DNA of 64,000 bases from Chondrilla cf. caribensis (Eukaryota > Porifera > Demospongiae > Chondrillida > Chondrillidae), in contig OZ026553.1 in NCBI GenBank assembly GCA_964020155.1, positions 3,866,509 through 3,930,508 on the forward strand, written 5' to 3'. How positions within the stretch are numbered: position 1 is the stretch's first letter; the number at the start of each line of letters is the position of its first letter. Positions 1 through 64,000 of this stretch are shown one piece after another. The notes beneath the pieces are model-generated. The model was not told where the DNA came from and ran no database searches. It worked only from the letters and a program-made list of their open reading frames with translations. The position numbers and the translations under genes are program-made.

Positions 1-2
1 GT

Positions 3-605
3 GGACAAGACGACTCGGAGTCCATCGCCAGAATTGTAGCGGAATTCGACGACATGCGCAAGGACCTCGATGACCTAAAACGGAGTGTGAGCGATCTCTC
101 CGCTAAATTGGACGCCTTTCAGCGTCCCATCTCCTCCGCTCCCTCAGAGACAGGTGAAACCCTACGCGCTCAACAGCGGATCCTGGAATCGCATGAGAGA
201 GCCTTACGCAGGAACAATGTCATTGTTGTCGGCGTTGCTGAAGACGACTCCTGCAGCACATACGATGCCATACAAAAACTTTTCTCTGAGAAGCTGAACG
301 CCCCAGGTTTATCCTTCGAGGCGAGAAGACTAGGTAAGAAAAAAGACCAGGGTACACGTTCAATCCTCGTTCGCTTTTCCGACTCCAAGAGCAAGGTGAG
401 CGCCATGAAAAAACGTAGTTTGTTAAAAGGTTCGAAGATATACATGAATGATGACCTAACTCCCTTCCAAAAGCAAAATCAGAAAATCTTACTTGAAAGA
501 ATGAGGAAAGCCAGAGGAGAGGGAAAGTCGTCGTACATTGCCAGAGGCAACCTGTTTATCGATGGATCTGTAGTGGCCTCCCTGGACTCCTTGGAAGCCT
601 TCTAG
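3..605 (+). CDS. LINE ORF1 protein, 5'-partial
   Basis: The reading frame is open from base 3, so the ATG at 54 need not be the true start. The visible 200 residues begin with a heptad-like coiled coil rich in Leu, Asp and Lys (DLDDLKRSVSDLSAKLDAF). A basic globular segment containing RRNNVIVVGVAE and ARRLG follows, then a stretch with LLKGSKIYMNDDLTPFQKQ. This coiled coil plus RRM-like/C-terminal arrangement is typical of LINE ORF1 nucleic-acid chaperones that coat the element's RNA. It ends in TAG at 603-605. The frame then stays open directly into ORF2, so the two ORFs share one frame with a single stop between them. Confidence 0.75.
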   Translation, partial: GQDDSESIARIVAEFDDMRKDLDDLKRSVSDLSAKLDAFQRPISSAPSETGETLRAQQRILESHERALRRNNVIVVGVAEDDSCSTYDAIQKLFSEKLNAPGLSFEARRLGKKKDQGTRSILVRFSDSKSKVSAMKKRSLLKGSKIYMNDDLTPFQKQNQKILLERMRKARGEGKSSYIARGNLFIDGSVVASLDSLEAF

Positions 606-3600
606 GACACACGCCAAAACGGCCCTGTTAGTAGTTTTAGCACAAGCGCACACTCGATTCAACACGTGATTTCAATATGTCAGTGGAATATAAATGGTCT
701 AACTTGTGACAAATTAGTCGAAATCCAACCTTATCTTCAACAACTTAATGCTGATATCATTATTCTCTCAGAAACATGGCTTAGCCCCAATATATCGTTC
801 ACTGTTGATCTCATCGGCTATAAATCACTCAATTTTTGCAGACCCTGTAAACATAAAAAGGCCAGGCGTAACTCTGGGGGCCTGCTGATTTACATCAAAG
901 ATTATCTGAGCCAGATGGCCAAATGTATTAAGGTATCTACTGATCGTGTCTGGATTAAACTACAACAAACAACTACTATTATCAAAAATGACATTTATAT
1001 ATGTGCTACATACATCCCCCCACATGCCTCCTCTTCATACTACCTGAATGATCCACCCTGGCCAGACCTACAGAGAGAGTTAAGCCATTTCAATAAATTA
1101 GGAGCTGTCATCCTGATAGGAGATTTGAATGCCAGAATCGGGGGCTTTCAGTCTAATCTTACAGGCCACCTTAAGCGAACCTACAAAGATCAGATAGTTA
1201 ATTCTTATGGCGCGGAATTGATGTCCTTATGTACAGGTTTTGATTTATCTATCTGCAATGGGACTTTCCCACCTGACAATGTAGCTGGTGAGTGTACATG
1301 CCATACTGCCAGTGGCTCTAGCTGCATAGACTACGCCATAGTTAATGGATACCTCACTTCAGCAATCAAATCATTCCATGTCAATAACCTTGAAGTTTTT
1401 TCAGACCACTGCCCAATCTTACTCACCCTGTCCACTGGCGAAAGTAAGCCTCAATACACCAATCAGTCGCCACATTATCTAGCTAATGAACTCTCAAAAG
1501 ACCTACTCAAACGACTAGATATAGCCACCTCCAATCACCTAATCCGAAACCCCCCCAAGCTGAAATGGATCGGAGAAAACATCACTAAATTTATTGACAC
1601 CCTAAAACGATGCCCACCTGAGCTCCCAATTAACCCATCATCAATTTCGGATATAGATGAGACTGTTACATTCTTTACAGAGAAAATCATTCAACACGCC
1701 ATAGCCTCTGGATTTGCTAAGGTACCGACTTCATCTGAGGCTCTCTCCTCCAAAAAGTCACTCTATCCTAAGCAGTCATGGTTTGATAATGAATGTAAAC
1801 AAAAAAAGAAAGAAGTTCTATCCAAACTCTCTTCATGGAGAAAAAAACCTATAAACCAAGATCTGCGGAAAGCTTATCACAACACCAAAGCTGCATGGAA
1901 GCGACTTATAAAATCCAAAAAATTCATGGCTTCACGAAAATGGAATGCCGAGATTCTAAAGAAAGCTAAATCCAACCCGAAATCATTTTGGAACACTATT
2001 AACACTAGTGCTGTATCCAAAGCTGTTGACAACAATATCTCCTGTTCAGAATGGGAGCAATACTTCAGTAAACTATACAGTGCTACATCTGATTCATCAC
2101 CTCAAGTTGACAGCAGTCCTAGCCAGCATTCAGACTCCAGCTCAACACCCATCATCAGTGATCCACGTACAAATTCTCCCATGAACCAAGAACCTGACAT
2201 TTCTACTGATGAAATAGAGTTAGCCATATCAAAATTGAAATGTGGTAAAGCACCTGGTACCGATCTCCTTACAAATGAAGTTTTGAAGTCTCTCCCCCCT
2301 TCTTGGCTAGATTTGCTGCAAGTAATCTTCAATGCAATCTTACGCTCTGGTGAATATCCCTCTACATGGGCCGAGTCTATTATAAAACCTATTTACAAAT
2401 CTGGTAACAGGAATGACCCTTCTAACTATAGAGGCATATCCCTCATTAGCTGTTTGGGCAAACTATTTACTGCAATCATACGTGACAGGATGTCAACCTG
2501 GGCAGAAAATTCAAACCTACTCCCAGAAGAACAATTTGGGTTTCAAAAAGGTAAAAGGACTGCAGACGCTATATTTGCTCTTCATACTGTCGCTGAAAAG
2601 CAATGCTCCTTAAAGAAAAAGCTATACTGCTGTTTTGTTGACTTCAGAAAGGCCTTTGACTCAGTATGTCAGCCCTTACTTTGGTCGAAATTAGAAGCCC
2701 TGAATCTTAATCCCCAAATTCTTTCACTATTAAAATCTTATTATTCCAAATCTCGTTCACGTGTAGCAGGCTCTCATGGGCACATGTCAAACTTCTTTAC
2801 TACCGAAAAAGGTGTGAAACAGGGATGCAACCTAAGTCCCCTATTGTTCTCCCTGTATATTAGCGACTTGCCAAGGCTTCTCAACTCTCTCGAAGTCAAC
2901 CTTCCATTTTTTCCCTCACCCTGTCTCCTGTTTGCAGATGATGTAGTTTTGTTCACTGACAATCCAAAAAAGCTTCAGGATTTAATCAACTCTCTATGTT
3001 TCTACTGTAGGCAACAACATCTTGACATCAACTCCAATAAAACTAAGATTCTTGTATTTGGACAAAAACCTAAACTTATTGCTGATTCCTGGGAAGTTAA
3101 CTCACAACGACTTGAAATTGTAACCAAGTACAAATATTTAGGTACTTGGTTATGTTGGAAATGTGACTTCAAAGATTGTTTGTCAAAAACCTATGACAGA
3201 GCGCACAAACCGTTTTGCCAACTTCAGGCCAAGATAGCTTCTTTGGGGATAACTGATTTTAATGTTTTGCTCTTTCTTTTCAAGGCATTGATCAAACCAA
3301 TCTTAATGTACAACGCTGAGATCTGGGGGCTTTATGATGCCCATGTTTTAGACAAAATTCAATACAAATATCTCAAATATGTGCTGAGGGTGTCTCATTC
3401 TTGTGTAAACTCAGCTGTCCTTGCTGAAACTGGATCAGTCCCACTGTTGTTTGACTGTGAGTCAGCTACACTGAGATATTTCTATCGACTCACCTCACCC
3501 AACACCCCCTTCCTCACAAGGAAAGCTCTTGAAATATCTATCGGCTTGAGCTCATCTGGTTATAATTCTTGGATGTCCAGAGTAAAACGAAAATTATTGC

Positions 3601-4160
3601 ATCTTGGCTTTAACATCGACTTTATATTGCCTACTCCTGATGAAGTATTATCTAGGCTGCATGATCAAGTCTCTCAAAAACTAAGAGCTGACATTAACAG
3701 TACTCAAGGTTCCACACCATCTGGTGGGAACAAGTTAAGAACATATCGTTTGATCAAATCCAACACACTCGAACCAGAATCATATTTATCGGTGATCTCA
3801 AACCCAACAGTTAGACAAGCCTTCACTAAATTACGCATATCAGATCACAAGCTCTCTATTGAAACAGGTCGACACTGTAAGCCGCCCAAGCCTTTAGAAG
3901 ATCGTACATGCCCACTCTGTAATTCGCAATCTCTGGAGGATGAAATACACTTTTTAATACACTGCTCTGCTTATCGGCAACTGAGATCTACCCTCTTCGA
4001 AGTAGCGATGACTTCAAATGGTAACTTCATATTTTTAAGCTCTAAAGACAAGTTCATATTTCTAATGTGTAACACTGACAGAACAATTATTAAACACACA
4101 GGCCATTTTATTTATAGGGCAATGCAGCTCAGATTCTCTCTTCTGTCTCCCTCCATCTAG
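606..4160 (+). CDS. LINE ORF2: APE endonuclease - reverse transcriptase
   Basis: This intact ORF needs to start near 666, where the codon is GTG; no in-frame ATG lies near the conserved N-terminus. The first ~260 residues carry the exonuclease-endonuclease-phosphatase motifs CQWNINGL, LSETWL, GDLNAR and SDHCPI, which nick target DNA. The reverse transcriptase follows, with IYKSGNRNDPSNYRGISL, the catalytic DFRKAFDSV, GVKQGCNLSPLLFSLYI and the catalytic box LLFADDVVLF. Near the C-terminus is a Cys/His motif (CPLCNS, then HFLIHCSAYRQLR) seen in CR1/L2-like proteins. All key catalytic residues are present. Translation may rely on readthrough of the TAG at 603 or on reinitiation. Product class is certain; clade is not. 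Confidence 0.9.
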   Translation, partial: DTRQNGPVSSFSTSAHSIQHVISICQWNINGLTCDKLVEIQPYLQQLNADIIILSETWLSPNISFTVDLIGYKSLNFCRPCKHKKARRNSGGLLIYIKDYLSQMAKCIKVSTDRVWIKLQQTTTIIKNDIYICATYIPPHASSSYYLNDPPWPDLQRELSHFNKLGAVILIGDLNARIGGFQSNLTGHLKRTYKDQIVNSYGAELMSLCTGFDLSICNGTFPPDNVAGECTCHTASGSSCIDYAIVNGYLTSAIKSFHVNNLEVFSDHCPILLTLSTGESKPQYTNQSPHYLANELSKDLLKRLDIATSNHLIRNPPKLKWIGENITKFIDTLKRCPPELPINPSSISDIDETVTFFTEKIIQHAIASGFAKVPTSSEALSSKKSLYPKQSWFDNECKQKKKEVLSKLSSWRKKPINQDLRKAYHNTKAAWKRLIKSKKFMASRKWNAEILKKAKSNPKSFWNTINTSAVSKAVDNNISCSEWEQYFSKLYSATSDSSPQVDSSPSQHSDSSSTPIISDPRTNSPMNQEPDISTDEIELAISKLKCGKAPGTDLLTNEVLKSLPPSWLDLLQVIFNAILRSGEYPSTWAESIIKPIYKSGNRNDPSNYRGISLISCLGKLFTAIIRDRMSTWAENSNLLPEEQFGFQKGKRTADAIFALHTVAEKQCSLKKKLYCCFVDFRKAFDSVCQPLLWSKLEALNLNPQILSLLKSYYSKSRSRVAGSHGHMSNFFTTEKGVKQGCNLSPLLFSLYISDLPRLLNSLEVNLPFFPSPCLLFADDVVLFTDNPKKLQDLINSLCFYCRQQHLDINSNKTKILVFGQKPKLIADSWEVNSQRLEIVTKYKYLGTWLCWKCDFKDCLSKTYDRAHKPFCQLQAKIASLGITDFNVLLFLFKALIKPILMYNAEIWGLYDAHVLDKIQYKYLKYVLRVSHSCVNSAVLAETGSVPLLFDCESATLRYFYRLTSPNTPFLTRKALEISIGLSSSGYNSWMSRVKRKLLHLGFNIDFILPTPDEVLSRLHDQVSQKLRADINSTQGSTPSGGNKLRTYRLIKSNTLEPESYLSVISNPTVRQAFTKLRISDHKLSIETGRHCKPPKPLEDRTCPLCNSQSLEDEIHFLIHCSAYRQLRSTLFEVAMTSNGNFIFLSSKDKFIFLMCNTDRTIIKHTGHFIYRAMQLRFSLLSPSI

Positions 4161-4301
4161 CAAGTGCCACAGTGATTTCTTTTTTTTTTTTTTTGTCAGT
4201 CCTAACTCTGTGATATGCATATTGCAATTAATTGATCAATTTCTGCTGAGGTCAAGGGCCGTTTTGGCTACGACCAGTGATGACTATATATATATATATA
4301 A

Positions 4302-4634
4302 TTTCATCTCAGTCGAGGACATTACTTTACACAACATTAGTTTCATCGATCATTTTCAACTGGAATATATTTCGATATAATTACCTTCCGTGAGGTTGGG
4401 ATCAGGACATTTAGAAGTACCGCAACAACACAGGTTCCCAGTAGCCATTTTCAAGGGATAGCGAACAGATTGGGAAATCCCCCTTCTGTCCCGTGCCTAC
4501 TGCATACAGTCGATCATCTAGTACTCTGGACCAGTCCTAGTCTACCAGCGTGAATGTGCTTGTTCTGTGTTTGGTACATTTGATGTGGATGAGATGTTCA
4601 TGTACAAACACCACTGTAGGGGTTATAAACCAGT
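4302..4634. promoter_or_regulatory. Conserved upstream block of unit 1, split by transposons
   Basis: This sequence matches 28045-28370 and 51000-51265, where it lies between the first detected exon of the minus-strand Death gene and the ATG of the NOSIP-like gene. In unit 1 the minus-strand partner is missing and the block is interrupted at 4636 and again at 5487 before resuming at 7113. A promoter role is inferred from position and conservation only; I see no decisive core promoter motif. Confidence 0.4.
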
Positions 4635-4635
4635 A

Positions 4636-5445
4636 AGGTAGAACGGGGTATTTCCGGTCACTCTTCGAGTTCAACGATTGCGCTCGAGGAAATCTCTTAA
4701 ACTAGTAAACGAAAAGCAAGTTAACGAAAGCCACTGACGCTACTACATATATACTCATTCGCAGAGAAGAATAACTCGGATCAGCCGCTCACTTGTATGA
4801 GAAAATAAACTTTAGAATGCCACTGTAAAATCCCGGAATTTGCAGTTAACGGGGTATTTCCGGTCAATGGCTGAATATGGGTGAAATTCGGATCTACATT
4901 GGCCGTAGAGACGCAGTTATGCATAAGAGACATTTCTTCCTGTTCTGCTTTCTCTTATTCCGAGGTATTTTAAGATACGCGTGTTCGCGTGTTCCCACTT
5001 GTTTCAAAACAATAGATCTTTATTACATTAATTTTCGTCGCCGCTTACGCAACGCTTTGTGTAAGGATGTACCTAGAGGTTGTTCTCACCATACCAATCA
5101 GGCTAGAATCTACCACGAAAGTGATACGAAGTCTCCTCGAGGATTATACTTTTACTCTGCACAGTTTCATCTCAACGGATGCTCTTCTTTCGATAGTACG
5201 AAGGAAAAGTTCGAAGTTTTGTCAAGTAGCCGCGACGGTTTATCACTTACCGCTTTTAAAGGAGGTGGCCGACTGGAACACGAGAAGGATGCAACTGACT
5301 TCGCTGTAAGGTATGTTGTAGCTAAGTGTTAACACTACTAGCACAGCGTTGAAGTTTTACTCGAAAGCTTAGTATTTGGAGTAGCGAGCTGACTTCTTAC
5401 AAGTGACCGGAAATAAACCGTGACCGGAATTACCCCGCGTTACCT
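4636..5445. mobile_element. TA-flanked inverted-repeat element (MITE-like), 810 bp
   Basis: The ends are inverted repeats: AGGTAGAACGGGGTATTTCC at the left and, reverse-complemented, AGGTAACGCGGGGTAATTCC at the right. They are flanked by TA at 4634-4635 and 5446-5447. Units 2 and 3 have the uninterrupted site (CCAGTACATCAA or CCAGTATATCAA). Subterminal copies of the GGTATTTCCGGTCA motif occur near 4853 and, inverted, near 5403. A 151-codon ORF inside has no recognisable domain and is probably chance. A TA duplication fits Tc1/mariner-type mobilisation, but no transposase is encoded. Confidence 0.85.
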
Positions 5446-5486
5446 TACATCAACCACTCAGTGGAATTTGGATAAATGTAATTTAA

Positions 5487-5649
5487 GGAAGTTAAATGGA
5501 GTTAATGCAAACCCCCGTAGTGGGCTGCCCCGGCACCCACTACCAATTAGTACACGATTAATAATGCTAGCTTCCGGGCCTTGAAGCGCGCGTGTATTCT
5601 GGAGTGCTAACCTCGCTGGTTCTTGCTTGCTGCCTTCGGCTATTAAATC

Positions 5650-5692
<43 letters not shown>

Positions 5693-7112
5693 CTTTCTTT
5701 TTCTCCGCCTTGTGGCGTGAAAGGGTGGTGTCGGGCTCAATCCCCCAGGTGCCGTTTAGTAGAATAAGGGATTATTTATCCAGGATGCGGGTATTATGCA
5801 TAGGGCGTGGCACGGAAGTTCGGACACCATCATAATTCGGACACCCGAATTCGATCGAAGTCGAACGCACGGTCCCCATTTTTGGCTCATATGCAGAATA
5901 TCTAATGTTAACACAGGATAGAAATTTTGAGGCTGTTCCGATGTTATTCCCAGAAGTTACGTTCGAACATGTAAAGTGTCCGAAGTAATATTATTTCGGA
6001 CGGAAGTCATCAATGACCGGACACCAGTTCTCAAACGCTACACAAGGCCATTTAACCACTTATTATTCCATGCATTTGTAGATACACTTCTGTTTTAAAC
6101 ACAGTAAAAGTTAGAAGTCAGTATCTGAAGAAATGAGCGAGAACGAACACATTAAAGTAAGCGTCCGGAAGTCATCATAATTCGGACATAAATTTTCGTA
6201 AAAATGTCACATTAGCAACGCAAAGGACACAACACAACCAGGAGCGATTCTCCTACAGTTTCACATCAGCAAGAAGAAGCAAGAAAACAACCGTAGGAAA
6301 CACTGGTCTTCAGCACTGTACGTTCCGGAACACAGAACAAAAGACGCGCGCAGAATCAAATCCCAGACAATTGCAATCACGTTCCGGAAATTAATTAATT
6401 TAAAATATATAATCCCGCTCGTGACTCCACACAGCTCGAGCTGTCGAGCCATGAGAGACTTTCATATGCTTCTGTTAAGACGGAGACAAGGTTAGGTGGT
6501 CTAAAATTTCCTTCATATCCTAAATCGGAGGAAAATTATGATCAAAATGGGTTATAGCAGGTGTCCGAATTATGATGACTTCCGGACGTTTACTTCAATG
6601 TGTCCGTTCTCGGTCATTTCTTCAGACACTGACTTCTAACTTTCACTGTGGTTAGAGCAGAAGTGTATCTACAAATGCATGGAATAATAAGTGGTTAAAT
6701 CGCCTTGTGTAGCGTTTGAGAACTGGTGTCCGGTCATTGATGACTTCCGTCCGAAATAATATTACTTCGGACACTTTACATGTTCGAACGTAACTTCTGG
6801 GAATAACTTCGGAACAGCCTCAAAATTTCTATCCTGTGTTAACATTAGGTATTCTGCATATGAGCCAAAAATGGGGACCGTGCGTTCGACTTCGATCAAA
6901 TTCGGGTGTCCGAACTTCCGTGCCACACCCTACCCAAAACGAGGGTCTAGAGGCAGGGGGCAGCACCGAGGGTGGGGGTGAGCCTGCACCCCCTTAAGTC
7001 CAGGAAGGGGTTCTACCACAGATCCCTATTCCCTGATATGGGTAAGTTGAGGTGATACTAGTTATAAACTAGGATTAGTACTGTTAAACTTAGAACGGAG
7101 GGGGTTAGAGCA
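5487..7112. mobile_element. TTAA-flanked non-autonomous element with a nested insertion
   Basis: The element starts GGAAGTTAAATGGAGTTAAT after TTAA (5483-5486) and ends before TTAA (7113-7116). It contains a pure T tract (5651-5692) followed by CTCCGCCTTGTGGCGTGAAA and a purine-rich G block near 6950. A related 487-bp copy lies at 34310-34796, also between TTAA sites. Units 2 and 3 are empty here. TTAA flanks recall piggyBac-type targeting, but the termini do not form a convincing inverted repeat, so the class is open. A fold-back element sits inside at 5803-6930. Confidence 0.65.
5803..6930. mobile_element. Long fold-back element, arms ~400 bp, TA target site
   Basis: The left arm (5803 to about 6210) is repeated as its reverse complement in the right arm (about 6560-6930). 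Ends are GGGCGTGGCACGGAAGTTCG and CGAACTTCCGTGCCACACCC, flanked by TA at 5801-5802 and 6931-6932. Both arms carry repeated CGGAC motifs (for example AATTCGGACACC). The ~350-bp centre has no recognisable coding sequence. It is nested inside the TTAA-flanked element, giving the order of insertion. Confidence 0.85.
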
Positions 7113-7254
7113 TTAAAGTTATGCTAACGAGGAGTGACGGTGATGATCAAAAGGACGCTGACTTTCAGTTTAAATTTTAAGATTGTGAACCGGAATTGAA
7201 ACAATAAATTGGAAATCTGTAGTAGAGGTTTACGACTCTCTGAATCTCGAGAGA

Positions 7255-7851
7255 ATGGGTAGACACGGGAAGAACCAGACAGCGAGTGCCGTGTACGGCT
7301 ACCACGAGAAGAAGAAGGATACCGATGAGTCGGAGAGTGTAGCCAGTGATCACCTTACTAAATTTGACGTCCTACATAACTCCTGGTAGACTCCCTAGCT
7401 CTTCAACGTTGATGACTCCTGTGTTGACAGTTCGTGTTACCTACACTACATAGGCTAGTGATATACCACTGAAATAGTGTTTTTTTAATGAGTAAATTTG
7501 TAGACGTCTTCTCGTATAGCGAGGCAGTGTCAACAGTAGGATAGAACGGATTGACGTGGAATCAGTTCCTTCTGAGTCGACCCGAATCTGGATTCTTGGA
7601 TACAAACAATGACATTTCAAGTTTTTCGCAGACAATTGCTAGGACTCCTGAATATAGTGTACTTTCTACTGTCCTTGGCTGTCATGTCATGATGTGATGT
7701 AACCTTAACTTCTGTTACCATTCTCATGTAGCCACATCTGGATATGGGACAAAGCATGCAAGATTGAGCAAAGACTCTCTGAGGGTGAGAGCCTGTGTTT
7801 CTTCATTGAACTAGTTGTGTCCTTAGCAACACTCATCATACTATCAGTGTA

Positions 7852-7916
<65 letters not shown>

Positions 7917-8081
7917 ATTCACATGTATCATGATGTTAGTGTGTACTAGTGTGTGTGTTGTACAAAGTGGTGAAACTCCAGAGCACCCTCTTCTTTGTCC
8001 TTACCATCCTCTCCATCTCACTGTACAGAACTTTGATTGTTGTTGTCTCACACTACAACCATGTAGAGATCCTGTTGTAAC
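7255..8081 (+). pseudogene. NOSIP: NOSIP-like fragment, unit 1 (exons 1-3)
   Basis: Exon 1 (7255-7324) starts MGRHGKNQTASAVYGY and continues HEKKKDT. Exon 2 (7732-7784) encodes ATSGYGTKHARLSKDSLR. Exon 3 (8029-8081) encodes NFDCCCLTLQPCRDPVVT. Together these match the N-terminus of nitric oxide synthase-interacting protein, a nuclear/cytoplasmic U-box-type E3 ligase. Exons 2 and 3 keep AG acceptors and GT donors. The exon 1 donor is GATGAGT instead of the GGTGAGT seen in units 2 and 3, so splicing here is probably lost. I recognise none of the later NOSIP exons downstream. I call this a truncated, non-functional duplicate; identity is secure, function is not. Confidence 0.8.
7855..7914. repeat. 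(GT)n microsatellite in NOSIP-like intron 2, unit 1
   Basis: A pure GT dinucleotide run lies about 70 nt after exon 2, at the same place as the runs at 30251 and 52348 in the other units. It therefore predates the duplication and has changed length since. Confidence 0.95.
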
Positions 8082-8638
8082 GTAAGTACTTACATGTCCT
8101 GTACGTATGTGTGGTGTGTTCAGTGTATGAATGTCATATTGCCATTAATAATTATTTTATAGTGTTTTATAAAATATGAAAGTACATATGTACAAGTGTA
8201 CAGTTGTATGTACATTCATATTATTATGTTTACATTGTTGTCATATCTTGTTGGATTTGTGAGGGTCTACTGTTCTTACTAAGCAAACACATATCTCAGT
8301 ATTCCTGTGATGTGTATCTAATTTAGGTGTCCTCAATAGAGACGTTCCACTGTATAGAACATCTTATCTTAGTTCCAAGGCGTCCCTAGTAGAGAGGTTC
8401 TACTGTGTAGAACAGCTTATCTTAACCCAAAGGTGTGCTCATTGGAGAGGTACCATTGTATAGAACAGGTAATCTTAGTCCCAAGGTGTCCTCAGTAGAG
8501 AGGTTCCTCAATAAAACCTCTTGGAATTCAACTATTGCTTGATACTGTTAGGTGGTTGTTGTAGTTTGTTTCTCTTGTTTGTGTACATGACTCACTCATG
8601 TAGCTCTTCCATAAATTCTCTCCAATCTCACTTTACAA

Positions 8639-8691
8639 AGCTTTGATTCCTGTTGAATCACTCCATAACCACATGGAGATCCAGTTATGAT
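8639..8691 (+). pseudogene. Decayed duplicate of NOSIP-like exon 3, unit 1
   Basis: This is a 53-nt segment related to exon 3 at 8029. It keeps CTTTGATT, GGAGATCC and a GTGAGT donor, but the Cys-rich core is broken by stop codons and the acceptor AG is altered (TTTACAAAG). Identical-length copies occur at 31398, 32315 and 53308, so the exon was tandem-duplicated before the large duplication. Confidence 0.7.
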
Positions 8692-9332
8692 GTGAGTCCA
8701 TCCACAGAAGTATTTTATTTAAAGCCAATATCAATCCTACATGACACACATACTCACATGCATAGGTGTGCATGCAACATTTCACAGCCATGTACTGTGG
8801 GTGGATACATAATTGTCTGGTATTTTTGTATTCATGTGTTTTAAAGCACTAGCACATTGTGTGCTTGTATTCCACACATACAGTGTGTATGCACACACAA
8901 GGGTATTCTAAGTGTACAGTTTCATAGAGGGATGTTATGTTTATGGAAGTATTCATTCAGGGAGAGTTTATTACACACACACATGCACACATACACACGA
9001 ATATATGGTACGGGTGTGGGTAGCTACTGTTTGTGTGTGAAAGACCAAGTGTATACATCTGTGTGCTTGTGTGTGCTTGTACACATTCAATTTGTATGCA
9101 TGTGTATGTATGACATGTATTTACACACAGGTGTATTCTAGGTGTACAGTTTCATAGTGTAAGGTTAGGATGAGGCACTGGTCTCACAGAGCCAGATCCA
9201 TGTACATATAGGGCATCTGTATTTGTATTCCATCCTTCCTACTACATAGTGAGTACAGTGGAACCTCCATAATTCGACATCCTTTACTATCCGACTGCAT
9301 TCTGAAACATGCATAACCATCATTATACACCA
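8692..9332. other. Intron-like sequence, no gene seen
   Basis: Low-complexity TG/CA-rich sequence with ACACAC and GTATGT runs, collinear with about 31451-31800 and 53361-53640. ORFs here are short and microsatellite-driven. Confidence 0.6.
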
Positions 9333-9665
9333 ACAAGTAATTCGAGTTCAAAAACTCGTGGGGCTGCCGCCCCCCGCACTCGAATTACTTGCGCGTATTT
9401 CTTAGGTTCAGAAGAACCTTCGCTGAAGTTATTACGTTCGGCGAAGCTTCAGCGCACGAATTCTAGCCCAAATTCAAATTGTCGGCGTTCGAAATCGGCC
9501 ATCTTTATTTCGCGCAATATAAATTCTAATATAAATTCATTGTTGCGGTTACGCGTAGGAAAACATATTATATATATATATATATATCTATCTATCGGAC
9601 GAGCGTTACATACCGGAAGTCGAAATGAAAACAATATAGGGGCTGCCTGCGGCAGCCCCTAAAAA
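9333..9665 (+). mobile_element. Hairpin-ended short element, copy 1
   Basis: The 5' end folds through ACAAGTAATTCGA pairing with TCGAATTACTTG, enclosing GGGGCTGCCGCC. The 3' end is the hairpin GGGGCTGCC-TGC-GGCAGCCCC followed by TAAAA. Related copies are at 52841-53176 (opposite strand) and 62487-62824. Unit 2 (about 32585) and unit 3 (about 54220) have uninterrupted sites and there is no clear target duplication. Terminal hairpins, a CTAA-like 3' end and insertion without duplication suggest a Helitron-like non-autonomous element, but classification is tentative. Confidence 0.75.
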
Positions 9666-11821
9666 CATCTGAAAATTGCTAACCTCTTTAATCTGACATA
9701 TCAAGTTGTGTTGGATTATCAAGGTTCTGCTAGCTGTACACATATATACATGCATTCTGTACTGTGCTACTTGTCTACATATATCTGTAGTATAGTGTTG
9801 TTGTCAGGACATAAATGTACATGTGTATACAGTACAGTGTTGGGTCAAGTAGAGATAGGGGAACTTCTGGAGAGAGCTGTTCTGAAGTTAGTGCTATTTC
9901 TTTGCCTTTTTATTGTGATAAGTGACAATCATTTGATTTCACCAGTTCTACCCTTTCCACCATTTCTGCCATATCAGCCATTTCCCCTGCCTGTACAGTG
10001 TGATGTGCAATACCTGTCCACCTGTACCTACACACATGTACAGTCCTTTCAACTCACCAAGTGTACCACACCTGACTGTGGTGTGTCGTTGCTTACAAAC
10101 TGTAGACTTTGGAAGGTATCAGTGGTGAACTCCAAGATCACAAGTAAAGAGTGTATTCTATTCACTCACACAATGCTGTCCAGATAATGAACCAGGTGTG
10201 TAAGTAGCAGTGTGATTGGCGTTGGTGTATAGCAATTATATGTTGTGCATACAGTGTGTGAACATTGTTTGTTATGTAGCTGGACTAATTTTCCTCTGGT
10301 GATGTCATGTAATTAATCTATTGTGGTACGTACATATGTACCCCGATGTGTGGACGTTTTCAATATACTGCACAAGCACCTACAGTAGTATATTCGCTAT
10401 GTATTGGGGCACATTTGTGATGTACCCCAGTTTTTGTGACTGACGCTAATTAATCTAACAAGCCTCAGAATATTTACCAAATGAACAATGATTGCTGCAA
10501 TGTTATTACGTAGGTCTTCTTGCTGCTCTTTGCTGAAATTCTCCCTCAATACCAGCCTGCATAAGTTACGTATATACTTACAGGTATAACTACTACATGT
10601 AACCCTCTCATATGTATGTGCTATCCTAAATGTGCATGCACCGTCTGTGTGTGTAGATGCTTGTATGTGCATGTGTCAGTCGGTATGGATTGGGAGGTAT
10701 TGAGCCTTCATTGCACCAAAAAGTTGTAAAACGAATCAGCCATGAATGTCTTCATCAGTTACAAAACTAGCTATATATGTGCATCCATACCCATTACTGG
10801 AACTACATATAACATGGTCCTCTACCGTATGACGTGGTCTTTGTGCCTTTTTGTCCTGTCATACATTGTGTATGTATGTTATGTGTTCATGTATGTGTGC
10901 GTGGGTTCAGAAGTAGTAGTTTGGATTTATGTATGAAGTGATAATTATGGTCACATTGTTTACAATAAACAACCTAGTATTTATCAATTCTCTACTACAG
11001 GAAGCCATAGCAGATCATGAGAGTAGATTGTACTCTTCATTGAAGCTGTACCTGATGGAGATGTTGGTGGAAGCTAGCTGTTCACTGCTTAACTAGAAAA
11101 TGTTGAAGACAGTGTTAGGGTATTTACAGTATATTTTACCAGTTCTGTGTAAAGCATAATTGAGTGTACTAACATAATATATTGGTTATGTGTACATGAA
11201 TAATAATATTATTGTGCATAAACACGTTTTTCGATAATTAATTTTATTGGCCATAAACTGCAATACTTTTTTGCATTTTATATACGTGATGTCAAATGAA
11301 CACCTGGCACCATGGCAATCTTTGAGTTAATTCAACTAAAGTTTCAAATGAAATTCAGTGTTTTTGATGCATTGCAAAATTACTATCATAGCACCTCTGA
11401 ATGTATACGTACCTAGGATTATGTACAGCTGTGGCCCATGTTTTATAATAATATTGAGATGAGATCTGCAAGTAATTATATCAGCTTGACATGCCCACTC
11501 TGCCATGAGCTACGTCAGAAGATTACTTAGCTTTTATTCTCCCTATTCTCTAGCATACCATAGATACTAGAGAAAAACTATATGTACATCGGAGAAATAC
11601 TAAATATTGAATATCGATATCATTATCCAGCTTATAACAGTCACATAAACTTAGCTAGTCTTTACTAGTTAATGTACAAATTAATAAATAATATAGATAG
11701 ATTAATATAACTACTGTATTATGCTACATAATTCCATGGACAGTCACAGTACAATAATAAAAATTACAAATTGATACTGTAAGACAAGTATGTCACGTAA
11801 ATCAGTACATACGTGTAGTAG
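9666..11821. other. Long non-coding stretch of unit 1 between the two genes
   Basis: Collinear with 32586-35170 and 53849-55673. It contains splice-like punctuation conserved in the copies, such as TGCCTGTACAG near 9995 and CTACTACAG before GAAGCCAT near 11000, but no open frame I can link to NOSIP or another family. The 159-codon ORF at 9708 is not preserved as a frame in the other units. It may hold later, decayed exons of the plus-strand gene. Confidence 0.45.
10337..10600. mobile_element. Short relative of the 48-bp-array element
   Basis: Begins TGTACCCCGATGTGTGGACG and contains GTACCCCAGTTTTTGTGACT, then one partial array motif (CTCAGAATATTTACCAAATG). It shares its left part with 48475-49045, which has a longer array. 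It shows that array number differs between copies. Confidence 0.55.
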
Positions 11822-12114
11822 TCATTCAGTACTCCATGTTTGGTCACTTTGGACTTCCTTCTCCAGGGCATCAGCCACTCTTGGTCCATAGTCCTTGGAC
11901 CGTTTCAACTTCTCCAACAGAAACCCCCATGTTGGAGGGAATAGAATCCCAGAGTTGCCATCCCTCCAGTATCGTAAAGCCAGTATTCCACCAAGTGTTT
12001 CAGAGTCACAAGACTTAACATAGTCAATTGGTACTCCCAAACTGATGGCCAAAGAGTGCCAAAGTCGCACTGCACTCAGTATACCTTGGAGGCCAACGTC
12101 TGATGGCTTTTTAC
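11822..12114 (-). CDS. Gene A last exon: Death domain
   Basis: It encodes about 96 residues ending in TGA. The Death-domain core is visible: PSDVGLQGIL, RLWHSLAISLGVP, LGGILALRYWRDG, FPPTWGFLLEKLK and VADALEKEV, matching the W..LA..LG, LR.W..G and TW..LL..L pattern of the family. Death domains form homotypic complexes with adaptors or caspase-linked partners. It starts in phase 1 after a TAG acceptor, as in genes B and C. Confidence 0.85.
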
Positions 12115-15100
12115 CTAGAGAAACATTACCAATACTGTAATAAATAGCATGTATGTATGTATGTATGTATGTACAGACATAGATTAAGTATAACAGTCAA
12201 CAAATTTACTGGTGCACTAACAACTAAATAGCATATTTTGATGTCCTTCGATCATTGGTTTTCCACTTATCTAATAATATCCATGATAATTAGAGTTCAG
12301 ACTATTAGGACATCTATGTAGTGGTAGATAATGATCTGTACTATGTTGGATAAAATTGCCCTAACATTCAGTATTAAGTGTGCAATACTACATAGTTATG
12401 CCATGTACGGTACATACCGTGAAACTCTGAGGATTGTGGAGGTTGAGGGTCATCCAGTCTCAAAGGAGGGGATGACATTGTCCCAGGATTGTTTGGTGTG
12501 GATACTGCAAAAAATAACAAAAAAACATGTGACTAGCTTTTAGGTTGATGTGGCATTAGGTCCAAGAGGTTTTCATTATCATTAATGAACAGTACAAGAG
12601 CACTTGATTATCATTCACAAACACTGTGTACTCCCATGTCCATTGGGTGTCTTGTGATGCAGATTTTATGATTGAATGACCTCCTTAGTTTCAAATTAAT
12701 GATAAGAGATCAGAAATACCTACGTACAACATACATAACATTAAACGTCACCTTTTTCTGATACTGTTTCCTGTACTTCAACTGAAAAGCACAAATCCCC
12801 CAAACTTGTTCCAGAAACATCAAGATACACTGCTGCCGGCACTGTTACACACCCTGGGGCACAACTTTGGATAATCTTAACAAAGAATGAGGGAGGATAG
12901 AGACCCTTCTTTACAGCACGTTCCATATTCTCTTCTGTTTTGTATAAATTATAGGAAACGGCCATTTTGTTGATCTGCATGAGATTATGTGATGAAAATG
13001 TAATATCTATGCTTGTCAGGCAACAAACCATAACACACAAAGACACTCACTACTGCCTGGTTCAGACTAGCTTCCCACCCATTGCCGCTGTGTTTTCTCA
13101 GCTTGCCAGTAACTTTCTCTTCATTAACTTCAAACTGTGGACAGGGTTCATCATCACCACAGTAGTTCCATGATTCCCAATATTTAGAGAGAACCTAACA
13201 CAGAGGCATTCACCACAACATCAGCTACCTACAACAGATCAATGCATAACACATCACATGGACTCCACCCACCTCCAGCCAAAATGGTATACAGTAAACA
13301 ACAGCAACCTTCAGATAGTGTTTGTTCTTATCTACTTTTTCCCAGGCACTAGCACAGTAACTAGATGGGATCTCTTCCTTCATGGCTTGTCCTAGTAGAC
13401 TGCAGTGTCCCGATAGCTCCACTGTACCAAATGTGTCATGTAGTGATGTACACTCGGGATCCATGGCTTTGAATGTGTACATCTGTTCACCTTCTGGAAG
13501 AACATGTGGGGAGATGACAAAGGAGACATCTTCTTCAAGATGACCATGATCTCCAGCTATCCAATGAGGAATGTGGAGCTTCAGGGATTTGGAGACTTTG
13601 GAGTGGTCAAACCAGACATAGACCATTGGACTGGCTAGCCTGTAACCACTTGGAAGAGCAAAGGGACCATCAAGGATGATGCCATATCTCACCTCCAGTG
13701 AGTCACTGCTAATGGCAGTAGCTGGCACCTCCATACGAAAAGCTCTGTTGTCAACATCACTGCGTTCAAGTGTGGCTGGCTCCAGCAGGAATATCCCTCC
13801 ATTCTGTGTAAAGTTGAGGGTCTGAATACCAAATGGAATCCAGCACTGCTCCAGTAAATGAGATTCGTGATCTTCAGTGGAGGATATGAATAGAATATAC
13901 AGAATATATGTATATAACTATATTTATAAATGATAAAGCATCCACATATTCATACAATACATTTGAATGCATACTCACCATGATCTGGTCCAGTGTCTCT
14001 TCTAGGAGGATCTGAACTGCCACCAGAACTGGGAGTTGGGTTCTACACAAGATGAAGAACTAATGATTACTAATGATTTAGGACTTCCTGTCATAAAAGT
14101 AGGTTGATCTGTCGAACTAACTGTCTTTACTTTAAATGGTTGTGGTGGAGAGTCATCATATTCAGGAAATGAGGTGAATCCATATCCTGAGCCGTGTGCA
14201 GTAGATCCATATCCTGAGCTCAGTGTACTAGATCCATATCCTGAGCTCAGTGTACTAGATCCATATCTTGAAGCAAACTACGAAGACAGATATCGTGATT
14301 GATCTCATGAGTACTGAAGTGTACAAAACAAAACAATAACAAATCAAGCTATACAATATAGTACTGATACTATTGCTATGCTATTGTTCTACTAATAGTA
14401 GAACAATAGCATAACAGTAGTGATAGTGAATGCAGAATGAAAACCATAGATACGTGGTTTGGATGACTGTGTCACTGAATGATTATGTATTTACTTCATT
14501 GAATACTACATTGGGCTTTCAAACTGACATCATATCAATACGAATTTGTTCATTCACATATTAGATTACATTAATGCGAACAAGAACAAGGCATACATAT
14601 TAAGGCACATGTATGTTGTGCATGTGTTTGCCCTCATCAATCGGCTATCAGATACCTTAGTCAATATCTTCAGTTCATCTCTCCATTCTTCTTTTGACAA
14701 CCTATCTCTCCAGTAATATTCAGTTAGCACTACATATGGTGGAAAAATAGAACAAAGAAACCATCATTGAGTCAGATAACATAACACAAATACTGTAACT
14801 GTCAACAGGTTAGAAGAGACATTACAATTCAGCCGCCATGAAGTCCCGGCCATTTGTCCTCCATGATTAAGTGCATTTTGGGCTTCTAACTTCCTATAGG
14901 GGTGGGGACTATGACTAACGACAGAAAAGTAGCCGATCCCAACTATTTCCATTGTCATGTTACAACATCAACAACAAAGTGGCTGAAGTAATAATATTAT
15001 TTCCGTCATAAGACATAGTTTGTTTCGGCAAATGCTATTATATCCAGTTAAGAAATGAACTGGAAAATAGATTAATACATCTCATGTTTTACACATTACA

Positions 15101-18100
15101 CTGTGAATTTACATGTCATTTTGCTAATCACACTAGGCTTGTAGCTATAGCATTGGGCGCCATGTACATACTTTGTATCAGTTTATCTAATTTTGCTAGT
15201 TGTACTACCATGTACGCTGGTTGTTAAGTGCTGCTTGCTGTTAAGTGCCTATTTGGTCCTCGTACTATTGGTACTTTTATTAAGCGCCAACACAATAGGA
15301 AAACTTTGTATCGTTCTCGTTGCCTTCCTTATTCTCAACGAGTAGTTGTTCTCCATTGATTGGAGTCCAGACGACTTTTTAGACGTGATTAGCTCGGACT
15401 ACACTGGATAGATTGTACTCTTGGGCTTGAGAAACTCCAGAGGCCATTTCCTCACAGCGATATAATATTTGGTACCGTTGTTATTTCCTTGCTGCCACAC
15501 CTATAAGCGCCGGCGCTTAACAACCAGCATTTATGGTATACTGCATTGTTATGTAGAGACAATTGAGCCAACTATTGGATGTGAATCACAATTGCAAAAC
15601 AGGTCAGCAGCAGTCTGCTTGACTCTTGCACAATCGATGGAGGTGTCAAGAATTGAATGCTACAGATATGTATTTATAATAATATATATAGATATACATA
15701 CACAGTTGAAGCGTACAGTGACACGAGCACCGAGATTACTTGCCTCGCTTTTCAGCCCAGCAACAAGGTAGGATATAAGCACTACCACTTGGTTCTATAT
15801 GTTATATATAGCGTTATACCCAGTACATCCCTACTGTATACACATTCCTGCATGTTGGTGTCTTTGAAGTTAACAATACCAGAAATTATAAATTGCACAA
15901 GTTCTGTACATATGTGAATAGAGCTCCAAATTAATGAGTACAACAATTAAATTAAATATGCAATTATACTATTTTAGGTGAAATCGTATTCCCCACACTA
16001 CTGACTCAGAGGTGAAGATTACATGAAAACATGGACCACAAACTCACTTCCTATTTTCTCTCCAAGTTCGTGACTGACACCAACAGCCATCAAACTGTCA
16101 GTGATATCCTGATGAATAGGAATACCAGTCCTCACAACATTCCATTCTACATCTTTCATTTCCTTTGGTAGTACTCTTGAACACAACGCACTTATATCTA
16201 GCAATTGTGTGTGTAATAAGAACATCATTAGAATTATAATGTGTACAGTATAAGTGCTTATATCCCAGTTAGGGACAATATCAAAGGTGCTACTATGTGT
16301 CTACATACTGTATATACAATTTAAGACACCTTATAGTTCAATATAAGGTGGTTCTCACAAGCTCAACAAACCCCATACCTACAGACTAGTATTGGGAGGA
16401 TTTATCGAATTATATATCAATCTTCATGTCCAATCTGAATATCACTAGTGACAGCAAACTGATTAGTCACTGACAGTAATCCAGTGACTATATACCCACT
16501 TGATTATTTACAGTGATTAATCAATTTATCAATCCATTACTTTATACTCATAATTGAGTGGAAAGTACAGTCCATTCTCAGCACTATTAAAGACCTGTAG
16601 TAAACCATCAATAATATACTACATATACTCACTTTGAAACTTGACAATCAATTCATCTTCAGTGGTTCCAGCCACCAGTGAATGCCTACCCTCATGAAGA
16701 AGCAGTACACCCAACACACCAGAGACAACCTTCATTGCAGCAGTGTCAGTAGAGACATCCACTGTGGTACTCCTTTTCCCTCCAAACACTTGATGAATGG
16801 CCTTTGATCCAGCTAAAAGTGACCACATCATGAGGTGACAAACACTAAACAAACATGTTTACACAGTGGACATCTCACCTCTCACACATTTAGCTTCCTT
16901 CATCATGCCATGTTCCTCAAACACTTCAGCTGTTTCCAGTGATATCTCCAGTGGTTGAAGACATTGGTGTACAAAGATGTCCACAAACTTCTCCCATGTA
17001 CCTTTCATCTCTTTTCCAACAAACAAATTATTTGCCAGTAGATGCTTCCCCAGGAGTTTAGATACAACTAGATTACAGGGAAGTGAGTAACATGATAATG
17101 TACATGTATATTTGGGAAAAATGCAGTTATAGTTGGAAGGTCACAAGTGCATGTACATATACAGTTGCTAAATGTACATAAGTATATACACACATCACAG
17201 CTTTTGTAGCTCAGGGTAGATTGTAGTGGATATTGATACACTTGCTGTATTGGTCATGAGGGCGAGGTAGGAGTTAACAATAATTTACAAGCCAAAGTGT
17301 CTGTACCCACTACACCCTTCACAGAGGTACTTTATAGTTATTATGGGGGATGTTAACATATAAAATTACAATAGTATAATAACATCCCACACAGTCAATG
17401 GTTTGCCATGCTAATAACTGGTAAGCAACCTATAAAATACTTAGCCGTTGATCAACCCACACAACATATCACATATACATATCCTGTATATTGCCTAGAT
17501 TATTGATGCTCACAATAAAATTGTCCCACCTTTCAATAACATCACTGCTTCCGCCCCAGTGAAGCCACTCTTCTGCAAGATGCCTGCAATTCTTGTCATC
17601 TCTGAAGGTTCTTTTGTATATGAAATGGCACAAATGTGATTTAAAGCAGTCCAGCTCTCCCAGTTCTTCTGTATTTCTCCAACTTCTTCTTTTGACATCA
17701 ATCCTTCCTGACTGATATCACCAAGTGCTATGTAGAAGAAGGGGACGTAAGTAGTAATAAAAACAACCAAAATAAGAAGAATAACAAGGAGAACAAGAAA
17801 TAGAAGTAATACTGCAATACATGCTACATGTTCCCTTTGTGTACAGGGTTGGCATGTGCAATGTGTGCATGTCTGTTCACCATTAATTAGGGAAATACAT
17901 GCACCACATTCACCAATGAATAATTCATCAAGAAATGACGGATAAGTACACAGTGTCACATGCACGTACACACACATAGACATACATATAGACAAATGAC
18001 GTATACAGTGTACAGTATATGTACAGTACATACAGATGGACTGTACACATACATGTCATTATAAACAAGTATGTACACACACGTCAGAGATCTGTAAATC

Positions 18101-21100
18101 TGGAAGGATTGTAGTGGATACTGATACAATTACTATACTGTTCATGAGGGCAAGGTCAGTGTTAACAATTGAGATAAAGTGTCTGTACCCAGTACAGCAC
18201 TTCCAGATATCCTTCACAATAATTATTATGTGATATGTTCATACTTAAAATAATACCATTTTTTAAATCAACCACCCACACAGTTGTATTGTTACGGCTG
18301 ATGCAATGACGTGCTATGGTATCAAAAATAGGTACAATGTGTCCGCATGGGAAGTATTAAACTGTCCTTCTCCCCACACAACACACCACATATTATACAT
18401 ACTGTATTGTCATGTACATTGGCTGGAGTACACAAAGATGTTGGCATACATGTCAGAGCTCTGTAACTATGGAAGTATTGTAGTGGATATAGACACAATT
18501 ACTGTATTGTTAACGAGGGCAAGGTTGTTGTCAACAATTAAGATAAAGAGTGTGTACCCACTACAGCCCTTCCAGAGGTACATCATATTTACTATGTGGT
18601 GTGTTCACATACTATAATGTTTACTAAACACCCACACAGTCGTATTGTTATGGTTGATGCAATACCTTGCCGTGTTATAGTTGAAGAGAGGTACAATGTC
18701 AGCCCAGGAAGTACTAAGCCTTCGATCCACCCACACAACATATCACATATACATATCCTGTACATTGCCTAGTTTATGGATGTTCACAATAAAATTGTCC
18801 CACCTTTCAATAACATCACTCCTTCCACCCCAGTAAAGCCACTCTTCTGCAAGATATCAGCAATTCTTGCTATCACTGAAGGTTCTTTTGTACATGAAGT
18901 GGCACAAATGTAATTCAAAACAGTCCACCATGAGGATACCTCCCTGGACCAGTTCTTCTGTATTTCTCCAACTTCTCCTTTGGACATCAATCCTTCCTGA
19001 CTGATATCACCAAGTGCTATGTAGAAGAAGGGGACGTAAGTAGTAATAACAACAACCAAAATAAAAAGAATAACAAGGGGAACAAGAAATAGGAGTAATA
19101 CTGCAATACATGCTACATGTTCCCCTTGTGTATAGGGTTGGCATGTGCAGTGTGTGCATGTCTGTTCACCATTGATTGGAGAAATACACCACATTCGTCA
19201 TTGAATAATTTATCAAGAAATGATGGATATGCACACAGTGTGACATGCATGTGCATTCGCACAGACATACATATACACAGATGTACGTACAATGTCAATA
19301 CACGTACAGTATGTATACAGATGGACTGTACACATACATGTCATGATATATAAGTATGTACACACACATCAGAGATCTGTAAATTTGGAAGGATTGTAGT
19401 GGGTATTTTATAAATCAACCACCCACACTGTTGTATTGCTATGGCTGATGCAATGATGTGCTATGATATTATTCAAAACTAGGTACAATATGTCCACATG
19501 GGAACTATTAAACTGTCCTTCTCCCCACACAACACACCACATATTATACATACTGTATTGTCATGTACATTGGCTGGAGTACACAAAGATGTTGGCATAC
19601 ATGTCAGAGCTCTGTGACTATGGAAATATTGTAGTGGATATAGACACAATTACTGTATTGTCAACGAGGGCAAGGTTGGTGTCAACAATTAAGATAAAGA
19701 ATATGTACCCACTACAGCCCTTCCAGAGGTACTTCATATTTATACTATATGGTGTGTTTACATACTATAATGTTTACCAACCACCCACACAATTGTATTG
19801 TTATAGTTGATGCAATACCTTGCTGTGTTATAGTTGAAGAGAGGTACAATATGTCAGCCCAGGCAGTACTAAGCCTTTGATCCACCCACACAACATATCA
19901 CATATACATATCCTGTACATTGCCTAGTTTATGGATGTTCACAATAAAATTGTCCCACCTTTCAATAACATCACTCCTTCCACCCCAGTAAAGCCACTCT
20001 TCTGCAAGATATCAGGAATTCTTGCTATCACTGAAGGTTCTTTTGTACATGAAATGGCACAAATGTGATTCAAAACAGTCCGCCATGAGGATACCTCCCT
20101 GGACCAGTTCTTCTGTATTTCTCCAACTTCTCCTTTGGACATCAATCCTTCCTGACTGATATCACCAAGTGCTATGTAGAAGAAGGGGACGTAAGTAGTA
20201 ATAACAACAACCAAAATAAAAAGAATAACAAGGAGAACAAGAATAGGAGTAATACTGCAATACATGCTACACGTTCCCCTTGTGTATAGGGTTGGCATGT
20301 GCAGTGTGTACATGTCTATTCATCATTATTAGGGAAATACACCACATTCGTCATTGAATAATTTATCAAGAAATGATGGATATGCACACAGTGTGACATG
20401 CATGTGCATTCGCACAGACATACATATACACAGATGTACGTACAATGCCAATACACGTACAGTATGTATACAGATGGACTGTACACATACATGTCATGAT
20501 ATATAAGTATGTACACACACATCAGAGATTTGTAAATCTGGAAGGATTGTAGTGGATATTGATACAATTACTATACTGTTCATGAGAGCGAGGTCAGTGT
20601 TAACAATTGAGAGAAAGTGTCTGTTGTTATGTGGGATGTTTACACTTGAAATAATACCATTTTATAAATCAACCACCCACACTGTTGTATTGCTATGGCT
20701 GATGCAATGACGTGCTATGATATTATTCAAAACTAGGTACAATATGTCCACATGGGAACTATGAAACCGTCCATCTCCCCACACAACACACCACATATCA
20801 TACATACTGTATTGTCATGTACATTGGCTGGAGTACACAAAGATGTTGGCATACATGTCAGAGCTCTGTGACTATGGAAATATTGTAGTGGATATAGACA
20901 CAATTACTGTATTGTCAACGAGGGCAAGGTTGGTGTCAACAATTAAGATAAAGAGTGTGTACCCACTACAGCCCTTCCAGAGGTACTTCATATTTATACT
21001 ATATGGTGTGTTTACATACTATAATGTTTACCAACCACCCACACAATTGTATTGTTATAGTTGATGCAATACCTTGCTGTGTTATAGTTGAAGAGAGGTA

Positions 21101-24100
21101 CAATATGTCAGCCCAGGAAGTACTAAGCCTTTGATCCACCCACACAACATATCACATATACATATCCTGTACATTGCCTAGTTTATGGATGTTCACAATA
21201 AAATTGTCCCACCTTTCAATAACATCACTCCTTCCACCCCAGTGAAGCCACTCTTCTGCAAGATATCAGCAATTCTTGCTATCACTGAAGGTTCTTTTGT
21301 ACATGAAATGGCACAAATGTGATTCAAAACAGTCCGCCATGAGGATACCTCCCTGGACCAGTTCTTCTGTATTTCTCCAACTTCTCCTTTGGACATCAAT
21401 CCTTCCTGACTGATATCACCAAGTGCTATGTAGAAGAAGGGGACGTAAGTAGTAATAACAACAACCAAAATAAAAAGAATAACAAGGAGAACAAGAATAG
21501 GAGTAATACTGCAATACATGCTACACGTTCCCCTTGTGTATAGGGTTGGCATGTGCAGTGTGTACATGTCTGTTCACCATTGATTGGAGAAATACACCAC
21601 ATTCGTCATTGAATAATTTATCAAGAAATGATGGATATACACACAGTGTCACATGCATGTGCATTCGCACAGACATACATATACACAGATGTACGTACAA
21701 TGTCAATGCATGTACAGTATGTATACAGATGGACTGTACACATACATGTCATGATATATAAGTATGTACACACACATCAGAGAATAAAAAATAAGTGACA
21801 TCTCATCTAGCCCATTGTCATTTGATAAGTCAGCTGTTATTTCTCTGCAATCAGTAATGCGAGTCTTTTATAGAATGTTTGTGCAAGCTTTCACACCCCT
21901 CCAGATGTGCTGGATATCAATGGTGTAAAAGACCCGTGCTCAACTTCCGTTATTCTTTGTTTATAGGTACACTTCTTACTTCTCTTATGATGTCTGTAGC
22001 AAGCTTCCAGGGAAAATTTCTTGTTCATTTGTGCGTTAGGGTTAAAAACCTTCGCATCAAAAAATGCACATTGATGACTGTTACCCCAGAAACCTCTTGC
22101 TCTAATGTCTGCTCTGGCATTTTCTTCCATGTTAGAAGTGGTCAAATTGAGACTTTCACCATCCAGTAGTTGTAGAACTGGTTCGAGACACACGTCGTGA
22201 CATACTTCGGCTAGACATTTGCCAGTGAAATTTCTGATTTCGTTATGGCGTAGTGTTGGAAAAGCCCCTTGGGGCAGTTGAGAGCATGATCTATAGAGAA
22301 AGCTTCCCCACAGTCACACTTGATTGGTAACCGGTCTGGTATCCAACCATAACGAAGACATAGTGCATCACGAAAAGTACCTTTATGAAGTGCGAAACCA
22401 TGGGAATAGGTTTAGATGTAAGCCAGTTCGATAAACCTTTCTCATTGGCAAGTTCCATTGCTATGCTGAGTGACTGTGGAAGATTCAAAATCTGTGCTTC
22501 TGCTTTTTGCTGTTCCCGTCTTTTTTTCTTTTCTTCCGATTCTTTTTTCTTCTGTTGGAATTCTATTTCCTCTGAATAATGAAACTTCTGTTCCAGAATT
22601 AGCTCAACTAGAGGGGCTGTAACTTCAATTGATGTGTCATAATGTTGATTTGAGATTTTGGTGGGATTTGGAATCCCCAACCCACCGAGTCTACACGGGA
22701 GGGCTAGGAGGTCACGTTCTGCATCGGTGATGGCTTTTCTTCCGGTTATGGTGGGGATGAAGCTGTTTCGAATAATCTCCTCCAGAGGGGTGAAAAGCTT
22801 GGCTATCCCTGGTATGGTTCTCATTGCATATAGCCACTTTCCGATCAGCCCATGTGTTAGAGCAGCATAAGCTGACTGAGGCTCTGTTCTTGCTATTTTT
22901 GTCAGTGTTTCCATCTCGGCTACCCAATTTGCAAACTTGCTTTTCCAAATTCCTTAACGAAGGTATCACTCCACAAAGCTGACCCAAGATGCTGTCGGCC
23001 TGTGCTTGAGATATTGATGCCACTTTTTGCAAAAATTTCTTTTGCAATCTCCAAATACTCTTCCTTGCCCAGAAGCCACGTTTTGGAGGGGTTAGGATGA
23101 TAGCCAAAGGCAGGTCCTAGACTATTCAGTTTCGACCTCCATTCACTCACTGACAGATGATTGATCTCTCCTCCTGCTGCAGCATCGTTAGCAAACCATA
23201 GTTGCTTACACAAGTTGTTAAGTTTTTTTATTAGAGGTAGAATGGCTACTCCATACATGGACATCGCAAGAGGGTCCCCCTGTGTTGTCCCCTCCTTTGA
23301 TAGGGTTGTTTCATCTTCTATGAACATTTCTGCATTGCCTCTATACGTGTTTGTGATTATCACAGCAAGCGAAGGGCACAGGGAATGGATGTTAATGAGC
23401 GCGGCCTTTCAATTGAATGAATTAAAAGCGTTGTTTGCATCTACTAACAGAATGGCATCATTATCTTTTTCAAGCAATAGTCTCCTCATAACGTGTACAC
23501 CTGCCTCACACCCGGTAATTTGACCAACACATAATTGGGTACTACCAGCAGCTTCCTTTATGTCGTTTCTGATAACTGACAAGATGGCTTTACTCAATAT
23601 TCTTCTAGACACTTCTCCAATGCCAATTGGCCTTATTCCTGGATTTTTATCTAAGGTAATCAATCGACACGCGGTAAAACTTACTTGGCTCTCTGGATCT
23701 ACATATTCTGAGCTTTTTTTTCCGGCTACACTAGCCAAACTCACGCAAAGATCGTCAGATGCTTTTCTGAAAGATGTAAGGAGTCTTCGCCAACCCAGAG
23801 TGTCAATACCAGAGGGCCCTGCAGCACTGTCAGTCTGTAAAGCAGCCTTTCTGATGGATTCTCCATCAATACACTCGAAAATTATGGGATGGAAATTACT
23901 CTCCTGTCTTTCCACTAGGTTGGTGTCACTGATGTCGCTACCCTGTGGATGTTTCTCTTTCAACTCATCAAGCACAGTTCTGTCCCCTAGGCTTTCAGGA
24001 TCGATTTGTGAATATATAGAATGCAGGGGTCTTTCTTGCTTTGCTAGTAGTCTTATTGCTGACTTAACCTTCCCTTTTCTCATGAACTTGGAGAATGATC

Positions 24101-27100
24101 TTGCTAATTCGTCTGAATCATTATTAGCTCTATACCTCCTCTTCAATCTTTGTTGGATAGCTCTGCCTTCTGTTAGGAGCTCCTTAATATAACCCTCCCA
24201 CCGAAGAACTAAACACCTTTCTAAACACTTGATATGCTCCTTCACTTTTGATTTTGGATGGGGTTTTTGTAATAATAGATGGGGCATGGTCATTACTGCT
24301 GTCGCAATACTCTTCTAGACACTTTTCCAATGTCAATTGGCCTTATTCCTGGATTTTTATCTAAGGTAATCAATCGACACGCGGGAAAACTTACTAGGCT
24401 CTCTGGATCTACATATTCTGAGCTTATTTTTCCGGCTACACTAGCCAAACTCACACAAAGATTGTCAGATGCTGTGCAAACGATTCCAAAGGTGTTGATT
24501 CTCCATTAGCTCTAAACAAACGCGACATTTCTCCAACAAACTCCTATATAGGCGTCTTGCATCTTTGTAGAAAAGGAATCTCCATCTGTCGAATCGTTCC
24601 ACTTGAAATGGGGAGCGCGGGCCTTGGTGAATGGCGATAGTAATTTGTTTCGAGAGGAATCCTTTTCCACCCCCGCCGATTCATGGTTATCTGATTGACT
24701 TCAATCTTCATTTGGAGGAGTGTTGGAGCATTTCCCATTTCTTGATGGTAGACAGTTCAAACATGCCGTCCCACTCTTCACACATATACAGCTTCTACAT
24801 CACCCGCGGCTGGTGCGTGCGCAGCAGGCGCTCATCATTTTGCTCCGTGTCATTAATTAGGGAAATACACCACATTTGCCATTGAATAATTCATCAAGAA
24901 ATTTAATGATGGATATGCACACAGTGTCACATGCATGTACGCACGCACAGACATACATACACACAGATGTACGTACAGTGTACAGTATGTACAGATGGAC
25001 TGTACACATACATGTCATTATACATAAGTATGTACACACATGTCAGAGATCTGTAAATCTGGAAGGATTGTAGTGGATATTGATACAATTACTATACTGT
25101 TCATGAGGGCAAGGTCAGTGTTAAAAATGGAGATGAAGTGTCTGTTATTATGTGGGATGTGTACACTTGAAATAATACCATTTTGTAAATCAACCACCCA
25201 CACAGTATTGTTATGGCTGATGCAATGACGTGCTATGATATTATTCAAAAATAGGTACAATGTGTCCACATGGGATGTATTAAACTGTCCATCTGTATTA
25301 TATGTACATCTGTGTGTATGTATGTCTGGCTGGAGTATACAAAGTTGTTGTCATACATATGTACTTATATCATGGTTGAGGATCAAAGTAAAAACTGTGC
25401 GTACATAAGTCATGTAGCACAGGTCAGTGATACAGCACAGGTCACCAGACAGGTTTCATTGTTAGGATTAATTGCGTGAGAACAAGGCAGGAAATTAGTA
25501 AACATATTTCTATTGCATGTAATATGTTGCATAGGACTATGCGCATATTTGCTGTATAAATTTTCTATCAATCACCACGCCAGGATACAAGCTACAGTTA
25601 TATACGTATACATGCTGTCATACATACATGCATACATGTGCATGTACACACATGTCATAGCTCTGTACCTCTGTGAATATACACACTATTGATATATTGT
25701 TAATGAGGGCTAGGTTGGTGTTAACAATTAGGATAAATTGTGTGTGCCCACTACAGCCCTTCCAGAGGTATTATACAGTTATTACGTAAGTGATATGTTT
25801 ACACATGAAATAATACATAATGTCCACAAGAAGTAATTAGGCTAGGTTCTGCCCTCACAACACACCACATAGAGATTATTATCACGTCCATTGGCTAGAT
25901 TATGGAGGCAATACATGCACACACGCACGCATGCACAGACACACACACACATACACATGCACATGTACTACACATATGTACATGACAAGAATGTACATTC
26001 ATGTGTATATTACGTGCATTCTTATAGATATAAAATACCCCAAGGACCTGAAGCAGAGACATGAGTTCTCCCCTCATTTTACCACCACTGACCAATACAA
26101 TGTGTTAGCATGTTCTTTATCCACATGCCCTATTTCTACCTTGTTTAAAGAGAGGATAGTTGATTCCAACAAGTGAATACGTTGTTGTGATAACAAGTAC
26201 TAGGTATAATGTATACAAAACTAACTGATTGTTGGTATGTTGTTATAATTTGAAGAGCTCTGTGGTTACTCACAATCTAGTCATGGCCCATCATGGTACT
26301 ACTTGGCATAAAAGGTAGTTAATTGGTTGAGATGTGAACTAATTGCTAAGTTGGTAGAAATGTCCTCGTACTTTCTACTGGTTAGGCAATAGTGGGGATG
26401 GTCTAGCTGGCTGGACTACACACAGACATGCACACATGCATGTGCCCATACACACAACCCTACCTGTCAACATTTTACTGTCTTCCTTAAAACCATGTCT
26501 TCTTGTAATTTCCGCTGTTTTTGTTACAGTATCAGCTTCCTTACCACACTGGATGAACACCAGTCTGCCCATTAGATCTCCTTTCATTCCCTTCATCTCT
26601 TGTACATCCTCACTAGTTATCAGCTCATTCTGATACAGTTCAGTCAACACTACACAACAGGTACAAACAACATCTCATGTACTTGATCACCGGTAGAAGC
26701 TGAACAATCAACAGTAAGCAATGTATACTGCCGTAGTGAATATGGTACATATCAATGAGTTCACTGAGTACTGTACATAAGTGAGGCTAGTCTCATTAAC
26801 CAGATCCACTAATGTCTCCTTATTCATCCACCATCGTGTTGGGTGACACAGTATTAGTCAGGACAATAGACTAGATGTAGCACAATATTATAGTTGCCAA
26901 AGGTTTTACAACAGCCAGCAGTTGTAAAATTACCTTCAGGGACACTCGTGTATCTATACCTATGTGCTGTGGCCAAAATGGATCAAAAAATACATCCAGG
27001 TTATTATCATTTTTTATGCTTGATAAGTAGCTGTGAAAGTAGTTTAGAACCTTTCTAATTATCATACTGTATTTAGTGTGGAATGAATGCATCCCAGTTT

Positions 27101-27836
27101 ACTATTGCATTTTAGACAACAAAAGTAATTTAGTATGATGAACATAATCAGCCAGTTTATGACGTCATATTGCAGATGGTCAAACACACGGACGAATTGA
27201 AAAGCCGATTTTTGAGGGATATAATTCAATGTTATGCTCCATAGGAAAGTAATTGTGAGCTTTTGCCTCGTTAGATTCATGGATTGATGACAAAGAACAT
27301 ATGTAAATATTTTCAAGAGCTTTAAAATTGTCGATCAGAGTACAGAATGCTGCCAAACAAAAATCAAACAGGCTAAATAAACAGCTAGATAGAATCCAAG
27401 CACTTTTTTGTCAATTATGATGGCACTTCTAAAGACGATTTGAATAAAGACAATCCAATTTTGCACCCTGTGGTTTACTGATATTAAGTCCAAGACATTC
27501 CACCAATCATGCGGGACACGTTACCATTGGAAAATCCATGAATGTCCCGGATGATTCGGGACAGTTGGCAATTGTGCAATATTATTTGTGGCATATCCAC
27601 TATAGTATAGGTGTATACGTGCTTACCTGGTAGATACCTCGAGGTTAACTTCATCAGCTGGAAAGGATAGACTTTCAGTGTCTTGATGGCTACTTTGTAT
27701 TGTTCATCTGACTTTGTACATAGAACAAGAGACAGGAGTGAAACCTGCATAGTTGTATAACCTTCCTTATTAATTTCTTCACACTCCTCTTCAGTCACAA
27801 CTCCTTCCTCTAAATGAAGACTCTTCATCACTAGTA
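11822..27836 (-). CDS. Gene A: modular CARD-like/ZU5/UPA/Death protein
   Basis: Seventeen exons in transcript order: 27836-27627, 26649-26464, 21425-21213, 20171-19959, 19016-18804, 17727-17530, 17067-16879, 16812-16633, 16197-16048, 14729-14656, 14277-14071, 14042-13979, 13871-13273, 13194-13051, 12974-12752, 12504-12418, 12114-11822. All have AG acceptors and GT donors, and the phases agree, giving about 1147 codons without the unfound first exon. The order is nine small helical modules and a half-size tenth, a Tyr-Gly-Ser linker, ZU5, UPA, a Pro/Ser linker and Death. The known ZU5-UPA-Death combination acts in intracellular signalling (UNC5, PIDD); the modules look CARD-like but I cannot assign them firmly. 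Oddities are four tandem copies of one module exon, a 28-nt intron (14043-14070) and a 27-nt deletion in exon 14656-14729 compared with genes B and C. The short intron may make this copy non-functional. Confidence 0.75.
12418..12504 (-). CDS. Gene A linker exon, Pro/Ser-rich
   Basis: A symmetric phase 1-1 exon of 87 nt encoding VSTPNNPGTMSSPPLRL and then DDPQPPQSSEF. It has a TTTTGCAG acceptor and a G|GTATGT donor. It links UPA to Death and replaces the 48-nt linker exons of genes B and C, whose sequence is different. Confidence 0.65.
12752..13194 (-). CDS. Gene A UPA-region exons (two)
   Basis: Exons 13194-13051 and 12974-12752 are joined in phase 0. The first encodes VLSKYWESWNYC through GKLRKHSGNGW; the second encodes INKMAVSYNLYKTEENM, GLYPPSFFVKII and LCFSVEVQETV. 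Their position between ZU5 and Death, and the beta-rich spacing, fit the UPA domain of UNC5, PIDD and ankyrin proteins. This copy has diverged far more from B and C than the ZU5 exon has. Confidence 0.65.
13273..13871 (-). CDS. Gene A ZU5 exon
   Basis: A 599-nt exon encoding about 199 residues. Visible ZU5 features are the GG-x-FLLEP-like strand, MEVPATAISSDSLEVRYGI, DGPFALPSGYRLASPMVYVW, VISPHVLPEGEQMYTF and DTFGTVELSG. The last resembles the UNC5-type strand rather than the HFS autocleavage site of PIDD, so self-cleavage is not expected (inference). The C-terminal part (YLKVAVVYCIPFWLE) starts the UPA region. Length is identical in all three genes. Confidence 0.85.
13979..14277 (-). CDS. 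Gene A linker: Tyr-Gly-Ser repeat and Pro/Ser exons
   Basis: Exon 14277-14071 encodes four 9-residue repeats (YGSSTLSSG) followed by FPEYDDSPPQPFKVKT and TGSPKSL. Exon 14042-13979 encodes NPTPSSGGSSDPPR. The intron between them is only 28 nt; the same intron is 120 nt in gene B and 149 nt in gene C. Reading through it would shift the frame and reach a stop. The repeat is likely a flexible linker between modules and ZU5. Confidence 0.7.
14656..14729 (-). CDS. Gene A half-module exon
   Basis: Encodes VLTEYYWRDRLSKEE then WRDELKILTK. It resembles the first half of the modules (compare VLTELYQNELIT at 26649). Compared with genes B and C it lacks 27 nt encoding a CDKLF-containing stretch, an in-frame loss. 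It starts in phase 1 and ends in phase 0, so it is the junction from modules to linker. Confidence 0.65.
14730..16047. other. Gene A intron containing an inverted-repeat element
   Basis: No exon recognised. It is collinear with 45095-46411 and 59735-61051. A 329-bp inverted-repeat element occupies 15208-15536. Confidence 0.6.
15208..15536. mobile_element. TA-flanked MITE in gene A intron
   Basis: Left end CCATGTACGCTGGTTGTTAA and right end TTAACAACCAGCATTTATGG are imperfect inverted repeats flanked by TA. The equivalent intron of gene C carries it (60212-60541); gene B at about 45360 does not. The interior has no ORF of note. Confidence 0.7.
16048..17067 (-). CDS. Gene A module exons M4-M6
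   Basis: Three symmetric phase 1-1 exons: 17067-16879 (VVSKLLGKHLLANNLF to EEHGMMKEAKCVRG), 16812-16633 (AGSKAIHQVFGGK to LLLHEGRHSLVAG) and 16197-16048 (DISALCSRVLPKEM to LMAVGVSHELGEKIG). Each encodes 50-63 residues with predicted short amphipathic helices. Genes B and C have the same three exons with identical lengths (189, 180, 150 nt). They loosely follow the plan of the CARD-like modules upstream, but I cannot assign a named family. Confidence 0.7.
17530..21425 (-). CDS. Gene A: four tandem copies of module exon M3
   Basis: Exons 21425-21213, 20171-19959, 19016-18804 (213 nt each) and 17727-17530 (198 nt) each encode ALGDISQEGLMSK...GEIQKNW..., ICA.S.TKEP, RIA.ILQKSGFTG and VMLLKG. All are phase 1-1, so any number can be spliced in frame. 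The repeat period including intron is 1155-1274 bp. The three upstream copies are nearly identical and the one at 17530 is more diverged. The pattern (hydrophobic helix, GLMSKEE turn, three more helices) resembles CARD/Death-fold modules; this is inference. Confidence 0.75.
21891..24293 (-). pseudogene. Reverse transcriptase with C-terminal nuclease-like domain, broken
   Basis: In coding order the pieces are: a basic N-terminus; GPSGIDTLGWRRLL; KNPGIRPIGIGEVSRRIL; QLCVGQITGCEAGVHVM; LLVDANNAFNS (motif A); EGTTQGDPLAMSMY (motif B); WFANDAAAGG, where the usual second Asp of the catalytic ADD box is Asn; GYHPNPSKTWLL; a CDCG...H...C zinc-binding motif at about 22250; and ADIRARGFWG...FFDAKVFNPNA, resembling a restriction-like endonuclease core. 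At least three frameshifts separate these, near 23385, 22930 and 22260-22385. It is a dead copy of a non-LTR-type element. The exact clade is unknown to me. Confidence 0.8.
24299..24475. repeat. Internal duplication of the reverse transcriptase segment
   Basis: This stretch repeats 23597-23773 with a few differences, in the same orientation (both contain TTGGCCTTATTCCTGGATTT and TCTGGATCTACATATTCTGA). It adds a second copy of the PGIRPIG region upstream of the ORF and contributes to the element's decay. Confidence 0.8.
24851..25360. repeat. Remnant of the M3 tandem unit without its exon
   Basis: Homologous to 20330-20760 (AGGGAAATACACCACATT and following), but no ALGDIS exon follows. The unit is truncated by the retrotransposon and by the MITE at 25364. 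Confidence 0.7.
25364..25591. mobile_element. CTTGTATCCTGG-ended MITE, copy 1
   Basis: Opposite-strand relative of 36764-36996. The right end is CCAGGATACAAG; the left end has drifted to CTTATATCATGG. Shared interior motifs include AATTGCGTGAGAACAAGGCA. Non-coding. Confidence 0.7.
25592..26463. other. Gene A intron, no exon seen
   Basis: CA-rich low-complexity sequence and a decayed piece of the M3 unit (about 25640-25830). Nothing coding is supported. Confidence 0.5.
26464..26649 (-). CDS. Gene A module exon M2
   Basis: A phase 1-1 exon of 186 nt encoding VLTELYQNELITSEDVQEM, GRLVFIQCGKEADT and TRRHGFKEDSKMLTG. The ELITSEDVQEM turn-helix resembles the second helix of CARD folds. No equivalent was found in gene B, so it was gained in A or lost in B. 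Confidence 0.65.
26650..27626. other. Gene A intron, AT-rich
   Basis: No exon, repeat or recognised element. ORFs on either strand are short and without domains. Confidence 0.5.
27627..27836 (-). CDS. Gene A module exon M1, first detected coding exon
   Basis: A phase 1-1 exon of 210 nt encoding VLVMKSLHLEEGVVTEEE, then INKEGYTTMQVSLLSLVLC and VAIKTLKVYPFQL. The GVVTEEECEEI segment again resembles a CARD-type turn. Because it starts in phase 1, a short upstream coding exon must exist, probably within 27840-28040, but I could not identify it with confidence. Gene B has the same exon at 50572-50775. Confidence 0.65.
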
Positions 27837-28504
27837 CTTTAGCCGCTGTGTAAGGAGAAGAGTACATGCTGAGTGAACTACATGACAACACTCAAATATT
27901 AAGAATATACATCATCATCACATATTACCGTTACAGTATTACTGAATTACATTATAATACGATCAATGTAGCTAGTATAGAATGGAGCAGCATCTTGATG
28001 ACGCACTTAGCATGGCAAGATGGACTATTCTTAACGCTACCGTAATCGTATCATCTCAATCGAGGACATCACTTTACACAACATTAGTTTTATTGTTCAT
28101 TTTTCTACTGGAAGATATGTCCATATAATTACTTTTTTCGATGTCGTGAAATTGATCTCCAAAACAACAGCACTGGTTTCTGGCAGCCATTTTCGAGGGA
28201 TATACGTAGCGAACAGACTGGAAAAATCCCCTTCTGTCCAGTGTACACTCCGTGCATTCGATTAACTGGTATACTATTGCTCTGGATCAGTCCTAGTCTA
28301 CCAGCTTGAACGTGCTTGTTCTGTGGATGAGATGTTCATGTAAAAACACCACTGTAGGGGTTATAAACCAGTACATCAATTCTCGGTGGAATTTGGAAAA
28401 GTTACATGCTAACGACGAGTGACGGTGTTGCGAACCGGAATCGAAAGAATGAATTGGAAACCTGTAGTACAGTACAGGTTCACCACTCTCTGAATCTCGA
28501 GAGA
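27837..28504. promoter_or_regulatory. Divergent intergenic region between gene A and NOSIP-like copy 2
   Basis: About 670 bp separate two genes on opposite strands. The block CATCTCAATCGAGGACATCA... to the NOSIP ATG is conserved in unit 3 (51000-51448) and, split, in unit 1. It contains GGCAGCCATTTTCGAGG and CCACTGTAGGGGTTATAAAC. Conservation plus head-to-head layout suggest a bidirectional promoter; this is inference. The missing first exon of gene A should lie in its left third. Confidence 0.45.
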
Positions 28505-30249
28505 ATGGGTAGACACGGGAAGAACCAGACAGCGAGTGCCGTCTACGGCTACCGCAAGAAGAAGAAGGATACCGGTGAGTCGGAGAATGTAGCCAGCGAT
28601 AACCTTACTAAAGTTGACTTCCTCCTTAACTCCGGGTAGACAACCTCTTCAATATGAGGACTCCTGTGTTCACAGTTCGTGTTACCTACACTACATAGGC
28701 TAGCGCTATACCACTGCAATAGTGGCTTGTTTCATGAGTAAATTATAGACGTCTTCCCGTTTAGTAAGGCAGTGCCAACAGTAGGATAGAACGGGTTGGC
28801 GTGGAATCACCTTATCAGTTGTCCCCAATCTGTGTTAATTCCAGACATTATTGATATTTTATCAATCAATCAATCCATAATATCTCCAGTACTGGTTATA
28901 TACAGCTCATCCCTATACAAATACAAAGAAATTAATGTGTCTACTCATCTAAAATTGTCAGACCACCTTAGGCTGGGTCTTCCTCTTGGTCTTCCCTTCA
29001 ATCTGTCCCTTGAAAACTCTCTTCATCACTCTATCCCCGCTCATTTCCTCTAATCTAACTTTCCAATTTGTCTGCTTCCTTTTTACCACACCTAAAACTC
29101 CCTCTTGCTCCAACCTCTCCCTTATGTCCTCATTCCTTAATCTATCCAATCTGCTCACCCCTCAATCCTCCTCAAAGCATTCATCTGCGTTGCTTGCACT
29201 CTTTACTGTTGCTGTTTAGATAAACTCCAATTCTCACATCCATACATTAGAGTGGGGATCATTGTGGCATCAATTACTCTGAGTTTGGTCCTCTTGCTCA
29301 GGTCCTTCCTTTTCAGCACTATCTCACTCAACCCTCCCACCATTCTTGTCGCACTCCCAATCTTTGCCTCTACCTCTTTCTCCATACTCCCATCACTACA
29401 GATGAGTATGTATGCCCAGGTATGTACTTCATTGTATCCACCTCTTCCAATAATTTGTCAGCAATCTTCTTCTCGCATTCCTCAGCCTTTCTCGTCACCC
29501 TCGTCACTTTGGTTTTCCTCCAATTCACTTTCATTTTGGTTAATTCACTTCCCTTCTGGTTAGCTCATCACTCAATACCTGTAGATTCCCATCTTCTGTC
29601 TCTGACATCTAGACCATATCATCTGCAAACAGGAGTACCCCCACATCCCCCATTGACAACTTCACATCTCTCACAAGATCCCTTTTTGCTTCCCTCATCA
29701 CTTTGTCAATAGACAAATTGAACAACCATGACGAAAGGGTACAGTACACCCTTGCCTAAGGCCCCTGTATACTTCAAACCACTCTGATGTACCACCATTG
29801 ACCCTCACACTCGCCATCCCATCCACATACAGTGACTGAACTGCTCTTTGTAATTTCCCAATAACCCCATACTCATCTAAGACTTTCCACAGCTTCTCCT
29901 CACATTATCATATGCCTTCTCCTAATCCACAAGAGCCATGTACAGCTTCTTGTCCTTCTCGATGGTCTTCTTCTGTTGATATTTTAGCTTTTCTTTTACC
30001 GAATTAATCTGCTATTTTTGGACACAACTATGACATGTTTTAACAGAAAATTGTTTTAACTGTTGAATATAGTGTCTGTTTTACTGTCCCCAGTTGTCAT
30101 GTGATTTAACCTTCATTTCTCGTACAACATTCAGCCACATCTGGGTATGGGACAAAGCATGCAAGATTGAGCAAAGACTCTTTGAGGGTGAGAGCCTGTG
30201 TTTCTTCATTGAACCAGTTGTGTCCTTAGCAAACACTCATCATCCTGTC

Positions 30250-30322
<73 letters not shown>

Positions 30323-30326
30323 CTGT

Positions 30327-30370
<44 letters not shown>

Positions 30371-30521
30371 CCATTCACAGTATCATGATGTTGGTGTGTG
30401 TACAAAGTGTTGAAACTCCAGAGAATCCTCTTCTTTGTCCTTATCATCCTCTCCATCTCACTGTACAGAACTTTGATTGTTGTTGTCTGACACTACAACC
30501 ATGTAGAGATCCTGTTGTAAC
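28505..30521 (+). CDS. NOSIP: NOSIP-like gene fragment, unit 2 (best preserved)
   Basis: Exon 1 (28505-28574) encodes MGRHGKNQTASAVYGY and RKKKKDT with donor G|GTGAGT. Exon 2 (30135-30187) encodes ATSGYGTKHARLSKDSLR. Exon 3 (30469-30521) encodes NFDCCCLTLQPCRDPVVT with donor GTAAGT. Phases join, giving 58 codons. This is the N-terminus of NOSIP including the start of its U-box-like Cys motif. A LINE fragment fills intron 1. I recognise no later NOSIP exons, so the gene is truncated and any transcript would encode only this tip or a chimera. Confidence 0.7.
28955..30000 (-). pseudogene. 3' fragment of an RTE/CR1-like LINE ORF2
   Basis: Minus-strand pieces in several frames include KKLYMALVD followed by EKAYDNV (motif A), KIGSATRMVGGLSEIVL, MIPTLMYGCENWSLSKQQQ, SRLDRLRNEDIRERL and KQTNWKVRLEEMSGDRV. 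Stop codons and frameshifts are frequent (for example at 29935 and around 29600-29750). It sits in intron 1 of the unit 2 NOSIP-like copy and is absent from units 1 and 3. Confidence 0.75.
30251..30368. repeat. (GT)n microsatellite in NOSIP-like intron 2, unit 2
   Basis: Interrupted GT run at the same intron position as 7855 and 52348, the longest of the three. Confidence 0.95.
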
Positions 30522-30607
30522 GTAAGTACTTACATGTCCTGTACATATGTGTGGTGTGTGTACAGTGTGTGAATGTAATATTGACATTAATGATCTGTCT
30601 ACATATC

Positions 30608-30866
30608 GTATCCTCCCTGGGTGTGTATTAGGGGATATACAGTTGTATCCTCCCTGGTTGTTTATTGGAGGATATACTGTCGTATCATCCCTGGGTGTGT
30701 ATTAGGAGATATACAGTTGTATCCTCCCTGGGTGTGTATTAGGAGATATACAGTTGTATCCTCCCTGGGTGTGTATTAGGGGATATACAGTTGTATCCTC
30801 CCTGGGTGTGTATTAAGGGATGTACAGTTGTATCCTCCCTGGGTGTGTATTAGGGGATATACAGCT
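30608..30866. repeat. 37-bp minisatellite, seven copies
   Basis: Seven head-to-tail copies of a 37-bp unit containing TATCCTCCCTGGGTGTGTAT and GGGGATATACAG, filling 259 bp exactly. Copies 2 and 3 are the most diverged. It is absent from units 1 and 3, so it expanded after duplication. Confidence 0.95.
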
Positions 30867-31397
30867 GTGCTATATTGAGACTGTGTATGTGTCTGTTATA
30901 TGTGTATATATGCAGTACATACCCTATATGCGTACATGCTTGGATTACTTGTACACATACAGTCAAGATGACAGAGAGGCTATTGTATAGTGCTCCATCA
31001 AATGCATGAAAGTGCATACCTGGTCCAGTGTACAGTTGTATGTGTGCATTTGTTTATGTTTACATTGTTGTCGTATCTCGTTTGGATTTGTGCAGATCTA
31101 CTGTAGTTGATAAGCAACACACAATGTACACGTTTAGTATTCCTGTTAAGTGTATATACGTACGTATGTACTTCAGGTGTCCTCAGTAGATAGGTTCCAT
31201 GCACTGTATAGAACAGATAATCTCTGTACAAAGGTGTCCTCTGTAGAAAAAGGTTCCTCAGTTAAACCAATATATAATTCTTGGAATTCAACTAGTGGTT
31301 GTTATTCACATGTGGTTGTTTTTGTTATTTCTCTTGTTTGTGTACACAACTCACTCATGTAGTTCTTCCATTAATTCTCTCCAATCTCACTTTACAG

Positions 31398-31450
31398 AAC
31401 TTTGATTCCTGTTGAATCACTCCATAATCATGTAAAGATCCAGTTATAAC
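31398..31450 (+). pseudogene. Decayed NOSIP-like exon 3 duplicate, unit 2 (first)
   Basis: A 53-nt copy of exon 3 with intact TTTACAG acceptor and GTAAGT donor, but two stop codons in the frame that encodes FDCCC in the parent. It could still be spliced as a poison exon. Confidence 0.7.
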
Positions 31451-32314
31451 GTAAGTCCATGCACAGAAGTATTTTATTTAATGCCATTTATGGGAATCCT
31501 ACAGTACATGTTACACATACATACTCACAGCATAGGTATACATGCAACGTTTCACAGCCATGTACTGTGAGTGGATACGTAATTGTTCAGTATTTTGTAT
31601 TCATGTGTTTGTAAACACTAGCACATTGGATGCTGTGTTCCACACTTACAGTGTGTATGTGCACACAGATGTACGTATTCTAGGTGTACAGTTTCAAAGT
31701 GTGAGGTTACGTGTACAGAAGTATTTATTCAGGGACTGTTTATCACACGCACGCATGCACACACACAAACACGTACACATGCACAGTTACACATGACACC
31801 TCACAATCATGCAGGTGTGTATGTGTGTGCATATCTACTGTTTGTGAGTGAAAGCACTAGTGCATACATCTGTGTGCTTATTGTGCATACACACATTCAA
31901 TACATATACATATGTATGTATGACATGTATCCACACACAGGTGTATTGTAGGTGTACAGTTGTATGTACATACATATTATTATGTTTACATTGTTGTCAT
32001 ATCTTATTGGCATTTGTGAGGGTCTACCGTTCTTACTAAGCAACACACAGTGTACATATTTCAGTATTCCTGTTATGTGTATATAATTTAGGTGTCCTCA
32101 TTAGAGAGGTTCCACTGTGTAGAACAGATAATCTTAGTCCTAAGGTGTCCTCAGTAGAGAGGTTTCTCAATAAAACCACTATATAATTCTTGGATTTCAA
32201 CTAGTGGTTTTTATTGACAAGTGGTTGTTGTCATTATTTCCCTTGTTTGTGTACACGACTCACTCATGTAGCTCTCCATTCTCTCCTTATCATTTCCTCC
32301 AAATCACTTTACGG

Positions 32315-32367
32315 AACTTTGATTCCTGTTGAATCACTCCATAATCATGTGGAGATCCAGTTATAAC
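32315..32367 (+). pseudogene. Decayed NOSIP-like exon 3 duplicate, unit 2 (second)
   Basis: A second 53-nt copy with stop codons. The acceptor reads ACGG instead of ACAG, while the GTAAGT donor is kept. It lies about 0.9 kb after the first, with the surrounding intron also duplicated. Confidence 0.65.
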
Positions 32368-33878
32368 GTAAGTCCATGCACAGAAGTATTTTATTGAATT
32401 TATAACAATCCTACAGTGAGATGTGAGGTTAGGTTGAGGCACTGATCTCACAGAGCCAGACCATGTACATATAAGGTATCTGTATTCATATCCCCTCCTT
32501 CCCACTACATAGTGAGTACAGTGGAACCTCCATAATCCAACATCCTTTACTATCCGACTGCATTCTGAGACGTGCATAACCATCATTATAGACTACATTG
32601 GAAAATATGCTAACCTGTTTAATCTCACATATTTTATGTTGCCTGAAATGCGTTGGATTATCAACGTTTCGCTGTATACGTATGTACCTGCATTCTGTAC
32701 TGTGCTACGTAGTTGTCTACATATATCTGTAGTATAGTGTTATTGTCAGGACATGTACGTATGTACATACGTATGTATACAGTACAGTGTTGGGGCAAGT
32801 AGAGATACGTATGTAGGAGAATTTCTGGATAGAACTGTTCTGAAGTTGGTGCTATTTCTTTGTCTTTTCATTGCGATAAGTGACATGATTTGATTTCACC
32901 AATTCTACTCTTTGCACCATTTCTGCCGTATTAGCCATTTCCCCTGCCTGTACAGTGTGATGTGCAATACCTGTCCACCTGTACCTACACACAAGTACAG
33001 TCCTTTCAACTCACCAGTGTACCACACCTGACTGTGGTGTGTTGTTGCTTACAGAACTGTAGACTTTGGAAGGTATCAGTGGTGAACTCCAAGATCACAA
33101 GGAAAGAGTGTATTTTATTCTCTCACACAATGCTGTCCAGATAATGAACCAGGTGTGTATGTAACAGTGTGATTGGCGTTGGTGTGTAGCAATTATATGT
33201 TGTGTGTACAGTATGTGAACATTGAATACCAAAGGTTGTAGCAGTACGGTATGTGTTGGTCAGGAAGACAATAGGACATTTTAGCTGGCTTAGCCTACTC
33301 CATCCCAGTCATGCCCCTCACTGCAGTGTTCAACCATACAAAAGTTGACATTATCTATAGTTGAACACAAGAATATGAACAGAATGTGAATTGTGGCCAT
33401 TGTGTGCTCCAATCACTACCTGTTATACAGTAGTAGTATAGAGATAGTGATAATTTAAGCTCCTCTACAACTGCTTTTTCTCAAATGTTATTTTTCATGG
33501 TTTTGAAATTATCGGTGTGGTCTGCTAGACCTTGCCCTACACTTATGAATACTGTGTGCTGTGTGTACTGGACCATGTGTGCATTTACTCAGGATGGTTG
33601 GATGGACATGACTAGTTTGTGGCTGAATACATGGGACAGCTCCCACTTCCACTAGTACTGTCCTTGCAATTACCACTTTCACTGCTGTTTCCTCTCTCCC
33701 ATTCTTCACAGTATGTGATGTTGTGTGGAAGTGGTTGATAGGTCAGTTGGGTTCGTTGGAAGTGTGATCACCATCTCATCAAAAAGTGTGTTATTTCTGC
33801 AATACAAGGGACCACAGGGTGGGAGACCACTAGGAGTGTGTGGAGATGGTCTAGCTAGCTGGACTAATTTCCCTTCAA
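32368..33878. other. Non-coding stretch of unit 2
   Basis: Collinear with 9180-10260 and 54060-54780. No supported gene. It preserves the empty site for the hairpin-ended element near 32590. Confidence 0.5.
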
Positions 33879-34046
33879 TGCTGTCGTGTAATTGAAACAT
33901 TATGGTAACTAGGTACGTATGTATGTATGTTAGCCTATAATATGCGTATGTACATACGTATGTGCTGTCGTGTAATTGAAACATTATGGTAACTAGGTAC
34001 GTATGTATGTATGTTAGCCTATAATATGCGTATGTACATACGTATG
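33879..34046. repeat. 84-bp perfect tandem duplication
   Basis: Two consecutive 84-bp copies starting TGCTGTCGTGTAATTGAAAC, each ending in a palindromic CGTATGTACATACG cluster. Their near-perfect identity indicates a recent event. Confidence 0.9.
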
Positions 34047-34309
34047 TGCTACAGGAAAATGCACATGCATATTATGTATGTGTGTGCTGTTTGTGTGTAT
34101 ATGTTTAAACATACATGGGTTGTTAATAAACTTTGATTTAGCTAAAAGAGATGATTGTAACCATATCAACCATGAAGGTCTATGTCAGTTACAAACTAGC
34201 CACGTGAAAGCTCACTAACTCACAATCCATACCATTACTGGAACTATAGCGTGGGCCTTTAATTACCATATCATGCGTGCGTGTGTTTATACCTTTATAT
34301 GGAATTTAA

Positions 34310-34796
34310 GGAAGTTAGATGAAGTTAATGCCGACTTCCGGAGTGGATTGCATAGCCTTCCGCCGCCGCGGGTCACCTGTGTGTTCATGTGTTTGGCGCT
34401 TGTGTATATTAATATTATGTATATGACTTCCGATTGTGTGGAGCAGGCGCGTGGTACTTCGACAATTCCTGGCTTGTTGCAGACTGCTTTTGAGAACGTC
34501 CCTGCGATTTTTTTTTTTTTTTTTTCTCCGCCTTATGGCGTGAAAGGGTGGTGCGGGCTCAATCCCCCAGGGGAAATTAAGTGGTATCTTAGGTTAGTTA
34601 ATCAGAGTTAGCATTAAATACTTCCGGGTTTCGTAGGCCAGGGGGCGGCACCACAGGTGGGGGGGAGAACCTGCACCCCCTTAAGTCCAAGAAGGGGTTC
34701 TCGTTGAGATCCCTGACAACTGCGTGGGTAGGTTATAGCATTACTTGGGGTAAGCTTAGTTATCACCTTAAATCAGTAACGAAGGAAGTCAGGGTG
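34310..34796. mobile_element. TTAA-flanked non-autonomous element, copy 2
   Basis: Begins GGAAGTTAGATGAAGTTAAT after TTAA (34306-34309) and ends before TTAA (34797-34800). It shares the T tract plus CTCCGCCTTATGGCGTGAAA and the CCTTAAGTCCAAGAAGGGGT region with 5487-7112. Units 1 and 3 lack it here. A 112-codon ORF across it has no domain and is probably chance. Confidence 0.65.
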
Positions 34797-34800
34797 TTAA

Positions 34801-36331
34801 GTACAATCGTACATACATGTATAATTATATGTTATCCATTCAGGTATGTGTGCTTGTGTTCATAGGTAGCAAATAGGCTGTTGAGTATGTAGTGATAATT
34901 ATGGCCATGTTTGTTTACAATGAACAATCTATTGTTTATCAATTTCCTACTACAGGAAGCCATATAACAGATCATGAGAGTAGATTGTACCCTTCAATGA
35001 GGCTGTGCCTGATGTTGTAGTGGAGGTGATGTTGGTGGAAGCTGTTCAGCAGAAGATGATGGAGGTGGTGTTGGAGTTATATTCAGTAATGAGTTCTGTA
35101 CAACGCACTACACGTACATACGTAGTACACAGATAGTATAGTCTGACATGTACCAGACTCTATTTGCCACTTTATTTTTAAGAATAATAATTATTGTTTT
35201 GCCTCAGTGAAAGGAAATGGTCAATCAATACTCACCTACACCAGACAAACAAAATGCCCACAAAAAGTGGTGTAAAATTACCACTACAGTTGAATGTAGT
35301 GTTTTTTCCCATTTTTTTCAACTTAATTTTTACTTAAACCCAATGCTTACACAATGTATTCAGTGATTGATATCTGTTTGTTTTGTGAATTTGATTTACT
35401 GTATTATACACATTCCTATTGGAAATCATAGTAATAATTCTGTACTTATTATTGTGTTTTACAAGACTTAGTATAATACAGATTTATATTGTATGTATAC
35501 ACGCCATGCACTATACATTATTTTATATCACACTCATACTTAGTATAATATTGCATACTATTATATTATTAGTATAGGTGTTGTAGTATCTTTACATAAC
35601 ACTAATAATATTATTATTGCACTCTGTATATATATATATAATAGTGATAATAACCGATCTATATAGATCTAGATAATATTCATAGATCTGTGATAATTAG
35701 GTGCGCCTGAAGTTCAATAATAATAATTATAATAATTATATTGTTATGTACATGTGCATGTATACTAGCATGAATAATGATTGGCCAAGGTATTATACAA
35801 TACATAATATTATGCCAAGTATTTAATCTCAAATCACCATGATATTATTATGTAAAGTGGGTTGTTTGGCTAGCTAGGTAACATCTTGCATATAATATAT
35901 ATATGCTAATAATTATGACTGGAAATTTAACACCAAATTTCATTTCCACGGTAGCTAGTACAGCTACCTTAATTTGCCATGTGGTAACAGTTATAATCAT
36001 AGCTGTCAAACACACAATAATAGTTATAATTATATGTTTAATTTTATAATTTTATTAACTGAAGTTATGTACATATATAATAATATATACTACTCATATA
36101 ATTATAGCATTTTCAAAATTTGCAATTCATTATCACATACACTTGACAGTATTTTTATTAAAAATTTTGAAAATCAAGTCTTACACAGATTCAACAGATA
36201 CTCAGATATAATAATACATCCCCTACAGTAAAAATACTGTACTACTGCAAGTTGTTATAGATGCAATGACAATTTTAATAAACACACGCAATAAAATGAT
36301 GTTGAACAGTCAAGTAGTTCAAATGTCACTC
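34801..36331. other. AT-rich non-coding stretch of unit 2
   Basis: Contains the unit's CTACTACAG-GAAGCCAT segment near 34955, then extended TAATAATA-rich sequence. No gene supported. Confidence 0.5.
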
Positions 36332-36609
36332 CAAGATGGGTTGCTCCCGACTTCCTTCTCCAGGGCATCGGCCACATTCGGTCCTTTGGATTCTTCATTA
36401 TTTTCAACAGAAACCCCATGTTGGAGGGAATAGAATCCCAGACTTGCCATCCCTCCAGTATCGTAGAGCCAGTATTCCACCAAGGGACTGGTCTGATCTC
36501 AAAGATTGAACTTCATCCACTGGTACTCCCAAACTGATAGCCAAAGAGTGCCAAACTGGAACCGTATCCAATACACCATGGAGGCCAACGTCTGATGGTG
36601 TGTTCCCTA
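36332..36609 (-). pseudogene. Broken Death-domain exon
   Basis: On the minus strand it reads TPSDVGLHGVLDTVPVW, HSLAISLGVPVDEVQSL and GGILALRYW as in genes B and C. Against 55741 it has two single-base deletions, one in the run before TTTCAACAG and one just before the CCCCATGTTGG run (about 36388-36416). The C-terminal third of the domain is lost. It lies 5.3 kb beyond the working Death exon of gene B. Confidence 0.8.
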
Positions 36610-36640
36610 GTAGGCAGATAAAAGAATATACGTATGTAAT

Positions 36641-36761
36641 AGTTATATCCTGCCTAGGTGTGCTGTAGCAGATATAAAGTGCTAATTGATTACCGAGGGC
36701 GAAGCCCGAGGTAATCTGTTAGCACTTTATCTGCTGCAGCACACCTAGGCAGGATATAACT
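36641..36761. mobile_element. Small fold-back MITE
   Basis: Arms AGTTATATCCTGCCTAGGTG and its reverse complement enclose the inner palindrome ATTACCGAGGGCGAAGCCCG. About 120 bp, non-coding, immediately next to the MITE at 36764. Confidence 0.8.
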
Positions 36762-36763
36762 AT

Positions 36764-36996
36764 CTTGTATCCTGGCGTGGTGAATGGTAGACTATTTATA
36801 CAGCAAATATGCACATAGTCCAATACAACATATTATATGCAATAGAAATGTGTTTACTAATTTCCTGCCTCGTTCTCACGCAATTAATCCTAACAATGGA
36901 ACCTGTCTGGTGACCTGTGCTGTATCACTGACCTGTGCTACATGGCTTATGTACGCACAGTTTTTCCTTTGATCCACCCCTCAACCAGGATACAAG
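36764..36996. mobile_element. CTTGTATCCTGG-ended MITE, copy 2
   Basis: Terminal inverted repeats CTTGTATCCTGG and CCAGGATACAAG. The interior matches the reverse complement of 25364-25591. Flanks show TAT on both sides, a possible short target duplication. Confidence 0.75.
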
Positions 36997-37068
36997 TATG
37001 TGCATGGTGATTCAGAATGAAGACTTATATTATATGCATTGCAAAAATATGATCACTTACCATAGACC

Positions 37069-39132
37069 TCAAGAGGGGTGGGGAGTGAGGAATATCCATT
37101 TCAGAGGTCTTGACAACCTGTCACTGTTTGGTAGTGGTACTGTAACATAAAATTATATTTAATGATAAGTTAACGTAAATAATTAAAAAGTATAATATGT
37201 AGTATGGTAGCAGTGAGTGACTGTATATTATTGTAAGTACAATTACTGTATTGAAAGGGTACGTGTATGTCAAATGTACCACTGTGACAATATATTTAAC
37301 ATTGCATTACTTACTGGACTGATACAATAAATATGACTGTAAATGAACAGCTATCAATCAAAGGAAGATATTTAATTTTATTTAGAAAGCTTAAGCTTAA
37401 ATCTTGATTATGGCTACAGTTGCCAATGAACTATAAAATCCATCAATGTGATTACAGCACAACCTCTCAGGTCTGTTAGGCCTAGAAGTGGGCTATTGTG
37501 AAGAAAATTAATCCCAAGGTCTCTAGTGTAGTTGTAATGTACGTATATGTTTCCCTGGTGTACACCATCTGCTACATCTACATCTACAGTGCAGAGTGTG
37601 CACTACATGTTCCCCTAGCGTAGACATTTGAAATTGCATATGCCTAAACATGTTTCTGTCAATCCAGTGAATTCTCGTTAATCCACCACCACTTCATCCA
37701 CTACACTTTTTAATTCGCCACAATTTCCTAGTACTAATATAATGTACGAGTACCAATGAATATCCAGTTAATCCACCATATTCTTTGAAAACGAACTGCG
37801 GTAGATTAATGAGTATTCACTGTATAAACGGGAACACTTTTCTTGTGTTAACATGTAGAGTCAAATGAGTAACTATTTGTGGAACAATAACTACAAGGCT
37901 TGCAATTTTCTTAGCTAATTTCAATAAAAAATAATGTAAAAACTGTGTCTGTCTGTGAATGTCTTATCATGCTTTCATTCATATAAATGTTCATTAAACC
38001 AGTTATCATCTATCCATTGGTGCAATGGGTCTACATTGTTGCCTTCCGGCCAAGGATCTCGTACAATATCAGACTCGTATCACACGCAACGTTAAATGTA
38101 ATAACTATTCTAATAGGATACAGATGAGATTTCATACCTTTCTGGTGTTTCCCTTTAGGGCGGGATCCAACATCAGAATCTATTAGTACAAAATTGAATC
38201 TAGTAATTCTATTTCTAAACACTCCCACAGACACATTCATACATAAAAATAACATCAAAAGTGTGAAATTAGTCCAATAACTATATGTAACAATACGTAT
38301 ATGTATGTCATCATAAAAACTTCCTAATTTGAATAAGGCATGCCTCAAACCACAAGTTATGCATGAGTACAGTGTTTTACAGAGGCCATACCGCGTTGGT
38401 ATAGATTACACATTGGTTGATCTGCCTTTCAGCCATGTCATACAAAATGTCTACAGTGACTTTTAAAGCCGCCCTGACAGATTTAATTCCAGTTAACATT
38501 ACTGAGTGGAATGGCAGTCTCATCTGTCTACTGCATGACAGTTACTGATAGGTCGACTTAGACTAGAGTACCTGTAATTACACGTTCTGAATATTACTCT
38601 GATACTCAGAAATGCAAATTCCTCTATTACGTATATCTACCAGCGACAGACAAACAAGCACCTGTCCCTCCAGATCTGCTGGTTCCTCTTTCAAAGGTCG
38701 CTGGGACAACGTCCTTATCCCCGCCACGCTTTACTACTTTTTTGGACTGTAAGAATGAAATGAAAAACTCTTGCTCCAAGAACCACGTGTTGGAAACCAC
38801 GTCCTCGGATCAGTTTCAAGTTTCAAATTTGAACTCGGTGTTGAACTCAGGCCTTCCTCAATAACTCACGTATTCGAGCCTTCTTGTATTATAGAGAAAG
38901 AGCCGTCCAAAATATGGTCAGTGTTCTGTTTTATGCCAACTTGATCTACTTCATCGTATAAAGTTATTGTTTCTTTTGATATTTCAACCATAGCCGGCCC
39001 ACAAGAGGTTAATGATAAAGAAGAAACTGAAGATGAAGTAGAAGCGTCCATTCCGCACTGGGTCAGAATACGAACGAGGAGCAGAATAAGGAATTCCACA
39101 ATTTCCCCTCCCTTACAATGTTTCTCAACCAA
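37069..39132 (-). CDS. Candidate small spliced gene in the unit 2-specific segment
   Basis: Three consecutive candidate exons join in phase: 38746-38662 (SKKVVKRGGDKDVVPATF to SRSGGTG), 38179-38138 (DSDVGSRPKGKHQKG) and 37139-37069 (VPLPNSDRLSRPLKWIF ending in TGA). Each has an AG acceptor and the inner donors are GTGCTT, GTATGA. A longer ORF at 39132-38866, with a hydrophobic N-terminal stretch (VEFLILLLVRIL), is a possible first exon, but its apparent donor (AATAC|GTGAGT) does not match the phase. No family recognised. The segment is absent from units 1 and 3. Low confidence. Confidence 0.3.
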
Positions 39133-40559
39133 TTAATGTGAGCATTTGTAGTGTAGCTCAAGGGTAAAATGGTATGCCACTTGGACTTGGTAGTCTAGTG
39201 TCCTTCTGTCATTGAACTATCGAAACAAGTTCATGTCAACCTTGTCTCCATAGGCAGGGCATTCACTATTTTACTTAATTCGCAACCGTTTATAGCTAAA
39301 TACTAACTACCTCTAAAGATGCCTAGCTGTCTTACTTCACCTTATGCCCTCAGTATTTCTTGTTGGATAAAATAGCAACAGAGTGCTAAGGAACCAGGGT
39401 GGGCGCTTATTATTAACACTGCCCAATCCGGGTACATGTATTGGGGGATTGGAATCAATTGTAAGCAATGGACATGGTGTCATATTCACGATTACGTCAT
39501 TGACCACACTAACTCTGCCAGACATCATCAACAATAACTTGGGATTCTGCAAGTTCGGTGGCCATTTTGTAGTGACATGCCTCCTGACTCAATGATGACA
39601 TCGTACAAAGTGTGTGTCGTCTATGACATATTCGTTTGCATATGGCAATCGTTTGTATAGTGCAATTGATTCGCTGGATTTATGCGTCTTTGTTCATTAC
39701 AGTCTGAAATACAGCAGGGTGGTGTACCCTGTTCCAGCCATACCCTGGAAAGCACTAGTACATGCTGGTCATAGTTTTTTATGTTTTTCCAGCAATTGGA
39801 ATTGTTCTGTTAATTAACATGGCTAGCTAGCAGACTGTGGTGGTGACCATATTCTAACCCATGCTAAGTACATAGTATTACCCATTAGAGCAGGTATCAT
39901 CTAAGAAAGAGACTTGGAATTTCGATTTGTGTCTTAGATGTTGTTTTACTTCAGCAAAGTAGAAACGTCTCCATTGTTGTTAAGATGTGTTTGTCCATAC
40001 CTTGAAAGACACCATGACACTAAATCTGTACTTATCAGAGATTCGTACTATTAGTACTGGTTGACATAGTGTATATGAGCTAAGACTGAGACTGAGTGAG
40101 GTGTACTCACTAACCAGGAGTATGCAACTAACTAGGTACCTACTTAGCAAGTTGCACTGTATTAATTTTTATTGCCTTTACTGAGTGCTGAGTGTATTCA
40201 TTGCCTCCACGCACAGGTACAATGCAAAGAGAAGGCACTGGAGAAGAACAAAACTGAACCTGTAGTGTAGTGTGGCCATTATTTGGAACATTGTACTATG
40301 TATGTCAATGAATCCTCTCCACTGTGGCACGACTGTTTCAAATAATCATGACATTTACAAATGTGGACACATGTACGTATGTATAATGAGTGATCTAGTA
40401 TAGTGGAGGCATATCAGTGTGATTGCCTCCAAGTATGACAGTGCGCAATATGCACATATATACAGTGCATGAAACATAACATTATGGTCTATATAATAAG
40501 ACCATCATGATCAAAGGCCACAGTATAAATAAATATACACACATGCACGGTTGATAAAA
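39133..40559. other. Non-coding stretch specific to unit 2
   Basis: No recognised gene or repeat; ORFs of 60-70 codons on both strands lack domains. Confidence 0.5.
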
Positions 40560-40964
40560 TTAATCTGAACAATGTACTCTACATCCATATACAATAAACG
40601 CAAACAAAACACTGTACACATTGTGTTGTAACATGCAGTAGAATTGATCATGACAAGAATAAATGTCATTTCTTCTGATCTTCACTCCATGTTGGATCTT
40701 TGATGACTTTATTTTCCAAATCCTTTGCAACTTTTGTTCCGGGGTAGCTTCTAACTTTTCTAGTAGGAACCTCCATGTTGAGGGACAGGACATCCCAGAG
40801 AGACCGTCCCTCCAGTACTGCAGGGCTAGTAGACCACCAAGTGGATCTGTACGGTAAGCCTGCACTTGGTCAACTGGAACTCCTAGGTTAACAGCCAGAA
40901 ACTGCCAAAGTGGTCTCAGCAGCAAAACATTATTGAGACCGACATCTGATGGAGTCAGACTTGT
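40560..40964 (-). CDS. Diverged Death-domain exon or gene remnant
   Basis: An open frame encoding LTPSDVGLNNVLLLRPLWQ, FLAVNLGVPVDQVQAY, LGGLLALQYWRDGLSGM and PSTWRFLLEKLEATPEQKL, followed by a 40-residue tail unlike genes A-C. The Death core is intact and clearly a diverged paralogue. Upstream, the AAG before TCTGACTCC would be an acceptor in phase 2, not the phase 1 used by A-C, and no UPA or ZU5 exon lies between it and 41663. It could be an alternative last exon of gene B or the remnant of another copy. Confidence 0.55.
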   Translation of the reverse strand, partial: TSLTPSDVGLNNVLLLRPLWQFLAVNLGVPVDQVQAYRTDPLGGLLALQYWRDGLSGMSCPSTWRFLLEKLEATPEQKLQRIWKIKSSKIQHGVKIRRNDIYSCHDQFYCMLQHNVYSVLFAFIVYGCRVHCSD

Positions 40965-41013
40965 GATGATGGAATCAAAAATGTAATATTATTGCTGTAT
41001 GCTCGTGCAATGA

Positions 41014-41153
41014 AGCATGTCGGAATGGGAAGACTGCATGTCGGAATATAACTATCCCTATATCAATTGCAGTGATACACAGTATAGTGTCTGCAGCTGT
41101 TGATAGGGATTGTTATATTCCTGGACCAACAGTCTTCTCATTCCGACATGCTG
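41014..41153. mobile_element. Small fold-back element
   Basis: Arms AGCATGTCGGAATGGGAAGA and, inverted, TCTTCTCATTCCGACATGCT, with further inner pairing (AATATAACTATCCCTAT against ATAGGGATTGTTATATT). Non-coding, 140 bp. Confidence 0.75.
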
Positions 41154-41662
41154 CTCACTCTGATGGTCTCTTTCCACTCATCCCTACCTTGTTCTTTCCC
41201 TTTTTTGGTTGTCCGTATATCCTTTTTCATTTTAAATGTTTTATTATGCTTAATGTATTATAATAATTATAATGTAGTAATGTAGTAGAAAGACATTCTT
41301 TAATCAGTACAATATCAATATTATTATACGTACTTTATAGTAATACTATTATAATATAAATCATATATAATTATATTGTGCTATAATTATGGTATGTAGC
41401 TAGGGACTAGAAAATTATTATAATAATATTAATATATATGCCTATATGCATATATTGCACACTAGCTAATGCTACATATATAATGATATTATTGTACTTT
41501 TTATGATCAATAAATATAATTTAAAATTCAATTTTACATAGATCAATTTGAACTACGCATATTGTATGAATTTAAAAATAATGTTACTATTGTACTTTGC
41601 TAAGCACCAACAATATTAGTACGGTAACCATATATTATACTTACAAAAATAACACAGTGTTG

Positions 41663-41952
41663 TCAAGTACTACTCCAAGCTGGGTTGCTCCGGACTTCCT
41701 TCTCCAGGGTATCAGCTACATTAGGTCCTTTGGATTCTTTCAATATTTTCAGCAGAAACCCCCATGTTGGAGGGAATAGAATCCCAGATTTGCCATCCCT
41801 CCAGTATCGTAGAGCCAGTAGTCCACCAAGGGACTGGTCTGATCTCAAAGATTGAACTTCATCCACTGGTACACCCAAACTGATAGCCAAAGAGTGCCAA
41901 ACTGGAACCTTGTTCAGTACACCTTGGAGGCCAATGTCTGATGGTGCTATAT
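41663..41952 (-). CDS. Gene B last exon: Death domain
   Basis: Encodes DIAPSDIGLQGVLNKVPVW, HSLAISLGVPVDEVQSL, LGGLLALRYWRDGKSG, PPTWGFLLKILKE and VADTLEKEVRSNPAW before TGA. Phase 1 start after GTCTGTAG. Close to gene C (55674) and to the broken copy at 36332. Confidence 0.85.
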
Positions 41953-44900
41953 CTACAGACAACACACGACCACAATTATAATTATGCATGAATTAGATAC
42001 AATAAGTTACTGCTACAGTACGCCCAATATGTACCTCAATATATAATTCCACTCGACAATCTGTAATATCTATGAATGTCTAATAATAGCAAGTGTTGGT
42101 GTCTATTGTGCCCTATCTGAATACCTGTCCCCCACACACTAGTGATGCTAGCCCATGTTCATTGTTGAAGTACAGTACTACATGATCCAATTACACCAGT
42201 ACACGTTCCCTTGTGTACAGGGTTTACTATAATATAAACATCTCACTAGTGTACCCTGTGTTGGTTCCATGTTCTACTAGTGTGCAGTGTGTCCACTACA
42301 TGCACCCATAGTGTATGTGGACTGTCTAAGATTAGCATACCACCTATGTATGTGTTCCACTGATGTGAAGTGTCAGTTACACGCTGGCCTATGGCTACTT
42401 TTACTATAGAGGACACACTACATGTTCCTCAGGTGGAAAATCCATATGTGTCTTTTCACATATGATGTCCACAACACATAATTCCCTCAAACTGTACACA
42501 TGTATTCTCACTTTGAGAATTATTGGTTTCCTGCTCAGGAGACACAGACTCTACATTGAATTGAAAGAAACAAATTAATCATAATAATAACAGTTTTATC
42601 AATATGGATCTTAGGGCCGGGGGTTCATTGTCATTCCCCTAAGGATGTGAAAAGTTCTCAACATGTAATCTCCAATAAAACCTACCTTCTCTATTGACAC
42701 CTGCCAACTCTTGTGTTCCCACACCAGGAGATACTGGAGATAATGACAGTAGAACAATGGTTATTAGCATGCCAATAATCCAATGTGTGTACACACTATT
42801 ATCAAATACACTGTGACACATGTATTTAAATACAACATGTGAACACAGTCATACACTACATAAGTATACATTCAATACTAATACATGTACAGGTATGACC
42901 ACATACAACCACAAATGTTAGGTAGAATGTCATTATCTTTGAACAGGACAAGGACTATTTTATAGTATTACACACATATAATATGCCCAATAGGGAGTAC
43001 TGTAGCCATGGTGATGGTGCACCCACTGGAGGTTGTTCGAGGTTAGTTGTATATAGTTCCTATATGTATCGTACAGTACTTACCCGAAATATACATAAAA
43101 TAAACATGCACAGATACACGAGATGTTTGTGTACTTACAAGCACACACTATTTCACCTGGTACTTCCTCTACGACATCCTCAGCTTTGACTGAATAACAA
43201 AGGTTTTCACCATCGATCCCCTCAATGATTAGCTTCGTGACTGTACACAGAGCACGGCAGTCACTGTGACAGTTATTCTGTGTAACATCAACTAAGAATG
43301 ACGGAGGATAGACTCCCTCTTCTACAGCCATTTTCATTTTCTTTTTGGTATTATGAGTGCCGTAACGGACGTCAGCTTTCCTGATCTGTGAAGAAGCAAT
43401 TACAACCATTACAATAAATGAATTGCAGGACCAATCTTTTGTTTCAACTCACTTGTGGTGACACTAGATAAGCACCCCAACATTTACCGTGTGATTCACT
43501 GAGCTGTCCTGTTATTACTTGCTTCTTGAACTTGAAGGTCACGCAGTGTTTAAAACACCTTCTCCAATGTTTCCAATACTTATTGAGAACCTGTAGTGTA
43601 GAGGATAGTTCAAAGTTAGCCAACTGTATACCATATCAAAGTACATACACATCATACATAATAAACACTGTACCTTTAGCCAATACGGAATATTGTAAAT
43701 AATGGCCACCCTCAGCAGACGATTGCTCCCTTCCACCTTCTCCCAGGCACTAGCACAGTAACTAGATGGGATCTTCTCCCTCATGGCTAGTCCTAGTAGA
43801 CTGCAGTGTCCTGATAGCTCCACAGTACCAAATGTGCCATGTAGTGATGTACACTTGGGATCCATGGCTGTGAATGTGTACATCTGTTCACCTTCTGGAA
43901 GAACATGTGGGGAGATGACAAAGGAAACATCTTCTTCAAGGTGACCATGATCTCCAGCTATCCAATGAGGAATGTGGAGCTTCAGGGATTTGATGACTTT
44001 GGAGTGGTCAAACCAGACATAGACCACTGGACTGGCTAGCCTGTAACCACTTGGAAGAGCAAAGGGACCATCAAGGATGATGCCATATCTCACCTCCAGT
44101 GAGTCACTGCTAATGGCAGTAGCTGGCACCTCCATACGAAATATTCTGTTGTTAACATTACTGTGTTCAAAGGTGTCTGGCTCCAGCAGGAATTCCCCTC
44201 CATTCTGTGTAATGTGGAGGGTCTGAATACCAAACGGAATCCAGCACTGGTCCAGAAAATGAGATTCATGATCTTCAGTAAAGGATGTGAATAGAATAAA
44301 CAGTATACAGATTAGTGTACGCATAATATACATATTATATTATTATACCAATATTAGTTAATAATAAAGCATCCGCATATTCATACAATATGTACATTAT
44401 AATGTATACTCACCATGATCTAGTCCAGCATCTATTCTAGGAGGATCTGAACTACCACCAGAACTGGGAGTTGGGTCCTACACAAGATGAAGAACAAGAT
44501 TGTAAACAGTGGCAAGTATTATTATAGACTAGTAGTTATCAGATTGGCTCTTATCATCAGGATTGGTGCACTTTCATGTGTAGCATAATTAACTTACTAA
44601 TGATTTGGGACTTCCTGTCATAAAGGTAGATTGATCTGTCAAACTAACTGTCTTTACTTTGATTCTTTGTGCTGGTGGTGGAAGGTCATCATATTCAGGA
44701 AATGAGATGGATTCATATCCTGAGCTCGTCGTACTAGATGCATATTCAATTTGTGAGTACTGAAGTGTACAAAACAAAACGATCATAAATCAAACCATAC
44801 AATATAGTACTGATACTACTGTATTGCCTACTAATAGTAGAACAATAGTATAACAGTAGGCTTTCAAATTGACATCATATCAATACAAATTTGTTTATTC

Positions 44901-47900
44901 ACAAAATAAATTACATTAATGCAAACAACGATACATACGTATTAAGGATTATGCATGTTCTGTATTTACCTTCATTAATCGGCTATCAGATACCTTAGTC
45001 AATCTCTTCAGTGCATCTCTCCATTGCGGAAATAAAAACAATTTATCACATTCTTTTTTTGACAACCTATCTCTCCAGTAATATTCAGTCAGCACTACAT
45101 ATGGTGGAAAAATAGAGCAAAAAAAGCAATCACTGAGTCAGATGACATAACACAAATATTATAACTGTAAACAGGTTAGAAGAGACATTACAATTCATCC
45201 GCCATGAAGTCCCAGCCACTTGTCCTCCATGATTAAGTGTATTTTGGGCTTCTAATTTCATATAGGGGTGGGGACTATGACTAAGGGCAGAAAAGCCCAA
45301 CTATTTCCAGTATCATGTTACAACATCAGCTTATCCAATTTTGCTATAGTTGTGTGATACTGCATTGTCTTACATAGACAATTGAGCCAACTATTGGATG
45401 TGAATCACAATTGCAAAACAGGTCAGTAGCAGTCTGCTTGACTCTTGCAAAAATCGATTGAGGTGTCAAGAATTGAATGCTACAGATATATATTTGTAAT
45501 GCAATATATATAATTAGACATAATTGCAAAATTAAAATGTACAGTGACACGAGGACCGAGAATACTTGCCTCGCTTTTCAGCCCAGCAACAAGGTAGGAT
45601 ATATAATAGACTGCCACTTGGTTCTATAGTGTTATACCCGGTACATCCCTACTGTATACACATTCTTGCATGCTGGTGTCTTCAAAGTTAACAATAACAA
45701 AAATTAAAAATTACACAAGTTGTGTACATGTAATAGTTGTACCCCTCTTTTGCTCAGTACATTCCCATGTACCGACCAAAAGAGGGGTACAACTATTATG
45801 TATCCCGTTCAATAGTGCGATTACCAGTAGCGGAGATGGATTTCGTTCACATCGAAAAAGACGATTTTCTCAAAGAGCTGGAGGTCGCTATCAACCCATT
45901 CAGATGGCTTCTTGGCCGCCTGTACTTCCCGAACAAACGAGCGTCAGGACACTTATCAAACGAACGAGGAAAATGGCCGAATCCACGAGCCTTGGAATAT
46001 TTACCGAGTGAACGAAGAAACTTGCCGAACCAACGAGTTTTAGAGTATTTACCGAATGAACGAGGAAACTTGCCGAACCAACGAGGCATACGATACTTAC
46101 CGAACGAACGAAGCAACGGTTATGGCTTCTTTTAATGGAAAATCCGAGAAACAACCTTTTTCAACCCCCGTTGAAAACGACGAAGAATGGCTCGAGCCAA
46201 GAATACAGCCGAGAATACACAATGGGCACATAACAATGTCTGTTGATTAATTAATACCAGTCACTTAAAAACTGGGGTACACACATGAATAGAGCTGCAA
46301 ATTAATGTTAACAACATGTAGTATGCAATTATACCATTTTAGGTGAAATCATATCCCCACACTACTGACTCAGAGGTGAAGATTACATCAAAACATCGAC
46401 CACAAACTCACTTCCTGTTTTCTCTGCCAGCTCATGAATCATGCCAACAGCCATCAATCCGTCCGTAATATCTTGATGAACAGGATTACCAGTTCTCACA
46501 ACATTCCATTCTACATCTTTCATTTTCTTTGGTAGTACTTTTGAACACAACACACTTATATCTAGGAATAATGTGTGTAATAGGAATATCATTAGAAATA
46601 TAATGTGTACAGTATATCCCAGTTAGGAGCAATATCAAAGGTACTTCTACATTGTGTACGTACAACTTTATTTTCTACAAGTCCAACAAAATCCATACCT
46701 ACAGACTAGTATGGGGAGAATTTATCAATTTATATATCAAGTTTCCTGTCCAAACTGAATATCACTAGTGATGACAGCAATTTAAATTGATTAGTCACTG
46801 AAAGTAATACAGTGACTATATTACCCACTTGATTATTTACTGTGATTGATCAATTTATCAATCCATTACTTTATGCTCATAATTGAGTGGAAAATACAGT
46901 CCATTCTCACTACTAGAACTATTACAGACATGTAATAAACCGTCAACAATACACACTACATATACTCACTTTGAAACTTGACAATCAATTTGTCTTCAAT
47001 GGTTCTAGCCACTAGTGAATGCCTACCCTCATGAAGAAGCAGTACACCCAACACACCAGAGACAACCTTCATTGCAGCAGTGCCAGTAGAGACATCCACT
47101 GTAGTACCTCTTTTCCCTTCAAACACTTGATGAATGGCCTTTGATCCAGCTAAAGGTGACCACATCATGAGGTGACAAACACTAAACAAACATGTTTACA
47201 CAGTGAACATCTTACCTCTCACACATTTAGCTTCCTTCTTCATGCCATGCTCCTCAAACACTTTAGCAGTTTCCAGTGATATCTCCAGTGGTTGAGGACA
47301 TTGGTGTACAAAGATGCTCACAAACCTCTCCCATGTACCTTTGATCTCTTTTCCGGCAAATAATTTATTTGCCAGTAGATGTTCCCCCAGCAATTTAGAT
47401 ACAACTAGATTATAGGGAAGTGAGTAATATGATAATAATTGCACATATATATTATTTGGGAACAATGCAGTTATAGTAGTACACATACACACAGACACAC
47501 GCGCACACACGCATGCACACACACACAAACAAATGTACGTACATATACATGTTGTTATATGTAGATATCATAAGTACATACACATGTGACAGCCTTGTAA
47601 CTCAGGGTGGATTGTAGTGGATAGTGATACCATTATTGTATTGGCCATGAGAGTGAGGTAGGAATTAACAATTAACTAGATAAAGTGTCTGTACCCACCA
47701 CACCCCTCACAGAGGTACTTTATAGTTATTATATGGGATGTTCACATATAATATATAATAGACTAATCACATCCCACAGAGGCAATGGCTTGCCATGATA
47801 ATAACTGGTACAATGGCAACCTATGAAGTACTTAACCTTTGATCCACCCACACAACATACCACATATACATATCCTGTACATTGACTAGATTATGGACGT

Positions 47901-50775
47901 TCACAATAAGAGTGCCCTACCTTCCAACAACATCACTTCTTCACGCCCAGTAAGGCCACACTTCCATAAGACATCAACAATTCTTGCCATCACTGAGGGC
48001 TCTTTTGTATATGAAATGGCACAAATGTGATTCAAAGCAGTCAACCATGAGTATCCCTTCCAGGTCTTCTGTATTTCTCCAACCTCTTCTTTGAATATCA
48101 ATCCTTCCTGACTGATATCACCAAGTGCTATGTAGAAGAAGGGGACGTAAGTAGTAAAAACAACAACTGAATTTAAATGAGAAGAATAACAAAGAGAACA
48201 AGAAGTAGGAATAATACTGCAATACATGCTTAGCTTACATGTTCCTCTTGTGTACAGGGTTGGCATGTGTAGTGTGTGCAGGTCTGTTCATCATTAATTG
48301 AGGAAATACACCACATTCGTCATTGAATAATCAAGAAATGATGAATATGCACACAGTGTCACATGCATGTACATTCACACAGACATACATATACACAGAT
48401 GTACGTACAGTGTCAATGTATGTACAGTATGTATACAGATGGACTGTACACATAGATGTCATAATATATATGTACCCGATGCGTGGGCGTTTTCAATCAA
48501 CTACAAAAGCGCCGACAGGAGTACATTCGCGATGTACTGGGGTACATTTGTGATGTACCCCAGTTTTTGTAAGTGGCATTATTTAATCTAACAAGCTTCG
48601 GATAGTTACTGAGCGAACGATGAAACTCGCCGAACCCATGAGCCTTGGAATATTTACCGAGCGAATGAGGAAGCTTGCCGAACCCAAAAGCCTCAGAATA
48701 TTTTCCGAACGAACAAGGGAAACCGGCCAAACCCACGAACCTTAGAATATTTACCGAACGAATGAGGAGACTTGCCGGAACCAAAAGCCTTAGAATATCT
48801 ACAGAACGAACGAACGAAATAGGAAACTTGCCAAAAAAACGAGCCTAGGAGTATTAACTTTACCGAACGAGAGAGGAAACTTGCTGAAACGAACCTGAGA
48901 CTCAGAGTATACAATTTACCGAACGAATGACGATTACTGCAGTGTTATTAGGCCTTCTTGCTACTCTTCATTGAAAACCTCGATCGATAGGCCTACCAGC
49001 CCGCGTAAATGAATGTGCCTACGGGGTACATACTAGTTATACCCCGCTTTCGGTGTGTACTGTGCGGATGCACTAAGTGTTAGGAATAGATTGGCCGAGG
49101 GCGCAGCAGGATTATGGATGTTCAAAATAAAATTGTCCCACCTTTCAATAACATCACATTTTTCTGATCAGTAAAGCCACTCTTCTGCAAGATATTTGCA
49201 ATTCTTGTCATCTCTGAGGGTTCTTTTGTACATGAAATTTTACAAATGGAATTCGATGCAGTCTTCAATGAGGATCCCTCCCAACACTTTGGTACTTGTT
49301 GAAGTTCTTCTTTGGACATCAATCCTTCCTGACTGATATCACCAAGTACTATGTAGAAGAAGGGGATGTGAGTAGTAATAATAATAATAACAATGACAAT
49401 GAGAAGAATAACAAGGAGAACAAGAAGAACTGATATCACCAAGTGCTACGTATGTAGAAGAAGGGGGGCGTAAGTGGTAACAATAATAACAGCAACCAAA
49501 ATAAGAAGAATAACAAAGAAGAACAAGAAATAGGAGTAATATTGCAATACATGCTACATGTTCCCCTTGTGTACAGGGTTGACATGTGCAGTGTGTCCAT
49601 GTCTGTTCATCATTAATTAGGGAAATACGCCACATTCATCATTGAATAATTCATCAAGAGAATTTTATGGATAAACACACACACATACACATGTATACAT
49701 GCACAAATACACACATAGATGTACATACAGTGTACAGTATATGTACAGTGCATACAGATGTACTGTACATATACATGTCATCATACACATGTACACACAT
49801 GTTAGAGATCTGGAAGGATTGTAGTGGATATTGATACAATAATTGTTTTACTGTTCATTAGGGTGAGGTCAGTGTTAACAATTGAGATAAAGCTTCAGAG
49901 TTCCTTCACAGTTATTATGTGTGATGCTCATACTTAAAATAATTTATAACAATAATTAGAACATTTTGTAAATTAACCACCCACACAGTTGCATTATGGC
50001 AATATAGGTACAATATGTCTGCATGGGAAGTAATAAATCATTGATCTCCCAGCACAGCACACCACATATACAGTACAGCTGGAGTACATAAAAAGGTCAT
50101 CCATAATATGTACATACACATGTCAGAGCTCTTTGACTAAGGAAGCATATTGTAGTCAATATAGACCAATATAGACATATTACAATTACTGTATTTCTAA
50201 CGAGGGCAAGGTTGGTGTTAACAATTAAAATAAAGAGTATGTACCCAGTACAGCTCTTCCAGAGTTGCTTCATATTTACAATGGTAGTGTGTTCCATAGG
50301 CGGTGCAATGGGGGGGGCAGTTGCCCCCCTACTTTTTAAGGAGACATGTAACATTACATAGGACACAGGAATCTAAAGGATAATCTGTATTCTGTTTGTA
50401 TCTGTATCTTTGGTAACTCTCTGAATTGTAGTTTACTTAGTCCTCTAATGCTACAAATTCTGATTACCTCACATATTAATATAATTTTGAATGAGCCTTG
50501 GGGTTATGAACATATGCATAGCATTTACTCAACACTGAAGTGAAGTAGTGGCTAGCTGCCTCTGTGAATACCTGATAGATACCTTAAGGTTAACTTTGTG
50601 AGCTCAAAAGGATACCCTTTCAGTGTCTTGATGGCTACTTTGTATTGTTCCTCTGACTTTATACATAGAATGAGAGACAGGAGTGAAGCCTGTATAGTTG
50701 TAAAGTCTTCCTTATTGATTTCTTTACATTCCTCTTTAGTTACAACCCCTTCCTCTAAATGAAGTTTCATCATCA
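41663..50775 (-). CDS. Gene B: modular CARD-like/ZU5/UPA/Death protein
   Basis: Fourteen exons in transcript order: 50775-50572, 49348-49142, 48127-47921, 47404-47216, 47149-46970, 46561-46412, 45094-44994, 44759-44598, 44477-44414, 44272-43674, 43590-43453, 43385-43157, 42733-42686, 41952-41663. Phases agree throughout, giving about 922 codons without the first exon. The order is M1, two M3, M4, M5, M6, half-module, linker, ZU5, UPA, 16-residue linker, Death. No exon has a stop codon or frameshift, so this is the cleanest complete copy. Compared with gene A it lacks M2 and has two rather than four M3 exons. An inserted array element (48475-49045) separates the two M3 exons. A signalling role through Death-domain contacts is inferred. 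Confidence 0.8.
42686..42733 (-). CDS. Gene B UPA-Death linker exon
   Basis: A 48-nt phase 1-1 exon (VSPGVGTQELAGVNRE) with acceptor CTCCAG and donor GTAGGT. The gene C copy is at 56706-56753. The upstream hydrophobic-looking reading is polypyrimidine intron sequence, not a membrane helix. Confidence 0.65.
43157..43590 (-). CDS. Gene B UPA-region exons (two)
   Basis: Exon 43590-43453 encodes VLNKYWKHWRRCFKHCVTF to GKCWGAYLVSPQ; exon 43385-43157 encodes IRKADVRYGTHNTKKKM, GVYPPSFLVDVTQNN and ENLCYSVKAEDVVEEVP. They join in phase 0 behind ZU5, the UPA position in UNC5/PIDD-type proteins. Confidence 0.7.
43674..44272 (-). CDS. Gene B ZU5 exon
   Basis: Encodes FGIQTLHITQNGGEFLLEP, RMEVPATAISSDSLEVRYG, GPFALPSGYRLASPVVYVW, VISPHVLPEGEQMYTF, GTFGTVELSGHCSLLG and LRVAIIYNIPYWLK. 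599 nt, same length as in A and C. A change from Asp to Gly precedes TFGTV here. Starts phase 1, ends phase 0. Confidence 0.85.
44414..45094 (-). CDS. Gene B half-module and linker exons
   Basis: 45094-44994 encodes VLTEYYWRDRLSKKECDKL and WRDALKRLTK; 44759-44598 encodes YSQIEYASSTTSSGYESIS, FPEYDDLPPPAQ and TGSPKSL; 44477-44414 encodes DPTPSSGGSSDPPRIDAGL. Only two degenerate Tyr-Gly-Ser repeat units remain, against four in A and five in C, and the first linker exon starts at a different acceptor. Confidence 0.7.
45725..46283. mobile_element. Element with 48-bp tandem array, copy 2
   Basis: Inserted in a gene B intron between TGTGTACA and TGAATAGAGC, which are adjacent in gene A (15905). 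It opens with a hairpin (TAGTTGTACCCCTCTTTTG and its inverse, 45733-45800). It then carries a 48-bp array at about 45945-46120 (TTACCGAACGAACGAGG, AACTTGCCGAACCAACGAG) and ends AAAACTGGGGTAC. The end is an inverted match to GTACCCCAGTTTTT in the copies at 10337 and 48475. The array is open in frame on both strands, encoding 16-residue repeats such as LPNERGNLPNQRVLEY. Confidence 0.65.
46412..47404 (-). CDS. Gene B module exons M4-M6
   Basis: 47404-47216 (VVSKLLGEHLLANKLFAG to HGMKKEAKCVRG), 47149-46970 (AGSKAIHQVFEGKRGTT to LLLHEGRHSLVA) and 46561-46412 (DISVLCSKVLPKKMKDV to MIHELAEKTG). All phase 1-1 with lengths identical to gene A. Confidence 0.7.
47405..47920. other. Gene B intron
   Basis: Contains a mixed CA/GCA low-complexity run (47478-47530). 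Collinear with 17068-17529 and 62044-62983. No exon. Confidence 0.55.
47921..49348 (-). CDS. Gene B: two M3 module exons
   Basis: 49348-49142 encodes VLGDISQEGLMSKEELQ, CTKEPSEMTRIANILQKSG and NVMLLKG; 48127-47921 encodes ALGDISQEGLIFKEEVGEI and RIVDVLWKCGLTGREEVML. Each is 207 nt, phase 1-1. A truncated third start (GCACTTGGTGATATCAG) remains at about 49431-49448, where it runs directly into intron sequence. Confidence 0.7.
48475..49045. mobile_element. Element with 48-bp tandem array, copy 3
   Basis: Starts TGTACCCGATGCGTGGGCG, contains GGGGTACATTTGTGATGTAC and GTACCCCAGTTTTTGTAAGT, then about six units of a 48-56-bp array (TTTACCGAACGAATGAGGA, CTTGCCG, GCCTTAGAATA) at 48595-48925. It ends with TACGGGGTACATACTAGTTA. 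The tail matches the end of the relative at 10337-10600. Confidence 0.7.
49449..50571. other. Gene B intron made of decayed M3 repeat units
   Basis: Homologous to intron parts of the gene A tandem array (for example 49610-49830 against 20330-20530), without a further intact exon. No other gene. Confidence 0.55.
50572..50775 (-). CDS. Gene B module exon M1
   Basis: Encodes VMMKLHLEEGVVTKEECKE, FTTIQASLLSLILC and TLKGYPFELTKLTLRYL. 204 nt, phase 1-1, orthologous to 27627-27836. The first coding exon further upstream is not identified. Confidence 0.65.
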
Positions 50776-51448
50776 CTGTACAGTGTAAGGAGAAGAGTAC
50801 GTGCTGAGTGAACTACATGACAACACTCAAATGTTAAGAACATACTTCATCATCACCTATTACAGTAACTGTTACAGTATTACTAAATTACATTATAATA
50901 CGATAAGGTTAGGATCAATGTAGCTAGTTGCTAGTATAGAATGGAGCAGCATCTTGATGTTGCACTTCGCATGGCAAGATGGGCGCTACATGTATTATCA
51001 TCTCAATTGAGGACATCACTCCACACAACATTAGTTTTATTATTCATGTTTCGATAGGAAGATATATGTCGATGTAGCTAATTACCTCTTGCGATGTCGA
51101 GAAAACGATATCCAAAAGTACAACAACATCGGTTTCTGGCAGCCATTTTCGAGGAATAGCGAGCAGATTGGAAAATCCCCTTCTGTCCAGTGTAAACTGT
51201 TAACTATAAACATAGATACTCTATACTACGGTGCGTAGTATAGAGTATCTATGCTATAAACCAGTATATCAACCATTCGGTGGAATTTGGAAAAAGTTAT
51301 GCTAGCGGCGGGGAGTGACGGTGGTGATCACAAGGACGCTGACTTTCAGTTTAAATTCTTAAGAATGCGAACCGGAATTGAAACAATCATGAAATTGGAA
51401 ACCTGTAGTGCAGTACAGATTCACCACTCTCCGCTGAAACTGGAGAAA
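50776..51448. promoter_or_regulatory. Divergent intergenic region between gene B and NOSIP-like copy 3
   Basis: Equivalent of 27837-28504, with GGCAGCCATTTTCGAGG and CTATAAACCAGTATATCAAC retained. About 100 bp of the unit 2 block is replaced by a perfect 20-bp-arm hairpin at 51211-51253. Promoter role inferred from position. Confidence 0.4.
51211..51253. repeat. Perfect hairpin, 20-bp arms, 3-nt loop
   Basis: CATAGATACTCTATACTACG, loop GTG, then its exact reverse complement. It lies in the conserved upstream block of unit 3 only. Confidence 0.95.
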
Positions 51449-52280
51449 ATGGGTGGACACGGGAAGAACTGACTGCGAGTGCCGTCTATGGCTACCACGA
51501 GAAGAAGAAGGATACTGGTGAGTCAGAGAGTGTAGCCAGCCTTACTAAAGTTGACGTCCTCCATTACTCCGGGTAGACAACCTCTTCAATTTGAGGACTC
51601 CTGGGTTCACAGTTCGTGTTACCTTCACAACATAGGCTATACCACTGCAATAGTGGCTTGTTTCACGAGTAAATTATAGACGTCTTCCCGTGTAGTGAGG
51701 CAGTGTCAACAGTAGGATAGAACGGGTTGACGTGGAATCGGGTTCTTATGAGTTGACCCGAATCTGTGCTAATTTCAGACATTATTGCTATTTTATCAAT
51801 CATTCAATCCATATGGATACATCTTCAGTAGGAGGTCATCCCTATACAAATACGGATTACCTAGGAAGAACGATTACGGCCGTTTCCTCTAACCCTAACC
51901 CCTAACTCTACTACTAAAAAACTAACTCTACCCTATCCCTAACTCAAGAACCTAACTCTACCCTATTCCTACCTCTAAAACCTAACCCTAACCCTAACTC
52001 TACCCTACCCCTAACTCTAAAACCTAACTCTACCCTACCCCTACCTCTAAAACCTAACTCTACCCTATCCCTACCTCTAAAACCTAACTTCACCTTAATC
52101 TTCTTTTTTGCACACAACAATGACATGTTATAACAGACAATTGTTTTGACTGTTGAATATAGTGTCCATTTCACTGTCCCCGGCTGTCATGTGATTTAAC
52201 CTTTTTTCTCTTCCATTTCTCATGTAGCCACATCTGGATATGGGACAAAGCATGCAAGATTGAGCAAAGACTCTCTGAGA
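51449..52280 (+). pseudogene. NOSIP: NOSIP-like fragment, unit 3 (broken)
   Basis: Exon 1 (51449-51517) starts MGGHGKN and then meets TGA; it is also one base shorter than the other copies (AACTGACTGCGAG against AACCAGACAGCGAG). The G|GTGAGT donor is kept. Exon 2 (52228-52280) is intact. Exon 3 with the FDCCC motif is missing after the GT run; only the decayed duplicate at 53308 remains. Clearly non-functional as NOSIP. Confidence 0.8.
51893..52092. repeat. Degenerate telomere-like array (CCCTAA/CTCTAA)
   Basis: About 200 bp of CCCTAACCCTAA mixed with CCCTACCCCTAACTCTAAAA variants, organised in ~30-bp higher-order repeats. It lies in intron 1 of the unit 3 NOSIP-like copy; units 1 and 2 lack it. 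The core equals the TTAGGG telomere repeat of many animals. Confidence 0.8.
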
Positions 52281-52347
52281 GTGAGAGTCTGTGTTTCTTC
52301 ATTGAGCTAGTTGTGTCCTTAGCAACACACATCATACTATCAGTGTA

Positions 52348-52437
<90 letters not shown>
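52348..52437. repeat. (GT)n microsatellite, unit 3
   Basis: GT run with one TTT interruption, homologous in position to 7855 and 30251. Confidence 0.95.
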
Positions 52438-52840
52438 CATGTCTATATTTAGACTGGTGTACATACATATGTGTTACTTGTGTGTACGTATTTGCAGTAC
52501 ATACCCTATTATACATACTTGGATTACTTGTATAGAAGTATATACAAGTATACAGTTGTATGCACATTCATATTATGTTTACATTGTTGTCATATCTTGT
52601 TTGGATTTGTGAGGTTCTACAGTACTTACTAAGCAACACACAGTGTACATATTTCATTATGCCTAATATGTGTATATATTTTAGGTGTCCTCAGAAGAGA
52701 GGTACCACTGTATAGGACATCTCATCTTAGTCTCGAGGTGTCCTCAGTAGAGAGGTTCCATGGTATAGAATAGATATAAGGTAATCTTAGTACAGAGGTG
52801 TCCTCAGTAGAGAGGTTCCTCATTATAACCAGTTTACAAT

Positions 52841-53176
52841 TTTTAGGGGCTGCCACAGGCAGCCCCTATATTGTTTTCATTTCCACTTCCGGTATGTAAC
52901 GCTCGTCCGATAGATATAATATATATATATATATATATATAATATGTGTTCCTACGCGTAACCGCAACAATGAAGTTATATTAGAATTTATATTGCGCGA
53001 AATAAAGATGGCCGATTTCGAACGCTGACAATTTGAAATTGGGCTAGAATTCGTGCGCTGAAGCTCTGCCGAACGTAATAACTTCAGCGAAGGTTCTTCT
53101 AAATCTAACAAAGATGCCCAAGTAATTCGAGTGCGGGGGGCGGCAGCCCCACGAGTTTTTAAACTTGAATTACTTG
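52841..53176 (-). mobile_element. Hairpin-ended short element, copy 2
   Basis: Inverted relative to 9333-9665. TTTTAGGGGCTGCC-ACA-GGCAGCCCC at the left and the TCGAGTGC/AAACTTGAATTACTTG hairpin at the right. The neighbouring ATT and GGAATTCAACTAGTGG are contiguous in unit 2 (about 31280), giving the empty site. Confidence 0.75.
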
Positions 53177-53307
53177 TTGGAATTCAACTAGTGGTTGTTA
53201 TTGACAAGTGGTTGTTGTTGTTATTTCTCTTGTTTGTGTACACAACTCACTCATGTAGTTCTTCCATTAATTTTCTTATTATTATTCTCTCCAATCTCAC
53301 TTTACAG

Positions 53308-53360
53308 AACTTTGATTCCTGTTGAATCACTCCATAATCACGTGGAGATCCAGTTATAAT
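53308..53360 (+). pseudogene. Decayed NOSIP-like exon 3 duplicate, unit 3
   Basis: 53 nt with intact TTTACAG acceptor and GTGAGT donor, and the same internal stops as 31398. Confidence 0.65.
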
Positions 53361-53641
53361 GTGAGTCCACACACAGAAGTATTTATTATTTAAAGCTATT
53401 TGTAACAATCTGACATGTCACACAAACACAGATGCATATGTGTAAATGCAACATTTCACAGCCATGTACTGTGGGTGGATATGCAATTGTCTGGTATTTT
53501 TGTATTCATGTGTTTGTAAGCACTAGCACAATGTGTGCTTGTGTTCCATACATACAGTGTGTATGCACACACAAGGGTATTCTAGGTGTACAGTTTCATA
53601 GTGTGAGAATATGTTTACGGAAGTATTTATAGACAGTTTAT

Positions 53642-53705
53642 CACACACAAACACACACACACACACACACACACGTGTACACACGTACATGCACACACAC
53701 ACATG

Positions 53706-53775
<70 letters not shown>

Positions 53776-53779
53776 CACA

Positions 53780-53848
<69 letters not shown>
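53642..53848. repeat. (CA)n microsatellite, ~200 bp
   Basis: Interrupted CA run. It generates several long apparent ORFs of Thr-His or Cys-Val repeats on both strands, none of them real. Confidence 0.95.
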
Positions 53849-53850
<2 letters not shown>

Positions 53851-55673
53851 ACACAGTTACACACGTGGCACCTCACAATCATGCAGGTATGGTGTGTACA
53901 TGTATGGGTATCTACTGTTTGTGTGTTCATGTGTGTTGAAGCATAAGTGTATATATCTGTGTGCTTGTGTGTGTGTACACACATTCAATATGTATGCATA
54001 TGTATGTATGACATGTATCCACATACAGGTGTATTCTAGGTGTACAGTTTCAAAGTGTGAGGTTAGGTTGAGGCACTAGTCTCACAGTGCCAGACCATGT
54101 ACATGGCCACTGTATTCATATTCCCTCAATTCCCACTACATAGTGAGTACAGTGGAACCTCCATAATCCAACATTCTGTATTATCCAACTGTGTTCTGAA
54201 ACATGCATAACCATCGTTATAGACTACACCGGAAAACATGCTAACCTGTTTAATCCGACATGTTAAATTTTGCCCAAATTGTGTTGGATTATCAAGGTTC
54301 TACTATGTACGTATGTACTTGCATTCTGTACTGTGCTAGTTGTCTACATATATCTGTAGTATAGTGTTGTTGTCAGGACATGTATGTACATATGTACGTA
54401 TGTATGCAGTACAGTGTTGGGGTAAGTAGAGATAAGGGTATTTCTGGAGAGAATTGTTCTGAAGTTGGTGCCATTTCTTTACCTTTTTATTACGATAAGT
54501 GACATTTGATTTCTCCAATTCTACTCTTTCCACCATTTCTGCCATATCAGCCATTTCCCCTGCCTGTACAGTGTGATATGCAATACCTGTCCACCTCTAC
54601 CTACACACATGTACAGTCCTTTCGACTCACCAGTGTACCACATCTGACTGTGGTGTGTCGTTGCTTACAGAACTGTAGACTTTGGACAGTATCAGTGGTG
54701 AACTCCTAGATCACAAGTAAAGAGTGTATTCTATTCTCTCAGACAATGCAACCCAGATAATGAGCCAGGTATGTATGTCTGTAGCAATAATTATGTAACC
54801 CTATAATATATGTGCATATGGTGCGTTACATGTAAATAAACATACATATGTATGTACCATTAATTTTGTGTATACAGTATGTGTTTAAACATACAACATG
54901 TGTTTGTTGGTATGCTTTGTAAGTTAACAAACTTCCATTTACATAATTATAAGAAATGATTAAAACATATCAACCATGAAGGTCTACGTCAGTTACAAAC
55001 TAGCTATGTAAAAGCTCATTAACTCACAATTCATACCATTACTGGAACTATAGCAGGGGCCTCCACGATATCATGTGTGTTTTGTGCCATTTTGTACAAT
55101 CATACATACATAGATGTACATATGTATGTACGGTATCTGTTCATAGATAGCTGGAAGGTTATATAAATCATGGTCACATTTGTTTACAATAAACAACCTA
55201 TTGTTTATCAATCCTCTACTACAGGAAGCCACAGATGATTTCAGAGGACATGAGAGTAGATTGTACCCTTCATTGAAGTGATCTCTGTGTTTTGTAAATT
55301 TACATTATGATGTATTATAATAATAGTAATGTAGTGGGAAGACATTATTATGATGATTATACTCAGTATACTGTATAATACTTTTATAATGCTATACTAT
55401 ATTATATAATTAATAATTTACAATAAATAATATAATAATATTATTAAACACTCATAGGGTAAATTATATATGCGCATACATATTATATCTATATCTTATT
55501 AAATTTTCGTTTAAAGTATATATTTTTGATGATCAATATGATTAATTTAAAATTCAATTTTACATATTATATCACATCAAAATCGATGCACGTACTACTA
55601 TTATACTTTGGTATTTATGCACTGACAATAATATAATAATACCATATTAAGTCTTACAAAAATAACAGTGTTG
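53849..55673. other. Non-coding stretch of unit 3
   Basis: Collinear with 9000-11821. It keeps the TGCCTGTACAG and CTACTACAG-GAAGCCAC punctuation but shows no coherent frame. Confidence 0.5.
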
Positions 55674-55963
55674 TCAAGTACTACTCCAAGCTGGGTTGCT
55701 CCGGATATCCTTCTCCATCGCATCAGCCACATTAGGTCCTTTGGATTCTCTCATTATTTTCAACAGAAATCCCCATGTTGGAGGGAATAGGTCTCCAGAC
55801 TTGCCATCCCTCCAGTATCGTAGAGCCAGTATTCCACCAAGGGACTGGTCTGATCTCAAAGATTGAACTTCATTTACAGGTACACCCAAACTGATAGCCA
55901 AAGAGTGCCAAACTGGAACCTTGTTCAGTACACCTTGGAGGCCAACGTCTGATGGTGTTTTAT
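55674..55963 (-). CDS. Gene C last exon: Death domain
   Basis: Encodes DKTPSDVGLQGVLNKVPVW, HSLAISLGVPVNEVQSL, LGGILALRYWRDGKSG, PPTWGFLLKIMRESK and VADAMEKDIRSNPAW before TGA. Same length and phase as gene B. Confidence 0.85.
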
Positions 55964-58900
55964 CTACAGACAACACAAAACCACAATTATAATTATGCAT
56001 GCATTAGATACAATAGGTTACTGCTACAGTAAGCCTATTACCTCAATATATAATTCCATTCGACAATCTGTAATACCTACGAATGTCTAACAATAGCATG
56101 TGTTGGTGTCTATTGTATGTGCCCTGTCTGAATATATACCTGTCCCTCACACACAAGTGATGCTAGACCATATTCATTATTGATGTACAGTACTACATGT
56201 TCCAATTACACCAGTACATATTCCCATTGTGTACAAGGTTTGCTACACAAAACACCTCACTAGTGTACCCTGCGTTGGTTCTATGCTCTACTAGTGTGTA
56301 GTGTGTCCACTACATGTACCCATAGTGCATGTGGACTGCCAACTACATCTTTCCTCTAGATTAGCATGCCAGCTATGTATGTGTTCCCCTGATGTGAAGT
56401 GTCAGTTACACGCTGGCCTATGGCTACTCTTACTGTAGAGGACACGCTACAATGTTCCTCTAGTGGAAAATCCATATGTACATGTCTTTTCACATATTAT
56501 GATGTCCACAACACACAATTCCCTCAAACTGTACACATTTATTCTCACTTTGAAAATTATTGGTTTCCTGCTCTGGAGACACAGACTCTACATTAAATTG
56601 AAAGGAACAGATTAACATTTTTATGTATCTGAGTACTGGCAGTTGATTGTCATTCCCCTAAGGATGTGAATCGTTTCACAATATGTAATCTCCAATAATA
56701 CCTACCTTCTCTACTGACACCTGCTGACTCTTGTGTTCCCACACCAGGAGATACTGGAGACAATGACAGTAGAACAATGGTTATTAACATGGCAATAATC
56801 CAATGTGTGTATACACTATATCAAATACACTGTGACACATGTAATTAGATACAACATGTGAACACAGTCATACACTACATAAGTATGCATTCAAATACTA
56901 ATACATGTACAGGTATGACCACATACAACCACAAATGTTATGTAAAATGTTACTATTTTGAACAGGACAAGGACTATTTTATAGTATTACACACATATAA
57001 CATGCCCAATATGGAGTACTGTAGCCATGGTGATGGTGCACCCAGTGAAGGGGGTTCAAGGTTAGTTGTATATAGTTCCTATATAAATCGTACAGTGCAT
57101 GCATTACCCGAAATATACATAAAATACACATGCATAGATACACTAGATGTTTACGAAAGCTAAGTGGAATTCAGCCTGCTGAGAGAGAAAGGAGAAAAGC
57201 AAAAAAACGGCAACTGCGGGACTTGAACCCAGGGTGTCTGACTAAAGCCGTGGTGGCTTCGTGGCTCAGTGGTTTATGGCGGCTTTAGTCAGACACCCTG
57301 GGTTCGAGTCCCGCAGTTGCCGGTTTTCCCTTTTCTCCTTTCTCTCTCAGCAGGCTGAATTCCACTTAGCTTTCGTATCTGTCATACGCCTGTTTACTTA
57401 CATATATGATCATCTATGATTAAGATTAGATGAAATGATTACACCCACTAAAAAAACGAGTAGACTAGGAGTAGTAGTGAAGATATCTAACGAAGTTACT
57501 AAAAGAACTGTTACATACACTAGATGTTTGTGTATTTACAAGCACAAACTAACTCACCTGGTACTTCCTCTACGACATCCTCAGCTTTGACTGAATAACA
57601 AAGGTTTTCACCATCAATCCCCGCAATGATTAGCTTTGCAACTGTACACAGAGTACGGCAGTCACTGTGACAGTTATTCTGTGTAACATCAACTAAGAAT
57701 GACGGAGGATAGACTCCCTCTTCTACAGCCATTTTCATTTTCTTTTCCGTATTATGAGTGCCATAATGGATATCAGCTTTCCTGATCTGTAAAGAAGCAA
57801 ATACAAGCATCACAATGAATGTATTACAGGACCAATCTTTTGTTTCAACTCACTTGTGGTGACACTAGATAAGCACCCCAACATTTACCGTGTGATTCAC
57901 TAAGCTGTCCTGTTATTACTTGCTTCTTGAACTTGAAGGTCACACAGTGTTTAAAACACCTTCTCCAGTGTTTCCAATACTTGTTGAGGACCTGTAGTGT
58001 AGAGGATATCTCAAAGTTAGCCAACTGTATACCATATCGAAGTCCATACACATCATACATAATAAACACTGTACCTTTAGCCAATATGGAATATTGTAAA
58101 TAATGGCCACCCTCAGCAGACGATTGCTCCCTTCTACCTTCTCCCAGGCACTAGCACAGTAACTAGATGGGATCTTCTCCCTCATGGCTTGTCCTAGTAG
58201 ACTGCAGTGTCCCGATAACTCCACAGTACCAAATGTGTCATGTAGTGAGGTACACTTGGACTCCATAGTTGTGAATGTGTACATCTGTTCACCCTCCGGA
58301 AGAACATGTGGGGAGATGACAAAGGAGGCATCTTCTTCAAGGTGACCGTGATCTCCAGCTATCCAATGAGGAATGTGGAGCTTCAGGGATTTGGTGACTT
58401 TGGAGTGGTCAAACCAGACATAGACCACTGGACTGGCTAGCCTGTAACCACTTGGAAGAGCAAAGGGACCATCAAGAATGATGCCATATCTCACCTCCAG
58501 TGAGTCACTGCTAATGGCAGTAGCTGGTACTTCCATACGAAATGCTCTGTTGTCAACATCACTGTGTTCAGGTGAGGCTGGCTCCAGTAGGAATTCCCCT
58601 CCATTTTGTGTAATGTGGAGGGTCTGAATACCAAATGGAATCCAGCACTGGTCCAGTAAATGAGATTCATGATCTTCAGTGGAGGATATGAATAGAATAT
58701 ACAGAATATAAGACTAATTAGTGTACGTACGTATATAACTATATTTATAAATGATAAAGCATCCACATATTCATACAATACATTTGATTGCATACTCACC
58801 ATGATCTGGTCCAGCATCTCTTCTAGGAGGATCTGAACTACCACCAGAACTGGGAGTTGGGTCCTACACAAGACGAAGGACAAGATTTTATGTGTAAATT

Positions 58901-61900
58901 ACTATTATTGTAAAAAGTGTCAAGTATATTTGTCAATTATAGATTAGTAGTTGTCAGATTGGCTCTTATCATCAGGATTGGTGCACTTTTATGTGTAGCA
59001 TAATTAACTTACTAATGATTTAGGACTTCCTGTCATTAAGGTAGGTTGATCTGTCGAACTAACTGTCTTTACTTTGATTGGTTGTGCTGGTGGTGGAAGG
59101 TCATCATATTCAGGAAATGAGACGGATCCATATCCTGAGCTGTATGTAGCAGATCCAAATCCTGAGCTGTGTGTAGTAGACCCATATCCTGAGCTCAGCT
59201 TACTAGATCCATATCCTGAGCTGTATGTAGTAGATCCATATCTTGAAGCAAACTACGCAGATAGATAATAATAATCGTGATTGATCTCATGAGTACTGAA
59301 GTGTACAAAACAAAACAATAACAAATCAAACTATACAATATAGTACTGATGTTATTGCTATGTTATTGTTTTACTAATAGTAGAACAATAGCATAACAGT
59401 AGTAATAGTGAATGCAGAATGAAAACCATAGATACGTAGTTTTGATGACTGTGTCACTGAAAAATTATGTATTTACTTCATTGAATACTACATTGGGCTT
59501 TCAAATTGACATCATATCAATACAAATTTGTTCATTCACATATTAGATTACATTAAAGCGAACAAGAATGGGGCATACATATTAAGGCACATGCATGTTG
59601 TGTGTTTGCCCTCATTAATCGGCTATTAGATACCTCAGTCAATCTCTTCAGTTCATCTCTCCATTGCAGAAATGCAAACAATTTATCACATTCTTCTTTT
59701 GACAACCTATCTCTCCAGTAATATTCAGTTAGCACTACACATGGTGGAAAAATAGAATACAGAAAGCAATCACTGAGTCAGATAACATAACACATATACT
59801 GTAACTGTCAACAGGTTAGAAGAGACATTACAATTCAGCCGCCATGAAGTCCTGGCCACTTGTCCTCCATGATTAAGTGCATTTTGGGCTTCTAATTTCG
59901 TATAGGGGTGGGGACTATGACTAAGGACAGAAAAGTAGCTGATCCCAACTATTTCCATTGTCATGTTACAACATCAACAATAAAGTGGCTGGAGTAATAA
60001 TATTATTTCGCCAGAAGACATAATCTGTTTGGCCAAATGCTATTATATTCAGTAAAGAACTGAACTGGAAAATAGATTAATACATCTCATGTTTTACACA
60101 TTACACTGCAAATTTACATGTCCTTTTGCTAATCACTCTAGTCTTTGTAGCTATAGCAATGGGCACCATGTACATACTTTGTATCAGCTTAACCAATTTT
60201 GCTAGTTGTATTACGGTGAATGCTAGTTGTTAAACGCTGCTCGCTGTTAAGCACCTATTTTGTCCTCGTACTATTGGTACTTTTATTAAGTGCCAATGCA
60301 ATAGGAACACTTTGTATTGTTCTCGTTGCCTTCCTTTTTCTCAACGTAGCTCTCCACTGATTGGAGTCCAGATGACTTTTTAGACGTGATTAGCTCGGAC
60401 TACACTGGATAGATCGTACTCTTGGGCTTGAGAAACTCCAGAGGCCATTTCCTCACAGCGATATAATGTATTTGGCACCGTTGTTATTTCCTTGCTGTCA
60501 CACCTAAAAGCGCCGGCGCTTAACAACCAGTGTTAACAGTATACTGCATTGTTTTGTAGAGACAATTGAGCCAACTATTGGATGTGAATCACAATTGCAA
60601 AACAGGTCAGTAGCAGTCTCCTTGACTCTTGCAAAATTGATTGAGGTGTCAAAATTTGAATGCTACAGATATATATATATATATTAATATACATAGATAT
60701 ACATACATACATAGTTGAAACGTAAAGTGACACGAGCACCAAGATTACTTGCCTCGCTTTTCAGCCCAGCAACAAGGTAGGATTTAAGCACTGCCACTTG
60801 GTTCTATAGTGTTATATATAGCATTATACCTAGTACATCCCTACGGTATACATATTCCTGCATGTTGTTGTCTTTGAAGTTAACAATACCAGAAATTAAA
60901 AATTACACAAGTTATGTACATTTGTGAATAGCACTCCAAATTAATGAGTACAACAATTAATATGCAATTATACCATTTTAGGCGAAATCGTATTCCCCAC
61001 ACTACTGACTCAGAGGTGAGGATTACATTAAAACATTGACCCCAAACTCACTTCCTATTTTCTCTCCAAGTTCGTAACTGACACCAACATCCATCAAACT
61101 GCCAGTAATATCCCGATGAATACGATTACCAATCCTCACAACATTCCATTCTATATCTGTCATTTTCTTTGGTAGTACTCTTGAACACAACTCACTTATA
61201 TCTAGCAATTGTGTGTGTAATAAGAACATCATTAGAATTATAATGTGTACTGTATAAGTGCTTATATCCCAGTTAGGGGCAATATCAAAGGTGCTACTGT
61301 GTGTCTAGTAAGTACAATTTAAGACACCTTATAGTTCAATATAAGGTGGTTCTCACAAGCTCAACAAACCCCATACCTACAGACTAATATTGGGAGGATT
61401 TATCGATTAATATATCAAGCTTCATGTCCAATTTGAATATCACTAGTGACAGCAAACTGATTAGTCACTGAAAGTAATCCAGTGACTATACCAACTATAT
61501 CAATCCAATGGCATTACTTTATTCTCATATTTGAGAAGAAAGTACAGTCCATTCTCAGCACTATTACAGACCTGTAGTAAACCATCAATAATACACTACA
61601 TATACTCACTTTGAAACTTGATAATCAATTCGACCTCAGTGGTTCCAGCCACCAGTGAATGCCTATCCTCATGAAGAAGCAGTACACCCAACACACCAGA
61701 GACAACCTTCATTGCAGCAGTACCAGTGGAGACCTCCACTGTGGTACTTCTTTTCCCTCCAAACACTTGATGAATGGCTTTTGATCCAGCTAAAGGTGAC
61801 CACATCATGAGGTAACAAACACTAAACCAACATGTTACACAGTGAACATCTCACCTCTCACACATTTGGCTTCCTCCACCATGCCATGTTCCTCAAACAC

Positions 61901-62143
61901 TTTTGCTGTTTCCAGTGATATCTCCAGTGGTTGAGGACATTGGTGTACAAAGATGTTCACAAACTGCTCCCATGTACCTTTCATCTCTTTTCCAGCAAAT
62001 AACTTATTTGCCAGTAGATTCTTCTCCAGCAGTTTAGATAAAACTAGATTATAGGAAAGTGAGTAACATGATAATAATTGCACATGTATATTTGTCAAAA
62101 ATGCAGTTATAGCTGGAAGGTCACAAGTGCATGTACACACACA

Positions 62144-62207
<64 letters not shown>

Positions 62208-62223
62208 CACACAAACACACAAA

Positions 62224-62287
<64 letters not shown>

Positions 62288-63190
62288 TTTACATACATAT
62301 ACATGTCATTATACATACATACACATGTCACAGCCTTGTAACTGGGGTGGATTGTAGTGGATATTGCTACAATTGCTGTATTGGTCATCAGAGTGAGGTA
62401 GGAGTTAACAATTTACAAGCCAAAGTGTCTGTACTCACTACACCCTTCACAGAGGTACTTTATAGTTATTATGTGGGATGTTCATAACAAGTAATTCGAA
62501 TTCAATAACTTGCGGGGCTACTGCCCCCACACTCAAATTACGTGGGCGTCTTCCTTAGGTTCAGAAGAACCTTCGCAGAAGTTATTACATTCGGTGGAGC
62601 TTCAATGCACAAATTCTAGCCCAATTTCTAATTGTCGGCGTTTGAAATCGGCCATCTTTTTTTCGCACAATATAAATTATAATATAAATTCATTGTTGCG
62701 ATTACGCATAGGAACACATATTATTTATATATATATATATGTATATATCGGACGAGCATAACATACCGGAAGTTGAAATGAAAATAAAAACAATATAGGG
62801 GCTGCCACAGGCAGCCCCTAAAAATATATAATAACATCCCACAGTCAATGGTTTGCCATGCTAATAACTGGTACAATGGGAGCCTATGAAGTACTAAGCC
62901 TTTGATCTACCCACACAACATATCACATATACACATCCTGTACATTGCCTAGATTATGGATATTTACAATAAAATTGTACCACCTTTTAATAACATCACT
63001 TCTTCCTTCCCAGTAAAGCCACTCTTCTGCAAGATGTCTGCAATTCTTGTCATCACTGAGGGTTCTTTTGTGCATGAAATGGCACAAATGGAATTCGATG
63101 CAGCCTGCAATGAGGGTCCCTCCCAACACTTTGGTACTTGTTGAATTTCTTCTTTGGACATCAGTCCTTCCTGACTGATATCACCAAGTA
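55674..63190 (-). CDS. Gene C: modular CARD-like/ZU5/UPA/Death protein, 5' end outside window
   Basis: Twelve exons in transcript order: 63190-62984, 62043-61855, 61789-61610, 61201-61052, 59734-59634, 59252-59013, 58863-58800, 58673-58075, 57991-57854, 57786-57558, 56753-56706, 55963-55674. Phases agree, giving about 811 codons so far. The order is M3, M4, M5, M6, half-module, linker, ZU5, UPA, linker, Death. Further M3 or M1 exons should lie beyond 64000. No stop codons or frameshifts are seen. Introns carry a MITE (60212), a retroposon (57153), a CA run and a hairpin-ended element (62487). Confidence 0.8.
56706..56753 (-). CDS. Gene C UPA-Death linker exon
   Basis: 48-nt phase 1-1 exon (VSPGVGTQESAGVSRE), nearly identical to 42686-42733. 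Confidence 0.65.
57153..57514. mobile_element. tRNA-derived fold-back retroposon with 15-bp target duplication
   Basis: ATACACTAGATGTTT occurs at 57138-57152 and again at 57515-57529; gene B has the single site (near 43110). The insert contains a ~97-bp inverted repeat (57154-57251 against about 57277-57376) whose right half is tRNA-like: GGCTCAGTGG resembles an A box, GGGTTCGAGTCCC a B box, and GGTGGCT at 57246 can pair with AGTTGCC. A non-repetitive tail follows to 57514. The target duplication implies LINE-type retroposition of a SINE-like RNA; the inverted structure is unusual. Confidence 0.75.
57558..57991 (-). CDS. Gene C UPA-region exons (two)
   Basis: 57991-57854 encodes VLNKYWKHWRRCFKHCVTF to LVSPQ; 57786-57558 encodes IRKADIHYGTHNTEKKM, GVYPPSFLVDVTQNN and ENLCYSVKAEDVVEEVP. 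Phase 0 junction; lengths equal gene B. Confidence 0.7.
58075..58673 (-). CDS. Gene C ZU5 exon
   Basis: Encodes MEVPATAISSDSLEVRYGI, GPFALPSGYRLASPVVYVW, FVISPHVLPEGEQMYTF and DTFGTVELSGHCSLLGQAM, then LRVAIIYNIPYWLK. 599 nt; very close to genes A and B. Confidence 0.85.
58800..59734 (-). CDS. Gene C half-module and linker exons
   Basis: 59734-59634 (VLTEYYWRDRLSKEECDKL, WRDELKRLTE), 59252-59013 (five 9-residue repeats such as YGSTTYSSG, then FPEYDDLPPPAQPIKV) and 58863-58800 (DPTPSSGGSSDPPRRDAGP). It carries the longest Tyr-Gly-Ser repeat of the three genes. Confidence 0.7.
60212..60541. mobile_element. TA-flanked MITE in gene C intron
   Basis: Counterpart of 15208-15536 with shared interior (TTAGACGTGATTAGCTCGGA) and right end CGCTTAACAACCAGTGTTAA. 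Absent from gene B. Confidence 0.7.
61052..62043 (-). CDS. Gene C module exons M4-M6
   Basis: 62043-61855 (VLSKLLEKNLLANKLFAGK to HGMVEEAKCVRG), 61789-61610 (AGSKAIHQVFGGKRSTT to LLLHEDRHSLVAG) and 61201-61052 (DISELCSRVLPKKMTDI to VSYELGEKIG). Lengths 189, 180, 150 nt, phase 1-1, as in A and B. Confidence 0.7.
62135..62284. repeat. (CA)n microsatellite in gene C intron
   Basis: About 150 bp of CA with ATGCACACAAACAC interruptions. Genes A and B have only short CA tracts here. Confidence 0.95.
62487..62824 (+). mobile_element. Hairpin-ended short element, copy 3
   Basis: Same orientation as 9333-9665: ACAAGTAATTCGAATTC at the left, GGGGCTGCC-ACA-GGCAGCCCCTAAAA at the right. Genes A (17350) and B (47735) show the uninterrupted intron. 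The flanks are TTCATA and TATATA, without a convincing target duplication. Confidence 0.75.
62984..63190 (-). CDS. Gene C module exon M3
   Basis: Encodes VLGDISQEGLMSKEEIQQV, SICAISCTKEPSVMTRIAD and SGFTGKEEVMLLKG. 207 nt, phase 1-1, closest to 49142-49348 of gene B. Confidence 0.7.
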
Positions 63191-64000
63191 CTATGTAGAA
63201 GAAGGGGACGTAAGTAGTAATAATAATAATAACAATGACAACAAGAAGAATAACAAGGAGAACAAGAAGAATAACAAGGAGAACAAAAAGTAGAAATAAT
63301 ACTGCAATACATGCTACATGTTCCCCTTGTGTGTAGGGTTGGCATGTGCAGTGTGTGCATGTCTGTTCACCATTATTAGGGAAATACACCACATTCATCA
63401 TTGAATAATTTATCAAGAAATGATGGATATGCACATAGTGTCACATGCATGTATGCATGTACAGACATACATACACACAGATGTACGTACAGTGTACAGG
63501 ATATGTACAGTATGTACAGATGTACTGTACACATATATGTCATTATATACATAAGTATGTACACACATGTCAGAGATCTGTAAATCTGGAAGGATTGTAG
63601 TGGATATTGATACAATTGTTATACTGTTCATGAGGGCGAGGTCAGTGTTAACAATTGAGATAAAGTGTCTGTTATTATGTGGGATGTTTACACTTAAAAT
63701 AATTATACCATTAATTTTTGTAAATCAACCACCCACACAGTTGTATTGTTATGGCTGATACAATGACGTGTTGTGGTATTATTCAAAAATAGGTACAATG
63801 TGTCCACATGGGAAGTATTAAACTGTCCATCTCCCCACATGCACAACACACCACATATTATACATATTGTATTGTCATGTACATTGGCTGGAGCACACAA
63901 AGATGTTGGTATACGTACATGTGTACATACACACATGTCAGAGCTCTGTGACTCTGCAAGTATTTTAGTGGTTATTAATACAATTACTGTATTGTCAACG
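63191..64000. other. Gene C intron of M3-unit type, running off the window
   Basis: Matches the intronic part of the tandem units in gene A (for example 19100-19680). This suggests another M3 exon may follow just outside the window. Confidence 0.6.

Follow-up and report, generated by a model that had tools for sequence, protein, structure and literature searches.

Three neighbouring genes of the sponge Chondrilla cf. caribensis raise the question of what kind of protein is built from a row of small helical modules, each encoded by a single exon, and how such a protein could work. The original prediction described a family of ZU5-UPA-Death proteins, possibly acting in innate immunity or cell death, and our analysis supports this interpretation in part. 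The window, i.e. the whole stretch of DNA analysed, is 64,000 nucleotides long.

Gene models and exon structure

The common plan proposed for the three genes was borne out by in-frame models for A, B and C, which lie in tandem on the minus strand. Gene A (28190-11822) comprises 17 exons and an open protein of 1140 aa, gene B (51146-41663) 14 exons and 926 aa, and gene C (68334-55674) 15 exons and 1017 aa; the 5' end of gene C lies beyond the window, which contains 11 of its 15 exons. Position 63190, the end point given in the original prediction, belongs to an internal exon of gene C and is not the start of that gene. All 43 introns of these sequence-based models are GT-AG, with the frame kept at every join. 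The predicted exons are as follows.

28133..28190, minus, gene A exon 1, ATG (MAARNQCCC...), phase 0-1, conserved upstream of m6
27627..27845, minus, gene A m6, phase 1-1 (gene model)
26464..26649, minus, gene A m7, phase 1-1; Pfam CARD at m7 start, E 0.11, below cut-off
21213..21425, minus, gene A m1 copy 1, phase 1-1
19959..20171, minus, gene A m1 copy 2, phase 1-1
18804..19016, minus, gene A m1 copy 3, phase 1-1
17530..17727, minus, gene A m1 copy 4, phase 1-1; used for fold prediction
16879..17067, minus, gene A m2, phase 1-1
16633..16812, minus, gene A m3, phase 1-1
16048..16197, minus, gene A m4, phase 1-1
14656..14729, minus, gene A short module m5, phase 1-0
14071..14277, minus, gene A linker 1, SSGYGS repeats, phase 0-0
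13979..14042, minus, gene A linker 2, phase 0-1
13273..13871, minus, gene A ZU5 and first UPA strands, phase 1-0; contains GHCSLL
13051..13194, minus, gene A putative UPA part 1, phase 0-0
12752..12974, minus, gene A putative UPA part 2, phase 0-1
11822..12114, minus, gene A putative Death exon and stop (gene model)
51086..51146, minus, gene B exon 1, ATG (MAARNRCCC...) (gene model)
50572..50775, minus, gene B m6, phase 1-1
49142..49348, minus, gene B m1 copy 1, phase 1-1
47921..48127, minus, gene B m1 copy 2, phase 1-1
47216..47404, minus, gene B m2, phase 1-1
46970..47149, minus, gene B m3, phase 1-1
46412..46561, minus, gene B m4, phase 1-1
44994..45094, minus, gene B short module m5, phase 1-0
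44598..44759, minus, gene B linker 1, phase 0-0
44414..44477, minus, gene B linker 2, phase 0-1
43674..44272, minus, gene B ZU5 and first UPA strands, phase 1-0
43453..43590, minus, gene B putative UPA part 1, phase 0-0
43157..43385, minus, gene B putative UPA part 2, phase 0-1
41663..41952, minus, gene B putative Death exon and stop (gene model)
64986-68334, minus, gene C exon 1, m6, m7 and m1 copy 1, beyond the window
62984..63190, minus, gene C m1 copy 2, phase 1-1
61855..62043, minus, gene C m2, phase 1-1
61610..61789, minus, gene C m3, phase 1-1
61052..61201, minus, gene C m4, phase 1-1
59634..59734, minus, gene C short module m5, phase 1-0
59013..59252, minus, gene C linker 1, SSGYGS repeats, phase 0-0
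58800..58863, minus, gene C linker 2, phase 0-1
58075..58673, minus, gene C ZU5 and first UPA strands, phase 1-0; fold predicted (model mc3352ca48176)
57854..57991, minus, gene C putative UPA part 1, phase 0-0
57558..57786, minus, gene C putative UPA part 2, phase 0-1
55674..55963, minus, gene C putative Death exon and stop (gene model)
40743..40955, minus, orphan putative Death exon, second type, located downstream of gene B; its similarity ends before the exon does
36328..36601, minus, orphan putative Death exon, frame broken

The proposed phase 1-1 rule holds for all 22 exons of types m1-m4, m6 and m7 (150-219 nt) but not for the short module m5 (74-101 nt, phase 1-0) or the linker, ZU5, UPA and Death exons, which use phases 0 and 1. 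Module m7 is absent from gene B. An N-terminal ATG exon (MAARN..CCC) with an in-frame donor is conserved upstream of m6 in all three genes, and in the predicted proteins a Gly-Tyr-Gly repeat linker lies between the module array and ZU5. The three genes belong to a cluster of nine, in which the number of m1 modules per gene varies from 1 to 13 by our own assignment.

Fold and conservation of the modules

The modules had been described as CARD-like in some features but shorter than a CARD, and structure prediction agrees with this for m1. The model of gene A copy 4 has five helices superposing on residues 26-88 of the APAF-1 CARD, i.e. a CARD-like fold without helix 1; the complete six-helix bundle of a CARD was not seen in this model, the sole module modelled. 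The remaining modules may share this fold. Profile searches were less successful: none of 24 module sequences matched the Pfam CARD family (PF00619), nor did any of 15 in a further set, and for proteins A-C the only CARD hit was the one below cut-off in protein A. CARDs elsewhere in the same genome do match PF00619. A weak match to the RAIDD CARD was lost in a larger alignment and is not counted as proof, and a TRADD-N reading of m3, suggested by PMC8195603, found no support in Pfam.

As any compact five-helix bundle might superpose in this way, the array could also be an independent helical repeat of non-CARD origin. We consider this unlikely: the five best structure matches of m1 comprise APAF-1 CARD chains, one chain from a CARD-CARD disk and two designs (one on an APAF-1 CARD template), all five alignments begin at residue 26, and the same register is given by the profile comparison and fits the G-L-M-S-x-E-E turn of the original prediction.

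The ratio of nonsynonymous to synonymous change was lowest in the model frame in all five sets compared. It was 0.19 for UPA part 2 (3 genes; 1.26 and 2.02 in the other frames) and 0.45 for ZU5 (5 genes; 0.89 and 0.71), both with intervals below 1. For m1 it was 0.73, hardly distinct from 0.82 and 0.74, with a bootstrap interval of 0.50-1.07 (11 of 13 copies, two being left out), and the interval for Death (2 genes) also passes 1. This test omitted every UPA part 1, m5, m6 and m7 exon, and also the UPA exons of gene A and its left neighbour, which are of a different variant and gave 0.16 in the test that also yielded the m4-m5 intron values below. Despite their ratio, the m1 exons are kept open: a stop was found in one of 83 m1 matches in the genome, and in one of 42 within the cluster. 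The mean pairwise difference between m1 copies is 31.5 of 204 positions, and a simulation of random substitutions left 38% of copies broken at 8 changes per copy and 61% at 16, a rough estimate since the copies share ancestry.

These data also bear on the view that the locus is a recent tandem expansion heading to decay, with little function past a few copies. The m4-m5 intron differs between genes A and C at only 0.08 per site, as little as the exons do (the same test of B against C gave 0.746, a stretch of B being different or not aligned), partial or broken Death exons occur at 36.3-36.6 and 40.7-41.0 kb, and 3 of the 39 ZU5 places found in the genome carry stops. Such decay is nevertheless very improbable in view of three complete frames across 14-17 exons, the low UPA part 2 and ZU5 ratios and the 82 stop-free m1 matches.

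ZU5, putative UPA and Death parts and the putative cleavage site

The domain names ZU5, UPA and Death come from the original prediction. For ZU5 the name agrees with the predicted fold of the gene C exon, a ZU5 beta-sandwich that matches ankyrin, UNC5b, NLRP1 and CARD8. At E <= 1, Pfam searches of proteins A-C gave neither ZU5 nor UPA nor Death; in relatives, PF00791 was matched by 5 of 19 sequences at E <= 1 (best 8.9e-4) and by 21 of 32 more diverse ones at E <= 0.1 (best 2e-6). Against PDB sequences, our profiles gave no match of useful E-value to CARD, ZU5 or UPA. The first UPA strands, located on the ZU5 exon model, align with UNC5b and ankyrin-B, the exon order after ZU5 recurs at other ZU5 loci, and a UPA profile of 8 relatives found nothing relevant. 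For the Death exon, none of 11 sequences was matched by Pfam, and weak matches to the PIDD death domain were obtained in the PDB (E 0.57 and 0.87), ranked below an unrelated one at 0.041. Exon order and weak similarity suggest that these parts may be UPA and Death. A YPP motif of UPA part 2 was considered as the NLRP1 UPA-UPA contact loop, but its hand-counted spacing from the cleavage site does not fit and no claim is made. Upstream of the C3 ZU5 genes lies a stretch resembling an ankyrin repeat; Pfam did not bear out this resemblance in the single copy examined.

In the genome (137 Mb, 37 contigs), scoring 100 of 294 candidates placed ZU5 at 39 or more sites spread over 12 contigs. A single-exon ZU5 profile gave 136 matches among public proteins, part of them from the same genome, and a second single-exon profile 43 relatives. 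A whole-protein search found no relative among 3169 candidates, probably because the database splits eukaryotic genes into exon-sized predictions.

At the putative autocleavage position, P1' is Ser, Thr or Cys in all 139 aligned relatives, and 134 also have the His that precedes it in HxS. A second, upstream His (His123) is present in 21 of 22 representatives; together with the P1' nucleophile it aligns with the first ZU5 of a PIDD1-like protein, and may be the catalytic His. Two marks of autoproteolytic FIIND/PIDD ZU5 domains, the nucleophile and the upstream His, are present. The third, Phe at P1, is the usual residue in cleaved members (PMC3210808) and occurs in one of 22 representatives, 19 having C, S or N. 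Self-cleavage of ZU5 in this family has about even odds.

The proteins could instead be uncleaved scaffolds like ankyrin or UNC5, with a rigid ZU5-UPA-Death platform, HxS as a structural turn and the array as a multivalent adaptor gathering partners in proportion to its length. This is possible but somewhat less probable than a switch. It would fit the near absence of Phe, the loss of His in 3 of 22 representatives and the best structural matches of the ZU5 exon, ankyrin-B and UNC5b, although NLRP1 and CARD8 follow within 1-2 Z units. Against it, the HFS of the PIDD1-like protein corresponds in ankyrin-3 to FPQ, which has no nucleophile (the alignment is weak, with E 0.033 over the full chain and 7 over the FPQ stretch), whereas the family keeps Ser, Thr or Cys throughout.

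Proposed mechanism and comparison with known systems

We read the family as sensors or scaffolds on PIDD/NLRP1/CARD8 lines, with a variable array, restraint by ZU5-UPA and a Death output. That they are intracellular switch proteins working like PIDD1, NLRP1 and CARD8 is an evenly balanced proposition. The N-terminal array of CARD-like five-helix modules, one per phase 1-1 exon and therefore open to lengthening or shortening by in-frame exon duplication, would be tied by the Gly-Tyr-Gly linker to ZU5-UPA, with a Death-like domain at the C-terminus. In the resting state, ZU5 packed on UPA would block UPA-Death assembly; when the array is engaged or lost, UPA-Death would be freed or clustered and could nucleate a signalling complex of death domains. 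The bond before the conserved Ser/Thr/Cys at the ZU5 end may be self-cut in many members, and the two chains would then stay associated until the N-terminal part is removed. The family looks like a little-known kind of immune or cell-death sensor whose length is altered by single-exon copying, and it presumably acts in immunity or in cell death.

A more speculative and rather improbable extension is that the array forms a continuous death-fold solenoid. The helix 1 place of each module would be filled by the last helix of the preceding one, a few residues away, single-exon duplication would alter module number and hence the ease of nucleation, and a ZU5 with a relaxed His-x-Ser/Thr/Cys site would hold back UPA-Death as long as the array is neither engaged nor lost. 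If true, the proteins would form an early-animal family of functional-degradation sensors that have a tunable ruler and belong to no named ZU5-UPA family.

To our knowledge, switches of the PIDD/NLRP1/CARD8 type have been functionally studied almost only in vertebrates. The large and diverse ZU5 set, with its naturally varied cleavage site, would make the self-cleavage rule testable on evolved variants. Our literature search found no published description of exon-built arrays of helix-1-less CARD-like modules joined to ZU5-UPA-Death; if confirmed, these would put the death fold to a new use and allow a sensor to be diversified in a simple manner, by way of its exons.

In the available portion of PMC8195603, large lineage-specific expansions of TRADD-N/Death-superfamily domains are described for Amphimedon, and fusions of Death-superfamily domains to ZU5/FIIND for some animals. 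The family resembles these in both respects, but Pfam shows no TRADD-N in A-C, and that portion does not describe a helix-1-less module array. Neither NACHT nor LRR, as expected of NLRs, was found in proteins A-C by Pfam at E <= 1. The predicted m1 resembles the APAF-1 CARD in its five superposing helices, and differs in lacking helix 1 and a Pfam match and in standing in tandem, up to 13 per gene by our assignment. NLRP1 and CARD8 carry a FIIND (ZU5-UPA) followed by a CARD, whereas here the C-terminal domain is Death-like and the CARD-like modules are N-terminal. UNC5, UNC5CL and ankyrins share the ZU5-UPA-Death order proposed here and include the best structural matches; unlike in UNC5 and ankyrins, Pfam lists no ankyrin repeats or immunoglobulin-type parts in A-C, and unlike ankyrin-3 the family retains the nucleophile in the weak alignment above. 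PIDD1 is LRR-ZU5-ZU5-UPA-Death and is autocleaved at HF/S. A separate PIDD1-like gene is present in the same genome. The family differs from PIDD1 in its single ZU5, its module array in the absence of LRR and a P1 other than Phe, and is like it in that UPA-like and Death-like parts come after ZU5, the end of ZU5 carries HxS and a conserved upstream His aligns.

Gene models and identity of the ZU5 domain

Gene models were built by locating conserved open exons and splice sites and by comparing the copies with each other, and the exons were then joined. Three tandem paralogous genes were obtained on the minus strand of the window, on contig C8 of the 137-Mb genome:

28190-11822, minus strand: gene A, 17 exons, 1140 aa
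51146-41663, minus strand: gene B, 14 exons, 926 aa
68334-55674, minus strand: gene C, 15 exons, 1017 aa, 5' end outside the window

All 43 introns of A-C have GT-AG ends and the frame is intact at every join. The exons run in the order exon 1 (with the ATG and a Cys triplet), modules m6, m7, m1, m2, m3 and m4, the short m5, a pair of linkers, the first with SSGYGS repeats, and then ZU5, two UPA exons and Death; m7 is found in A and C only, and m1 is present four times in A and twice each in B and C. The original prediction of three neighbouring genes with one plan, in which single-exon modules precede ZU5, is upheld by these open, in-frame models. The phase 1-1 symmetry claimed for the modules is narrowed to m6, m7 and m1 to m4, where all 22 exons carry it. 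Two more gene copies lie in the flanks of the window, the right-hand one seen without its 5' end.

Pfam named no ZU5 in proteins A-C. The ZU5 predicted earlier for the three genes is supported by the good-quality predicted fold of this exon, with structural matches to UNC5b, ankyrins, NLRP1 and CARD8 and also to a related domain, the GAIN domain of adhesion receptors. After distant relatives were added, Pfam reported ZU5 in 21 of 32 members and FIIND in one (E <= 0.1).

Family size and genomic surroundings

Counting rows whose match covers the ZU5 part, and with 100 of 294 candidates scored, the ZU5 exon was found at 39 or more places spread over 12 contigs; three of the 39 contain stops, and nine belong to the tandem cluster on C8 (3.78-4.01 Mb). 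Of the 83 genome matches to m1, 42 are in this cluster, 40 at 4.30-4.64 Mb of C8 and one on C6. Allotted by position, the nine cluster genes hold, from left to right, 13, 4, 1, 4 (A), 2 (B), 2 (C), 7, 2 and 7 copies. Modules m2, m3 and m4 have 27 matches, every one inside the cluster. In the public protein set the ZU5 exon had 136 matches and the module 43, with copies from the same genome in both sets; among the matches listed of the 136, precomputed Pfam ZU5 was found on 4 of 120 ZU5 relatives.

At about 4.61 Mb of C8 (loci L063 and L065), m1-like modules are followed downstream by an open frame that contains a P-loop (Pfam Roc at 2e-4, under the cut-off), so a GTPase may take the place of ZU5 as another partner of the modules. 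Other ZU5 genes were also observed. Locus L002 (C11:5103181-5106405) is PIDD1-like: it encodes LRRs and two ZU5 domains (Pfam ZU5 6.1e-15), each ending in canonical HFS. Another ZU5 set on C22 (L001, L003, L004, L005) has VRHF[CST] at the corresponding end. On C3, an ankyrin-repeat-like stretch (EKTPLKLA..HSSVVSYI) lies upstream of ZU5 exons at L022 and L024; Pfam, run on that of L022, did not confirm an ankyrin repeat.

A second Death type lies downstream of the left and right neighbour genes, and gene B shows it only as an orphan. Death remnants and mobile elements were located as follows:

40743-40955: orphan or broken Death exon
36328-36601: orphan or broken Death exon
about 74.2-74.5 kb, window scale extended into the flank (L008): orphan or broken Death exon
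22294-24314, minus strand: open frames resembling reverse transcriptase, in the m7-m1 intron of gene A, with GTTQGDPLAM, presumably a reverse transcriptase motif
1-4170, plus strand: LINE-like element of endonuclease/reverse-transcriptase look (by eye)
about 5790-6940: long inverted repeat, perhaps MITE-like (by eye)

The site at the end of ZU5

In genes A, B and C the site reads GHCSLL. In 139 sequences (19 genome loci and 120 among the database matches listed of the 136), the triplet was HSS in 55, HCS in 46, HNS in 13, HCT in 13, HST in 6, KKC in 3, and DNC, HFC and DTC in one each; therefore a possible nucleophile is always present, His nearly always and Phe almost never. The upstream His123 is present in 21 of 22 representatives. 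It aligns with a His of the first ZU5 of the PIDD1-like protein, and HCS with its HFS; since these alignments have E values of 0.046 and 0.0053 and probabilities of 1% and 7%, they give register, not proof. At the cleavage site, the second ZU5 of that protein could not be aligned. Ankyrin-3, in a weak alignment, differs in having FPQ where HFS stands.

Six structures align to the model only as far as residue 156: GPR110, latrophilin-1, latrophilin-3, GPR97 and GPR56, five receptors that are cleaved, and NLRP1 FIIND 7crv. In other rows of the same comparison, four GAIN structures run to 164-167, and NLRP1 7crw and CARD8 to 200. For the NLRP1 FIIND, the cut is reported at the place where the 7crv alignment ends. 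According to PMC3210808 and PMC8081665, self-cleavage of PIDD, NLRP1 and CARD8 takes place at an F/S bond that closes ZU5; it needs the Ser, the Phe is a buried anchor, and an upstream His is reported as catalytic in NLRP1. We predict self-cleavage of the family's ZU5 with about even chances.

Constraint and proposed working

Pooled nonsynonymous/synonymous ratios in the model frame were 0.19 for UPA part 2 (three genes), 0.45 for ZU5 (five genes), 0.47 for Death (two genes), 0.63 for m2-m4 (five genes) and 0.73 for m1 (11 copies), with bootstrap intervals reaching above 1 for Death and m1. The model frame gave the lowest ratio of the three frames in all five sets, by a slight margin for m1. 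In bootstrap comparisons, m1 exceeded ZU5 in 96%, m2-m4 exceeded ZU5 in 90% and ZU5 exceeded UPA part 2 in 97%. Only one of the 83 m1 matches contains a stop; in a rough simulation, 8 or 16 random substitutions per copy broke 38% or 61% of copies. The modest gradient of constraint, with UPA most and modules least constrained, is consistent with the output being conserved while the input changes. The linker varies as well, with one GYG-type unit in B, three in A, four each in C and the left neighbour, and 23 in the right neighbour:

81173-81925, window scale (L009): right-neighbour linker, 23 GYG-type units, start set by eye

Five studies (PMC8195603, PMC12909245, PMC8260672, PMC11508797, PMC11697300) show that NLR, Death and TRADD-N have expanded in sponges and that early animals, cnidarians among them, combine NACHT with ZU5; no module-array ZU5-UPA-Death family was found in the passages searched from these studies or among the papers listed in searches of other open-licence literature. 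The title of a cited study gives GAIN, ZU5 and Nup98 a shared origin. By analogy, the overall working is most likely that of PIDD, NLRP1 and CARD8, with array, restraint and output: the variable modules would serve binding or assembly, ZU5-UPA would provide the restraint, and the Death-like domain would give the output.
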